Shown here in pieces: positions 1 through 42,642 of a stretch of DNA of 42,642 nt. Under the pieces are notes generated by a model. It made no database searches, was not told the origin of the DNA, and was given only the letters and a program-made list of their open reading frames with translations. Location: NCBI RefSeq assembly GCF_015207455.1, contig NZ_JADEWV010000034.1, positions 1 through 42,642 on the forward strand. Reading direction: 5' to 3'. The position numbers were made by a program, and so were the translations under genes. Every line of letters starts with the position of its first letter. Within the stretch, counting starts at the first letter, position 1. Source of the DNA: Microcoleus sp. LEGE 07076 (GTDB lineage: Bacteria > Cyanobacteriota > Cyanobacteriia > Cyanobacteriales > Microcoleaceae).

Positions 1-24
1 TGTCATTAGTCAGTTGCTAGCAAT

Positions 25-136
25 GCCCAATTCCCCAATGCCCCATTCCCAATTCCCCATTCCCAATTCCCAATTCCCCATTCCCCATTCCCAATTCCCC
101 ATTCCCAATGACTACTGACTAATGACTAATGACTAA
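25..136. repeat. Short tandem repeats (attcccc-type, then tgactaa heptads)
   Basis: Imperfect alternation of CCCAATT/CCCCATT units is followed by TGACTAA heptads that run to within a few bases of the stop codon of the GTPase gene at 137. No gene is visible here. The tract belongs to the family of 7-nt short tandem repeats seen throughout the window. Confidence 0.85.
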
Positions 137-1768
137 TTACCATTCATCGTTTCGTTTGTTGTTGTAAGTTTCCCAATCGTCGCCTGGGTGCTGATACAAT
201 GGTTCTGGTTCCACTTCGGCTGATATTTCTAATTCGGGTTCCGATTCTTGTTGCTGATAAATGTTCAGAGGTTCGACAACGCGGGCGATCGCATCTTTGA
301 CAAATGCTTTGACAAACTCGTCTTTCCGGTTTAACTGAAACTGTCTTTGCACGACTTCGGTGATGCCGCCGTCGCCCCAATCTTGGTCGTGGCGAAAATA
401 TTCAATAAAACTTTTTCCGGCAATTCTGGTTAAATAAGCGGCGCTGACTGCTTGAATTGCTTTGCCAAAAACAAACCCGGCTACGCTTAATTGCAAGGCT
501 CTGGATACTATTTGAATTACGCCTTCAACTATTCCCAAACTTGCCAGAGTTTTGGCCAGAGACAATGCCAATTCTTTGGCGCGATCGATATTTATTTCGC
601 AGCCGTAAATCTTGGCAATTTCTACTACCATTTGAGCGTTAACTGCTGCTGTCGCTAACAAATCTACAACGGGCAAAGGTGTTACGGCAATTACGCCAGC
701 TCCGATCCATTGAAAGCGCTCTACTACTTTATCAGCAGCGCGCCGCCTTTGAGCGTCAATTAACTTGCGCGCTTGCTCTCCCAAGTTCTGAGATTGCAGC
801 AAAATATTGTCGGCAATTAAGTCTTCGCCTTCGGCTCGCAAAATTGCTGCGATGCGCCGAATTAATGGCATCATATCCGGGTCTGGTTGAAATATTGTAC
901 CGCTTTCTAGTACAACTTTTTGCGGGTTGGCGCTAATAGCAACTACATCCATTGCTGACACCAAACCTTTGACTCGCTGCCGCAATCTAGTGACAATTTC
1001 GTCTCTGTCGCTGTCGGGATAAAGGTCAACTTTATTAAAAACCACGATCGACCTTTTGCCAATTTCTGCCAAAGTCCGCAGCGGTTCGTACTCAGATTTA
1101 CGCAAATCGCCGTCCAAAACAAATAAGATCAAATCGGCCCGGGCCGCCAACTGACGCGCCAATTCCTCTCTATATGTTCCCGCTACTCCCGCTTCCAAGA
1201 TGCCGGGGGTATCAGTAATTGCTAATTCTCGATCGATTCCTTTCAATGAAAGAGTGTAAGTTTCTCCAACTTCGGTAGTTCCCATCGGCGCGCCCACCTG
1301 TCCCGCCATCCGCCCCACCAGCGCATTGACAGCGGAAGTTTTGCCCGCAGAACCGGTGCCGAAAACCACGATCCGAACATTGCCGCGGGCCATGCTAGCT
1401 TCAATTTCGCGGGCTCTCAACAGCAAAGCTTGCCGCGCTACTTCATCTTGAATGCGATCGACTTGCTGCCGAATCGCTTTAAGATTTTCCGAAGCAGCTT
1501 CACTTTTGACAACAGGAACCTTCGGATTAATCGCTTGTTTTCCCTTAACTTTTCCCGGGCGTTGCAGCAGCCTAAAATAGTAAAAAAGGGCAAAAATTAG
1601 GATTCCCAAAAGTACAATTATCAGAAAAATCAGCAAATTAGCCAACAGCCCAGAACTAGACCACGCAACTTGAGTGTAAAGCCCTGTTAAGGAACTAACC
1701 AGCCCAATAATCAGCCCCAGGGTGAGGCAGAAAGCAGCAATTAAGGTTAACAGGCGCGGCAAAGGCAT
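137..1768 (-). CDS. Membrane-anchored Era-like GTPase with C-terminal DUF697-like domain
   Basis: 543-aa P-loop GTPase. Two N-terminal hydrophobic helices (about 5-27 and 41-65) are followed by a charged helical stretch (90-125) and a TRAFAC/Era-type G domain: G1 GTGSAGKT at 137-144, G3 DTPG at 186-189, G4 NKVD at 245-248. The C-terminal third is alanine-rich with a hydrophobic pair around 350-380 (GAGVIAVTPLPVVDLLATAA), typical of the DUF697 domain that follows such GTPases in cyanobacteria. By family knowledge it is a membrane-bound GTP hydrolase; its cellular target is unknown. The ATG start gives a good membrane anchor right at the N-terminus. It is transcribed alone, with its stop codon abutting heptad repeats. 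Family call is fairly sure, biological role unknown. Confidence 0.85.
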   Translation of the reverse strand: MPLPRLLTLIAAFCLTLGLIIGLVSSLTGLYTQVAWSSSGLLANLLIFLIIVLLGILIFALFYYFRLLQRPGKVKGKQAINPKVPVVKSEAASENLKAIRQQVDRIQDEVARQALLLRAREIEASMARGNVRIVVFGTGSAGKTSAVNALVGRMAGQVGAPMGTTEVGETYTLSLKGIDRELAITDTPGILEAGVAGTYREELARQLAARADLILFVLDGDLRKSEYEPLRTLAEIGKRSIVVFNKVDLYPDSDRDEIVTRLRQRVKGLVSAMDVVAISANPQKVVLESGTIFQPDPDMMPLIRRIAAILRAEGEDLIADNILLQSQNLGEQARKLIDAQRRRAADKVVERFQWIGAGVIAVTPLPVVDLLATAAVNAQMVVEIAKIYGCEINIDRAKELALSLAKTLASLGIVEGVIQIVSRALQLSVAGFVFGKAIQAVSAAYLTRIAGKSFIEYFRHDQDWGDGGITEVVQRQFQLNRKDEFVKAFVKDAIARVVEPLNIYQQQESEPELEISAEVEPEPLYQHPGDDWETYNNKRNDEW

Positions 1769-1860
1769 GAGGAGAGCGGCAAATAAAAGGGTTATGCTTT
1801 GATTTTTACATTACTTCGATTGCGATCGGTCATTGCAAATCTCAAATCTCAAATATTGAA

Positions 1861-1986
1861 GCGCCCGTTAGCGAAGCTTGCAGAAGAGGATCGTACTGCG
1901 CGAGCCCGCAAATCCCGATTTACGGGGATTTGAGTGCCAGCGGGACGGACAAGTGCGATCCTCTTCTGCAAGCTTCGCTAACGCCC
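1861..1986. repeat. Large inverted-repeat (hairpin) element
   Basis: Perfect 27-bp arms at 1867-1893 and 1956-1982 enclose a second, nested near-palindrome with arms CAAATCCC at 1909-1916 and GGGATTTG at 1925-1932. The whole ~116-bp element could extrude as a cruciform or fold as RNA. It lies in a 551-bp gene-free stretch (1769-2319) upstream of the divergent GTPase gene and the damaged kinase. No coding potential or flanking target-site duplication is obvious. It may be a small non-autonomous mobile element or a structured intergenic repeat. Confidence 0.8.
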
Positions 1987-2151
1987 TCTTGCTGTAATTG
2001 TAGCTTGCACGATAACTTAGCTACAGCTTATCACCTGCCCGAACTGCAGACTGGTTTATTTGCATCTACCTACTTATTTACGCGCTGATTTATTCGATCG
2101 CCAGTTTAGCAATACTTTTTTATTAACAAACAAATGTGACATTAAGTACAC

Positions 2152-2188
2152 AGAAACCAGGTTTTTTTACGCCAGTGCCTCCTGGAAG
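2152..2188. repeat. Dispersed intergenic motif, copy 1 (GAAACCAGG...CTCCTGG)
   Basis: AGAAACCAGGTTTTTTTACG followed by TGCCTCCTGGAA recurs in related form at 35142-35179, also between genes. The GAAACCAGG start and CTCCTGG end are conserved and the middle varies. Probably a genome-wide interspersed repeat. Confidence 0.55.
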
Positions 2189-2319
2189 CTCCGAAACCGG
2201 AAACGAGAAACCAAGTTTATTCAGCCGGCTCTTAGCCTCTTTATTCACAAAAATTATCACATCAAATATCAATGTGGAACCTTCTAATCATCCGCGAGTT
2301 AAGTTAGACTCAATTATCA

Positions 2320-2622
2320 GTGCGTGAATTATTCACAGGTTCGCATCTATGCAGCTCAAACATCACAACCAGGTTTCAGCTTTTAAATAAGTTGCAGGTG
2401 GCTTTACTGCGGACGCAAAATAGCCAACAGCGGTTGATTTATTGGCTCGAACAGCCAGAAGAATTTGACAAGAAATACCAAGAGCTACAAAATAGTATCT
2501 ACAGTTTAAAGTTGTCGCTATCTGAAGTAAAAAATCAGAAAAAGATGGAGCAGGCAGTAGGTTTACAGGAATTGATAAAAAATTACTATTCGCTCCTGTC
2601 TAATTATATTCAGCAACTATAA
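2320..2622 (+). pseudogene. Sensor-domain fragment of a histidine kinase, cut off by an in-frame TAA
   Basis: A 100-aa reading frame with no convincing start (GTG at 2320 is only the first available). From residue 22 on (LLNKLQVALLRTQNSQQRL) it looks like the periplasmic helical sensor of a cyanobacterial HAMP kinase. It ends at TAA 2620-2622, and the same frame continues through IVNAQLSNLPDLPD straight into the kinase at 2647. The two are therefore one ancestral gene interrupted by a single nonsense codon. The first transmembrane helix expected before this sensor is also absent from the DNA upstream, so the 5' end appears lost too. It is unlikely to make a functional protein alone. Confidence 0.75.
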
Positions 2623-2646
2623 ATAGTTAACGCTCAACTCAGTAAC

Positions 2647-3939
2647 TTGCCAGATTTGCCTGATAGAAAAAGTGTTAAACGCAAGTTGCTGTCGAATTTC
2701 CAGCTAGATAAAAATGGGCAGGAATTAGATAAGGCGACCAATGATTTAGCAGAAATAATTGATCGCGCCGCATTGCAAGAAGATGCAGCACGGGAAGCCC
2801 TGCTGCGAGCGCAGACGCTGCGAGTGCAAATAATTTTTGGTAGCATGGTACTGTCGATCGTAGTTGCAGCACTGCTGGGAAGCTTCACCAGTCGGGCGAT
2901 CGGCAAACCCCTCGCCGCTGTAACTAAAATAGCTCAGCGAGTCACAGAAGAATCTAATTTTCAGTTGCAAGTACCAGTTACCAGCACCGATGAAGTAGGA
3001 GTATTAGCAGATTCGTTCAACCAACTGATTCAGAAAGTAAATCACTTGCTAGAAGAATTGAAAGCAAAACAGCAAAGTCAGATACTTCAAAATGAGAAAA
3101 TGGCAACTTTGGGGCGGATGCTGGCCGGTGTTGCTCACGAAGTTAACAACCCAATCAATTTTATCTATGCCAACATCGAGCCCGCCAAAAATTACGTTGA
3201 AGATATTTTAGATTTGCTCAAAACTTACGAAACAGAAATCCCCAACCCGCCTCCTGCTGTAAGCGCGAAAGCAGAAGAAATAGACATCGATTTTCTTCAA
3301 GAAGATTTGATAAAAATATTTAACTCAATGCAAGTCGGTGTCGAAAGAGCCAAAGCCATTATTTTAAGTTTGAAATATTTTTCTCGTCTCGACGATCCAG
3401 CGCCTGGGCCAGTCGATTTGCACGCCTGCATAGACAGCAGTTTGCTGATTCTCAACAGCCGGATCAAACAGGGCGTTGAAGTGGTACGCAATTACGGGGA
3501 ACTTCCGACTGTTGAAGGCTATATGGGTTTGCTTTACCAGGTGTTTGTCAACGTTCTCAACAATGCGCTAGATGCTGTAGAAGAGAAAGCAAAACTTGAA
3601 AAAACTCGCTCTCAGGAGGCGAATCTAGAATCGGGTTCGGAGTCAAAAAAACCGGATAAATCGAGTTGTTCGCCGCGGATTGCGATCGCTACAGAATACT
3701 TGGACGACGACTCAGTGGTAGTGCGAATTTCCGATAACGGTACGGGAATACCTGCGGCCAGTCAAGAAAAAATGTTTGAAACGTTCTTTACGACTAAACC
3801 GAGGGGTGTAGGTACTGGTTTGGGATTGGCAATCTGCCGCGAAATTATTGTCAAGAAACACGGCGGGACGATTAATTTTTGGTCGGAGATGGGAACGGGT
3901 ACGGAATTTGCGATCGCCCTGCCGATTAAACATTATTAG
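2647..3939 (+). CDS. HAMP-domain sensor histidine kinase (3' part of a split gene)
   Basis: 430-aa frame starting at a weak TTG. One transmembrane helix (60-79), HAMP linker (about 80-135), a coiled coil, then a dimerisation/phosphoacceptor domain with the H-box AHEVNNP (His164). The ATPase domain has an N-box (VNVLNNALDAV), G1 ISDNGTGIP, F-box FETFFTTKP and G2 GTGLGLAI. The HEVNNP form is that of NtrB/ZraS-like kinases, which autophosphorylate and pass the phosphate to a response regulator; none is adjacent. All catalytic boxes are intact, but the sensor half lies upstream of an in-frame stop at 2620. The product, if any, would be a one-helix kinase without its input domain, so the locus may be a pseudogene. 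The stop codon TAG at 3937-3939 is the first unit of a heptad tract. Confidence 0.75.
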   Translation: MPDLPDRKSVKRKLLSNFQLDKNGQELDKATNDLAEIIDRAALQEDAAREALLRAQTLRVQIIFGSMVLSIVVAALLGSFTSRAIGKPLAAVTKIAQRVTEESNFQLQVPVTSTDEVGVLADSFNQLIQKVNHLLEELKAKQQSQILQNEKMATLGRMLAGVAHEVNNPINFIYANIEPAKNYVEDILDLLKTYETEIPNPPPAVSAKAEEIDIDFLQEDLIKIFNSMQVGVERAKAIILSLKYFSRLDDPAPGPVDLHACIDSSLLILNSRIKQGVEVVRNYGELPTVEGYMGLLYQVFVNVLNNALDAVEEKAKLEKTRSQEANLESGSESKKPDKSSCSPRIAIATEYLDDDSVVVRISDNGTGIPAASQEKMFETFFTTKPRGVGTGLGLAICREIIVKKHGGTINFWSEMGTGTEFAIALPIKHY

Positions 3940-4040
3940 TCATTAGTCATTAGTCATTAGTCAGTAGTCATTAGTCAGTAGGGGCGATGCCCCTGTGCCC
4001 GCCCTCTTCGTAGTCAGTAGTCAGTAGTCATTAGTCATTA
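3938..4040. repeat. AGTCATT / AGTCAGT heptad tract
   Basis: Tandem 7-nt units begin inside the stop codon of the kinase and continue, interrupted by a GC-rich patch at about 3980-4010. The rest of the gap to 4334 holds no gene. It does contain TTTAGGATTGCTATAG at 4131-4146, repeated exactly at 39090-39105. Confidence 0.8.
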
Positions 4041-4334
4041 TTTATAGCAGCCCTAAATCAGCAGCAAAATCGATTTAGACCCGAATCTTTGTAGTGCAAG
4101 TATCTTGCTTGCGTAGGACTTTTCAAATTTTTTAGGATTGCTATAGCAGTCATTAGTTATTGGGAATTGGGTTAACCTGTCAATAATTGCCTCAAACCAA
4201 CAATAAGCGTAAACCCGTCTCGGTCGAATATTATAAGTAACTACCAGAACTTGATATAAGTTCTGTAATTGGTAATTTTGCAACTGGTGATGGGTTAATC
4301 TAGAGTGGAACAACTACAGCAAAGAGCGAAAATC

Positions 4335-4865
4335 ATGGGACTATTTGACCAAATTTTGAACGCGATCGACAATCCCAACCAACAAGCCAGTCCCAATCAG
4401 TTGGGCAACATTCTGGGTGCGGTACAGCAGTTGAGCGGCAGCCAGGGCGTGGATGCGGGCACGACTCAGTTGGCGATGTCGGTTTTGGGCGGACACGTGC
4501 GATCGGCATTGCAAGACGTGCGATCGAACTCAGGAGAAGCACAAGCTCAACAAGTTGTCAACCAATTTAGCGGCACAAATCCCAATCCGCAAGCAGTGCA
4601 AAGTTTGTTTGGAAACAACCAGTTAGCTCAAATAATTCAGGATATCGCCCAAAGAACCGGTTTGAATAACACCACAGTCCAAGCAATGATACCTGTTTTG
4701 GTGCCGCTCCTGCTGAATTTGCTGCAAACCGGCGGCAACTCTCAAAATCCAGCCCAAGGCCAAAATCCCGTTTTGCATACGTTTTTAGATGCCGATGGAG
4801 ACGGCGACGTAGATATTGCTGACGCAATGTCGATGGCCAGCCGCTTTCTGAATCAGCGCAGTTAA
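4335..4865 (+). CDS. DUF937 family protein with C-terminal EF-hand-like loop
   Basis: 176-aa soluble protein. The ATG at 4335 (MGLFDQILNAI) is preferred over an in-frame GTG 30 nt upstream because family members begin with MGLFD-like sequence. The first ~140 residues are Gln/Asn-rich helices of the DUF937 (YidB-like) type. The C-terminus carries an Asp-rich loop, DADGDGDVDIADAM at about 152-165, that matches a calcium-binding EF-hand/dockerin-like loop. Function of the family is unknown; calcium binding is inferred from the motif only. The gene is monocistronic and convergent with ilvD, with a short hairpin between them. Confidence 0.8.
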   Translation: MGLFDQILNAIDNPNQQASPNQLGNILGAVQQLSGSQGVDAGTTQLAMSVLGGHVRSALQDVRSNSGEAQAQQVVNQFSGTNPNPQAVQSLFGNNQLAQIIQDIAQRTGLNNTTVQAMIPVLVPLLLNLLQTGGNSQNPAQGQNPVLHTFLDADGDGDVDIADAMSMASRFLNQRS

Positions 4866-4877
4866 TTTGGGATGTTT

Positions 4878-4901
4878 GTAACCGCAGATATCAGCGGTTA
4901 C
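4878..4901. terminator. Hairpin between convergent DUF937 and ilvD genes
   Basis: Arms GTAACCGC (4878-4885) and GCGGTTAC (4894-4901) are perfectly complementary around an 8-nt loop and are followed by CAAAAA. It may serve as a weak bidirectional terminator; there is no long U tract. Confidence 0.5.
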
Positions 4902-4914
4902 AAAAACTCCTACT

Positions 4915-6606
4915 TTAACCCAAACCCAAATCAGTCACAGCACCGACACTGCTAGAAGAAACCAACTTAGCGTATTTAGCCAAAACGCCCTTAGTATAGC
5001 GAGGTTTAGGAGGCTGCCAAAGAGCCCTGCGCTGCTCCAATTCTGCATCAGCAACATTAAGCTGTAACAACCGATTCTTAGCATCGATCGTAATTGAATC
5101 GCCCTCATTTACCAAAGCAATTGTGCCGCCAACTTGCGCCTCGGGCGCAACGTGACCCACCACCATGCCGTAAGTCCCGCCCGAGAAGCGACCGTCAGTA
5201 ATTAACCCGACAGAATCGCCCAAACCTGCGCCAATAATTGCCGAAGTTGGTGCTAACATTTCGCGCATTCCCGGCCCGCCTTTGGGCCCTTCGTAGCGGA
5301 CGACAATCACGTCTCCGGCTTGAATTTTGCCGGCTAAGATTGCATCCAAACAATTTTCTTCAGATTCAAATACTCGCGCCGGACCAGTAATTTGTGTTTT
5401 TTTAATGCCGGTAATTTTAGCAACGGCTCCTTCTGTTGCCAGATTTCCCCGCAGAATTGCTAAATGTCCTTGGGCGTACATCGGGTTGTTCCAAGGGCGA
5501 ATTACATCTTGGTCGGTGCGGGGTTCGAGTGGAATATCTGCCAACACTTCAGCAATAGTTTGTCCGGTAATTGTCAGCGCGTCGCCGTGCAGCAAACCTT
5601 GTTCCAAAAGCATTTTCATTACTTGCGGAATGCCGCCGGCTTTGTGCAAATCGGTTGCTACGTATTTGCCGCTTGGTTTGAGGTCGCACAGCACCGGCAC
5701 TTTGGCTCGAATTGTTTCAAAATCGTCGAGAGCAAGTTCAACGCCGATCGCATTTGAAATGGCCAATAAATGCAGCACAGCGTTGGTTGAACCGCCGATC
5801 GCCATAATTACCGCGATCGCATTTTCAAAAGCTTTGCGAGTTAAAATCTGGCTGGGTAACAACTGTTGGCGAATCGCCTCTACTACAACTTTTGCAGATT
5901 CGGCCGCGCTGTCAGCTTTTTCGGCATCCTCAGCAGCCATTGTCGAAGAATAGGGCAAGCTCATCCCCATTGCTTCAAAAGCGCTCGACATCGTATTTGC
6001 CGTGAACATTCCGCCACAAGAACCGGCACCCGGACAAGCTTTATGTTCCACTGCATTCAGTTCTGCTTCGTCAATTTTGCCCGCGCTAAATTGACCAACA
6101 GCTTCAAAAGCGCTGACCACGGTTAAATCTCGTCCGTTGTGGTGTCCGGGTTTGATCGTGCCGCCGTAGACAAAAATAGCAGGAATGTTCATCCGGGCGA
6201 TCGCAATCATCGCCCCCGGCATATTCTTGTCGCAGCCGCCCACAGCCAGTACACCGTCCATACTTTGGCCATTGCAAACAGTTTCTATCGAATCAGCAAT
6301 TACATCTCTCGACACCAGAGAATATTTCATCCCTTGAGTTCCCATCGAGATCCCGTCGCTGATCGTAATCGTACCGAACATCTGCGGCATCGCCCCAGCT
6401 TCCCGCGCAGCCGAAATAGCCCGCAAAGCCAGGTCGTTCAATCCCATATTGCAGGGCGTAATCGTGCTGTACCCGTTAGCAATGCCCACAATGGGCTTAG
6501 TGAAATCGGCATCGCCAAAACCGACGGCCCGCAACATTGCTCGGTTGGGCGCGCGCTGTACGCCTCCAGTCACAGCTTGGCTTCTCAAATTTTCAGGCAT
6601 TCTCAA
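4915..6606 (-). CDS. ilvD: Dihydroxy-acid dehydratase
   Basis: 563-aa IlvD/Edd family enzyme that dehydrates 2,3-dihydroxy-isovalerate (and the methylvalerate analogue) to the 2-keto acids in valine, leucine and isoleucine synthesis. The Fe-S ligand cysteines sit in TPCN (Cys52), GGCDKNMPG (Cys125) and [10 protein letters not shown] (Cys197). The C-terminal motifs [13 protein letters not shown] and [14 protein letters not shown] are also present. Length and motif order are normal. The start is MRMPENL; a second Met two codons on is an equally possible start. No other branched-chain gene is nearby, so it stands alone. Assignment is very secure. Confidence 0.97.
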
Positions 6607-6976
6607 ACATCCTTTATCAGTGGTGGGAAAAGCAGTCAGCCGTCAGTTGCTCTCATACCAGTTTCCCAAAAACAATACAACTGTATACAAGCCCTAAACC
6701 TATATCCAGTCAGTCATTCGCATCTCTCATTTCAAATTTAAAATCTGAAATAGTCTTGACTGCTGACTGCTGATATATTTACCTTATTTTTGATTCTCTC
6801 AGAATCGCTGACATTTGTGAGGCCCTATAGAATAGATTCGCACAGCAGTGCCAGGAAAGCAGAGTGCAAAGATTCTACCGATACTGCACCGTGCAAGGTG
6901 AATACCGTGGTTATCTGGGATGATGTGGTAAAACCCATCACTCTAACGTTTGAAAAAAAATTGCGAGGCGAATGAC
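6607..6976. other. Intergenic region between divergent ilvD and pentapeptide-repeat gene
   Basis: 370 bases without a convincing gene. It should contain the promoters of both flanking divergent genes. There is a small inverted repeat ATTTCA...TGAAAT at about 6729-6751 and a few degenerate GACTGCTGACTGCTGA units near 6757-6772. A 61-codon frame starting with TTG at 6790 has no family features and is not called. Confidence 0.5.
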
Positions 6977-7819
6977 ATGGAGGCCGATCAAATTTTGAGG
7001 CAATATGCGGCCGGAGAAAGAATTTTTCGAGAGATTAACCTCGCCGGTGCCGACTTAAAAGGGGTAAACCTGAGCGAGGCTAATTTTACCAGAGGGAATT
7101 TCCAAGACGCCAATCTCAAAGGCGCTAACCTGACGGGAACGAACTTGCGCGAGGTGAAATTGGGAGGGGTGGACATGACGGAAGCCAACCTCAGCGAAGC
7201 AAATCTGATCGGTACTGATTTGAGCGGGGCCAATCTCAGCGGGGCTAACCTGATGGGAGCCAACCTGCGCGGCTCAATGGCCAGAGAAGTCAACATGAGC
7301 AAGGCTAACTTGACGGAAGCTAATTTGACCGAAGCTAACTTTACCGAAGGGAATTTGTTTGCTGCCAACTTAACCAACGCTAGCATGATTCGCACTAATT
7401 TGATGAAGGCAAATTTGAGTTGGTCAACTCTCAAAGCGGTAAACCTGACAAATGCTATCCTCAGCGAATCGCTGTTAGAAAGAGCTAACCTGACTCAGGC
7501 AATTCTGAGCGGGGCAATGCTGAGCGGGGCAAACCTGACTGGTGCAGACTTGCGCCAAGTAACGATGGTTGGAGCTAATCTGAGCAATGCTAATCTGAGC
7601 AATGCTAATTTGAGAGTTGCCAATGTGAGTTGGTCAACCCTGCGCGGGGCTAACTTGAGCGGTGCTAATTTGTACCGGGCCAAGCTGTGCTGGTCTAATT
7701 TTAGCGGGGCTGTTTTGATCGAAGCGGTTTTGATTGATGCTAATCTCAATCGAACGAACTTCCGCGATGCAGATTTGAGGCGGGCAATTATGCCAGACGG
7801 CACAACTAATGATTCTTAA
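6977..7819 (+). CDS. Pentapeptide-repeat protein
   Basis: 280-aa protein made almost entirely of A(D/N)LXX pentapeptides (for example GANLTGTNLREVKLG, SNANLSNANLRVANV), after a ~25-residue non-repeat N-terminus. The family folds as a right-handed quadrilateral beta-helix. No signal peptide or membrane segment is seen, so it is probably cytosolic. The start at 6977 is chosen for the GAGG Shine-Dalgarno 8 nt upstream; the frame could extend 9 codons to a TTG. Two WSTL blocks (around residues 152 and 216) suggest internal duplication. Function is unknown, as for most cyanobacterial members. The stop is followed by a heptad tract. Confidence 0.9.
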   Translation: MEADQILRQYAAGERIFREINLAGADLKGVNLSEANFTRGNFQDANLKGANLTGTNLREVKLGGVDMTEANLSEANLIGTDLSGANLSGANLMGANLRGSMAREVNMSKANLTEANLTEANFTEGNLFAANLTNASMIRTNLMKANLSWSTLKAVNLTNAILSESLLERANLTQAILSGAMLSGANLTGADLRQVTMVGANLSNANLSNANLRVANVSWSTLRGANLSGANLYRAKLCWSNFSGAVLIEAVLIDANLNRTNFRDADLRRAIMPDGTTNDS

Positions 7820-7831
7820 AATTTGATTGTT

Positions 7832-7931
7832 AACTGTTGACTGTTGACTGTTGACTGGGGAATTGTTGACTGTTGACTGTTGACTGTTGACTGCTGACTA
7901 CTGACTGCGGACTAATGACTAATGACTAATG
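7832..7931. repeat. TGTTGAC / TGACTAA heptad tract running into a start codon
   Basis: Repeated TGTTGAC units change into TGACTAA units. The last AATG of the tract is the start codon of the TauE-like permease at 7929, so the tract fills the entire position where a ribosome-binding site would be. Confidence 0.85.
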
Positions 7932-8774
7932 AGTATCACTGAATTATTGATTTTGGGTGCATCCGGACTTTTTGCCGGAATTCTAGCGGGATTTTTGGGT
8001 ATCGGTGGCGGTACGGTGCTGGTGCCTTTGTTGGTGGCTCTCAATTACGCCCCGGTGCAAGCGGTTGCTACTAGCGGTTTGTCGATCGTCATTACAGCTC
8101 TTTCTGGTAGCATCCAGAATTGGCGGATGGGCTATCTCAGTTTGAGTCAAGTCGCAGGCATCGGATTTCCCGCCGTCATCACCGCACAAATCGGTGCTTA
8201 TTTTGCTGGAATATTTCCACCTTATTTATTGTTAGTTTGTTTTGGATTGTTGTTATGGATAAATATTTATTTAATTGAAGTTCGCAAGCGCCTGACAGCT
8301 AAGAAGAAAGCGGAAGTAGAACAAGGGGAACAACCAGAAAATGCTCAGTTATTAATTACAGATCGCGAATTACCCAAGAATTCAAATATTTTATACAATC
8401 CAACTTTTGCTAAAATTGCAACTGGCAGTGCAGCGGGTTTATTAGCGGGTTTGTTCGGGGTAGGCGGCGGCGTAATTATGGTTCCCCTGCAAATTTTGCT
8501 GTTAGGGGAAAGCATTAAAACGGCTATTCAAACCAGCTTGGGAGTCATCGTGATTACGGCAATTTCGGCGACGGCGGGACACGCGGCGCGCGGGAATGTT
8601 TTGTGGGTTGTGGGGTTGATTCTGGGCGGCGGCGGTTTGTTGGGAGCGCAAATCAGCACCCGGTTTTTGCCGAGATTGCCCGATCGCACTATTAGTTTAG
8701 CTTTTCGATCGCTCTTGGCAATTCTCTCGATTTATATTTTCTGGCAAGCTTGGCAAAAATTTAGTCATGGGTAA
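7929..8774 (+). CDS. TauE/SafE-family (DUF81) membrane permease
   Basis: 281-aa polytopic inner-membrane protein with two internally similar halves. Each half opens with a glycine-rich motif: GLFAGILAGFLGIGGGTVLVPLL near residue 13 and GLLAGLFGVGGGVIMVPLQ near residue 174. The halves are joined by a charged loop (about 118-150). This arrangement defines the TauE/SafE/YfcA family, which moves organic sulfonates, sulfite or other small anions; the substrate cannot be told from sequence. The ATG at 7929 lies in the last unit of a TGACTAA tract and has no recognisable Shine-Dalgarno. The gene appears monocistronic. Confidence 0.9.
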   Translation: MSITELLILGASGLFAGILAGFLGIGGGTVLVPLLVALNYAPVQAVATSGLSIVITALSGSIQNWRMGYLSLSQVAGIGFPAVITAQIGAYFAGIFPPYLLLVCFGLLLWINIYLIEVRKRLTAKKKAEVEQGEQPENAQLLITDRELPKNSNILYNPTFAKIATGSAAGLLAGLFGVGGGVIMVPLQILLLGESIKTAIQTSLGVIVITAISATAGHAARGNVLWVVGLILGGGGLLGAQISTRFLPRLPDRTISLAFRSLLAILSIYIFWQAWQKFSHG

Positions 8775-8780
8775 TGACTG

Positions 8781-8981
8781 TTGGCTGCTGACTGTTAACT
8801 GTTAGTTGTTAGTTGTTATTTGTTAGTTGTTATTGGGAATTGAGAATTGGAAATTGGAAATTCGTAGCAACTAACCAATAACCAATAGCAAACAACCAAT
8901 AACAACTAACCAATAACCAATAACCAATAACCAATAACAACTAACCAATAACTAATGACTAATGACTGTTGACTACTGACT
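8781..8981. repeat. TTAGTTG and AACCAAT repeat arrays with inverted symmetry
   Basis: GTTAGTTGTTATT-type units (about 8800-8835) are complementary to AATAACAACTAACC-type units (about 8895-8950). The region between two convergent genes can therefore fold into long alternative hairpins. It ends in TGACTAC heptads that overlap the stop codon of the next gene. Confidence 0.8.
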
Positions 8982-9777
8982 ACTGACTGAGTTTCTTGAT
9001 GGCGCGAGTCAGACGCTGTAAATAAGGCTTGACAATTTCTTGATTTTGCTGCTGCAATTGGGAAACTTGCTGCTGCAAATGCTGAATCTCGGTTTGGAGT
9101 GTGGCTGCGTCTATTGTCGGTCGATCGAGCAAATCCTGCAATTGTTTCACAGAGCCTTGAATTTCATTCAAATCTACTTGGGTGGATTGCTCCTGCAACT
9201 GAGCTGTAATAGTTTTCACCTCAGTTAACTTTTCGTCCATCAATAAAAATCGGACGTTGACATTTCCCCAATCATGCTCTGTGAGGGCGCTATTTTCCAA
9301 AAACCCGAGTTTTTGCTGCAAATCCGACAGGATGGCGTAGAGTTCATCAGAATCGGCAGGTAGCGCCTGCGCTTGGCGTTCGAGGGATGCTACGGCAGCT
9401 TGCAACTCGGCGATGGCGCTCGATTCCAAGCCGAGGAGTTTTTGTTTCAAGTCGGAGACGGCGGTGTAGAGTTCCGCAGGTTCTCCAGGTAGAAGCTGAA
9501 TTTGCCGCGATCGACCTTCTGCTGCGGCCTGTAGCTCCGCGAGCGCAGAATTTGCCTTTAGTTGCATTTGTTGCTCGAAACGCTGGCGATTGGCGATATT
9601 CAGCGATATGGCTGCGGTTAAGGGGGCTGCCGCGTAGAGAATTTGCCCTGACAATCCCGCAGCAATCGTGCCAATCGCTGAACCGGCAACAGAGGCGTAC
9701 TCTGCCAATTCTAGCCAATCCGGCTGGTTCGTGGAATTTTTCAAAGCTGGGAATGATGCTTTTTCAATTTTCTGCAT
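8980..9777 (-). CDS. Hypothetical coiled-coil protein with hydrophobic N-terminal segment
   Basis: 265 aa, no recognised family. Residues about 27-62 form a small-residue-rich hydrophobic stretch (ASVAGSAIGTIAAGLSGQIL) that could be one or two membrane helices. From about 70 on it is Gln/Leu-rich coiled coil. A ~46-residue unit is duplicated: SALAELQAAAEG...DLKQKLLGLESS and SAIAELQAAVAS...DLQQKLGFLENS. The last three codons and the TAG stop lie in a TGACTAC heptad tract, so the exact C-terminus depends on repeat length. The gene stands alone, convergent with the permease. Role unknown. Confidence 0.75.
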   Translation of the reverse strand: MQKIEKASFPALKNSTNQPDWLELAEYASVAGSAIGTIAAGLSGQILYAAAPLTAAISLNIANRQRFEQQMQLKANSALAELQAAAEGRSRQIQLLPGEPAELYTAVSDLKQKLLGLESSAIAELQAAVASLERQAQALPADSDELYAILSDLQQKLGFLENSALTEHDWGNVNVRFLLMDEKLTEVKTITAQLQEQSTQVDLNEIQGSVKQLQDLLDRPTIDAATLQTEIQHLQQQVSQLQQQNQEIVKPYLQRLTRAIKKLSQ

Positions 9778-10082
9778 AGCCTTTTAGTCGTAGTCTGATA
9801 GATGGCGATAGGGACATGATAAAAGCGATCGGCAAATAAATCTGGGCTCTTTGTCAAATTTTCGGGATTGTCAGAGGTTTATTGACACTGGTTTCAACAA
9901 AGAATCCAACTTTCGCGAAGTTCCCAACCCGCTGGCTGAGTATATCTTCCCCAATCTCCAATCTAACATCTCAAATCCTGTGACTTCTGCCGAAGGCCGA
10001 CGGATGAGCGTGAGTGTCCTCAAAGCGGCCGCTGTCGGGTAAAATGCAGAATGCGCGGCTGTCTGTCAGGAGTATATATAAA
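9778..10082. other. Intergenic region upstream of the 108-aa gene
   Basis: 305 bases with no convincing gene. It must hold promoters for the divergent coiled-coil and 108-aa genes. A possible -10 TAAAAT is at 10040-10045 and a good ribosome-binding site, AGGAG, is at 10068-10072. Nothing else was recognised. Confidence 0.4.
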
Positions 10083-10409
10083 ATGGGTCTCAAGATTATT
10101 CAAAGCTACGATAACAGTTTTGTCCTCGAACCGAATGCTAAAGCTGCACTGTTCGGTTTGTTAACGGGTGAAAACTTTCTCCAACAAGTAGCGGTGCAAT
10201 TGCAGTGTTCGCGGATTGAGTTTGCTGAGTTACTTTTTGTGCCAGTACCCTACAGTAGCGACACGCCGAAGGGAATGCCTGCTGAATTTGAAAAGTATCA
10301 CGAATCGATCGATTTTGCGATCGTCAACGTCCCGCCCAATTTCATGTTCCAAGCCAAAATATTTAAACCCAGCCGCCTCTGTGCCGTTTATCGCGTTTTT
10401 AAGAGTTAG
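10083..10409 (+). CDS. Unknown 108-aa protein upstream of a GIY-YIG gene
   Basis: Small soluble protein, MGLKIIQSYDNSF..., with no recognised domain. The start at 10083 is supported by AGGAG at 10068-10072, ten bases upstream, and by the drop in coding character before it; an upstream in-frame start would add 23 unlikely residues. It has mixed alpha/beta composition with a PVPYSSDTPKGMP loop. It is followed after 66 nt by a GIY-YIG family gene in the same direction, so the two may be co-transcribed. Function unknown. Confidence 0.7.
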   Translation: MGLKIIQSYDNSFVLEPNAKAALFGLLTGENFLQQVAVQLQCSRIEFAELLFVPVPYSSDTPKGMPAEFEKYHESIDFAIVNVPPNFMFQAKIFKPSRLCAVYRVFKS

Positions 10410-10433
10410 GTAAAGGTGGGTTAATTTGTGGTT

Positions 10434-10473
10434 TAATCTAAAATCTAAAATCTAAAATCTAAAATCTAAAATC
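10434..10473. repeat. CTAAAAT heptad tract before a start codon
   Basis: About five tandem CTAAAAT units end three bases before the ATG of the GIY-YIG gene (10476), occupying the ribosome-binding region. Confidence 0.85.
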
Positions 10474-10475
10474 GG

Positions 10476-11015
10476 ATGACAGAAGACATTCACCCTCTCG
10501 CCAGCTTAGAATTCTTTCCGTACATTGACTCAGAGGGAAAATTGCCCGAGTTTGTTCAGGGAAAAATCGGCGTTTATGCAATTTTTGACAGCGAGAAAGT
10601 GCTGCAATTTGTCGGCTATTCTCGCGATACTTACCTCAGCCTGAAACAGCATTTGGTACGCCAAACCGAATATTGCTATTGGTTGAAAGTTCAAATTATA
10701 GATCGACCCAGCCGCACTATACTAGAAAACATCCGATCGAGTTGGATTGCTGAAAACGGCTCGCAGCCGGAGGGTAACGGTGCGGGTGCGGCCAAGTGGA
10801 ACGATCCCATCGACACCAAAACTGTGATGACGGCCCAAGAAGTGGCAAATTATGAAGGTATTGTCGCCGATGAACTTGCTAAAGATAAATTGCTAAAAAA
10901 TGTAGCGCGCCGGGTGGAAAATGAAATTTTATCGCTGCTCAAAGCTCGCGGTGTAACTGAAGAAATCCGGTTTAATCCCAAGTTGAAAACTAGCGGATTG
11001 CTGGATTTAAAGTAA
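10476..11015 (+). CDS. GIY-YIG-fold family protein
   Basis: 179 aa. The N-terminal half carries a degenerate GIY-YIG core: GVYAIF at about 32-37 and FVGYSRD at about 46-52. A downstream helix, ENIRSSWIAENG (about 88-99), supplies a conserved Arg and Glu in the places used by GIY-YIG nucleases. The C-terminal half is helical and charged. Family members cleave DNA by a single metal, but this cyanobacterial branch is uncharacterised and may have another role. The start codon directly follows a CTAAAAT heptad tract and has no clear Shine-Dalgarno. It may be co-transcribed with the 108-aa gene. Confidence 0.7.
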   Translation: MTEDIHPLASLEFFPYIDSEGKLPEFVQGKIGVYAIFDSEKVLQFVGYSRDTYLSLKQHLVRQTEYCYWLKVQIIDRPSRTILENIRSSWIAENGSQPEGNGAGAAKWNDPIDTKTVMTAQEVANYEGIVADELAKDKLLKNVARRVENEILSLLKARGVTEEIRFNPKLKTSGLLDLK

Positions 11016-11034
11016 TCTTATTCTGTTCTCTGCA

Positions 11035-11322
11035 TCTGCGTGCATCAGCGTCTATCAATTGTCATCTGCGGTTCAGAAATTATCTTTTTTTTTACCGCAG
11101 ATACGGACAGATGAACGCAGATGAACGCAGATGAATGAGATTGATTTTGGTGGAAGATGATTCGGTGGTTGTTGAGTGGATTTGACAATAGGGAATCTGC
11201 GTGAATCGGCGTTTATCAATTGTCATCTGCGGTTGCAAAATTATCTTTTTTTTTACCGCAGATACGGGCAGATGAACGCAGATTCACGCAGATGAATGAG
11301 ATTGATTTTAGTGGCAGATGAT
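11035..11322. repeat. Two direct copies of a 127-bp hairpin-forming repeat
   Basis: Copies at 11035-11161 and 11196-11322 have equal length and are nearly identical. Each contains ATCTGCGGTT..., a run of T, then ACCGCAGAT, so each can fold on itself, plus tandem GATGAACGCA units. They are separated by a 34-bp sequence (11162-11195) that reappears at 11429-11462. The region 11016-11490 holds no gene. Such ACCGCAGAT elements are common interspersed repeats in cyanobacteria. Confidence 0.85.
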
Positions 11323-11428
11323 ATCATTTCCGTTAGCATCGTCCTGTATTCATTTCTCTCTGATCTCTCTGTGTTCTCTGTGTTCTAGTAAGGTTAAATC
11401 ATTCCGATGCAACCGGAAACGATATGAA

Positions 11429-11462
11429 TCGGTGGTTGTTGAGTGGATTTGACAATAGGGAA
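11429..11462. repeat. Second copy of the 34-bp spacer repeat
   Basis: Identical to 11162-11195 (starts TCGGTGGTTGTTGAG, ends CAATAGGGAA). It lies just past the 3' end of the hybrid kinase gene. Together with the 127-bp copies it suggests past segmental duplication. Confidence 0.8.
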
Positions 11463-11490
11463 ATGATATTATTTGTGGGTTCGATCGACC

Positions 11491-14400
11491 TTACTGCGAA
11501 TTTGTTAACTTTGCTAAAACGGCGGCGAATCGAGCCGGATCGATCGGCTTTGCTAAATGTTCGTCGTAACCGGCCGCGATCGCCCGATCTCGGTCTTGTT
11601 GGCTAGCATAAGCTGTCAGCGCTACCGCCGGCAAGCGCTTGATTTTGTCAGATTCGGACGATCGCACTTTGCCGATCAGCGAGTAGCCGTCCTCAACGGG
11701 CATCCCGATGTCGCTGACTAGAATATCCGGCGGCGACTGCTGCAAAATGTCGATCGCCTCGTCAGCCGAAGCAGCGGCTGTCGCCTGCGCCCCCCACTGT
11801 TCGAGGGCCACAATCAAAAACTCCCGGTTGTCGGGTTCGTCGTCAACAACTAACACTTTTAAACCGGCCAACATCGCCGCCGGACGCATTTGAGGGGCTT
11901 TCTTTTCCTCTCTCAACTGTCGCTGCTGACGGCTCCGCTGTTTGAGCGGCAGCATGACGGTGAATGTCGCACCCCTGTCTTTACCTGGACTTTCGGCGCT
12001 TACAGTGCCGCCGTGGAGTTCCACCAAGTGCCGGACGATCGCCAATCCCAGTCCCAAACCGCTGTCAGCCCTTGTAATTGAGCCGTCTGCTTGTCGGAAG
12101 CGATCGAACACGTAGGGCAGAAACTCGGCAGAAATGCCTTTTCCGGTATCGCTGACACTAATTTGCAGGTAATTGGGCGATGGGGAATCAGCCACAGCTA
12201 GCGCCGACAAACGCAGTTTCACGGTTCCGCCCGCTGGCGTAAACTTGACGGCGTTTGTCAGCAAATTCGAGACTACCTGCTGCAACCTCTGGTTATCGCC
12301 CCACATCAAACTGACTGCGGGGTCTAATTCAGAAGAAACCGTGACAGACTTAGCCTGGGCGGCGAACATGACTGAACTCAGAGCAATTTCGATCGTCTTT
12401 GACATGACGAACCAGCCGGGTTTGATCGCTAGCTTGCCTTGAATAATCCGGGAAACGTCGAGCAAATCTTCGACTAGCTGCGCCTGTACCCTTGACTGAC
12501 GCTCGATCGCTTCCAAACCGCAAGCTAAAGAATTTTCCGTGTACGGGCGGCTGCGGAGTATCTGCGCCCAGCCCAGAATCGCGTTGAGAGGCGTGCGGAG
12601 TTCGTGGGAAAGCGTGGCGAGAAACTCGTCTTTCAGGCCGTTGATGGCTTCTGCTTGGGCCCTGGCTGCTTGTTCGCGATCGAGCAACTGAGCGAGTTCT
12701 GCCTCGACTTGCTTGCGATCGCTGATGTCGGCGACGATCGACATACAGTTTATGTTGCCTTTAGCGTCGCGGACTGGAGTTGCCCACAAACCGATGTCGA
12801 TCGAGGTACCGTCTTTCCGTTGGCGCTGGGTTTCCATGCCCGCGATCGCCTTTCCTTGACTAATTTTTTGCAACTTAGCGCTGAATTCCTCCCGCTTGTC
12901 TGCGGGAATGGAGGGCAAAAATTGACCTGTCACCTCTGATTCTGACCAGCCAAAAATCCTCTCGGCGGCTGGGTTCCACATTTTCACAATCCCGTCGTCG
13001 GCGCTAACAACGGTAATTCCTAGGGGACAAGCTTGGATCAAAGCTTCCAAAGTTTGGTTGGTTTCCGATCGCGCTGCTTCTGCTTGTTTGCGATCGGTGA
13101 TATCCACGTTCACCCCGATCGCCCGCTGGGGCAAACCCCGGTCGTTCTGAAACACCTTAGCCCTGCAAGCAATCCAGCCGACGCTGCTGTCTGGGCGGCA
13201 GATGCGGAACTCAATGTTTAATTCTTCCCCGGATGCTGCGGCCGCCTGCAACTGCTGTTGAGTGAAAGCGCGATCGTCTGGATGCACCATTGCCAGCAAA
13301 TTCTGATAGCTGCTGTCGAAACCGCCGACTGGTAGTCCGTACAAAGCCTCTAACTCCGGCGTACACGCGAGTTCGTCGGTTTCGACGTTCCATTCAAAAG
13401 TTCCGATTTTGCCTGCTTGCTGAGCGATTTGCAGCCGTTCTTGATTGTTTTTGAGTTCTGCTTCCACTCGGGAGACTTCGGTCAAGTCGATGTAAAATGC
13501 GACGATCGTCTCTGGTTCGCCCTTGTCCGGGCACAAAGTCGTCCCGCCCATCAGCAGCGGCACGCGGCTGCCGTCTTTGCGGATGTACTCTTTCTTGAAA
13601 GGAGTTGCGACTCCCGATGCCCGCAGTTCCCCGGCCGCCTTGGCGTCGAGGTGCAGGTATTCGGAGGGGGTCATCCTGTCCCAGCGCATTTGACCCGAGA
13701 GCAAGTCCGATCGGGTGTAGCCCACCATGTTCAGCAGGCAGTCGTTGGCGTAGGCGATGCGGCCGCTAAAATCTCCGATCGCAACTCCGAAAATATTGGA
13801 ATCTAACAGCCTCCGAAATAAAGCTTCGCTTTGCTGGATTACCCGTTTTGCTTGGTTGCGATCGGTGATTTCGGCAACTACGCTGCTGACACCCAACAGC
13901 GTTCCCCATTCATCGCACACGGGGTAAAAGCTGACTTGCCAATCCCGCACAACTCCCGGCTGTTGAAGGGTTGCGGCCTTAAGTTCCAAGTCGAGCACGG
14001 GGGTTTGCGTAGCGAGCACTTGGCGGTAAATCGGCTCTACCAGATCGGCAAGTTCCGGTATCGCTTCTCTGACGGTGCGCCCGAGGTGCTCGGCGATCGA
14101 TCGGCCGTTGATCTGAGCGAGGCATTCGTTCATGCGGATGTAGCGCAAATTGGTATCGACAAAGCACAGCCCGACTGGTGTGGTGTTGTAAACTAAGTCG
14201 AGTTCTGCTAGTTGGCGGCGAATGCGTGTTTCGTTTTCTCGGATCTGGTTTTGGGCTTGTTTGCGATCGGTGATATCGAACACGAAGAACGATCCTTTGT
14301 CTGTGGATCCTTCCAAAATTCCGGCACCGATAAAAATTGGGAAGCGCGTCCCATCTTTGCGGATGAATTCTTTTTCATAAGGCTCGCAACTTCCTGCGGC

Positions 14401-17004
14401 TGCGACTTGCGCTACAGCGACGCGATCGAGTTCTGCATATTCCGGCGGCGTGAGATCCAGCCAGCGGATCTGTCCCGAAACTAACTCTGCTCTGGTATAT
14501 CCGATCATTTCCAAGAAAGCGTCGTTAGCTTCAGTAATTTGACCGCCCGCATCCCAGAAACCGATGCCCATCATGTTAGATTCTACCACGCTGCGGAAGC
14601 GTTTTTCGCTTTCTTTCAAAGCTATTTCGGTTTGTTTTGCCGCGGTAATATCTGCGAGAATTATACCCGCGCCGATGATTTCTCCCCTTTCATTTTTGAC
14701 TGGGTAGTAGTTGGCGAGCCAATAGCCGAACTCTCCTTGTTTTCCACGATTTTCGCCGCTAATTTCTACGTTTAAAACCGATTCGCCGGAGTCGAGAACT
14801 TGCTGAATTATTAATGCAAATTTGGGGGCAGATTCTGGGAACAATTGGCGGAAGTCTTTACCGAGATGCTGCGCGGCAGACAAACCGTTGAGTTCTGCTA
14901 ACACTTGATTGATGCGGATGAAGCGCATTTCGCGATCGAGAAAGCAAATCGCCAGGGGAGATGCTTCTAGGAGCGAGTCAATTAAGGCAAACGATTGCGC
15001 TGTTTGAGATAGTGCTTGTTGCGCTTCTGCATAAAGTCTGGCATTGTCTAGGGCAAAAGCGACATGGTATGCTAAATCTTCTAACATTGCCATGTCTTGG
15101 GAATTGTAGCGACTACCAGATTTAGATGTAAAGCAGGTAACAGCACCCATTACCCGCCCGCGGGCTAAGATCGGTACACAAGCGTGGGAGCCGAGATCGA
15201 GCGAGCGCAATGTTTCCATTTCTGCTGTATCTTCGGCTGCTGCTGCTAAAATCTCCTCATCCACTTCGGCAATTAGTTCCGATTTTCCGGTGCGAATTAC
15301 CAGCGGATAGCCATTAACAGCATCAGGGGCGATCGGACTACGGATTGTCAACTTATTCAGAATATCAACCGCAGAGGCTTGGGCGTGAGCTACAGCTGCG
15401 AGGCGCACTTTTGAGTCGGTTTCGATCAAATGAATGCAGCACCCGTCAGCGATCGAATTTACTGCTAATTCTGCGACCTTTTGCAGCACCGTTTCCCCGT
15501 CAAATGTAGCAGTCAGGATTTTGCTCGCTTCTGCTAAAAATGCCGCTCGCTGCTGTTCTTTTTCCGCTTTTTCTCGAGCTGCTAGCTCGATTGTCAACTG
15601 CAATCTTTGAGTTTCTGCAACTTTTAGTTCTGTGATATCGCGGGCGACAATCAATGCCGATTCTGGTACGCCCTCTTTGTCAAATTCTGGAACTACGCGA
15701 GATTGATAACTTCTGATACCCTCGGTTGATTGCGCCTGAAATTCTATAATTTCTTCTCTACCTGTTTCTAAGACTTTGTGCAGGGTTTCATCCCACATCT
15801 GGCACTGTTCTGGCGGCATTCCTAGTTCTTGACTGGTTTTTCCCAGAAAAAATGAAACTGGTTTTCCTTGGCTTCTGGCAACTGCTTGATTGACATAAAT
15901 ATAACGCAGTTCTTTGTCCGTGCGGATAATCATATCTGGCGTATTTTCTAGCAGCGTTCTCAGTTGCTGTTCGCTACTAGACAAAGCTGCTTGCGCTTGT
16001 TGTCTTTCGGTGACATCTCGCACAGTGCCCACGTATCCGATGAGTTCGCCGGAGTCGGAGAACATCGGCGAGGAACAAACGTTAATCCAGCGGACAATCT
16101 CTTCTGCTGTTTGCAGGCGATATTCGATCGCATATTCCCCACCTTCGCGAGTATAATCCAGCCATCGACTCAATACGCGATCGCAGTCTTCCGGGTGAAT
16201 GCAATTCTCCCAACCGTTTCCTAAAAGTTCTGCCAAACTCAAGCCAAAAATCGCCTGAGCGCGCGGGTTTGCATAGGTGTAGCGCCCCTCGAAATCCGCC
16301 ATGAAAATCCCCATCGGCGAACAGGAACTCAAGCAGCGAAATCGTTCTTCTTGAGCTTGCAGTGCTTCTTTCGCTACTGTCAGTTCGGCCGTCCGCTGTT
16401 TGACGCGGTTTTCTAGCTCAGTGTAGGATGAAGCTAGGGCTATTTCTGCTGTTTTGCGATCGGTAATATCGATGCCAGTTGCTACCACATATTCTACTAA
16501 ACCCTCGCCATCGAGCATCACTGTATTAGACCAAGAAATGAAGCGCTGCTCGCCACTTTTAGTTCGCCAATAATTTTGATATTTGCTGTAAAATTTTTCC
16601 GAGTTTAGTTTGCTAAAAACTGTTTGCACTGGCTTTATTTCTTCTGGAATTAAGAACAAATCCCAAACATATTTATCCACCACTTCTGCCCTCGAGTAAT
16701 CGGTGGTTTTTTCGCAAGCTTGGTTGAACCGGACAATCCGTCCTTGGCTGTCAAGAACTACAATCAAGCAAGCCGTCGTGTCAATTACTTTTGAAATAAT
16801 CTGGCGTTCTATTTCTAGTTCTTGTTCAGCAGACTTTAAGCCGACATACCAAGCGCCAACCATTCCAGCGGCAAAAAGTAATATTGCAGGAGTTGCCTGG
16901 AATGCAAAGACTAAGAGAGTTGTTAGCAGTAAGGCCGTGGCCGCGCTAAATGTAGCAATGCTGTAAGATTTAAGGGGTAAGGGCAAGACCTGAAACCGAC
17001 TCAT
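11491..17004 (-). CDS. Hybrid histidine kinase with nine PAS-like and one GAF domain
   Basis: 1,837 aa, the largest gene here. Two N-terminal membrane helices (about 14-50), then PAS-like repeats near 68-180, 220-335 and 346-470, GAF at about 480-650, and PAS-like repeats near 665-775, 800-915, 925-1040, 1053-1175, 1188-1300 and 1313-1430. The HisKA domain has phosphoacceptor His about 1467 in LSHELRTPLNA. The ATPase domain has NLLTNAVKF, SDTGKGIS and GLGLGLAIVRHL. A receiver domain at 1710-1830 has acceptor Asp about 1765 in VSDIGMP, with VVDDE, TAY and KP. Short coiled linkers with DITDRKQAE-type motifs join the sensors. It should autophosphorylate and relay to its own receiver; signals are unknown. 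The start MSRFQV is chosen because the 49 codons upstream are non-conserved in character. No partner regulator is adjacent. Confidence 0.93.
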   Translation of the reverse strand: MSRFQVLPLPLKSYSIATFSAATALLLTTLLVFAFQATPAILLFAAGMVGAWYVGLKSAEQELEIERQIISKVIDTTACLIVVLDSQGRIVRFNQACEKTTDYSRAEVVDKYVWDLFLIPEEIKPVQTVFSKLNSEKFYSKYQNYWRTKSGEQRFISWSNTVMLDGEGLVEYVVATGIDITDRKTAEIALASSYTELENRVKQRTAELTVAKEALQAQEERFRCLSSCSPMGIFMADFEGRYTYANPRAQAIFGLSLAELLGNGWENCIHPEDCDRVLSRWLDYTREGGEYAIEYRLQTAEEIVRWINVCSSPMFSDSGELIGYVGTVRDVTERQQAQAALSSSEQQLRTLLENTPDMIIRTDKELRYIYVNQAVARSQGKPVSFFLGKTSQELGMPPEQCQMWDETLHKVLETGREEIIEFQAQSTEGIRSYQSRVVPEFDKEGVPESALIVARDITELKVAETQRLQLTIELAAREKAEKEQQRAAFLAEASKILTATFDGETVLQKVAELAVNSIADGCCIHLIETDSKVRLAAVAHAQASAVDILNKLTIRSPIAPDAVNGYPLVIRTGKSELIAEVDEEILAAAAEDTAEMETLRSLDLGSHACVPILARGRVMGAVTCFTSKSGSRYNSQDMAMLEDLAYHVAFALDNARLYAEAQQALSQTAQSFALIDSLLEASPLAICFLDREMRFIRINQVLAELNGLSAAQHLGKDFRQLFPESAPKFALIIQQVLDSGESVLNVEISGENRGKQGEFGYWLANYYPVKNERGEIIGAGIILADITAAKQTEIALKESEKRFRSVVESNMMGIGFWDAGGQITEANDAFLEMIGYTRAELVSGQIRWLDLTPPEYAELDRVAVAQVAAAGSCEPYEKEFIRKDGTRFPIFIGAGILEGSTDKGSFFVFDITDRKQAQNQIRENETRIRRQLAELDLVYNTTPVGLCFVDTNLRYIRMNECLAQINGRSIAEHLGRTVREAIPELADLVEPIYRQVLATQTPVLDLELKAATLQQPGVVRDWQVSFYPVCDEWGTLLGVSSVVAEITDRNQAKRVIQQSEALFRRLLDSNIFGVAIGDFSGRIAYANDCLLNMVGYTRSDLLSGQMRWDRMTPSEYLHLDAKAAGELRASGVATPFKKEYIRKDGSRVPLLMGGTTLCPDKGEPETIVAFYIDLTEVSRVEAELKNNQERLQIAQQAGKIGTFEWNVETDELACTPELEALYGLPVGGFDSSYQNLLAMVHPDDRAFTQQQLQAAAASGEELNIEFRICRPDSSVGWIACRAKVFQNDRGLPQRAIGVNVDITDRKQAEAARSETNQTLEALIQACPLGITVVSADDGIVKMWNPAAERIFGWSESEVTGQFLPSIPADKREEFSAKLQKISQGKAIAGMETQRQRKDGTSIDIGLWATPVRDAKGNINCMSIVADISDRKQVEAELAQLLDREQAARAQAEAINGLKDEFLATLSHELRTPLNAILGWAQILRSRPYTENSLACGLEAIERQSRVQAQLVEDLLDVSRIIQGKLAIKPGWFVMSKTIEIALSSVMFAAQAKSVTVSSELDPAVSLMWGDNQRLQQVVSNLLTNAVKFTPAGGTVKLRLSALAVADSPSPNYLQISVSDTGKGISAEFLPYVFDRFRQADGSITRADSGLGLGLAIVRHLVELHGGTVSAESPGKDRGATFTVMLPLKQRSRQQRQLREEKKAPQMRPAAMLAGLKVLVVDDEPDNREFLIVALEQWGAQATAAASADEAIDILQQSPPDILVSDIGMPVEDGYSLIGKVRSSESDKIKRLPAVALTAYASQQDRDRAIAAGYDEHLAKPIDPARFAAVLAKLTNSQ

Positions 17005-17145
17005 TTTTGTTAACCTGTAGCGATGGCGCGATCGCACTATTTCTTCTGCTGCTGAAACAATATTGTTAAAATTAATAATAAGATTTGTATATACCAAACC
17101 AGATTTGTCTGGGATATGCCATCTTCCCAGAGACAGATTTACGGA

Positions 17146-17208
17146 AGTCAACAGTCAACAGTCAACAGTCAACAGTCAACAGTCAACAGTCAACAGTCAA
17201 CAGTCAAC
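17146..17208. repeat. Nine perfect AGTCAAC heptads
   Basis: AGTCAAC repeats nine times without error, followed by a degenerate unit and, from 17239, a CTCTCCCC-type pyrimidine tract. It lies in the 374-bp gap between the divergent hybrid kinase and GH2-like gene; the gap has no gene. Confidence 0.95.
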
Positions 17209-17378
17209 ACTCATCAGTCAGAAGCAAAATAGAATCTTTTTCCAACTCTCCCTCTCCCCATCTCCCACTCTCCCCCTCTCCCACTCCCCAGTCGCCGCAA
17301 CCAAGCAATTTAATTGGCAGCAGCTTATGATAGATCGAGGGACAAATTCGATCGGCGCATTTGGGGGAGAAACTTAAG

Positions 17379-20300
17379 GTGAGTCACAAGCTGGCAAAAA
17401 TTATCGGATTATTCTTGGCCGCCGCCACAGTCTTTGGATTCATGGGTTACGCGCTTCAAAATCCCAACTCGGTCAGTAACAGTGCGATATCGTCGATCGG
17501 CTTTCCCAATCTTACCATCGCAGCCATCCGGGCGATCGACAACAAACGATCCCAAATCTATCTCAACGGAAAGTGGCAATTTGTCCCCGCAGTTGGCAAC
17601 CTCCAAACCCCCCCCGCCTCCCCAAGCTGGGGCTCCATCTGGGTGCCCGGAGACTGGGAAGAAAAAAACGAATTCGTACCCGGAATCATCACCCGCGGCA
17701 GCGGCAAAGATTGGGAAAACTTCAACAGCCATCAACTATCAAAAGCTTGGTATCAACAAACAACCAACATTCCCGACAACTGGAAAAACCGCCGAATTTT
17801 TATCGACTTAGCCAGAGTCAGTACCGATGCAGTCATCTTTGTCAACGGCATTAACTGCGGTCAAATCGAATGGCCTTACGGTACTGTTGAAATTACCAAA
17901 GCAGCAAAACCAGGTGAAAACACTCTATCTATTTTAGTCGCGGCAGTCTCCGAAGAAAAAGACAAAGCCGTGATTATGAGCCCCACAGAAATTTATACAG
18001 CAAAATCCAACCTGCAATCGCGGGGAATCATCGGCGAAGTACGGCTTCTCAGCGTTCCCCCAGGCCCCCTAGTCAGCGACGTATTCGTCCAAACTTCCAC
18101 CCGAAAAAAGCAAATTAAATTAGATGTCGAACTCAAAGACGTTGCCCAAAACGGTCAAGTTCAACTAATTGCCCAAATGCTCGACGAAAAAGGCAAAATA
18201 GAACAAAAATTCACAGGCACTGCCAGCGTTAAAGCCCAACCAATTCAAACAGTAAAAGTGCAGTGGGACTGGAAAAATCCCCGCCTTTGGGATCTAGAAA
18301 AACCCAACCTTTACACCCTGCAATTAGAAGTAAAAGGCAGCGGCATCGACACCCAATACAACCAACCTTTCGGCTTCCGCGAATTTTGGATAGAAGGGCG
18401 CAAATTTTTCTTAAACGGAACAGAGTTTCGCCTCCGCCCAACCTTGCACTCAGACGGTTCTTGGGAAAGCGGGACAGTAGAAGTTGCTGACAAATTAATT
18501 GACAGCTACATGAAATCAGGTTTTAACATAGTAGAAACCTGGCCTTGGGATCACGACGAACGCGGTAGGTGGCACTTTCGAGAACTGCTATCAGAAAGGG
18601 CAGACCTCAAAGGTTTTCCAATTATGGCCCCTACTTTAAACGTTACATCTATCGCTTGGAACGGCAAGTGGAAAAACCGCCAGTGGAGAGACCGCTGGAA
18701 AGCGCGAATGGCAACAGAAATGCGCCGTTACCGCAATCATCCATCAGTATTAATGTGGGCGACAAGTCCTAACTTTTTTGGCAACAGTGACGACCAAAAT
18801 CCCCGCCGCATCGGCAAAAAAGAATTAGAAGGAACTCTCAGCGACTGGGACAGCGATCGTTTGCAGGTCAATATTCCTTTAGGAAATGACACCATAGCTG
18901 CGATTAAATCAGCCGACCCAACCAGACCCGTGATGGTACACCAAGGCGCAAACTTCGGCGATGTTTATGCGCTGAATTCTTATTTAAACGTGATTCCCTT
19001 GCAAGAACGGGAAGAGTGGATTTCTGAGTGGAGAAAAACCGGGGAAATGCCCTACATGGTAGTCGAGTTCGGGACGCCGCTATTCGCAACAATGATGCGA
19101 AACCGCCAAGGTTTCGATAAAGTGATTGTCAGCGAACCTTTGATGACTGAGTTTGCGGCAATTTATTTGGGCAATCAGGCTTACGAGTTGGAAAATGCAG
19201 CTTATAAAGCTAAAATTCGCGAGCAATTTGTCAAAAATCAGGAGTATAAAAGCTGGCACAATAACAAAGATTTAGATTTTGCACCAGCTTTTCAAAAGTT
19301 GCAGCAGTTGTTCAGCACAAATACTTGGCGGAGTTGGCGGACTTTTGGAATGTCTGGGGGAATGATTCCTTGGAGTGACGGACACGGTTGGGAACTTTCC
19401 GATGCTGGTAGAAATAAGGTGGATCTTGGCGGATTTCAATCGGGGCGGCGAGGAGTTTATTTGAAGCAAGTTACTAATAAATATTTGAATTATTTGCAGC
19501 CACAAGCTTACACTGTTCATCCCGGAGGCGAGGCAATTATGAATAATAATAGCTCGACTTTGGCTTGGATAGCTGGTGCTAATCCGGTATTTACTGCGAA
19601 AGACCATAACTTTTTTGCGGGCGGAAAACTAGCCAAGCAAGTAGTGTTAATTAACGATACCAGAACCCCGCAAGAATTTGCGTTTAGTTGGCGAGTTTTG
19701 GTGGGGGGGAGCGAAGTTAAAAAAGGCGAGAATAAAGGAGTTATTCAGCCAGCAGGGACGCTGTTCTTCCCTATAGACGTAAAATTGCCAAATACCATTT
19801 ACGGCAAGACTGAGGGCGAAATTCGCTTGACTGCGCGAGTGGGCGATCGCCCCCATTCCGATACATTTACTTTCCGGGTGTTTGCCAATTCAGCCAAAAT
19901 CAAAGATGCAGTAGCAATTTTCGATCCGGCGGGCAAAACATCGGCAATGTTAAAACAGCTAGGCCATCAGCTTGTGCCGTGGAACGGTTCGCAAGTTTCA
20001 TCCCTACTAATTATCGGTAGGGAAGCGTTTTCTAGCGGCGAAAAATTGCCGGGAAGTTTAGAAGATTTTGTCCTCCGAGGCGGCAAAGCAATTATATTTC
20101 CCCAGCGCAAGGAATGGCTGGAAAATATGGGTTTCCGGGTGTCTGGCCACATCAGCCGCCGCGCTTATCCAGTTGATAGCAACCATCCCGCAGTTATCGG
20201 TTTAGACAGTGAAGATTTGCGGGATTGGACTGGCGAAAGCACGCTGGTGGAAGCTTATCCAGATACGATTCAAACTGCGCCGAGAATGAGTCCGGCAAAT

Positions 20301-21194
20301 ATGCCTTGGTACGGCTGGCATTGGGGAAATCGCGGCGGTGTCAGCAGCGCTGCTGTTGAGAAGCCGCACCGCAGCGGTTGGCGGCCTATTTTGGAATCTG
20401 AGTTTGATTTAGCTTATTCGCCGCTGATGGAATTGGATTACGGAAAAGGAAGGCTGATTTTAAACGAGTTGGATTTGGAAGACCATTATTCTGCAGATGG
20501 TGGGGCGGCGCAGTTAGTCCAACAAATTATGAGTTACGGGATGAATTCTCCGCTGCTTGGAAAGCCGGATAAGGTGGTTTTAATTGGGGGAGATGGAGAT
20601 GCCCAAAAGCTGGACAGTTTGGGGGTAATTTATCAGCGGGCTAATGCGCTTTCTAATGATGTTGCTTTGACAATTGTGGGGGCTCAAGCGAATCTGAAAG
20701 ATGCCGATTTGCGGGGTTATTTGAATGCTGGCGGAAAGGCGTTTTTCTTGCCGCGTCAAGTGCCTGTAGCTGGTTTGGGCGTGGGTTTGCAGCAGGCGAA
20801 GGATTTCGGGGGTTCGCTGGCGGTTCCGAGTTGGGATGAGGTGAAGGGGCTTAGCAGTTCAGATTTGCGATCGCGCTCTTTTTATGATACTTGGTTGATT
20901 AAGTCTGGGGGAGAAATCGGTGGTGACGGTTTGTTAAGTCGCGTACAAGTTGGTAAGGGCGTGGCGATTTTCTCTCAAATTGACCCGGACAGTTTGAATG
21001 CTGATACTAAGACTTATTTGCGTTTTACTCGCTGGCGGCAAACTCGGGCAAATGCTCAGATTTTGGCTAATTTAGGGGCAACTTTTAAGGCGGATGGATC
21101 TGTGTTTAACGGTTCGAGTCGGGAGTTTTATCACTGGGATTATAAGGCGGATTTTGAGAATGGGGACGATCCTTATCGGTATTATCGATGGTAG
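17379..21194 (+). CDS. Exported glycoside hydrolase family 2-like protein
   Basis: 1,271 aa with a signal-peptide/anchor-like N-terminus (LAKIIGLFLAAATVFGFMGYA). Then comes a GH2 sugar-binding jelly roll (about 55-205), an Ig-like GH2 domain (about 220-330), and a TIM barrel starting GFREFWIEGRKFFLNG. The C-terminal ~400 residues resemble glutamine-amidotransferase-like/accessory domains (inference). The nucleophile-type glutamate is present in MVVEFG (Glu563). The acid/base motif after RNHPSVLMW reads ATSPNFFG, with Phe466 where the NE glutamate is expected. It may be an extracellular or periplasmic sugar-binding or hydrolytic protein. The GTG start is chosen for GGGGGAG 9 nt upstream (17363-17369). 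The gene is monocistronic. Confidence 0.8.
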   Translation: MSHKLAKIIGLFLAAATVFGFMGYALQNPNSVSNSAISSIGFPNLTIAAIRAIDNKRSQIYLNGKWQFVPAVGNLQTPPASPSWGSIWVPGDWEEKNEFVPGIITRGSGKDWENFNSHQLSKAWYQQTTNIPDNWKNRRIFIDLARVSTDAVIFVNGINCGQIEWPYGTVEITKAAKPGENTLSILVAAVSEEKDKAVIMSPTEIYTAKSNLQSRGIIGEVRLLSVPPGPLVSDVFVQTSTRKKQIKLDVELKDVAQNGQVQLIAQMLDEKGKIEQKFTGTASVKAQPIQTVKVQWDWKNPRLWDLEKPNLYTLQLEVKGSGIDTQYNQPFGFREFWIEGRKFFLNGTEFRLRPTLHSDGSWESGTVEVADKLIDSYMKSGFNIVETWPWDHDERGRWHFRELLSERADLKGFPIMAPTLNVTSIAWNGKWKNRQWRDRWKARMATEMRRYRNHPSVLMWATSPNFFGNSDDQNPRRIGKKELEGTLSDWDSDRLQVNIPLGNDTIAAIKSADPTRPVMVHQGANFGDVYALNSYLNVIPLQEREEWISEWRKTGEMPYMVVEFGTPLFATMMRNRQGFDKVIVSEPLMTEFAAIYLGNQAYELENAAYKAKIREQFVKNQEYKSWHNNKDLDFAPAFQKLQQLFSTNTWRSWRTFGMSGGMIPWSDGHGWELSDAGRNKVDLGGFQSGRRGVYLKQVTNKYLNYLQPQAYTVHPGGEAIMNNNSSTLAWIAGANPVFTAKDHNFFAGGKLAKQVVLINDTRTPQEFAFSWRVLVGGSEVKKGENKGVIQPAGTLFFPIDVKLPNTIYGKTEGEIRLTARVGDRPHSDTFTFRVFANSAKIKDAVAIFDPAGKTSAMLKQLGHQLVPWNGSQVSSLLIIGREAFSSGEKLPGSLEDFVLRGGKAIIFPQRKEWLENMGFRVSGHISRRAYPVDSNHPAVIGLDSEDLRDWTGESTLVEAYPDTIQTAPRMSPANMPWYGWHWGNRGGVSSAAVEKPHRSGWRPILESEFDLAYSPLMELDYGKGRLILNELDLEDHYSADGGAAQLVQQIMSYGMNSPLLGKPDKVVLIGGDGDAQKLDSLGVIYQRANALSNDVALTIVGAQANLKDADLRGYLNAGGKAFFLPRQVPVAGLGVGLQQAKDFGGSLAVPSWDEVKGLSSSDLRSRSFYDTWLIKSGGEIGGDGLLSRVQVGKGVAIFSQIDPDSLNADTKTYLRFTRWRQTRANAQILANLGATFKADGSVFNGSSREFYHWDYKADFENGDDPYRYYRW

Positions 21195-21210
21195 GATTTT
21201 TTAACCACTT

Positions 21211-21279
21211 GTTTGTAGTGAGGACTTCAGTCCTCTCTCTGACTGTTAGCAATTAAGGACTAAAGTCCTTACTACAAAC
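21211..21279. terminator. GTTTGTAGTGAGGACT inverted repeat after the GH2-like gene
   Basis: Arms at 21211-21226 and 21264-21279 match at 15 of 16 positions. The inner sequence ACTTCAGTCC/GGACTAAAGT extends the pairing, and the element is followed by AGTTTTTTTG. This GAGGACTTCAGTCCTC-type element is a frequent cyanobacterial interspersed repeat. Here it also fits a bidirectional terminator between convergent genes. Confidence 0.7.
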
Positions 21280-21313
21280 CAGTTTTTTTGTGGGTAATCG
21301 GCGGGACATAATA

Positions 21314-21559
21314 TCACAGGTCAAAGTGTCGCTTAAAGCGCGGGTCTAGTTTGTCGGTTTTCCTTTGGTTGCATGGGCGGCAGAGGGTTTGCAGGTTGCT
21401 GATGTCGTTGCTGCCGCCGCGCCCTAGGGGGATGATATGATCGATCGTCAGTTCTGCTTCTAGTTTGGTTTGGCCGCAGCTTTGGCACTGGTATTTGTTG
21501 CGAGTAAATACGTATTTTCTGACTTCGGGTGGAATACGAATTCTAGGGGTTTTAGTCAT
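21314..21559 (-). CDS. HNH endonuclease
   Basis: 81-aa single-domain HNH nuclease. Zinc-ribbon cysteines Cys25/Cys28 (CQSC) and Cys60/Cys63 (CRPC) frame the beta-beta-alpha-metal core: DH at 40-41, Asn55 and Asn64 in CNQRK. HNH proteins cut DNA with one divalent metal. A domain this small may be a stand-alone nicking or repair nuclease or a remnant of a larger system. Its ATG overlaps the stop of the KGK gene (ATGA), so the two form a translationally coupled operon. No methylase lies next to it. Domain call is sure, biological role is not. Confidence 0.92.
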   Translation of the reverse strand: MTKTPRIRIPPEVRKYVFTRNKYQCQSCGQTKLEAELTIDHIIPLGRGGSNDISNLQTLCRPCNQRKTDKLDPRFKRHFDL

Positions 21560-21996
21560 GAATTGTGCGGTTGATTTTCTTGATTGAGGAGTTGGCGGCG
21601 CAAATCGTCGAGGGGTGATTCTGGTTGGCTAGTTTCTAATTGATTGTTTTCTGGTGTTTCTTCAACTTTTGGTTCATCTGGACAAAACTCTATAGTGACA
21701 TTGAGTTTGAGCTTAATCTTTCCTTTTTTCCAACCCGGAGCACCCACTCTGAGAATTTCACAATCTATACCTTGACTAAACCATTCTTCGTATGACCAAT
21801 TTTTTTGGGGATGATTGCAAGGAACCTCTATATTTAGGTTTTCTTTTCTTAATAAATCATCAAGTGTTTCTCCTAAATCCCACCCAGAAAAAAGTTTATT
21901 TACTGTTTTCTTGAGTTTTTCCATTTTAAGCATTGTCATACCGAAAGATACAGCATCATTATTGTCACAGTTGTGGAAATCAACTTTATTTTTCAT
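21556..21996 (-). CDS. KGK-domain family protein
   Basis: 146 aa. The centre contains PGWKKGKIKLKLNVTIEFCPDEP (about 87-109), the signature of the cyanobacterial KGK family. A helical N-terminus and an acidic, Pro/Gln-rich tail surround it. Function of the family is unknown. The gene overlaps the HNH nuclease by 4 nt and lies 28 nt after a MazF-like toxin gene, so a multi-gene minus-strand transcript is likely. Confidence 0.85.
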   Translation of the reverse strand: MKNKVDFHNCDNNDAVSFGMTMLKMEKLKKTVNKLFSGWDLGETLDDLLRKENLNIEVPCNHPQKNWSYEEWFSQGIDCEILRVGAPGWKKGKIKLKLNVTIEFCPDEPKVEETPENNQLETSQPESPLDDLRRQLLNQENQPHNS

Positions 21997-22024
21997 ATTT
22001 TTGCCACCCTCATGTAAGTCCTAT

Positions 22025-22390
22025 TTAATCTACTATTTCTAATTCCAAAGCTACCATTAAACAGCGATTAACGTGGTTTATAGCCTCAGTTGAAAGAGAA
22101 CCCAGTTTGCGAGTAATCATTGATTTATTTAGGGTAAAAATGGACTCGCATCTAACTACAGACTCCACTCTAATACCAGCTAATGCAATTTCATCTCCTG
22201 TTATCAAATATTGAGCCACCCTCAAAGGGCGAGTTGTCTTAGAAGTACAAGGTACAACCATCACATCGTCAAGAATTTGGTTTAGATTATCTGCCGAAAT
22301 TATCACAGCCGGACGCAGTTTAAACTGTGTTAGCTGACTAGAAGGCATTGGCACTTGAGCCAACACTACATCACCGCGCCGTAAGTTCAT
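22025..22390 (-). CDS. MazF/PemK-like toxin (type II toxin-antitoxin)
   Basis: 121 aa from the preferred ATG (MNLRRGDVVLAQVPMPSS); upstream in-frame Met codons at 22408 and 22426 would add 6 or 12 residues. Conserved features of the MazF/PemK fold are the N-terminal RRGDVVLAQVP strand, RPAVIIS, VVPCTSK and the GI..ESVVRCESIFTL segment. Family members are usually sequence-specific mRNA endoribonucleases that arrest growth. The start overlaps the 3' end of the 67-aa antitoxin gene by 20 nt, the usual coupling for such pairs. The frame is intact. Confidence 0.85.
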   Translation of the reverse strand: MNLRRGDVVLAQVPMPSSQLTQFKLRPAVIISADNLNQILDDVMVVPCTSKTTRPLRVAQYLITGDEIALAGIRVESVVRCESIFTLNKSMITRKLGSLSTEAINHVNRCLMVALELEIVD

Positions 22391-22574
22391 CGGCAAATAT
22401 TTCGTCATAAATGTCATTTTCCGCACTCAGCCAATCTTGATAAGCTTGAGATTCAAGCATCGGTTGAACAGATTCTTTCCCTCTTGTCAAAAACAGCGCG
22501 AGGTTGAGAAGTATTGCCAACTTATCATCTGGAAGTTGCTCGATTATTGTTAGAAGTTTTTGCCGAATGTTCAT
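22371..22574 (-). CDS. Antitoxin partner of the MazF-like toxin
   Basis: 67-aa acidic protein: MNIRQKLLTIIEQLPDDKLAILLNLALFL, then a flexible tail with AYQDWLSAENDIYDEIFADEL. Small size, an N-terminal dimerisation-like helix, an acidic C-terminus and overlap with the toxin start all fit a type II antitoxin. It resembles DUF2281-type antitoxins, though the family is not certain. It begins 37 nt after the stop of the dynamin-like gene. Confidence 0.75.
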   Translation of the reverse strand: MNIRQKLLTIIEQLPDDKLAILLNLALFLTRGKESVQPMLESQAYQDWLSAENDIYDEIFADELTAR

Positions 22575-22611
22575 AGAATTAAAGTCGCTCTTTGCTGGCT
22601 ATTATAGCACA

Positions 22612-25047
22612 TTACTCAAAATCCACCGCAACGCTATTGTTTTCTACAATTACAGGCAACAAATGCTCGTGCAACTTCATCGCCCGCAAACAATCATTAA
22701 TCCCAGAAACCGCCCGATCGTACTCTTGAATTTTCTCTTCATTCTCATCTTGCAGCCGCCGATTCTTGGCAATTTTCTCCTCAGCTTCCTGTGCTAAAGT
22801 TTGTTCCAAATAATCGCGGGCTTGGCTGTATTTCTGCAAAATATCATCAGCTTGCTGTTCCGCCATCGGTAACAAATGCTCTTTCAGCGTTTGGTTGACA
22901 GTTTGGCGGAAAGTTTGCCGAATAGTTCTAGATACTTTTGGCTCAAAATCTAGCCGCAACAATTGCCGAATTGCCGGTTGCGCGTCCACCATGTTTTCGC
23001 AATCGTAACCTTGAGATGTTTGCTGTAATGTTTCCCGGAATTGGTAAATCGAAAACGTTCCTTCGTCGTAAAAACGGGGACTTTCTCGCACGTAGCGATC
23101 GCACTCCACGCCCGCCGCATTCACCAAAGCATTAGAAACCCGCTGCGACAACTCCTCTAACTGCTGTTCAATTCCCCCATCGTTCCCCAACAACCGATAA
23201 AGCAATCGATAGTATTCCGACTTGCGAACGCTGTCTTTCAGATACTGGAAATAATTATCAATCAGTGACTTAGTAGCCTCTACTAAAATATCTTCCAACT
23301 GATTCGCTAAATAATAAAGCGCTTCCACTAAAACAGCAATTAAAGGTGCTGTAGCATTGCGGGGATGAGTCATCAAAGTGCGTCCGTAAGCCGCCTCTAC
23401 CGAAAATCCGTCTAACAATTCATCCAAGCGGCGGATCATCCGAGATTGCAGTTGTCGAAAATCAATGTCAAAGATATCGCATTTGTTCATAATCATTTCA
23501 TTGATTTCTTTGGCGATATGTTCCCGAAAATCTTGTCCAACTTGCTGCAATTCTTGATTTAACCGCAAAAGTTCTTGGGCTTTCATCGCTTCAATTTCGC
23601 GGGGCTGGCTGTCCAAACTCCGCTGGATTGTTTGGTATTGTTTCCGCAGTTGAATGCACAAATCTTCTAAATCGTCAGCGAGATTTTTGAACAGTTGCGG
23701 GCGCTTTTCTTTGGTGAGATAATCGGTGATGGCTGTGCGAAAATCTTCGATGCCGCTATCTTGAATTAATTGCTGGATTAACGGTTGACCTTGTTCTGCA
23801 AGAATCCGCACGTAGTTTTGATTTGGGGTTTCGTAGCTGTTAACTGAAATCCGAAATTGACTAGCAGACAGTTTGCCAGAATTGGCGCAGTAGCGGTTAA
23901 ATTCGTTGACAAATTGCGGTGTGTCTTGACTATTTTCGCTGTTGTTACCCGAATTTGTGTCTGCATCAAGGCGATCGCGACTTTCGGCAAATATTGTATC
24001 CAAACCAAAGCGATCGCGCCCGGTTGTCCCTCTAATTAAACTCCCGTAAAATCCCAGCAATCCGCTGGTTTTATAGACTCTGGTAGTGTCGCGAAAGTCG
24101 GAATTAATCAGATTTTCTAAGCGCTGTCGCAGTTGCGTGTTGTACCAAGTTTCGTCAATGCGGTTGAAAATGTAAAACAGCCGATCGCGAATTCCGGGAT
24201 TCGATCGCGTTTTCTCCATCAACTCCGTCTCTTCCGTCGTCATTTCCCCAGACGACGCAGCCTTCAAGACGCAGACAACCGCCGAAGTATCCGGGCTTTC
24301 AATCTTATCGTAGGTCAATTCCGCATCCTGTTTGACAGGCGCATCAATTCCCGGCGTATCGATAATAATATTACCATCTTTCAGCAGCGGATGGTAACAA
24401 TAATATTCAACTCGCTTCAGCACAGCACTGTTGCTACCGCGCCGCGCATAACTAGCAGCTTCCTTGAGATTGGAAAAATTAAACTGTTCCATCGAATAAG
24501 TAGCGTTATCGACAGTTTGGATGCGCTCGCGATTAGCTTCAAAACCTTCTAGCAACAGTATCAAAGCCTTAGCTTGTTTGGCTAGCTCCGATTTATTTTC
24601 TCCGCCTTCCTTTTCGATAATTATCAAACATCCCTGAGATAAAATCTTTACTACATCTATGTGATTAATATTGATTTCAGTAGTTAAATTCAACTGCTCG
24701 CACAGAGCATAAACTTGAGTCCTAATCTCAACTTCGCTCAAAAAAGTGAGAACAACGCGCTCTTTTTGGGCCGATTCAGCATAGGCGATGTAACACTCAG
24801 TACCAGTTGCGTGTCCTTCAGCACTGTAGAGCAATTCTCGCTCCAGCAAAGCATTAATCAGCATCGATTTTCCCGCACTAAAAGCGCCCGCAAACACAAT
24901 TTCAAATTCAGGAGAAATTGCCTTTTTCAAAGACGCTTGTACCGCCATAATATCTTGTTGTCGCAAAGACGGTTCTTGACGCAGCAGTTGCAGTAAAGTG
25001 TCAACTTGCTCTTGCAGATTGTTGCATTGGGGCGGCATTTGAGTCAT
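22612..25047 (-). CDS. Bacterial dynamin-like GTPase
   Basis: 811 aa. A dynamin-type G domain has G1 GAFSAGKS at 54-61, a Thr-containing switch region (ATGTECY, 80-86), G3 DTPG at 230-233 and G4 NRID at 295-298. The remaining ~500 residues are helical: long coiled regions at about 450-510 and 720-790 flank a hydrophobic patch near residues 565-590 (LIAVLVEALYYLANQLEDIL) that could be a membrane paddle. Bacterial dynamins remodel or protect membranes, sometimes in phage or antibiotic stress. There is one copy here, not the tandem pair common in some bacteria. It lies 180 nt after dnaJ, with a hairpin between them. Confidence 0.88.
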   Translation of the reverse strand: MTQMPPQCNNLQEQVDTLLQLLRQEPSLRQQDIMAVQASLKKAISPEFEIVFAGAFSAGKSMLINALLERELLYSAEGHATGTECYIAYAESAQKERVVLTFLSEVEIRTQVYALCEQLNLTTEININHIDVVKILSQGCLIIIEKEGGENKSELAKQAKALILLLEGFEANRERIQTVDNATYSMEQFNFSNLKEAASYARRGSNSAVLKRVEYYCYHPLLKDGNIIIDTPGIDAPVKQDAELTYDKIESPDTSAVVCVLKAASSGEMTTEETELMEKTRSNPGIRDRLFYIFNRIDETWYNTQLRQRLENLINSDFRDTTRVYKTSGLLGFYGSLIRGTTGRDRFGLDTIFAESRDRLDADTNSGNNSENSQDTPQFVNEFNRYCANSGKLSASQFRISVNSYETPNQNYVRILAEQGQPLIQQLIQDSGIEDFRTAITDYLTKEKRPQLFKNLADDLEDLCIQLRKQYQTIQRSLDSQPREIEAMKAQELLRLNQELQQVGQDFREHIAKEINEMIMNKCDIFDIDFRQLQSRMIRRLDELLDGFSVEAAYGRTLMTHPRNATAPLIAVLVEALYYLANQLEDILVEATKSLIDNYFQYLKDSVRKSEYYRLLYRLLGNDGGIEQQLEELSQRVSNALVNAAGVECDRYVRESPRFYDEGTFSIYQFRETLQQTSQGYDCENMVDAQPAIRQLLRLDFEPKVSRTIRQTFRQTVNQTLKEHLLPMAEQQADDILQKYSQARDYLEQTLAQEAEEKIAKNRRLQDENEEKIQEYDRAVSGINDCLRAMKLHEHLLPVIVENNSVAVDFE

Positions 25048-25170
25048 GGCGGCAGACTGCTCCTGATTGTAGAAAAATTAGCTTAGGGTTAATTGTCCGC
25101 TAGTTCCTGAAGAATTGCAACAGTAATTTTACTTATGTTATCAATAATTGCTTAACATAATTAGTCGTAA

Positions 25171-25221
25171 GGTGCTATAATAGCGTACCTTACATCATTA
25201 AAGGTGCGCTATTATAGCACC
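25171..25221. terminator. Perfect 15-bp inverted repeat after dnaJ
   Basis: GGTGCTATAATAGCG (25171-25185) and its exact complement at 25207-25221. The left half together with ACCTTAC also forms a smaller palindrome, so two alternative hairpins are possible. Read on the minus strand it follows the dnaJ stop within a few bases and could act as a terminator or mRNA 3'-end stabiliser; there is no long U tract. Confidence 0.65.
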
Positions 25222-25226
25222 AGACA

Positions 25227-26315
25227 TTAAACCGACAAATCTTGACGGGGTTTAAAAGTCTCAATCTGCCGCAATTTTTCGTATAATTCCCGTTCCTCTT
25301 CACTAATTTCCTTGGGAATTAACACCTGAATTTCTACTAGCTGATCGCCCCGATCGCCATTTCCAGTCGGATAGCCTTTATTTGCCATCCGCAACCGCTT
25401 TCCAGAGGTGACTCCCGGCGGTAGTTTCATCTTCACCGGGCCATCGAGCGTCGGCACTTCCACATCTCCACCTAGCACCGCTTCGCAGGGTGTCAGCAGC
25501 AATTGGCAGCAAATATCCGACATTTCTAAGCTAAAAAATGGATGGGGAGAAACCGTGATTTTTAAGTACAAATCGCCGCCACCAATACCTTGATTCCGCA
25601 GGCGAATTCGCTGGCCCGATACCATTGCCGCAGGCATATTTACTTCGATCCATCGCCCGTCATCCAAACGAATGCGCTCGGTACCGCCGGAATAAGCTTT
25701 TTCCAAAGGCAGAGTCAGCCGGGCCTCGATGTCTCTTCTGATTTCGCGATCGTCAATTTCTCTAGTTTCGCGTCGAATTTCGCGATCGACTGTTTCGCGT
25801 CGAATTTGGCGATCGTCCAAATCCCTTCCATCTTCCCGATAATTAGCAACATAACTCGTTTTTTTAGAAGCCGTACTCCACGGTTCCGAAGCGGCTACTC
25901 CCGGTGCATCATTCGCTGTCCCCATCCTCACTTCCCGCCGCCTTCCGAGCACTTGATCGAGAAATTTATTAAAATCGGAGTAATCGCTAAAATCGATTTC
26001 TTCGGCTGGTTTATTGCGGCTGCCTTTGTTATTTCCCCAACTTTTGAAATTGGGAAGTTTTACGCCTTGTTTGCCTTGAAATCCCTTTTGTTTCCAAAAT
26101 TTACTAAACCGATCGTATTGAGCTCGCTTGTCGAGGTCGGAAAGAATATCGTAAGCTTCATTAATATCCTTAAAGTTATCTTCAGCAAATTTGTCACCCG
26201 GATTCACGTCTGGGTGCAACTGCCTTGCCAGTCGGCGGTAGGCTTTTTTTATCTCATCAGCCGTAGCATCTCTGGAAACTCCCAGAATTTGATAGTAATT
26301 GCGAAAGTTTTGCAT
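25227..26315 (-). CDS. dnaJ: DnaJ/Hsp40 co-chaperone, CbpA-like (no zinc finger)
   Basis: 362 aa. The J-domain is at 5-70 with HPD at 34-36. A Gly/Phe-poor linker (75-160) is followed by an Arg/Asp/Glu repeat (about 162-192, DRxIRRET-like units). Then come the two C-terminal beta-sandwich substrate-binding domains (LTLPLEKAYSGGTERI, then PHPFFSLEMSDICCQLLLTPCEAVLGG...VKMKLPPGVTSGKRLRM). The CxxCxGxG zinc-finger repeats are absent, as in class B/CbpA proteins. It stimulates DnaK ATPase, and the nearest upstream gene on the strand is dnaK. The mRNA leader is a pure TTCCTTC heptad tract starting 4 nt before the ATG, with no Shine-Dalgarno. Confidence 0.93.
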   Translation of the reverse strand: MQNFRNYYQILGVSRDATADEIKKAYRRLARQLHPDVNPGDKFAEDNFKDINEAYDILSDLDKRAQYDRFSKFWKQKGFQGKQGVKLPNFKSWGNNKGSRNKPAEEIDFSDYSDFNKFLDQVLGRRREVRMGTANDAPGVAASEPWSTASKKTSYVANYREDGRDLDDRQIRRETVDREIRRETREIDDREIRRDIEARLTLPLEKAYSGGTERIRLDDGRWIEVNMPAAMVSGQRIRLRNQGIGGGDLYLKITVSPHPFFSLEMSDICCQLLLTPCEAVLGGDVEVPTLDGPVKMKLPPGVTSGKRLRMANKGYPTGNGDRGDQLVEIQVLIPKEISEEERELYEKLRQIETFKPRQDLSV

Positions 26316-26319
26316 AGTT

Positions 26320-26568
26320 GGAGAAGGAAGAAGGAAGAAGGAAGAAGGAAGAAGAAGGAAGACGGAAGAAGAAGGAAGAAGAAGGAAGAAGGAAGACGGA
26401 AGACGGAAGAAGGAAGACGGAAGAAGGAAGACGGAAGAAGGAAGAAGGAAGAAGGAAGAGGGAAGAAGGAAGACGGAAGAAGGAAGAGGGAAGAGGGAAG
26501 ACGGAAGAAGGAAGAGGGAAGACGGAAGACGGAAGACGGAAGAGGGAAGAGGGAAGAAGGAAGAAGGA
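26320..26568. repeat. GGAAGAA-type purine heptad/hexad tract (~250 bp)
   Basis: Almost pure purine on the plus strand, with mixed GAAGGAA, GAAGACG and GAAGAGG units. It directly precedes the dnaJ start on the minus strand, where it reads CTTCCTT. A complementary tract stands at 27094-27149. Frames through it give low-complexity EGRRK proteins that are not genes. Confidence 0.95.
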
Positions 26569-26603
26569 TTAGGGATTAGGGATTAGCGATTAGGGATGAG
26601 GTT

Positions 26604-26925
26604 TTATCCTTGTAGTTTGTTGATTGTACTGACAATTAATCCTGTGAGTTCATCTGCTTCTTTGATAACTGGTGAGATTTTTTCTGGTGCTGCTAACCCC
26701 ACTCTTTCAGAAATCACTAGATGAGTATCCAGTTCTCTGAGCGAACCGAGAGCTATTCGCAAATATCGAATATACTCTTGTCTAGTAACAGGTCCATATC
26801 CCTCCGCAATGTTAGCTGGTACTGATACAGATGCACGGCGAATTTGACTGGTGATACCATAAAGTTCAGACTAATGAAAAGATTTAGTTAATTCGTAGCA
26901 AAGTTGACAAAGATAAATACCCCGC
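26604..26925 (-). pseudogene. Decayed four-helix-bundle (S23/intervening-sequence) gene
   Basis: The minus strand encodes SELYGITSQIRRASVSVPAN, IAEGYG, and on to the helix ending INKLQG and a TAA at 26604-26606. This is the hallmark of the four-helix-bundle family first known from 23S rRNA intervening sequences. In the same frame upstream, LCYELTKSFH is followed by TAG (26871-26873) and then SELYG, so one nonsense codon interrupts it. Further upstream the frame meets another TAG and no Met start is found. The 5' end is therefore lost. The remnant is about 90-105 codons of an expected ~120. It sits alone between two inverted heptad tracts in the dnaK-dnaJ gap. Confidence 0.8.
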
Positions 26926-27093
26926 TGCTAGATGTATTGTTCTCTATGGGTCATACAACATAATTCCCTCCTTACTTATCATAGTAATCTTTATCTAATT
27001 CAAAGAAGTATAGTGTAGGAGAGGAGAAAGAAAAGGATCTGAGAAGAATTAGGAAAAGAGCCGTCACATATTCTCGGCTGAAAATCCGCTATT

Positions 27094-27149
27094 TTCCTTC
27101 TTCCTTCTTCCTTCTTCCTTCTTCCTTCTTCCCTCTTCCTTCTTCCTTC
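27094..27149. repeat. TTCCTTC heptad tract, inverted relative to 26320-26568
   Basis: About eight TTCCTTC/TTCCCTC units end 2 nt before the dnaK stop codon (27152-27154). It is complementary to the GGAAGAA tract on the other side of the four-helix-bundle remnant. The two tracts thus form an inverted repeat flanking about 525 bp. Confidence 0.92.
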
Positions 27150-27151
27150 AA

Positions 27152-29284
27152 TTACAACCAATCGTCGTCATCATCCCAATCGTCGCTTTGATTTTGATAA
27201 GGGCGACTGGGGCGATTCGCGCTGCTTCTGCGCTCGGGTATGCGCTCGTAGGGGCGATCGCGCTCGTAGGGGCGATCGCGCTCGTAGGGGCGATCGCGCT
27301 CGTAAGGGCGATCGCGCTCGTAGGGGCGATCGGGAATTGGATCGACAGTCGATCGCCTGTACGGTTTAGCATTTTGATAATAGCTGCTGTCATCGCTGCG
27401 CCGCTTCGTACCGTCGCCCGTAAAAGTGCGCTTCACAGACTCAAAGAAATCATCATCATCGTCATCCATCGCAAACGCTGCAACTTCGCGGCTCAAATCG
27501 TAAAGAGCATCTTGCAAATCCGAGCCAACTCGATCGACACCCCGCTCGTCGTTGCGTTCCAAACTGTCTCGCAATTCCCGAATTAAAGTTTCAATTCGCT
27601 GGCGACTTCTTTGAGCAAACTGCATTCCGCGATCGAGCGCCACCTCTCGCAACTGCCGCTCAGCTTGATAAGCCAAAGCTTCAGCGCGATTGCGTTTTTC
27701 TACCTTTTCCCGCTGCAACTTATCAGCTTGAGCAAACTGTTCAGCATCGCGAATCATTTGATTCACTTCCTGCTGAGAAAGCGTCGAAGCACCTTGCACA
27801 GTAATGCTTTGTTCCCTGCCGGTAGTTTTGTCCAAAGCTGTCACCAACAGCATCCCGTTAGCATCAATATCAAAAGCTACTTGTACCTGCGGAATCCCTC
27901 GCGGCGCCGGCGGAATTCCACTTAATTTAAACCGTCCCAAAGACTTATTATCTCTGCCTAATTCCCGTTCCCCTTGGATCACATGAAGCTCTACCACAGT
28001 TTGGTTGTTTTCGGCAGTCGAAAAAATATCCGATCGCCTGACAGGAATAGTCGTATTCCGAGGAATCAATTTTTTCATCACCCCGCCGATCGTTTCCAAG
28101 CCCAGAGAAAGCGGTGTCACATCCAAAAGCAGCACATCGCGGACATCCCCCGCCAAAATCCCCGCCTGAATTGCCGCACCCACCGCCACAACTTCATCGG
28201 GATTCACATTTTGATTCGGCTCTTTATCAATCAAACTGCGAACAACTTCCTGCACCAAAGGAATCCGAGTCGAACCACCGACCAACACAACTTCATCAAT
28301 CCGAGCCGGACTCAAATTTGCATCAGCCAAAGCTTGTTTCACCGGACGGCGCAGCCGCTGCACCAAATCCGTGCACAGCCCCTCAAATTGACCGCGAGTC
28401 AGCCGCGTTTCCAAATGCAAAGGCCCATCTTCATTGGCATCAATAAACGGCAAATTAATCTCAGTAACACCGACTCCAGACAGCTCAACTTTGGCTTTTT
28501 CTGCCGCTTCGATCAACCGCTGCAAAGCTTGGCGGTTTTTCCGCAAATCCACGCCTTCTTTTTCCAAAAATTGTTCTGCCAACCAATCAACAATTTTGGA
28601 GTCAAAATCATTACCTCCCAATTGAGTATCGCCGCTAGTTGCTTTGACTTCAAATACTCCGTCTCCAACATCTAAAATAGATACATCAAAAGTACCGCCG
28701 CCCAAATCAAAAACCAAGATTGTTTGACTTTCTCGCCTTTCCAAACCGTAAGCCAAAGAAGCCGCCGTCGGCTCATTTAAAATCCGCTTGACATCAAGTC
28801 CGGCAATTCGTCCCGCATCCCGCGTCGCCTGTCGCTGCGAGTCGTTGAAATAAGCAGGAACAGTGATTACAGCCCCCGTGACTTCTTGTCCGAGATAGCG
28901 GCTGGCTTCATCGGCCAACTTCCGCAACACCATCGCCGCAATTTCCTCTGGTGCAAAATCTTTTTTCAGGCGAGGACATTTGATTTTGATGTTTCCGCTG
29001 TCGTCGCGCCGAGTTGTGTAAGGGACGCGCTTTGCTTCTGCTGTCAGTTCGGTATACTTGCGTCCGATGTACCGCTTGACAGCGTAAAAGGTGTTTTGCG
29101 GGTTGAGAACAGTTTGGCGTCTGGCCATCTGTCCGACAAGGCGTTCTCCTTCTTTTGTGAAAGCAACCACCGAAGGAGTTGTCCGCATCCCTTCTGCGTT
29201 GGCAATCACAACCGGTTTGCCGCCTTCCATGACGGCTACTACTGAGTTTGTCGTTCCGAGGTCAATGCCAACTACTTTTCCCAT
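27152..29284 (-). CDS. dnaK: Hsp70 chaperone DnaK with repetitive charged tail
   Basis: 710 aa from [14 protein letters not shown]. The ATG at 29284 is supported by AGGAGA about 10 nt upstream and by the family N-terminus; the longer frame adds 59 unlikely residues. The ATPase domain has the phosphate loops [10 protein letters not shown] and [10 protein letters not shown], and the substrate domain has [30 protein letters not shown]. In place of a short EEVD-like end there is a ~120-residue tail: a poly-Asp run, a Tyr/Arg region, five DRPYER units (about 651-682) and [10 protein letters not shown]. Long tails are known for some cyanobacterial DnaK paralogues. It folds proteins with DnaJ, whose gene lies 836 nt downstream. 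Confidence 0.96.
27254..27333. repeat. 18-bp tandem repeat of HIP1 octamers inside dnaK
   Basis: GCGATCGC occurs at 27254, 27272, 27290 and 27308, exactly 18 bp apart. A fifth, degenerate GCGATCGG is at 27326. Each 18-bp unit encodes one DRPYER hexapeptide of the DnaK tail. Confidence 0.95.
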
Positions 29285-29478
29285 ACGTCGGTTGTCTCCT
29301 GTGGCGTTGTGTCTAGCTTTTTTAATATAAGCGCAAGTACGATCGCATTTATTGTACCTTGTCGAGCAGCGGGGCTGCGGAGGGTTTGCCTCACTCCTCG
29401 GTTGGCCGCTGAGGTTGGCTGGGTACGATCGACCTTTTTTCCCTACGGTTTGGCGCCGCAACCGAGGAGCAAATTGAT

Positions 29479-29501
29479 TAGAATAGAGAGCAAATTAAGG
29501 A
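29479..29501 (+). promoter_or_regulatory. Candidate -10 box and ribosome-binding site of the decayed antitoxin
   Basis: TAGAAT at 29479-29484 could be a -10 element, but no good -35 is visible. AAGGA at 29497-29501 is a Shine-Dalgarno 10 nt before the ATG at 29512. Confidence 0.35.
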
Positions 29502-29511
29502 ATTAATTATA

Positions 29512-29752
29512 ATGACCAGTATCAAAGAAATATTAAAATCCGTTCAATTTGTGGTTGATGCTAACGGTAAAAAGAAAGCCGCACAATTGAGCATATCGGC
29601 TTGGGAAGCTTTGATCGACTGGATCGAAGATCGGGAAGACGAACAGATTTTCTTGCACGGCGATGGCCCAATTGCACAAATGCGGTGGCAGTCCAGAAAA
29701 GGCGGGTTGGCTTGATTGGGGAACCGTTAAAGATGAATGGGATGAAGATTGA
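29512..29752 (+). pseudogene. Frameshifted antitoxin of a RelE-type pair
   Basis: The first 63 codons are intact (MTSIKEILKSVQFVVDANGK..., AAQLSISAWEALIDWIED). They read into GGC GGG TTG GCT TGA and stop at 29715. Removing one G from the GGG at 29704-29706 restores WLDWGTVKDEWDED and a TGA at 29750-29752. That acidic, Trp-rich end is typical for this antitoxin and ends 10 nt before the toxin ATG. A 1-nt insertion is therefore the simplest reading. The truncated 67-aa product would lack the toxin-binding tail. The damage fits the broken toxin next to it. Confidence 0.8.
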
Positions 29753-29761
29753 GCTTATTAA

Positions 29762-30061
29762 ATGTATCGAATTCGGCTATTGGCATCTGCTCACGATGAG
29801 AGGCGAAACTTACCAGGAGTCATTCGCCAGCGAATTTAGAAAATAATTGAGGCGCTGGGTGAAGATGCACGTCCTGACAACAGCATTATGCTTCGATTTT
29901 ATGCAAACGCGAATTTGGAACCCAAGCGAATTAGAGTTGATTTGTGGAGAATCATTTACGCTGTTGATGATGAATTTCAACAAATCGCTGTGTTGGCTAT
30001 CAGGAAGCGTCCGCCTTATGATTATGAGGATGTGCTTGATTTGTTAGCTGAGTTGGAGTGA
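29762..30061 (+). pseudogene. RelE/ParE-family toxin with an in-frame stop
   Basis: From ATG 29762 the frame reads MYRIRLLASAHDERRNLPGV, IRQRI, TAG (29837-29839), KIIEALGEDARP..., LRFYANANLEPKRIRVDLWR, IIYAVDDEFQQIAVLAIRKR, and finally LLAELE and TGA at 30059-30061. This is a complete 99-codon RelE/ParE fold, including the Arg-rich strands and a C-terminal IRKRPPYDYE. A single nonsense codon at position 26 is the only lesion, likely from AAG or CAG. By family knowledge the intact protein is a ribosome-dependent mRNase or gyrase inhibitor. The product here would be a 25-aa stub, so the toxin is dead. Confidence 0.85.
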
Positions 30062-30124
30062 TTATTGAAAAACTTACTCCCGAACAAGATTAATTTTCGC
30101 TACCAACTTAAGGAGGCTAGAGTT

Positions 30125-30379
30125 ATGCAAAGTATTAAAGTGCGATCGCGCGTCGGTTCCGACGGGATGTTGCATTTGCAAATCCCCGGTGGTATCAAAG
30201 ATACAGAGTTGGAAGTTATTGTAGTTTTCCAGCCCATAACACCAGTAACTGAGCGTAAAACACCGGAAGATTTAGGCTGGTCGCCCGGTTTTTTTGAGAC
30301 AGTAATAGGAAGTTGGGAGGGAGAACCGCTTGTTCGTCCCGATCAGTTGGAATATGAAATCCGGGAAGAATTGCTGTGA
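30125..30379 (+). CDS. Antitoxin of a VapBC-type pair
   Basis: 84 aa from ATG 30125, chosen for the strong AAGGAGG Shine-Dalgarno at 30110-30116; a longer frame would add 20 residues of poor quality. The N-terminal half (MQSIKVRSRVGSDGMLHLQI) looks like a swapped-hairpin DNA-binding strand region. The acidic C-terminal half (SWEGEPLVRPDQLEYEIREE) fits the toxin-binding tail. The stop overlaps the toxin start by 4 nt (GTGA). It presumably neutralises the PIN toxin and represses the operon. Confidence 0.8.
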   Translation: MQSIKVRSRVGSDGMLHLQIPGGIKDTELEVIVVFQPITPVTERKTPEDLGWSPGFFETVIGSWEGEPLVRPDQLEYEIREELL

Positions 30380-30786
30380 TTTATCTTTTAGACACCAATA
30401 CTTGCATCCGTTTGTTAAATCCAGACCGAAACTCATCGGTATCTCGCCGACTAGCAATGATGCGGTCAAATGATGTAGCAATATGCTCTGTAGTTAAAGC
30501 AGAACTTTACTGGGGTGCTTTTAAAAGTTCTCGTCAAGATAGCAATCTAGCTCGACTAGAACGTTTTTTCAATGAGTTTGTAAGTTTGCCTTTTGATGAC
30601 CAGTCTGCCCTAATTTACGGTCAAATTCGCGCTCAATTAGCTGCCTCTGGGACACCTATCGGCCCTAATGACCTGTTGATTACCTCTATGGCTCTTGCCA
30701 ACAACCTAATTCTTGTAACTCACAATACCCGCGATTTCAGCCGTGTTGAGAGTTTGCGTCTGGAAGATTGGCAGATAGAGGCATGA
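30376..30786 (+). CDS. vapC: VapC-type PIN-domain toxin
   Basis: 136-aa PIN-domain ribonuclease. The acidic active-site residues are all present: Asp6 (LLDTNTC), Glu43 (KAELYWG), Asp99 (IGPNDLLI) and Asp120 (THNTRDF). VapC toxins cleave tRNA or rRNA with Mg2+ and are silenced by their antitoxin. The start is GTG, overlapping the antitoxin stop. The frame is intact, unlike the RelE-type pair directly upstream, so this is the functional module of the cluster. Confidence 0.92.
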   Translation: MIYLLDTNTCIRLLNPDRNSSVSRRLAMMRSNDVAICSVVKAELYWGAFKSSRQDSNLARLERFFNEFVSLPFDDQSALIYGQIRAQLAASGTPIGPNDLLITSMALANNLILVTHNTRDFSRVESLRLEDWQIEA

Positions 30787-30841
30787 GTTAGATGTATTGA
30801 GTTCGCATATAATCGAAATCAAAAGCTCGCTCCCAACAATT

Positions 30842-31674
30842 CCTCCAATCACAATAAAACTATGAAATTCTCCCTCGATGTAGAAAACAACCCCACAGGC
30901 TGGCCAGACCATACTCAGCTACCCGAATCTGACGGTACTTTTGTGAAAAACTTTCAAGAACATCCCCAAAGCATCTTACTAACCGATTCAATTACTTCCA
31001 TTTTAGAAAGAATTCACGCCGATGGTAACTATTGCATCGGTCAAGACTGCGGCATTTATTGGCGATTAACTGAGCCATTAGAAAAGGGTGCAGAAGCGCC
31101 AGATTGGTTCTACGTGCCCAATGTGCCGCCAACACTAGACGGTCAATTGCGCCGTTCTTACGTGATGTGGAAAGAATTTGTATCGCCGTTAATTCTGTTA
31201 GAGTTTGTATCGGGAAATGGGACGGAAGAACGGGACAGAACGCCTTTATTGCGCTCGGGAAAACAGGAAACTAAGGCTGGTAAATTCTGGATTTATGAAA
31301 ATGTCATCCATCCAGCATTTTACGGAATTTATGAAGTAAGCAAGGCTAGTGTAGAAGTCTATCACCTGATCGAAGATAGGTTTGAATTAGTTGCTGCAAA
31401 CGATCGCGGTCATTATCCGATTCCACAGTTAGGAGTGGAATTGGGAATTTGGCAAGGAATGTATCAAAATGCTGAGTTACCTTGGCTGCGCTGGTGGGAC
31501 AGTCAAGGGAATCTGTTGTTAACGGGTTCTGAAAGAGCCGAACAAGAACAGCAAATAGCTCAACAAGAGCGCCAAAGAGCCGATCGCGCCGAACAAGAAT
31601 TAGAGCAATTGCGCGCTCAGTTGCGATCGGCCGGCATTGAACCGGAATTGTAAATTGTCTTGTAAGTGCGATCG
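30842..31674. repeat. Tandem duplication, copy 1 (833 bp)
   Basis: Begins CCTCCAATCACAATAAAACT just before the Uma2 start and ends with the TGTAAGTGCGATCG tail after its stop. It matches copy 2 (31704-32494) apart from a 42-bp indel and three point differences that I can see. Confidence 0.93.
30862..31653 (+). CDS. Uma2/DUF820 family protein, duplicated copy A
   Basis: 263 aa. The DUF820 fold (PD-(D/E)xK nuclease-like) is shown by GYxCIGQD-like NYCIGQDCGIYW, PDWFYVPNVPP and ILLEFVSGNGTEERD. The C-terminus is a short coiled coil rich in Ala/Glu/Gln/Arg (SERAEQEQQIAQQERQRADR) ending RSAGIEPEL, as in many cyanobacterial Uma2 proteins. Nuclease activity is a family inference; the biological role is unknown. 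The gene follows vapC by 75 nt. The next gene is an almost identical tandem copy. Confidence 0.88.
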   Translation: MKFSLDVENNPTGWPDHTQLPESDGTFVKNFQEHPQSILLTDSITSILERIHADGNYCIGQDCGIYWRLTEPLEKGAEAPDWFYVPNVPPTLDGQLRRSYVMWKEFVSPLILLEFVSGNGTEERDRTPLLRSGKQETKAGKFWIYENVIHPAFYGIYEVSKASVEVYHLIEDRFELVAANDRGHYPIPQLGVELGIWQGMYQNAELPWLRWWDSQGNLLLTGSERAEQEQQIAQQERQRADRAEQELEQLRAQLRSAGIEPEL

Positions 31675-31703
31675 AACTCATTGCTGTTCTTGTCTCAAAA
31701 ACA

Positions 31704-32494
31704 CCTCCAATCACAATAAAACTATGAAATTCTCCCTCGATGTAGAAAACAACCCCACAGGCTGGCCAGACCATACTCAGCTACCCGAATCTGACGGTAC
31801 TTTTGTGAAAAACTTTCAAGAACATCCCCAAAGCATCCTACTAACCGATTCAATTACTTCCATTTTAGAAAGAATTCACGCCGATGGTAACTATTGCATC
31901 GGTCAAGACTGCGGCATTTATTGGCGATTAACTGAGCCATTAGAAAAGGGTGCAGAAGCGCCAGATTGGTTCTACGTGCCCAATGTCCCGCCAACACTAG
32001 ACGGTCAATTGCGCCGTTCTTACGTGATGTGGAAAGAATTTGTATCGCCGTTAATTCTGTTAGAGTTTGTATCGGGAAATGGGACGGAAGAACGGGACAG
32101 AACGCCTTTGTTGCGCTCGGGAAAACAGGAAACTAAGGCTGGTAAATTCTGGATTTATGAAAATGTCATCCATCCAGCATTTTACGGAATTTATGAAGTA
32201 AGCAAGGCTAGTGTAGAAGTCTATCACCTGATCGAAGATAGGTTTGAATTAGTTGCTGCAAACGATCGCGGTCATTATCCGATTCCACAGTTAGGAGTGG
32301 AATTGGGAATTTGGCAAGGAATGTATCAAAATGCTGAGTTACCTTGGCTGCGCTGGTGGGACAGTCAAGGGAATCTGTTGTTAACGGGTTCTGAAAGAGC
32401 CGATCGCGCCGAACAAGAATTAGAGCAATTGCGCGCTCAGTTGCGATCGGCCGGCATTGAACCGGAATTGTAAATTGTCTTGTAAGTGCGATCG
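31704..32494. repeat. Tandem duplication, copy 2 (791 bp)
   Basis: Offset 862 bp from copy 1, with a 29-bp unique spacer (31675-31703). It lacks 42 bp of copy 1, between two AAAGAGCCGA repeats that would favour slippage deletion. Confidence 0.93.
31724..32473 (+). CDS. Uma2/DUF820 family protein, duplicated copy B
   Basis: 249 aa. Identical in protein sequence to copy A except for loss of 14 residues (EQEQQIAQQERQRA) from the C-terminal coiled coil. The three nucleotide differences that I see elsewhere are silent. The start is ATG 31724, equivalent to copy A; an upstream in-frame start would add 29 spurious residues. Nearby promoter sequence up to CCTCCAATC is duplicated as well, so both copies may be expressed alike. 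Confidence 0.88.
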   Translation: MKFSLDVENNPTGWPDHTQLPESDGTFVKNFQEHPQSILLTDSITSILERIHADGNYCIGQDCGIYWRLTEPLEKGAEAPDWFYVPNVPPTLDGQLRRSYVMWKEFVSPLILLEFVSGNGTEERDRTPLLRSGKQETKAGKFWIYENVIHPAFYGIYEVSKASVEVYHLIEDRFELVAANDRGHYPIPQLGVELGIWQGMYQNAELPWLRWWDSQGNLLLTGSERADRAEQELEQLRAQLRSAGIEPEL

Positions 32495-32532
32495 CGCTCT
32501 GATGGGCGCGATCGCCCCTAAAAACTTTACAA

Positions 32533-32557
32533 GGGCGATCGGGAAAATCGATCGCCC
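32533..32557. terminator. GGGCGATCG / CGATCGCCC hairpin
   Basis: Nine-base perfect arms (32533-32541 and 32549-32557) with a 7-nt loop lie after the Uma2 copy B gene, in a HIP1-rich stretch. It is a possible terminator before the SPFH gene; no U tract follows. Confidence 0.45.
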
Positions 32558-32597
32558 CTATTGAAGCTAAAATCAAACAACAACTCAAAATAAATCT

Positions 32598-33689
32598 ATG
32601 GGACTCTTTGACAAGATTCGCGGCGAATTTGTCGATATCATTGAATGGTTGGACAATACCAGCGATACCATTGCCTATCGATTCGAGCGCCACCAAAACG
32701 AAATCAAACAAGGTGCTAAACTAACTGTACGACCAGGACAAATAGCAGTCTTTGTCAGCGAAGGTCAAGTTGCCGATGTCTTCGATCCAGGAATGCACGA
32801 ACTGTACACCCGCAACTTACCTCTTCTGAGCACCTTAAAAGGTTGGCCCTACGGTTTCAACTCTCCCTTCAAAGCAGAAGTCTACTTTTTCAACACCAAA
32901 ATATTTACCAACCTGAAATGGGGAACTGCTAACCCCGTAATTATCCGCGATCCAGAACTCGGCCCAGTGCGAATGCGGGCTTTTGGCACCTACAACATTA
33001 AAGTTTCCCATCCCGAAGAACTTTTAAAACAACTAATCAGCACAGACGGACTATTTCAAGTAGATGAAATTAGCGAACAACTCCGCAATACAATAGTCAG
33101 CGCCTTTGCTAATTGGGTTGGCAATTCCCGCGTTCCCCTGCTGGACTTTGCAGCCAACTACACCCACATGGGCGAACAGGTGCGAGTTGCCATACAGCCA
33201 AGTATCCAGCAATTCGGGTTAGAATTAACTCAGATATTAATTGAAAATATCTCGATGCCCGCTGAAGTGGAAGCAGCACTCGACAAACGAGCCTCGATCG
33301 GACTTCTAGGAAATATGCAGCAATATACCCAATATCAAGCTGCTAACGCCATAGAAGCATCAGCAAATAACCCCAGCGGCGGCAATCAAGCATTAGAATT
33401 AGGCATGGGAATGGCAATGGGTCAGCAAATGACAAATATGATGCAGCCGCCAGCATCTCAAACTCCGCCGCCGCCGCCTCCTCCACCAACACAAACTCAG
33501 TGGTATATTGCCCAAAACGGTCAACAATTAGGCCCTTTTGGATTGGAGCAACTTTTGCAAAATGGTTTGACACATCAGGTAATGGTTTGGCGATCGGGTT
33601 TTGAGGGCTGGAAATTAGCATCGCAAGTACCGGAATTAGCCTCTTTGTTGGCGACAGTACCGCCGCCTCCCCCGCCAGCAGCAGCCTAA
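32598..33689 (+). CDS. SPFH-domain protein (YdjI-like) with C-terminal GYF_2-like domain
   Basis: 363 aa. No membrane helix. Residues about 35-235 form an SPFH/band-7 domain of the YdjI or virion-core-like type (TVRPGQIAVFVSEGQVADVFDPG, VRMRAFGTYNIKVSHPEELL). A Met/Gln-rich stretch and a poly-Pro linker (about 288-297) follow. The C-terminal domain at 302-352 reads WYIAQNGQQLGPFGLEQLL...VWRSGFEGWKLASQVPEL, which matches the GYF_2/DUF4339 family. A second Pro run ends the protein. In Bacillus the related ydjI is adjacent to a zinc-ribbon gene and PspA; here a zinc-ribbon gene also follows 88 nt downstream. A role in membrane stress is inferred. Confidence 0.87.
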   Translation: MGLFDKIRGEFVDIIEWLDNTSDTIAYRFERHQNEIKQGAKLTVRPGQIAVFVSEGQVADVFDPGMHELYTRNLPLLSTLKGWPYGFNSPFKAEVYFFNTKIFTNLKWGTANPVIIRDPELGPVRMRAFGTYNIKVSHPEELLKQLISTDGLFQVDEISEQLRNTIVSAFANWVGNSRVPLLDFAANYTHMGEQVRVAIQPSIQQFGLELTQILIENISMPAEVEAALDKRASIGLLGNMQQYTQYQAANAIEASANNPSGGNQALELGMGMAMGQQMTNMMQPPASQTPPPPPPPPTQTQWYIAQNGQQLGPFGLEQLLQNGLTHQVMVWRSGFEGWKLASQVPELASLLATVPPPPPPAAA

Positions 33690-33706
33690 AATTTTGCATT
33701 TTTAGT

Positions 33707-33769
33707 TAATTGGTAGTTGGTAATTGGTATGCTTTCCCTATTACCAATTACCAATTACCAATTACCAAT
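33707..33769. repeat. TAATTGG / TTACCAA heptads forming a hairpin before a start codon
   Basis: TAATTGGTAGTTGGTAATTG (from 33707) is complementary to the ATTACCA array at about 33741-33769. The array ends 8 nt before the ATG of the zinc-ribbon gene (33778), which has no visible Shine-Dalgarno. The two genes are in the same direction, so this hairpin would lie in a shared mRNA. Confidence 0.8.
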
Positions 33770-33777
33770 AAACCATT

Positions 33778-35040
33778 ATGAATACTTCGGAACCTAATGT
33801 TAAACGTTTTCCCTGTCCTAGCTGCGGCGCTTATTTAGAGTTCAACCCCCAAGCAGGAAAACTCAAGTGCGGTTACTGCGGCTGGGAAGATGCAATTCCC
33901 CAAACTGCGGAAGAAGTAAAGGAGAATTCCTACGAACAATATCTCCAAGTCGATCGCACAACGCTGACAACTTTATCCACAACAGCCCTGGAAGTAAAAT
34001 GCAATGATTGCGGAGCAAGTGTTACTTTTGAACCGCCGAAAGTAGCGGGTAAATGCCCATTTTGTGCTTCTCCAATTGTGACGCAACCTGTAAAAGCCAG
34101 CCCTGGCGTGCAGCCAGAGGGAATTGTACCCTTTGAAATTACTGATAAACAGGCCAGACAAAGCATTCAGAAGTGGCTCAGCAACCGCTGGTTTGCTCCT
34201 TCTGCTTTGAAATCCCTGGCGCAGCAGGAGAAAATTCAAGGGGTTTATTTGCCGTTTTGGACTTACGACTGTTATACGCTGAGTTACTATCAGGGAGCTC
34301 GCGGAGAGCATTACTACGTGACTGAGACTTATACAGAAACTAATGCTAACGGCGAAACTGAAACTAAAACTCGCCAAGTCCAACATACCAGGTGGTGGCC
34401 TGTTGCTGGCAGAGTCGATCGTCCTTTCGATGATATTCTAATTCCCGCCACAACTTCAGTCGATCGCCCGCGTCTGGATGCACTGGAACCTTGGCATCTC
34501 AACCAGTCCCTGCGCGCTTACAATTCATCTTATTTAGCTGGATTTGAAGCGCAGCGATCGCAACTTTCTCTTTCTCAAGGATTTGAATCTGCTAAAAATG
34601 TCATGGCGGGTACTATTCACTTCGATGTTTGTAGAGACATCGGCGGCGACGTGCAGCAGGTTCACAGCATTTCTACAGATTACAATGCTATCACTTTTAA
34701 GCATATTTTGCTACCTGTGTGGCTGTGTGCCTATCGCTATCAAAACCAGCGATATCAGGTAATGGTTAATGCACGCACCGCCGAAGTTCAAGGCGAACGT
34801 CCCTACAGTGTTTTGAAGATTGCTGCTGCTGTGGTTAGCGGTGTCGTGCTTGCGGGTGCGATCTACCTATTGTTTACTGGTAATTGGAAATACATCCGTT
34901 TTCCCGGTTTGCCTCAACCCGAACCCCAACCAACTTCCCTACCTGTACCGCGCCAAACTTTACCGCCAGTTTCTATTCCCTCTACCGCACCTGTACCGAA
35001 CAAAAAATTACCGCCAGCACCTGTCCCCTATTCTAATTAA
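33778..35040 (+). CDS. Zinc-ribbon membrane protein (YdjG-like)
   Basis: 420 aa. Two zinc ribbons at the N-terminus: Cys13/16 with Cys31/34 (CPSC...CGYC) and Cys75/78 with Cys93/96 (CNDC...CPFC). A beta-rich middle follows, with a WTYDCYTLSYYQGARGEHYY segment. There is one transmembrane helix at about 349-369 and a Pro-rich tail (370-420) outside it. The layout matches TFIIB-type zinc-ribbon proteins such as Bacillus YdjG, which tie PspA-type stress proteins to the membrane. It follows the SPFH-GYF gene on the same strand. Metal binding is likely; function here is inferred. Confidence 0.82.
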   Translation: MNTSEPNVKRFPCPSCGAYLEFNPQAGKLKCGYCGWEDAIPQTAEEVKENSYEQYLQVDRTTLTTLSTTALEVKCNDCGASVTFEPPKVAGKCPFCASPIVTQPVKASPGVQPEGIVPFEITDKQARQSIQKWLSNRWFAPSALKSLAQQEKIQGVYLPFWTYDCYTLSYYQGARGEHYYVTETYTETNANGETETKTRQVQHTRWWPVAGRVDRPFDDILIPATTSVDRPRLDALEPWHLNQSLRAYNSSYLAGFEAQRSQLSLSQGFESAKNVMAGTIHFDVCRDIGGDVQQVHSISTDYNAITFKHILLPVWLCAYRYQNQRYQVMVNARTAEVQGERPYSVLKIAAAVVSGVVLAGAIYLLFTGNWKYIRFPGLPQPEPQPTSLPVPRQTLPPVSIPSTAPVPNKKLPPAPVPYSN

Positions 35041-35141
35041 TTAATTGATTGTTTATTAAACCTATCGAATAATTATTGTGGAATAGGCATCCGGCCTGTT
35101 CAAAACTTGGGATTAGTGGCGCGCGGCGTAGGTTTTTGTCA

Positions 35142-35179
35142 AGAAACCAGGTTAATTTGATTTTTACTGCCTCCTGGAA
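35142..35179. repeat. Dispersed intergenic motif, copy 2
   Basis: AGAAACCAGGTTAATTTG then TGCCTCCTGGAAT is the partner of 2152-2188. It is part of a 708-bp gene-free stretch (35041-35748) rich in hairpins. Confidence 0.55.
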
Positions 35180-35386
35180 TGTAGTTCATTCTTGATTTTT
35201 TATTTGAACTGACACTTGTCTTGAGTTAACAAGGTATTTAACCAGTTCGAGGCGGCTCAAATTTAAGACTTATAATTGCTGAAGCCGTTGAAGGGAGAAG
35301 TAAACGGTTGATTTTTAAGATCAAATATTATCGAATTTATTAACCAGTAACAATAAAGGCGATCGAGATATTTACAGCTCATTCTC

Positions 35387-35479
35387 TTGTAGGGGCAGCA
35401 AAGAGTGGCTGCCCCAAAGTCTGAAATGACCGAAAATGGTTGGTGGGGCGGGTACGCACTCTTTGCGCTACCCCTACAA
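35387..35479. repeat. TTGTAGGGGCAGCAAAGAGTG inverted-repeat element
   Basis: The left arm is at 35387-35407 and the right arm (CACTCTTTGCGCTACCCCTA) at 35457-35479. They pair except for one mismatch and a 2-nt bulge. Inner GGCTGCCCCA/TGGGGCGGG adds pairing. A degenerate relative (GTAGGG...GTAGGCACTC) is near 39016-39060. Probably a dispersed structured repeat. Confidence 0.6.
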
Positions 35480-35530
35480 AGCCCTCATTTTTTGGAGAAT
35501 GAAACCGCCCTGGGGGATTGGGGGATCTAG

Positions 35531-35572
35531 ACTTAACTTCAAACAACAGAAACTGTCTGTTTGAAGTTAAGT
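35531..35572. terminator. Perfect 15-bp hairpin ACTTAACTTCAAACA
   Basis: The arms at 35531-35545 and 35558-35572 are exact complements with a 12-nt loop, followed by TTTTG. It may terminate transcription from the zinc-ribbon gene or from an upstream repeat, although it is about 500 nt past that gene. Confidence 0.5.
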
Positions 35573-35626
35573 TTTGACCAACGTTTTGTTGCATGAACGA
35601 TCGCACTCCCTACAAAATAATATTCC

Positions 35627-35672
35627 AAATATGACTTTTATGAACTTAATTAATGAATTTAATGAATTGACG
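35627..35672 (+). promoter_or_regulatory. Shared upstream element, copy 1 (before flotillin gene)
   Basis: AAATATGACTTTTATGAA followed by TTAATTAATGAATTTAATGA, close to 38161-38205, with about six differences including a 1-nt gap. Copy 1 lies ~120 nt before the flotillin start and copy 2 ~105 nt before the two-TM gene start. The similar placement suggests a shared promoter or operator rather than a random repeat. Confidence 0.5.
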
Positions 35673-35748
35673 TTAAAAAAAATTAGTTGAATACTTATCG
35701 TAGATCACAACATTTCTGTATATCGTAGCTTAAAGCAGGTTAAAAAAC

Positions 35749-37851
35749 ATGACTAAATTAGTAAGTTTGTTTCGCAAACTTTTACCCTTAGCAGTATCTT
35801 TCGCAACAACGATCGCAGTATCAGGCACTTTTGCCCCACCAACTTCAGCACAAGTCAAATCGCCACCTCCGCAACCCCAGGAAGTCCAACCAGCGCCAGA
35901 AGAAGGTTTTACCATCCCGATTTGGATCTTTCCCGTAGGCGCAATGTTCTTTGTGTTCATTTTTATTCCCAAAATTGGTTGGACTTTGGGATTAATTGCG
36001 ATCGGCGAACGAGAAGTAGGAATTGTTGTCAAGAAATTCTCCCGCAAAAACTTGCCATCCAGTAGATTGATTGCACTCGATGGTGAAGGAGGTTTGCAAG
36101 CAGATACCCTTCCTCCCGGCTGGCATTTCGGTTATTTTCCCTGGCAATATAGTGTTCGCAGAGAACCAGTTGTTGTGGTTCCTCAAGATGAAATTGGTTT
36201 GATTATTGCCAATGACGGAGCCACCATTCCTGCCGATCGCATTTTAGGCAAAGTCGTCGATTGCGACAACTTCCAAAATGCCCGCAAATTTCTCATCGAC
36301 GGTGGCGAAAAAGGACGGCAGTTAGCCATACTCACTACGGGTACTTATCGGATTAATACGGCTGTATTTGAAGTCATTACTTCAGCTAATGCTGCGGCAA
36401 AAGGTATGCAGCCGTCGGAACTTCAACTGTACAAACTTGTTCCAGATCGCGTGGGAATTGCCAACGTGCTCGACGGAATTCCGATTGATGAAGGTGAAAT
36501 TGCGGGGCCGATAATTCCCGGCCACGACAATTTCCAAAAAGCGCAATCTTTCATCAAAGGTGGCGGGCGCAGGGGCTTGCAAGAACAGGTGATTTTATCT
36601 GGTTCCTGGAACCTCAATCCCTGGTTTGTGCAAGTCGAACAGGTAAAAATGACCGAAGTGCCGATCGGCTATGTCGGCGTCGTGATTTCCTATGTGGGGC
36701 GATCGCACCAAGATGTAAGTGGCGTGGCTTTTACTCACGGAAATCTTGTCAACAAAGGCGATAAAGGCGTGTGGGTGGAACCGCTTTATCCCGGCAAACA
36801 TCCGATCAATACAAAAGTGATGAAAGTCGAACTTGTTCCTACTACCGATGTAGTTTTAAACTTCACATCGCGGTTCAGCGGCGAACACGGCTACGACTCG
36901 AAATTAAGCGCTCTCAAATTGCTTTCTTTTGACGGATTTACCTTTGATTTAGAAGTGTTTCAAATCATTCATGTCGGTACTTTGGATGCGCCGAGAGTGA
37001 TTTCGCGCCAAGGTTCGATGCAGAATCTGATCGACCAAGTGTTGCGTCCAATTGTGGGCAATTACTTTCGGAATTCGGCTCAAGAATACACGATTCTCGA
37101 CTTTTTGATCGCGCGTAGCGAACGCCAAGCAGAGGCCGCAGAACACGTCCGTCAAGCCTTGCGGGCATATGATGTGCAGGCTGTGGACACGCTGATCGGT
37201 TTGATTTCACCGCCACCAGAGTTAATGCAAACATTGACCGATCGCAAAATTGCTCAGGAACAGGAAAAAACCTACGAAGTACAGCGGATTTCAGAGTATC
37301 AGCGTCAAGAATTGGTGCGCGCAACGGCGATCGCAAATATTCAAAATCAGGTGGTGGCGGCGGAACAAGGGGTGAAAATTGCTCAATTGAGTGCAACTGC
37401 TGCGATCGAACACGCAAGCGGTGAAGCAGAAGGAATTCGGTTAATGGGACAAGCAAAAGCGGATGCTTATCAAGTTGGTGTCAACGCTCTCGGTACCCAG
37501 AGTTACACGCTGCTGCAATTGATGCAAGCTGTCTCAGATGGTAGCGTTCGCGTTGTTCCCGATGTCACAGTCAATGGTAACGGCGGTAGTGGGGGTTTGT
37601 TGGACGGTTTGATGGCAATGTTGCTGCGGAATGAAACCAGTAAACATGGAGATAATGGAGCACAATCACCTGTAATTAATGTTAAGAAATCTAAGTCTGT
37701 TGTTGTGGAACCTGTGGCCGAATCACCAGTAGCAAATGTGCATTCGGTGGAGTCGGTGGAGTCTCCTAATCATTCACCATTTCCTCAGTATGGGGTTGTT
37801 GCTGAGACTGATATTAATTGGGCATTTGGTGAATTGTCTGACGATATTTAA
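35749..37851 (+). CDS. Flotillin-like SPFH membrane protein
   Basis: 700 aa. A signal-like hydrophobic segment (10-35, ending TSAQ), a Pro-rich stretch (38-50) and a second long hydrophobic region (56-86, IPIWIFPVGAMFFVFIFIPKI) anchor the N-terminus. SPFH/band-7 sequence runs from GEREVGIVVKKFS to about 480. A heptad-rich Ala/Glu/Gln region (about 500-585, EYQRQELVRATAIANIQNQV) is the flotillin coiled coil. The C-terminal ~120 residues are disordered and Ser/Val/Pro-rich. Flotillins oligomerise in membrane microdomains. The reading frame is intact. A weak Shine-Dalgarno (GCAGG) precedes the ATG. Confidence 0.88.
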   Translation: MTKLVSLFRKLLPLAVSFATTIAVSGTFAPPTSAQVKSPPPQPQEVQPAPEEGFTIPIWIFPVGAMFFVFIFIPKIGWTLGLIAIGEREVGIVVKKFSRKNLPSSRLIALDGEGGLQADTLPPGWHFGYFPWQYSVRREPVVVVPQDEIGLIIANDGATIPADRILGKVVDCDNFQNARKFLIDGGEKGRQLAILTTGTYRINTAVFEVITSANAAAKGMQPSELQLYKLVPDRVGIANVLDGIPIDEGEIAGPIIPGHDNFQKAQSFIKGGGRRGLQEQVILSGSWNLNPWFVQVEQVKMTEVPIGYVGVVISYVGRSHQDVSGVAFTHGNLVNKGDKGVWVEPLYPGKHPINTKVMKVELVPTTDVVLNFTSRFSGEHGYDSKLSALKLLSFDGFTFDLEVFQIIHVGTLDAPRVISRQGSMQNLIDQVLRPIVGNYFRNSAQEYTILDFLIARSERQAEAAEHVRQALRAYDVQAVDTLIGLISPPPELMQTLTDRKIAQEQEKTYEVQRISEYQRQELVRATAIANIQNQVVAAEQGVKIAQLSATAAIEHASGEAEGIRLMGQAKADAYQVGVNALGTQSYTLLQLMQAVSDGSVRVVPDVTVNGNGGSGGLLDGLMAMLLRNETSKHGDNGAQSPVINVKKSKSVVVEPVAESPVANVHSVESVESPNHSPFPQYGVVAETDINWAFGELSDDI

Positions 37852-37941
37852 GCACAGGTCATTGGTGTCAACGTAAGCTGTCAGTCCGCCAATTCTGCCA
37901 GTCTGCCCGCCATTCCAACCGGGAATGAATTCCCCTCTTAT

Positions 37942-38029
37942 AGCTAAACTCCTCTTGCATAGGACTAATGAGTTCTTCAGTCTTATGCAAGAGGAGTTTA
38001 GCTTTGAGGCAGGGGTTTAAACCCCTGCC
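37942..38029. terminator. Two adjacent strong hairpins after the flotillin gene
   Basis: The first has 25-nt arms at 37942-37966 and 37979-38003 with one mismatch and a 12-nt loop (AGCTAAACTCCTCTTGCAT). It is followed by a perfect 22-bp palindrome at 38008-38029 centred on GGGTTTAAACCC. They end the flotillin transcript or are cyanobacterial interspersed repeats; no U tract follows. Confidence 0.6.
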
Positions 38030-38129
38030 GGACTATTACCATTGCAATCTTTGACTAACATGACAAATCTCTCCTTGTCTTCTAAAAATTGATCTTTCAG
38101 CAAACAGCAAAATTTGATTAAACTCCTGT

Positions 38130-38152
38130 GGGGTGGGCATCTTGCCCGCCCC
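38130..38152. repeat. GGGGTGGGCA hairpin
   Basis: GGGGTGGGCA (38130-38139) pairs with TGCCCGCCCC (38143-38152) with one G:T pair and a 3-nt loop. This GGTGGGCATCTTGCCCGCC form is widespread between genes in filamentous cyanobacteria. Confidence 0.6.
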
Positions 38153-38160
38153 AAACATCA

Positions 38161-38205
38161 AAATATGACTTTTATGAATTTAAACTAATGAATTTATGAA
38201 TTGAC
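38161..38205 (+). promoter_or_regulatory. Shared upstream element, copy 2 (before two-TM gene)
   Basis: AAATATGACTTTTATGAATT then AACTAATGAATTTATGAATT is the relative of 35627-35672 and lies about 105 nt before the ATG at 38268. It is the last recognisable sequence before an AT-rich leader. See copy 1. Confidence 0.5.
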
Positions 38206-38267
38206 TTGCATAATTAAATAATGGATTATCTTAACAATACCCATTTAATTAGAGCAAAGATAAAGTC

Positions 38268-38996
38268 ATGAAACCAACATCAAAAAAGCTGGAAATGCAA
38301 GAAAAATCTGCTTTTAGGATGCACCTAATTGTTGGGGGAAGCTTTTTCATGTTTGGTTGGTTTTCCGGCAGTTTGTTGAATTTATTTACTTTAATTGGTT
38401 TGCTTGTGGTGATTTTTGCACAGATTGAAACCGTTACATTTGATAAAGACCTCGGTTATCTGATTTTCAAGCACCAACAACCGTTTATTTGCAAAACAAA
38501 AATTATCAAACACCTGCTGCAAGATATTTCAGGTGTGGAAATACAAAAGTTAGAGGATAGCGAAAGTATTAAGTATCGCGTCTGTCTCGTGCTATTTTCA
38601 GGAAAGCGGTGCGTTGCTCTAACTTCATACTTCAGCACTGATTTTGCAGACAAGCAGAAAACAGCCGAAGTCATTGCAACGTTTCTGAATATTAAAAATT
38701 ACGGTCTTGAAGGCTTTCCCAGGCAGCCAACTCTCAGCGAAGAAATGCAGTGGGAGACGGTAGAGGAGGAAATTGTCCACTGGGAATCTGCGATCGCAAC
38801 TGATTCAAATGATGCTGATGCCCGCGTGAAATTGGCATTTGCTTTGTTAAAAAAAGACGAAATCAAAAACAAAGAACAAGCAATTGCCTACCTTAAACAG
38901 GCGGAGAACGTGTTAAAAAGTCAAGGCTATCACGACGATGCAATGTATGTAGCCCAGATTTGGGGAACTATCTGGTGGAGGCTGCTTAAAACTTGA
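38268..38996 (+). CDS. Two-TM protein of unknown function with possible TPR-like tail
   Basis: 242 aa. Two close transmembrane helices (about 18-34 and 35-52) form a hairpin. A beta-rich middle follows (60-140, VTFDKDLGYLIFKHQQPFI...ISGVEIQKLED...RVCLVLFSG) that resembles a bacterial PH-like domain by eye. The C-terminus (150-240) has a helix-turn-helix repeat look with WESAIATDSNDADARVKLAF and QAIAYLKQAENVL, as in TPR proteins. No close family is recognised. It shares an upstream element with the flotillin gene and may work with it. Topology and domain calls are tentative. Confidence 0.7.
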   Translation: MKPTSKKLEMQEKSAFRMHLIVGGSFFMFGWFSGSLLNLFTLIGLLVVIFAQIETVTFDKDLGYLIFKHQQPFICKTKIIKHLLQDISGVEIQKLEDSESIKYRVCLVLFSGKRCVALTSYFSTDFADKQKTAEVIATFLNIKNYGLEGFPRQPTLSEEMQWETVEEEIVHWESAIATDSNDADARVKLAFALLKKDEIKNKEQAIAYLKQAENVLKSQGYHDDAMYVAQIWGTIWWRLLKT

Positions 38997-39165
38997 ATAT
39001 TTTGCGTTTCAGTTGTAGGGAAAATCCCCCCGTGGTTGCCCCGATCGAGGGTAGGCACTCTTAGCAATACCTACAAATTTTGTGAATAATTTAGGATTGC
39101 TATAGGTTGAAATAGCAAGATTTTCAGATACAATAAAATGAGTAGATTAAGAGAGAGCGTTGTGT

Positions 39166-39744
39166 ATGATCGCGCAAGTTGAAACCAAAACCTACACGGC
39201 CCAGGAATATCTAGAATTGGAAGTTAATTCTCTGGAGCGGCATGAATTTATCAATGGGCAGATTGTTCTGATGGCCGGCGGCGCACGGAATCACAATGAA
39301 ATCACGAGCATCTTAAACGCTATTTTGAGGGTGAGTCTCAAGGGTAAACCTTACAGTATTTTTGCATCGGATCAGCGGCTTTGGGTTAGCCAACTTAATA
39401 ATTATACTTATCCAGATGTGATGGTGGTAGCGAAACCAGTCGAACTCCAATCTGGACGCACTGATACAATTACCAATCCTGTGTTCATTGCTGAGGTACT
39501 ATCTAAGGGTACTAGAGCTTACGATCGAGATGAAAAGTTTGCCGCTTATCGCAGTATTCCCAGTTTCCAAGAATATTTATTGATCGACCAATATCGGCTG
39601 CATGTGGAACAATATTCCAAAACTGATGCGAATAAGTGGATTTTTTCGGAATATGGTGTTATGGGCGATCGGCTGATGTTAACGTCTGTTTCTGTAGAGA
39701 TTTTGCTGGCAGATTTGTATGAGAATATTGAATTTAGTGAATAA
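39166..39744 (+). CDS. Uma2/DUF820 family protein
   Basis: 192 aa, a third Uma2 gene but of the classic short type, unlike the duplicated pair. Motifs: TAQEYLELE, LERHEFINGQIVLMAGG, YTYPDVMVVAKP (PD), NPVFIAEVLSKGTRAYDRDEKFAAYRSIPS (E-x-L..D..K) and EYLLIDQ. This preserves the PD-(D/E)xK nuclease-like core. The start ATG 39166 is chosen for GAGAGAG at 39151-39157; two codons more are possible. A -10-like TACAAT lies at 39129-39134. It stands 72 nt before the restriction-modification pair. Role unknown. Confidence 0.88.
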   Translation: MIAQVETKTYTAQEYLELEVNSLERHEFINGQIVLMAGGARNHNEITSILNAILRVSLKGKPYSIFASDQRLWVSQLNNYTYPDVMVVAKPVELQSGRTDTITNPVFIAEVLSKGTRAYDRDEKFAAYRSIPSFQEYLLIDQYRLHVEQYSKTDANKWIFSEYGVMGDRLMLTSVSVEILLADLYENIEFSE

Positions 39745-39789
39745 GACGAAAAGTGCGATCGGGATTAGGGTAAAATGTAGTAGTTATTT

Positions 39790-39808
39790 ATGAGAGTATT
39801 CAACTCAT
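39790..39808 (+). promoter_or_regulatory. ATGAG-N9-CTCAT inverted repeat upstream of the methyltransferase
   Basis: Short palindrome directly before the methyltransferase gene, overlapping its likely leader and followed by GAGG 6 nt before the ATG. It could be a self-regulatory operator, as some restriction-modification systems have; no controller gene is visible, so this is speculative. Confidence 0.3.
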
Positions 39809-39816
39809 GAGGCTCA

Positions 39817-41130
39817 ATGACTAAACCTGTTCAACTTCGGCTTTTCGACTCAATACCTGAATCCCACGAAAATACTCAATCGAGGATTATCAAAGAGAGG
39901 ACAGGAACTTTTACCGATAATATGAAATTGCCTATCCATCGGTGGTTTCGCTATTCTGCGGGATTCTCAGCAGCTTGGGTAGAAAAAGTTATTACAGAGT
40001 TAGAACCTCAAACTATCCTCGATCCATTTGCAGGATCTGGCACTGTTTGCGTCGCTGCTGATAAGCTTGGGGTAAATTCTTACGGTATTGAAGCGCATCC
40101 TTTCGTTTATAAGCTTGCCAAAGGAAAACTCGCCTGGATGGTAAATATTCCTGAATTTTTGGCAACAGTTAATGAAATCAAGCATTTTGCTGCAAGTCTT
40201 CAACAAAAGCTGCCAGAAAAAATTCCAGAATTGCTAAGCAAATGCTACACAGATGAGGCTTTAGTAGACCTTTTCAAAATCAGACAAGCTTATTTTGAAA
40301 TAGCCCCTTCTCTATCTGAAGAATTGCAGTCTCTGATTTTTCTGGCTATTTGTGCCATTCTACGTCCATCCAGTCATGTCGGTACTGCACAGTGGCAATA
40401 TATTCTCCCTAACAAACGCAAAGCTAAGACTTGTGAACCATTCGAGGCGCTAGAAAAGCAGGTTGCTATGATGCAAGAAGATATGTATCAAATGCAATTT
40501 ATCACTAGATCGAGTCAAGCCACTTTGATTAAAGAAGATGCTAGAAACTTAAACAGCATTCCCGATCATTCAATAGATTTAGTGATTACTTCTCCTCCTT
40601 ATGCCAACAACTATGATTATGCAGATGCTACACGTCTTGAAATGACCTTCTGGGGCGAAGTTAATTCTTGGAGTGATTTACATGAGACAGTTCGTAAATT
40701 TCTCATCCGTTCAAATTCACAGCACGTTTCCAAAGAGCGAGTTAGTTTGGATACTCTGATGGCTGAATCGATTATTGATGCGATTCGAGACGAGTTACTT
40801 CCTATTTGTCAAGAAATGGAAAGGATTCGCGGAACCAAGAGTGGCAATAAGGCATATCACACAATGATTGCTGCTTATTTTACAGATATGGGATTTGTAT
40901 TTAAGGCACTTCGTCGAGTTGCAGCATCTGATGCCAAAATTTGCTTTGTAATCGGAGATTCAGCTCCCTATGGAGTGTATGTTCCTGTTGAGCAGTGGCT
41001 CGGTAAACTGGCTATTTCAGCAGGGTTTAATTCATGGAATTTTGAGCATATTAGAGAGCGTAATATCAAGTGGAAAAATAGAAAACATAGTGTCCCACTA
41101 CATGAAGGACGACTTTGGATAGAAGGTTAA
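39817..41130 (+). CDS. Type II DNA methyltransferase (amino-methyltransferase)
   Basis: 437 aa. The S-adenosylmethionine motif I, LDPFAGSGT, is at 68-76 and the catalytic motif IV, TSPPYANNYDY, starts at 258. The motif order I then IV, with about 180 residues between, is alpha-like, while the TSPPY sequence suits N4-cytosine or N6-adenine methylation. An N-terminal TGTFTDNMKLPIHRWFRYSAGFS and a C-terminal AYHTMIAAYFTDMGFVFKAL...VIGDSAPYG complete it. The specificity is not predictable from sequence. The restriction enzyme gene follows after 3 nt. Methylation protects the host from that enzyme. Confidence 0.9.
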   Translation: MTKPVQLRLFDSIPESHENTQSRIIKERTGTFTDNMKLPIHRWFRYSAGFSAAWVEKVITELEPQTILDPFAGSGTVCVAADKLGVNSYGIEAHPFVYKLAKGKLAWMVNIPEFLATVNEIKHFAASLQQKLPEKIPELLSKCYTDEALVDLFKIRQAYFEIAPSLSEELQSLIFLAICAILRPSSHVGTAQWQYILPNKRKAKTCEPFEALEKQVAMMQEDMYQMQFITRSSQATLIKEDARNLNSIPDHSIDLVITSPPYANNYDYADATRLEMTFWGEVNSWSDLHETVRKFLIRSNSQHVSKERVSLDTLMAESIIDAIRDELLPICQEMERIRGTKSGNKAYHTMIAAYFTDMGFVFKALRRVAASDAKICFVIGDSAPYGVYVPVEQWLGKLAISAGFNSWNFEHIRERNIKWKNRKHSVPLHEGRLWIEG

Positions 41131-41133
41131 TTT

Positions 41134-42012
41134 ATGGCAGAACCCTCATCACACAAATTTGGGCAAGAACTAGGCAAACTTATTGAAGATATCGTACTTA
41201 ACGATATTCTCAAGCCCCGGCTATTACAGTTTGTACAAAGCAAAAATTACTACCTCGATTGGCAGCGAACTCGTCAAGCTAGAAGTGGTAAAAAAGTTAC
41301 TTGGAAAGACAAATATGACAATAAACACGATCTAGATTTTGTAATTGAGGTCGATGGTAATGATCTCCAGCTTGGTACACCTGTGGCATTTATTGAATGT
41401 GCATGGCGTAGATATACAAAACACTCAAAAAACAAAGCTCAAGAAATCCAAGCTGCTATACTACCTATCATTGAGCTTCATAATTTGTCAGCGCCATTTT
41501 ATGGTGCGGTATTAGCTGGAGAATTCACAAAACCAGCTTTGGATCAACTTAGAAATAATGGATTTGCCATTATTTATATTTCTTATCAAAATGTGGTAGC
41601 AGCATTTAAAAAAATCAATTTGGATATTGCCTTTGATGAAACAACTCCAGATATAACCTATACCATTGCCTCAAAAAAGTTAGCTGATCTGAGTAGTTCA
41701 GATATAAAGAAGCTAGGAGAAGCTTTGATCCTAGTTTCAAAACAAGAAATCGATAGCTTTATGGATACGCTGAGAAACAGCCTTGAGCGTTATATTGCTA
41801 AAATAATTCTCATCCCGCTTTTTGGTACAAAATACGAGTTTAAGAGGATTGATGATGCACTAATAGAGCTAAATACACTTGATATCAATCGTCCAAGTGG
41901 TGAGTTTGAGAGGTTTGAAGTTATTGTTGATTACAACAATAATGATACAATTCGAGCAACTTTTCAGGACAAAAATTCGCTTGCAGCTTTCTTGAGAAAG
42001 CTGAAAAGTTGA
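41134..42012 (+). CDS. Restriction endonuclease of the type II R-M system
   Basis: 292 aa. A PD-(D/E)xK-like core is visible: HDLDFVIEVDG (Asp66 and Asp68) followed by PVAFIECAWRRYTKHSKNKAQEIQ. Glu88 sits in ECAWRR rather than the usual E-x-K, with lysines at 96 and 99 that might substitute. Partnership with the methyltransferase directly upstream is the main support for calling it the cognate restriction enzyme. Its specificity is unknown and no close family name is assigned. The frame is intact. Confidence 0.78.
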   Translation: MAEPSSHKFGQELGKLIEDIVLNDILKPRLLQFVQSKNYYLDWQRTRQARSGKKVTWKDKYDNKHDLDFVIEVDGNDLQLGTPVAFIECAWRRYTKHSKNKAQEIQAAILPIIELHNLSAPFYGAVLAGEFTKPALDQLRNNGFAIIYISYQNVVAAFKKINLDIAFDETTPDITYTIASKKLADLSSSDIKKLGEALILVSKQEIDSFMDTLRNSLERYIAKIILIPLFGTKYEFKRIDDALIELNTLDINRPSGEFERFEVIVDYNNNDTIRATFQDKNSLAAFLRKLKS

Positions 42013-42037
42013 GTTCAGCAGATTAGAGATTAATACC

Positions 42038-42070
42038 GAGAACCCGACTTCTTTAAGGAGTCGTGGTTCT
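42038..42070. terminator. Hairpin between convergent restriction enzyme and permease genes
   Basis: GAGAACCCGACT pairs with AGTCGTGGTTCT apart from a small bulge, with a TTCTTTAAGG loop. It is placed between the 3' ends of two convergent genes and is plausible as a bidirectional terminator. Confidence 0.5.
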
Positions 42071-42099
42071 AACAACGATCGCATTTATCGACTCTTGCC

Positions 42100-42642
42100 C
42101 TATTCGCCGATCGCCCCTGCATTCTTCGCCCTAACCAACAAACCGTGTTTTGGGGCAAAAATCATCGCCAACACAAACAACAGCGTTTGTAGCACCACAA
42201 TACATCCGCCTGTGGAACCATCGATGTGGTAGCTGATATATGTTCCCATCACGCTAGAAAAGACACCAGTGGCGATCGCAATTAGCGTCATATGGTCAAA
42301 ATTATCACTCAATAAATACGCCGTCGCTCCCGGAGTCACCAACATTGCTACCACCAAAATAATCCCCACAGTCTGAAGTCCCGCCACCGCAGTCAGGGAT
42401 AGCAAAGACAGCAACACGTAATACAGAAAAGTGATATTTAAACCGATCGATCGCGCGTGAGTAGAATCAAAACAAAACAACACTAAATCTTTGCGTAAAA
42501 TTGCCAAAGTTACTAAGGTGACGACACTAATAATTACAGTCTGAGTAATATCAGCATCTGAAATACCCAAGACATTGCCAAACAAAATATGGGTTAAATC
42601 GATCGAGCTTCTGACTTTAGAAATTAACACTAAACCAAAGGC
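42100..42642 (-). CDS. Metal ABC transporter permease (ZnuB/MntB family), partial
   Basis: The C-terminal ~180 residues of an ABC-3 family permease. The frame is open to the window edge, so the N-terminus lies outside. Family marks are LTHILFGNVLGI, the long helix-rich AGLQTVGIILVVAMLVTPGATAYLL and the GTYISYHIDGSTGGCIVV segment. About five membrane helices remain of the usual seven to nine. It imports zinc, manganese or iron with an ATPase and a periplasmic binding protein, probably encoded beyond the window. The metal cannot be told from this part. Confidence 0.9.
   Translation of the reverse strand, partial: AFGLVLISKVRSSIDLTHILFGNVLGISDADITQTVIISVVTLVTLAILRKDLVLFCFDSTHARSIGLNITFLYYVLLSLLSLTAVAGLQTVGIILVVAMLVTPGATAYLLSDNFDHMTLIAIATGVFSSVMGTYISYHIDGSTGGCIVVLQTLLFVLAMIFAPKHGLLVRAKNAGAIGE

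Follow-up and report, generated by a model that had tools for sequence, protein, structure and literature searches.

Arrays of tandem heptanucleotides lie flush with the starts and stops of genes beyond chance, and with a preferred strand, in the genome of a cyanobacterium of the Microcoleus/Tychonema group (closest named relatives by DnaJ: Tychonema and Microcoleus) and in some of its relatives. At starts, such arrays may act as loosely folded leaders for translation, not as the on/off switches that an initial annotation had proposed.

Heptanucleotide Arrays in the Window and the Genome

The window, i.e., the whole stretch of 42,642 nt that was analysed, contains the following features, all but one of them repeat tracts:

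21 to 137, minus strand: CAATTCC and then AATGACT arrays (plus-strand reading); on the coding strand, a TTAGTCA array begins at the GTPase stop codon (137–139)
3935 to 3981, plus strand: ATTAGTC array with the sensor-kinase stop codon (3937–3939) inside it
4010 to 4037, plus strand: second array near the sensor-kinase stop, in the same orientation as the preceding one
7823 to 7932, plus strand: array passing from TTGACTG to TGACTAA, in register through the TauE ATG at 7929
8778 to 8988, plus strand: heptad cluster making up the whole convergent spacer between TauE and the coiled-coil gene, flush with the stops at 8774 (plus) and 8980 (minus)
10435 to 10473, plus strand: AATCTAA array of 5.6 copies, ending 2 nt 5′ of the P0004 ATG at 10476
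17146 to 17220, minus strand: AGTCAAC array (plus-strand reading) at the 5′ end of a long hybrid-kinase ORF
26322 to 26568, minus strand: about 35 copies of TTCCTTC (coding strand), ending 6 nt 5′ of the dnaJ ATG at 26315; right arm of the dnaK–dnaJ inverted pair
26604 to 26954, minus strand: broken 23S_rRNA_IVP-type reading frame between the dnaK–dnaJ arms, with an early in-frame stop (PF05635 match in a relative)
27094 to 27149, minus strand: eight copies of GAAGGAA (coding strand), beginning 2 nt after the dnaK stop (27152–27154); left arm of the dnaK–dnaJ inverted pair
33707 to 33769, plus strand: TAATTGG copies followed after 10 nt by ATTACCA copies (33740–33769, ending 8 nt before the zinc-ribbon ATG at 33778); the two form an inverted pair (score 21.0) that lies between this ATG and the stop upstream of it (33689)

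The initial annotation had drawn attention to four starts, which indeed lie inside an array (TauE, 7929) or 2, 6, and 8 nt from one (P0004, 10476; dnaJ, 26315; zinc-ribbon, 33778), and by eye none of the four has GGAG, GAGG, or AGGA at −20 to −5, in agreement with its reading that they lack a Shine-Dalgarno (SD) sequence. The four stops that it listed, 137 (minus), 3939, 8980 (minus), and 27152 (minus), are within arrays or at most 2 nt away, and the TauE stop (8774), absent from that list, is also flush with heptads. Its description of unlike heptads with a common period of 7 holds, there being several unrelated units, while its name “GIY-YIG” for P0004 found no Pfam or NCBIfam match.

Heptanucleotide tandem repeats of filamentous cyanobacteria (STRR) were reportedly described by Mazel in 1990, and to our knowledge their role has been open since then. 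The tracts of the window are arrays of this type: they have tandem 7-bp units of several sequences, are intergenic and numerous in the genome, and the host is a cyanobacterium that we take to be filamentous. Samples of four genomes contained 63, 68, 72, and 61 intergenic arrays of period 7, against up to 15 for periods 9 and 10 and 0–3 for each of periods 4, 5, 6, 8, 11, 12, and 13, and 264 of 292 period-7 arrays were mostly outside called genes. A TGACTAA trimer with at most two mismatches gave 696 overlapping matches in the present genome (control, 1). The commonest heptad families are AAAATCT, AACAGTC, and AATGACT; among the 16 commonest, which are those inspected, TAACTGA does not occur and runs of G do not exceed three (GGG in AAGAGGG and AATTGGG).

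Placement of Arrays at Starts and Stops

Placement was counted in a discovery set, comprising 340 kb of the present genome (window included) and 400 kb from each of three relatives, and in a second set of a further, previously unused 800 kb of one relative, G019, which is itself also represented in the first set. Twelve of the 20 stretches of the present genome came from contigs already known to hold TGACTAA arrays, and those of the relatives were picked by synteny or at round numbers. As null, each array was transplanted and gene ends were called anew (60 runs for the discovery set, 200 for the second). Within 3 nt of a start lay 34 of 208 arrays in the discovery set (null 16.2 ± 3.1 of 194, largest run 25) and 18 of 102 in the second (null 8.4 ± 2.4 of 98, largest 16); within 3 nt of a stop lay 59 of 238 (null 18.0 ± 3.0 of 211, largest 25) and 22 of 88 (null 7.8 ± 1.9 of 80, largest 14). 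The flush placement on which the initial annotation had remarked is thus beyond chance at both gene ends and in both sets. Starts whose codon lies on or within the edge of an array were dropped as a separate signal, since they were not clearly above the re-called null in either the discovery (13 against 9.9 ± 2.4) or the second set (9 against 4.5 ± 1.8, largest 9).

Many heptads hold stops and ATGs in all frames, so that ORF ends could fall in such tracts automatically; the null alone puts 8–10% of arrays within 3 nt, and some cases are probably of this kind, such as TTG 17151, which is probably not the real start of the hybrid-kinase ORF, a Met further in being likelier. As a general explanation this artefact is barely credible, however, because none of the 60 or of the 200 runs of the re-called null reached the observed count, arrays of the stop-free heptad GAAGGAA are also flush at stops, and, of the 35 flush starts (out of 50) in the subset of genes with conserved starts, 29 still keep the strand rule described below, with C exceeding G. 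Flushness could instead arise by slippage: arrays in spacer DNA would lengthen or shorten on the non-coding side and be halted by coding sequence, so that their edge would come to lie flush against a start or stop codon and, for some genes, in register with it. Among TauE orthologues, 14 of 23 are flush, with differing units, and five of the nine non-flush ones still begin ATGACT, which is consistent with seeding at the start.

Strand Orientation

Arrays within 30 nt of a start carried more C than G on the coding strand in 63 of 73 cases in the discovery set (8 opposite, 2 equal) and in 37 of 42 in the second (5 opposite). The relatives’ discovery stretches being syntenic, their arrays are partly common by descent, hence each orthologue cluster was also counted once, with 25 of 30 showing C>G and 4 the opposite. 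The rule fades farther out (30 to 21 at 31–100 nt), and array-free leaders are unskewed (C>G 535, G>C 519). The AACAGTC family breaks it, with the TTGACTG orientation at 7/7 flush starts, four of which belong to TauE orthologues. At stops the rule is mirrored: G exceeded C on the coding strand in 57 of 82 arrays within 10 nt in the discovery set and 26 of 29 in the second. Array-free stops also lean this way (611 to 424), and co-directional spacers show a weak lean in the first set (27 to 17) but not a weak one in the second (17 to 3).

These polarities bear on a purely mutational origin, in which arrays would seed at words of the gene border (ATGACTA at starts, TTAGTCA-like at stops) and grow outward in a fixed strand direction, such that at either end of a gene the G-rich strand would lead away from it, with no role in translation. 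In both sets the strand that runs outward, 5′ to 3′ away from the gene, is indeed the G-rich one at starts and stops alike, a symmetry not expected from leader function alone, and ATGAC is found at 19 of 50 array-led starts against 130 of 1240 of all genes. However, the start rule is common to the unrelated units TTCCTTC, AATCTAA, and TGACTAA, extends to 30 nt before it fades, and is broken by AACAGTC-family arrays, and we hold the purely mutational account to be possible but doubtful. In the account that we favour, the start polarity would be due to selection, retaining near starts mostly those arrays whose G-poor strand is the sense strand. Near stops it is mostly the G-rich strand that is sense, with no shown effect of the array on the protein, and this stop-side polarity is unexplained by leader function.

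Array Leaders Without Shine-Dalgarno Sequences

SD-like motifs were found at 0/50 array-led starts against 327/1167 other starts in the discovery set and at 0/29 against 136/568 in the second, a lack that is partly by construction, as an array within 10 nt of the start fills the SD position. Predicted folding of the array leaders was weak, with a minimum free energy (MFE) of −7.6 against −13.4 for array-free non-SD genes. Reversal of the whole leader strengthened the predicted folding in 42 of 50 array leaders, and reversal of array-free leaders did so as well, to a lesser extent (−13.0 to −14.7; 124 of 200), whereas shuffling of the bases hardly altered the MFE of array leaders (−8.0, p = 0.15), so that the G-poor composition is what counts.

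An open start region suffices for SD-less initiation, according to the available part of one study (PMC3121790), and cyanobacterial non-SD genes are described, in the part of another available to us, as compensating with weaker 5′ structure (PMC6847405). By our crude measure ordinary non-SD and SD genes showed no difference in leader MFE (−13.38 and −13.27, p = 0.89), and thus such compensation is not general here. As a 5′ leader, a start-side array would have no SD sequence, little G, and weak folding, which may keep the start codon accessible and let the ribosome load on the array. Taken as a whole, the model of border-limited STRR arrays, whose G-poor sense strand is selected near starts and yields an SD-less, weakly folded leader, is the explanation that we favour, with slightly better than even confidence.

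Length Variation, Unit Exchange and Protein Ends

As the period is not a multiple of three, the initial annotation had suggested that changes in copy number switch translation on or off or alter protein ends. Detected array length does differ in 35 of 40 orthologous same-family pairs compared between species (15 of 18 start-side, 20 of 22 stop-side), although as detected only 8 of 35 differences are exact multiples of 7. Protein ends, however, were shifted no more often with arrays than without them, neither at the N-terminus (17/57 array pairs against 139/635 array-free, p = 0.19) nor at the C-terminus (17/83 against 114/609, p = 0.66). The geometry accounts for this, since arrays sit beyond the coding frame and the copy bordering the ATG or stop persists when others come or go. 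Of the features of a phase-variable locus, variation in copy number is thus seen between species, while a change of frame or protein end was not found in these comparisons, and a switch is very improbable. In the leader model, a change in length would alter only the leader, leaving start, stop, and frame unmoved.

Units are also exchanged. By a looser definition of families, 4 of 27 start-flush and 8 of 45 stop-flush orthologous pairs differ in heptad, some of the differing arrays having a blurred consensus; a stricter count (18 differing starts and 46 stops, both directions counted) was discarded as inflated by unit variants. One gene start can carry unrelated heptads in different species, and thus no single recognition sequence is kept. 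Of 11 zinc-ribbon orthologues, only that of the present genome has the array at most 10 nt from the start, and the P0004 array is flush in 12 of 27 genus orthologues, being 32–39 nt long and 2 nt from the ATG in those 12.

For TAACTGA, MacGregor proposed binding by an RNA-binding protein (S1, Csp or CsrA-like) or a modified ribosome, which would define a regulon (available part of PMC4679880); the exchange of units argues against such a role for the present arrays. AATCTAA leaders are nevertheless stereotyped: among the matches listed of 116 in the present genome, the first ATG follows at exactly 2 nt in 29 of 72 distinct places, and in 29 genus genomes 834 places have it at 2 nt and 143 at 5 nt, the former number being 38 with a reversed pattern as control. 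But among 30 examined of the 33 two-nt places of the present genome, a coding-like ORF of 95 aa or more follows at 14 and none at 15, the last place running off its contig, and a dispersed repeat ending AATCGAATG is seen at 8 of these 30; with about half of the examined places heading no coding-like ORF, AATCTAA-NN-ATG was rejected as a pure translation signal. A regulon is therefore unlikely.

The dnaK–dnaJ Spacer

The two arms of the dnaK–dnaJ spacer are inverted and change sequence together between species. With the dnaK stop located by a longer-ORF rule, a stem score of at least 12 was reached by 21 of 21 genus loci and 3 of 51 other usable loci, cross-paired arms of these 51 reaching 12 in 0.24% of 2550 pairings; 8 of 80 loci had been dropped (3 with no dnaK stop found, 4 with spacers below 50 nt, 1 with Ns). 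Outside the genus, the stem is hence unsupported as a conserved cyanobacterial structure. Nor are inverted arms a general rule, as 45 pairs of arrays in the same spacer comprised 8 inverted, 8 direct, 28 unrelated, and 1 ambiguous. Complementarity of spacer ends (score at least 15) was in modest excess in array-bearing co-directional spacers (9/133 against 4.6 permuted), and array-free spacers also have such hairpins (5/459 against 0.1 permuted). The two ends of the 8778–8988 cluster are inverted complements as well (score 24.5). Inverted arms are special to some loci, dnaK–dnaJ above all.

One state of the dnaK–dnaJ spacer resembles the intervening sequences of 23S rRNA, in which an IVP gene (family PF05635) lies between inverted arms. 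Intact copies of the broken frame of the window occur in relatives. In contrast to those elements, this is an mRNA spacer between dnaK and dnaJ rather than 23S rRNA, the arms are heptad arrays, and in other species the arms enclose no gene. Tentatively, the gene borders of the genus could be viewed as interchangeable, strand-oriented heptad modules, any G-poor heptad serving as leader with its mirror after the stop, and those at dnaK–dnaJ being exchanged together so that the stem from dnaK stop to dnaJ start is kept though its sequence is wholly replaced; structure would then be conserved without conserved sequence, a doubtful but conceivable extension.

Relation to Known Repeats and Implications

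The initial annotation had held flush placement to be the unusual point, which is true only in part, as flush TAACTGA before starts is already published. In the available part of that account, TAACTGA repeats of the Beggiatoaceae genome BOGUAY most often end 1 nt before a start, mostly with no ribosome-binding site, and also lie just upstream of starts in Cyanothece PCC 8801/8802, whereas a Microcystis aeruginosa sample showed no such preference (MacGregor, 2015; PMC4679880). As described there, the two systems share an array end a few nt from the start, rarity of RBS or SD sequences, a preferred orientation, repeats that in some cases overlap upstream stops, and 7-nt indels, there between the two Cyanothece strains. 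They differ, as far as the available text goes, in that one heptad is used there and many unrelated heptads under one composition rule here, stops following the mirror image of that rule and a single gene bearing different heptads from species to species. The composition rule, the stop-side mirror, the controls, and the exchange of dnaK–dnaJ arms extend that account, to judge from the part available (PMC4679880).

Nostoc and Xanthomonas have G-rich heptads, GGGGA(T/C)T and GGGAATC, which are likewise 7 nt long and mostly intergenic, and those of Nostoc are commoner on the strand opposite aligned neighbouring ORFs (34% against 18%) according to the available part of the source (PMC4692102); in the 16 commonest families here, no run of G is longer than three. 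Neither the strand rule nor the excess at gene borders measured in the present arrays appears in the available portion of the STRR account that calls the function of cyanobacterial heptad arrays unknown (PMC2670836). A measurable rule of strand and position makes that function testable. The arrays also offer a natural set of leaders, diverse in sequence, for work on SD-independent initiation, and dnaK–dnaJ is a case of paired arms that change together.

Heptad arrays in the window and its relatives

The genome of the host (6.79 Mb in 495 contigs, one of which, G000:C420, is the window) has Tychonema and Microcoleus as its closest named relatives in a DnaJ comparison. All eight contacts between heptad arrays and gene ends named in the initial annotation are present in the window sequence. 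Pfam supports the TauE, DnaJ, HSP70, HATPase_c kinase and GTPase/DUF697 proteins of the window; the protein starting at 10476 and named GIY-YIG (P0004) has zero Pfam or NCBIfam matches, and for the zinc-ribbon (P0003) and coiled-coil (P0007) proteins the same databases gave nothing above cut-off. Further features of genes in the window are:

7304-7711, gene before TauE: tandem units of 15 bp; the product, judged by eye, looks like a pentapeptide-repeat protein
11491-17151, minus strand: hybrid histidine kinase ORF, 1886 residues, nine PAS S-box stretches (TIGR00229); the TTG at its 5' end (17151) sits inside a heptad array, and the actual start probably lies elsewhere
27242-27332, 3' part of dnaK: 18-bp unit in five copies, encoding RPYERD repeats in the tail of DnaK

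Genes were called with a hexamer model in 340 kb of this genome (window included) and 400 kb each of three relatives (G019, G021 and G012), which form the discovery set. Period-7 arrays are the dominant intergenic repeat class (63, 68, 72 and 61 in the four samples); periods 4, 5, 6, 8, 11, 12 and 13 gave 0-3 and periods 9 and 10 up to 15 arrays per sample, and the period-14 counts are an echo of period 7. A heptad cluster is present in 223/1131 spacers.

Placement at gene ends

Chance placement was modelled by excising each cluster, reinserting it randomly within its own spacer and re-calling both gene ends (60 runs); about 20 of the 223 items are lost per run, so that denominators differ and fractions are the fair comparison. 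In the discovery set, arrays lie ≤3 nt from the start in 34/208 cases (16%) vs 16.2/194 expected (8%), and ≤3 nt from the stop in 59/238 (25%) vs 18.0/211 (9%), the null maximum being 25 for either end. The stop codon is at or inside the array edge in 37 cases vs 7.5 in the null; for start codons the excess is unclear (13 vs 9.9). With identical code and 200 null runs, a second set of 800 kb of previously unused G019 sequence gave 18/102 vs 8.4/98 at starts and 22/88 vs 7.8/80 at stops (≤3 nt).

Strand rule

Arrays ≤30 nt from starts have C>G on the coding strand in 63/73 cases (8 opposite, 2 equal), and arrays ≤10 nt from stops have G>C in 57/82 (24 opposite, 1 equal); the second set gave 37/42 (5 opposite) and 26/29 (3 opposite), and a single vote per orthologue cluster 25/30 (4 opposite) and 36/51 (14 opposite), respectively. 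Therefore, the typical units before starts (TGACTAA, AATCTAA, TTCCTTC, AATAACC) reappear after stops as their reverse complements (TTAGTCA, TTAGATT, GAAGGAA, GGTTATT). Array-free leaders are without skew (C>G 535 vs G>C 519), and array-free stops lean mildly to G>C (611 vs 424), in the same direction as array-bearing ones. Exceptions are the AACAGTC family, which has the TTGACTG orientation at 7/7 starts flush with it (TauE orthologues in four cases), and stops in co-directional spacers, where G>C prevails by just 27 to 17 in the discovery set and by 17 to 3 in the second. The G-rich strand tends to point outward from the gene at both ends.

Leaders of array-led starts

GGAG, GAGG or AGGA at -20 to -5 occurs at 0/50 array-led starts vs 327/1167 others in the discovery set, and at 0/29 vs 136/568 in the second, partly because the array, by construction, occupies the Shine-Dalgarno (SD) position. 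Between -60 and +30, array-led starts have a mean predicted folding energy of -7.6 kcal/mol vs -13.4 for array-free non-SD starts (p 1e-11). Reversing the array leader gave -14.0 kcal/mol, with stronger folding in 42/50, and reversal in 200 array-free genes a smaller shift (-13.0 to -14.7; stronger in 124/200). Shuffling the leader bases had nearly no effect (-8.0 kcal/mol, p 0.15); therefore composition, not order, keeps the array leader open. Array-free SD and non-SD genes of this analysis did not differ in folding energy (p 0.89). According to two studies, SD-less genes require open start regions (PMC3121790), and weaker 5' structure characterizes those cyanobacterial genes that lack an SD (PMC6847405).

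Orthologues and the proposed switch

An array lies ≤10 nt from the start in 14/23 TauE orthologues, with units as diverse as TTGACTG, CTACTGA, TAACTAC, AACTGTC and TTCCTTC; ATGACT still opens five of the nine genes that have no near-start array. The dnaJ start is flush with an array at 17/21 named genus loci, and the zinc-ribbon gene has a near-start array in 1/11 orthologues. For P0004, 12/27 orthologues have an array, invariably AATCTAA, 32-39 nt long and 2 nt from the start, probably a single inherited array.

The initial annotation had proposed that repeat-length change could switch translation or protein ends. Detected array length varies in 35/40 orthologous same-family pairs (15/18 start-side, 20/22 stop-side), 8/35 differences being exact multiples of 7. 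End shifts are no commoner with arrays than without (N-terminal 17/57 vs 139/635 pairs; C-terminal 17/83 vs 114/609), which disposes of the simple version of that switch.

AATCTAA leaders

In this genome, ATG stands exactly 2 nt after an AATCTAA array at 29/72 distinct places among the matches listed (of 116), and across 29 genomes of the genus 834 places have this spacing vs 143 at 5 nt. The signal is real, yet mixed: among the 30 of 33 2-nt places examined in this genome, a coding-like ORF of ≥95 aa begins at 14 and is lacking at 15, and one place runs off its contig. At 8/30 examined places there is a dispersed repeat whose core resembles CCCCCGAATT...TCCGTGGGG. At several places of this genome without a coding-like ORF (L215, L220, L222, L226, L231, L234, L235 and L238), AATCTAA-type heptads adjoin a dispersed repeat whose core resembles CCCCCGAATTTATCCGTGGGG and which ends in AATCGAATG.

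The dnaK-dnaJ spacer

In 21/21 genus loci the spacer holds two complementary arms that reach from close to the dnaK stop to close to the dnaJ start, in three states:

State 1: TTAGTCA with TGACTAA; 11 loci, assigned by reading
State 2: GAAGGAA with TTCCTTC; 7 loci
State 3: TTCGGCAACGGATT with its own complement; 3 loci

One locus (L257) mixes states 2 and 3 on one side. Arm complementarity scores at least 12 in 21/21 genus loci vs 3/51 outside the genus, and in 42% when arms of different genus loci are cross-paired, about as three states predict; both arms therefore change together. Possible causes are an exchange of inverted elements as units and selective maintenance of the stem. In the relatives inspected, state 2 arms enclose an intact 23S_rRNA_IVP-type gene (PF05635), and the spacer of this genome contains:

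26604-26954, minus strand: 23S_rRNA_IVP-family gene (PF05635 in a relative), broken by an early in-frame stop

In the spacer of genome G008 (L087, L249), an additional CAGTTGA array and further sequence lie inside the IVP gene, which suggests that elements of this kind can receive insertions of heptad-bearing sequence.

Relation to known heptads

Cyanobacterial heptanucleotide repeats were reportedly described by Mazel in 1990, a study referenced in PMC2670836. MacGregor 2015 (PMC4679880) describes one heptad, flush with starts, oriented, mostly without ribosome-binding site and with some stop overlap, for which translational regulation was proposed; its Microcystis sample had no start preference. 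For G-rich heptads, distance and orientation were measured in another study (PMC4692102). In contrast to the single heptad of MacGregor 2015, the composition rule here spans many heptads. A limited literature search yielded no report of this rule, of its mirror at stops or of the paired arm exchange.
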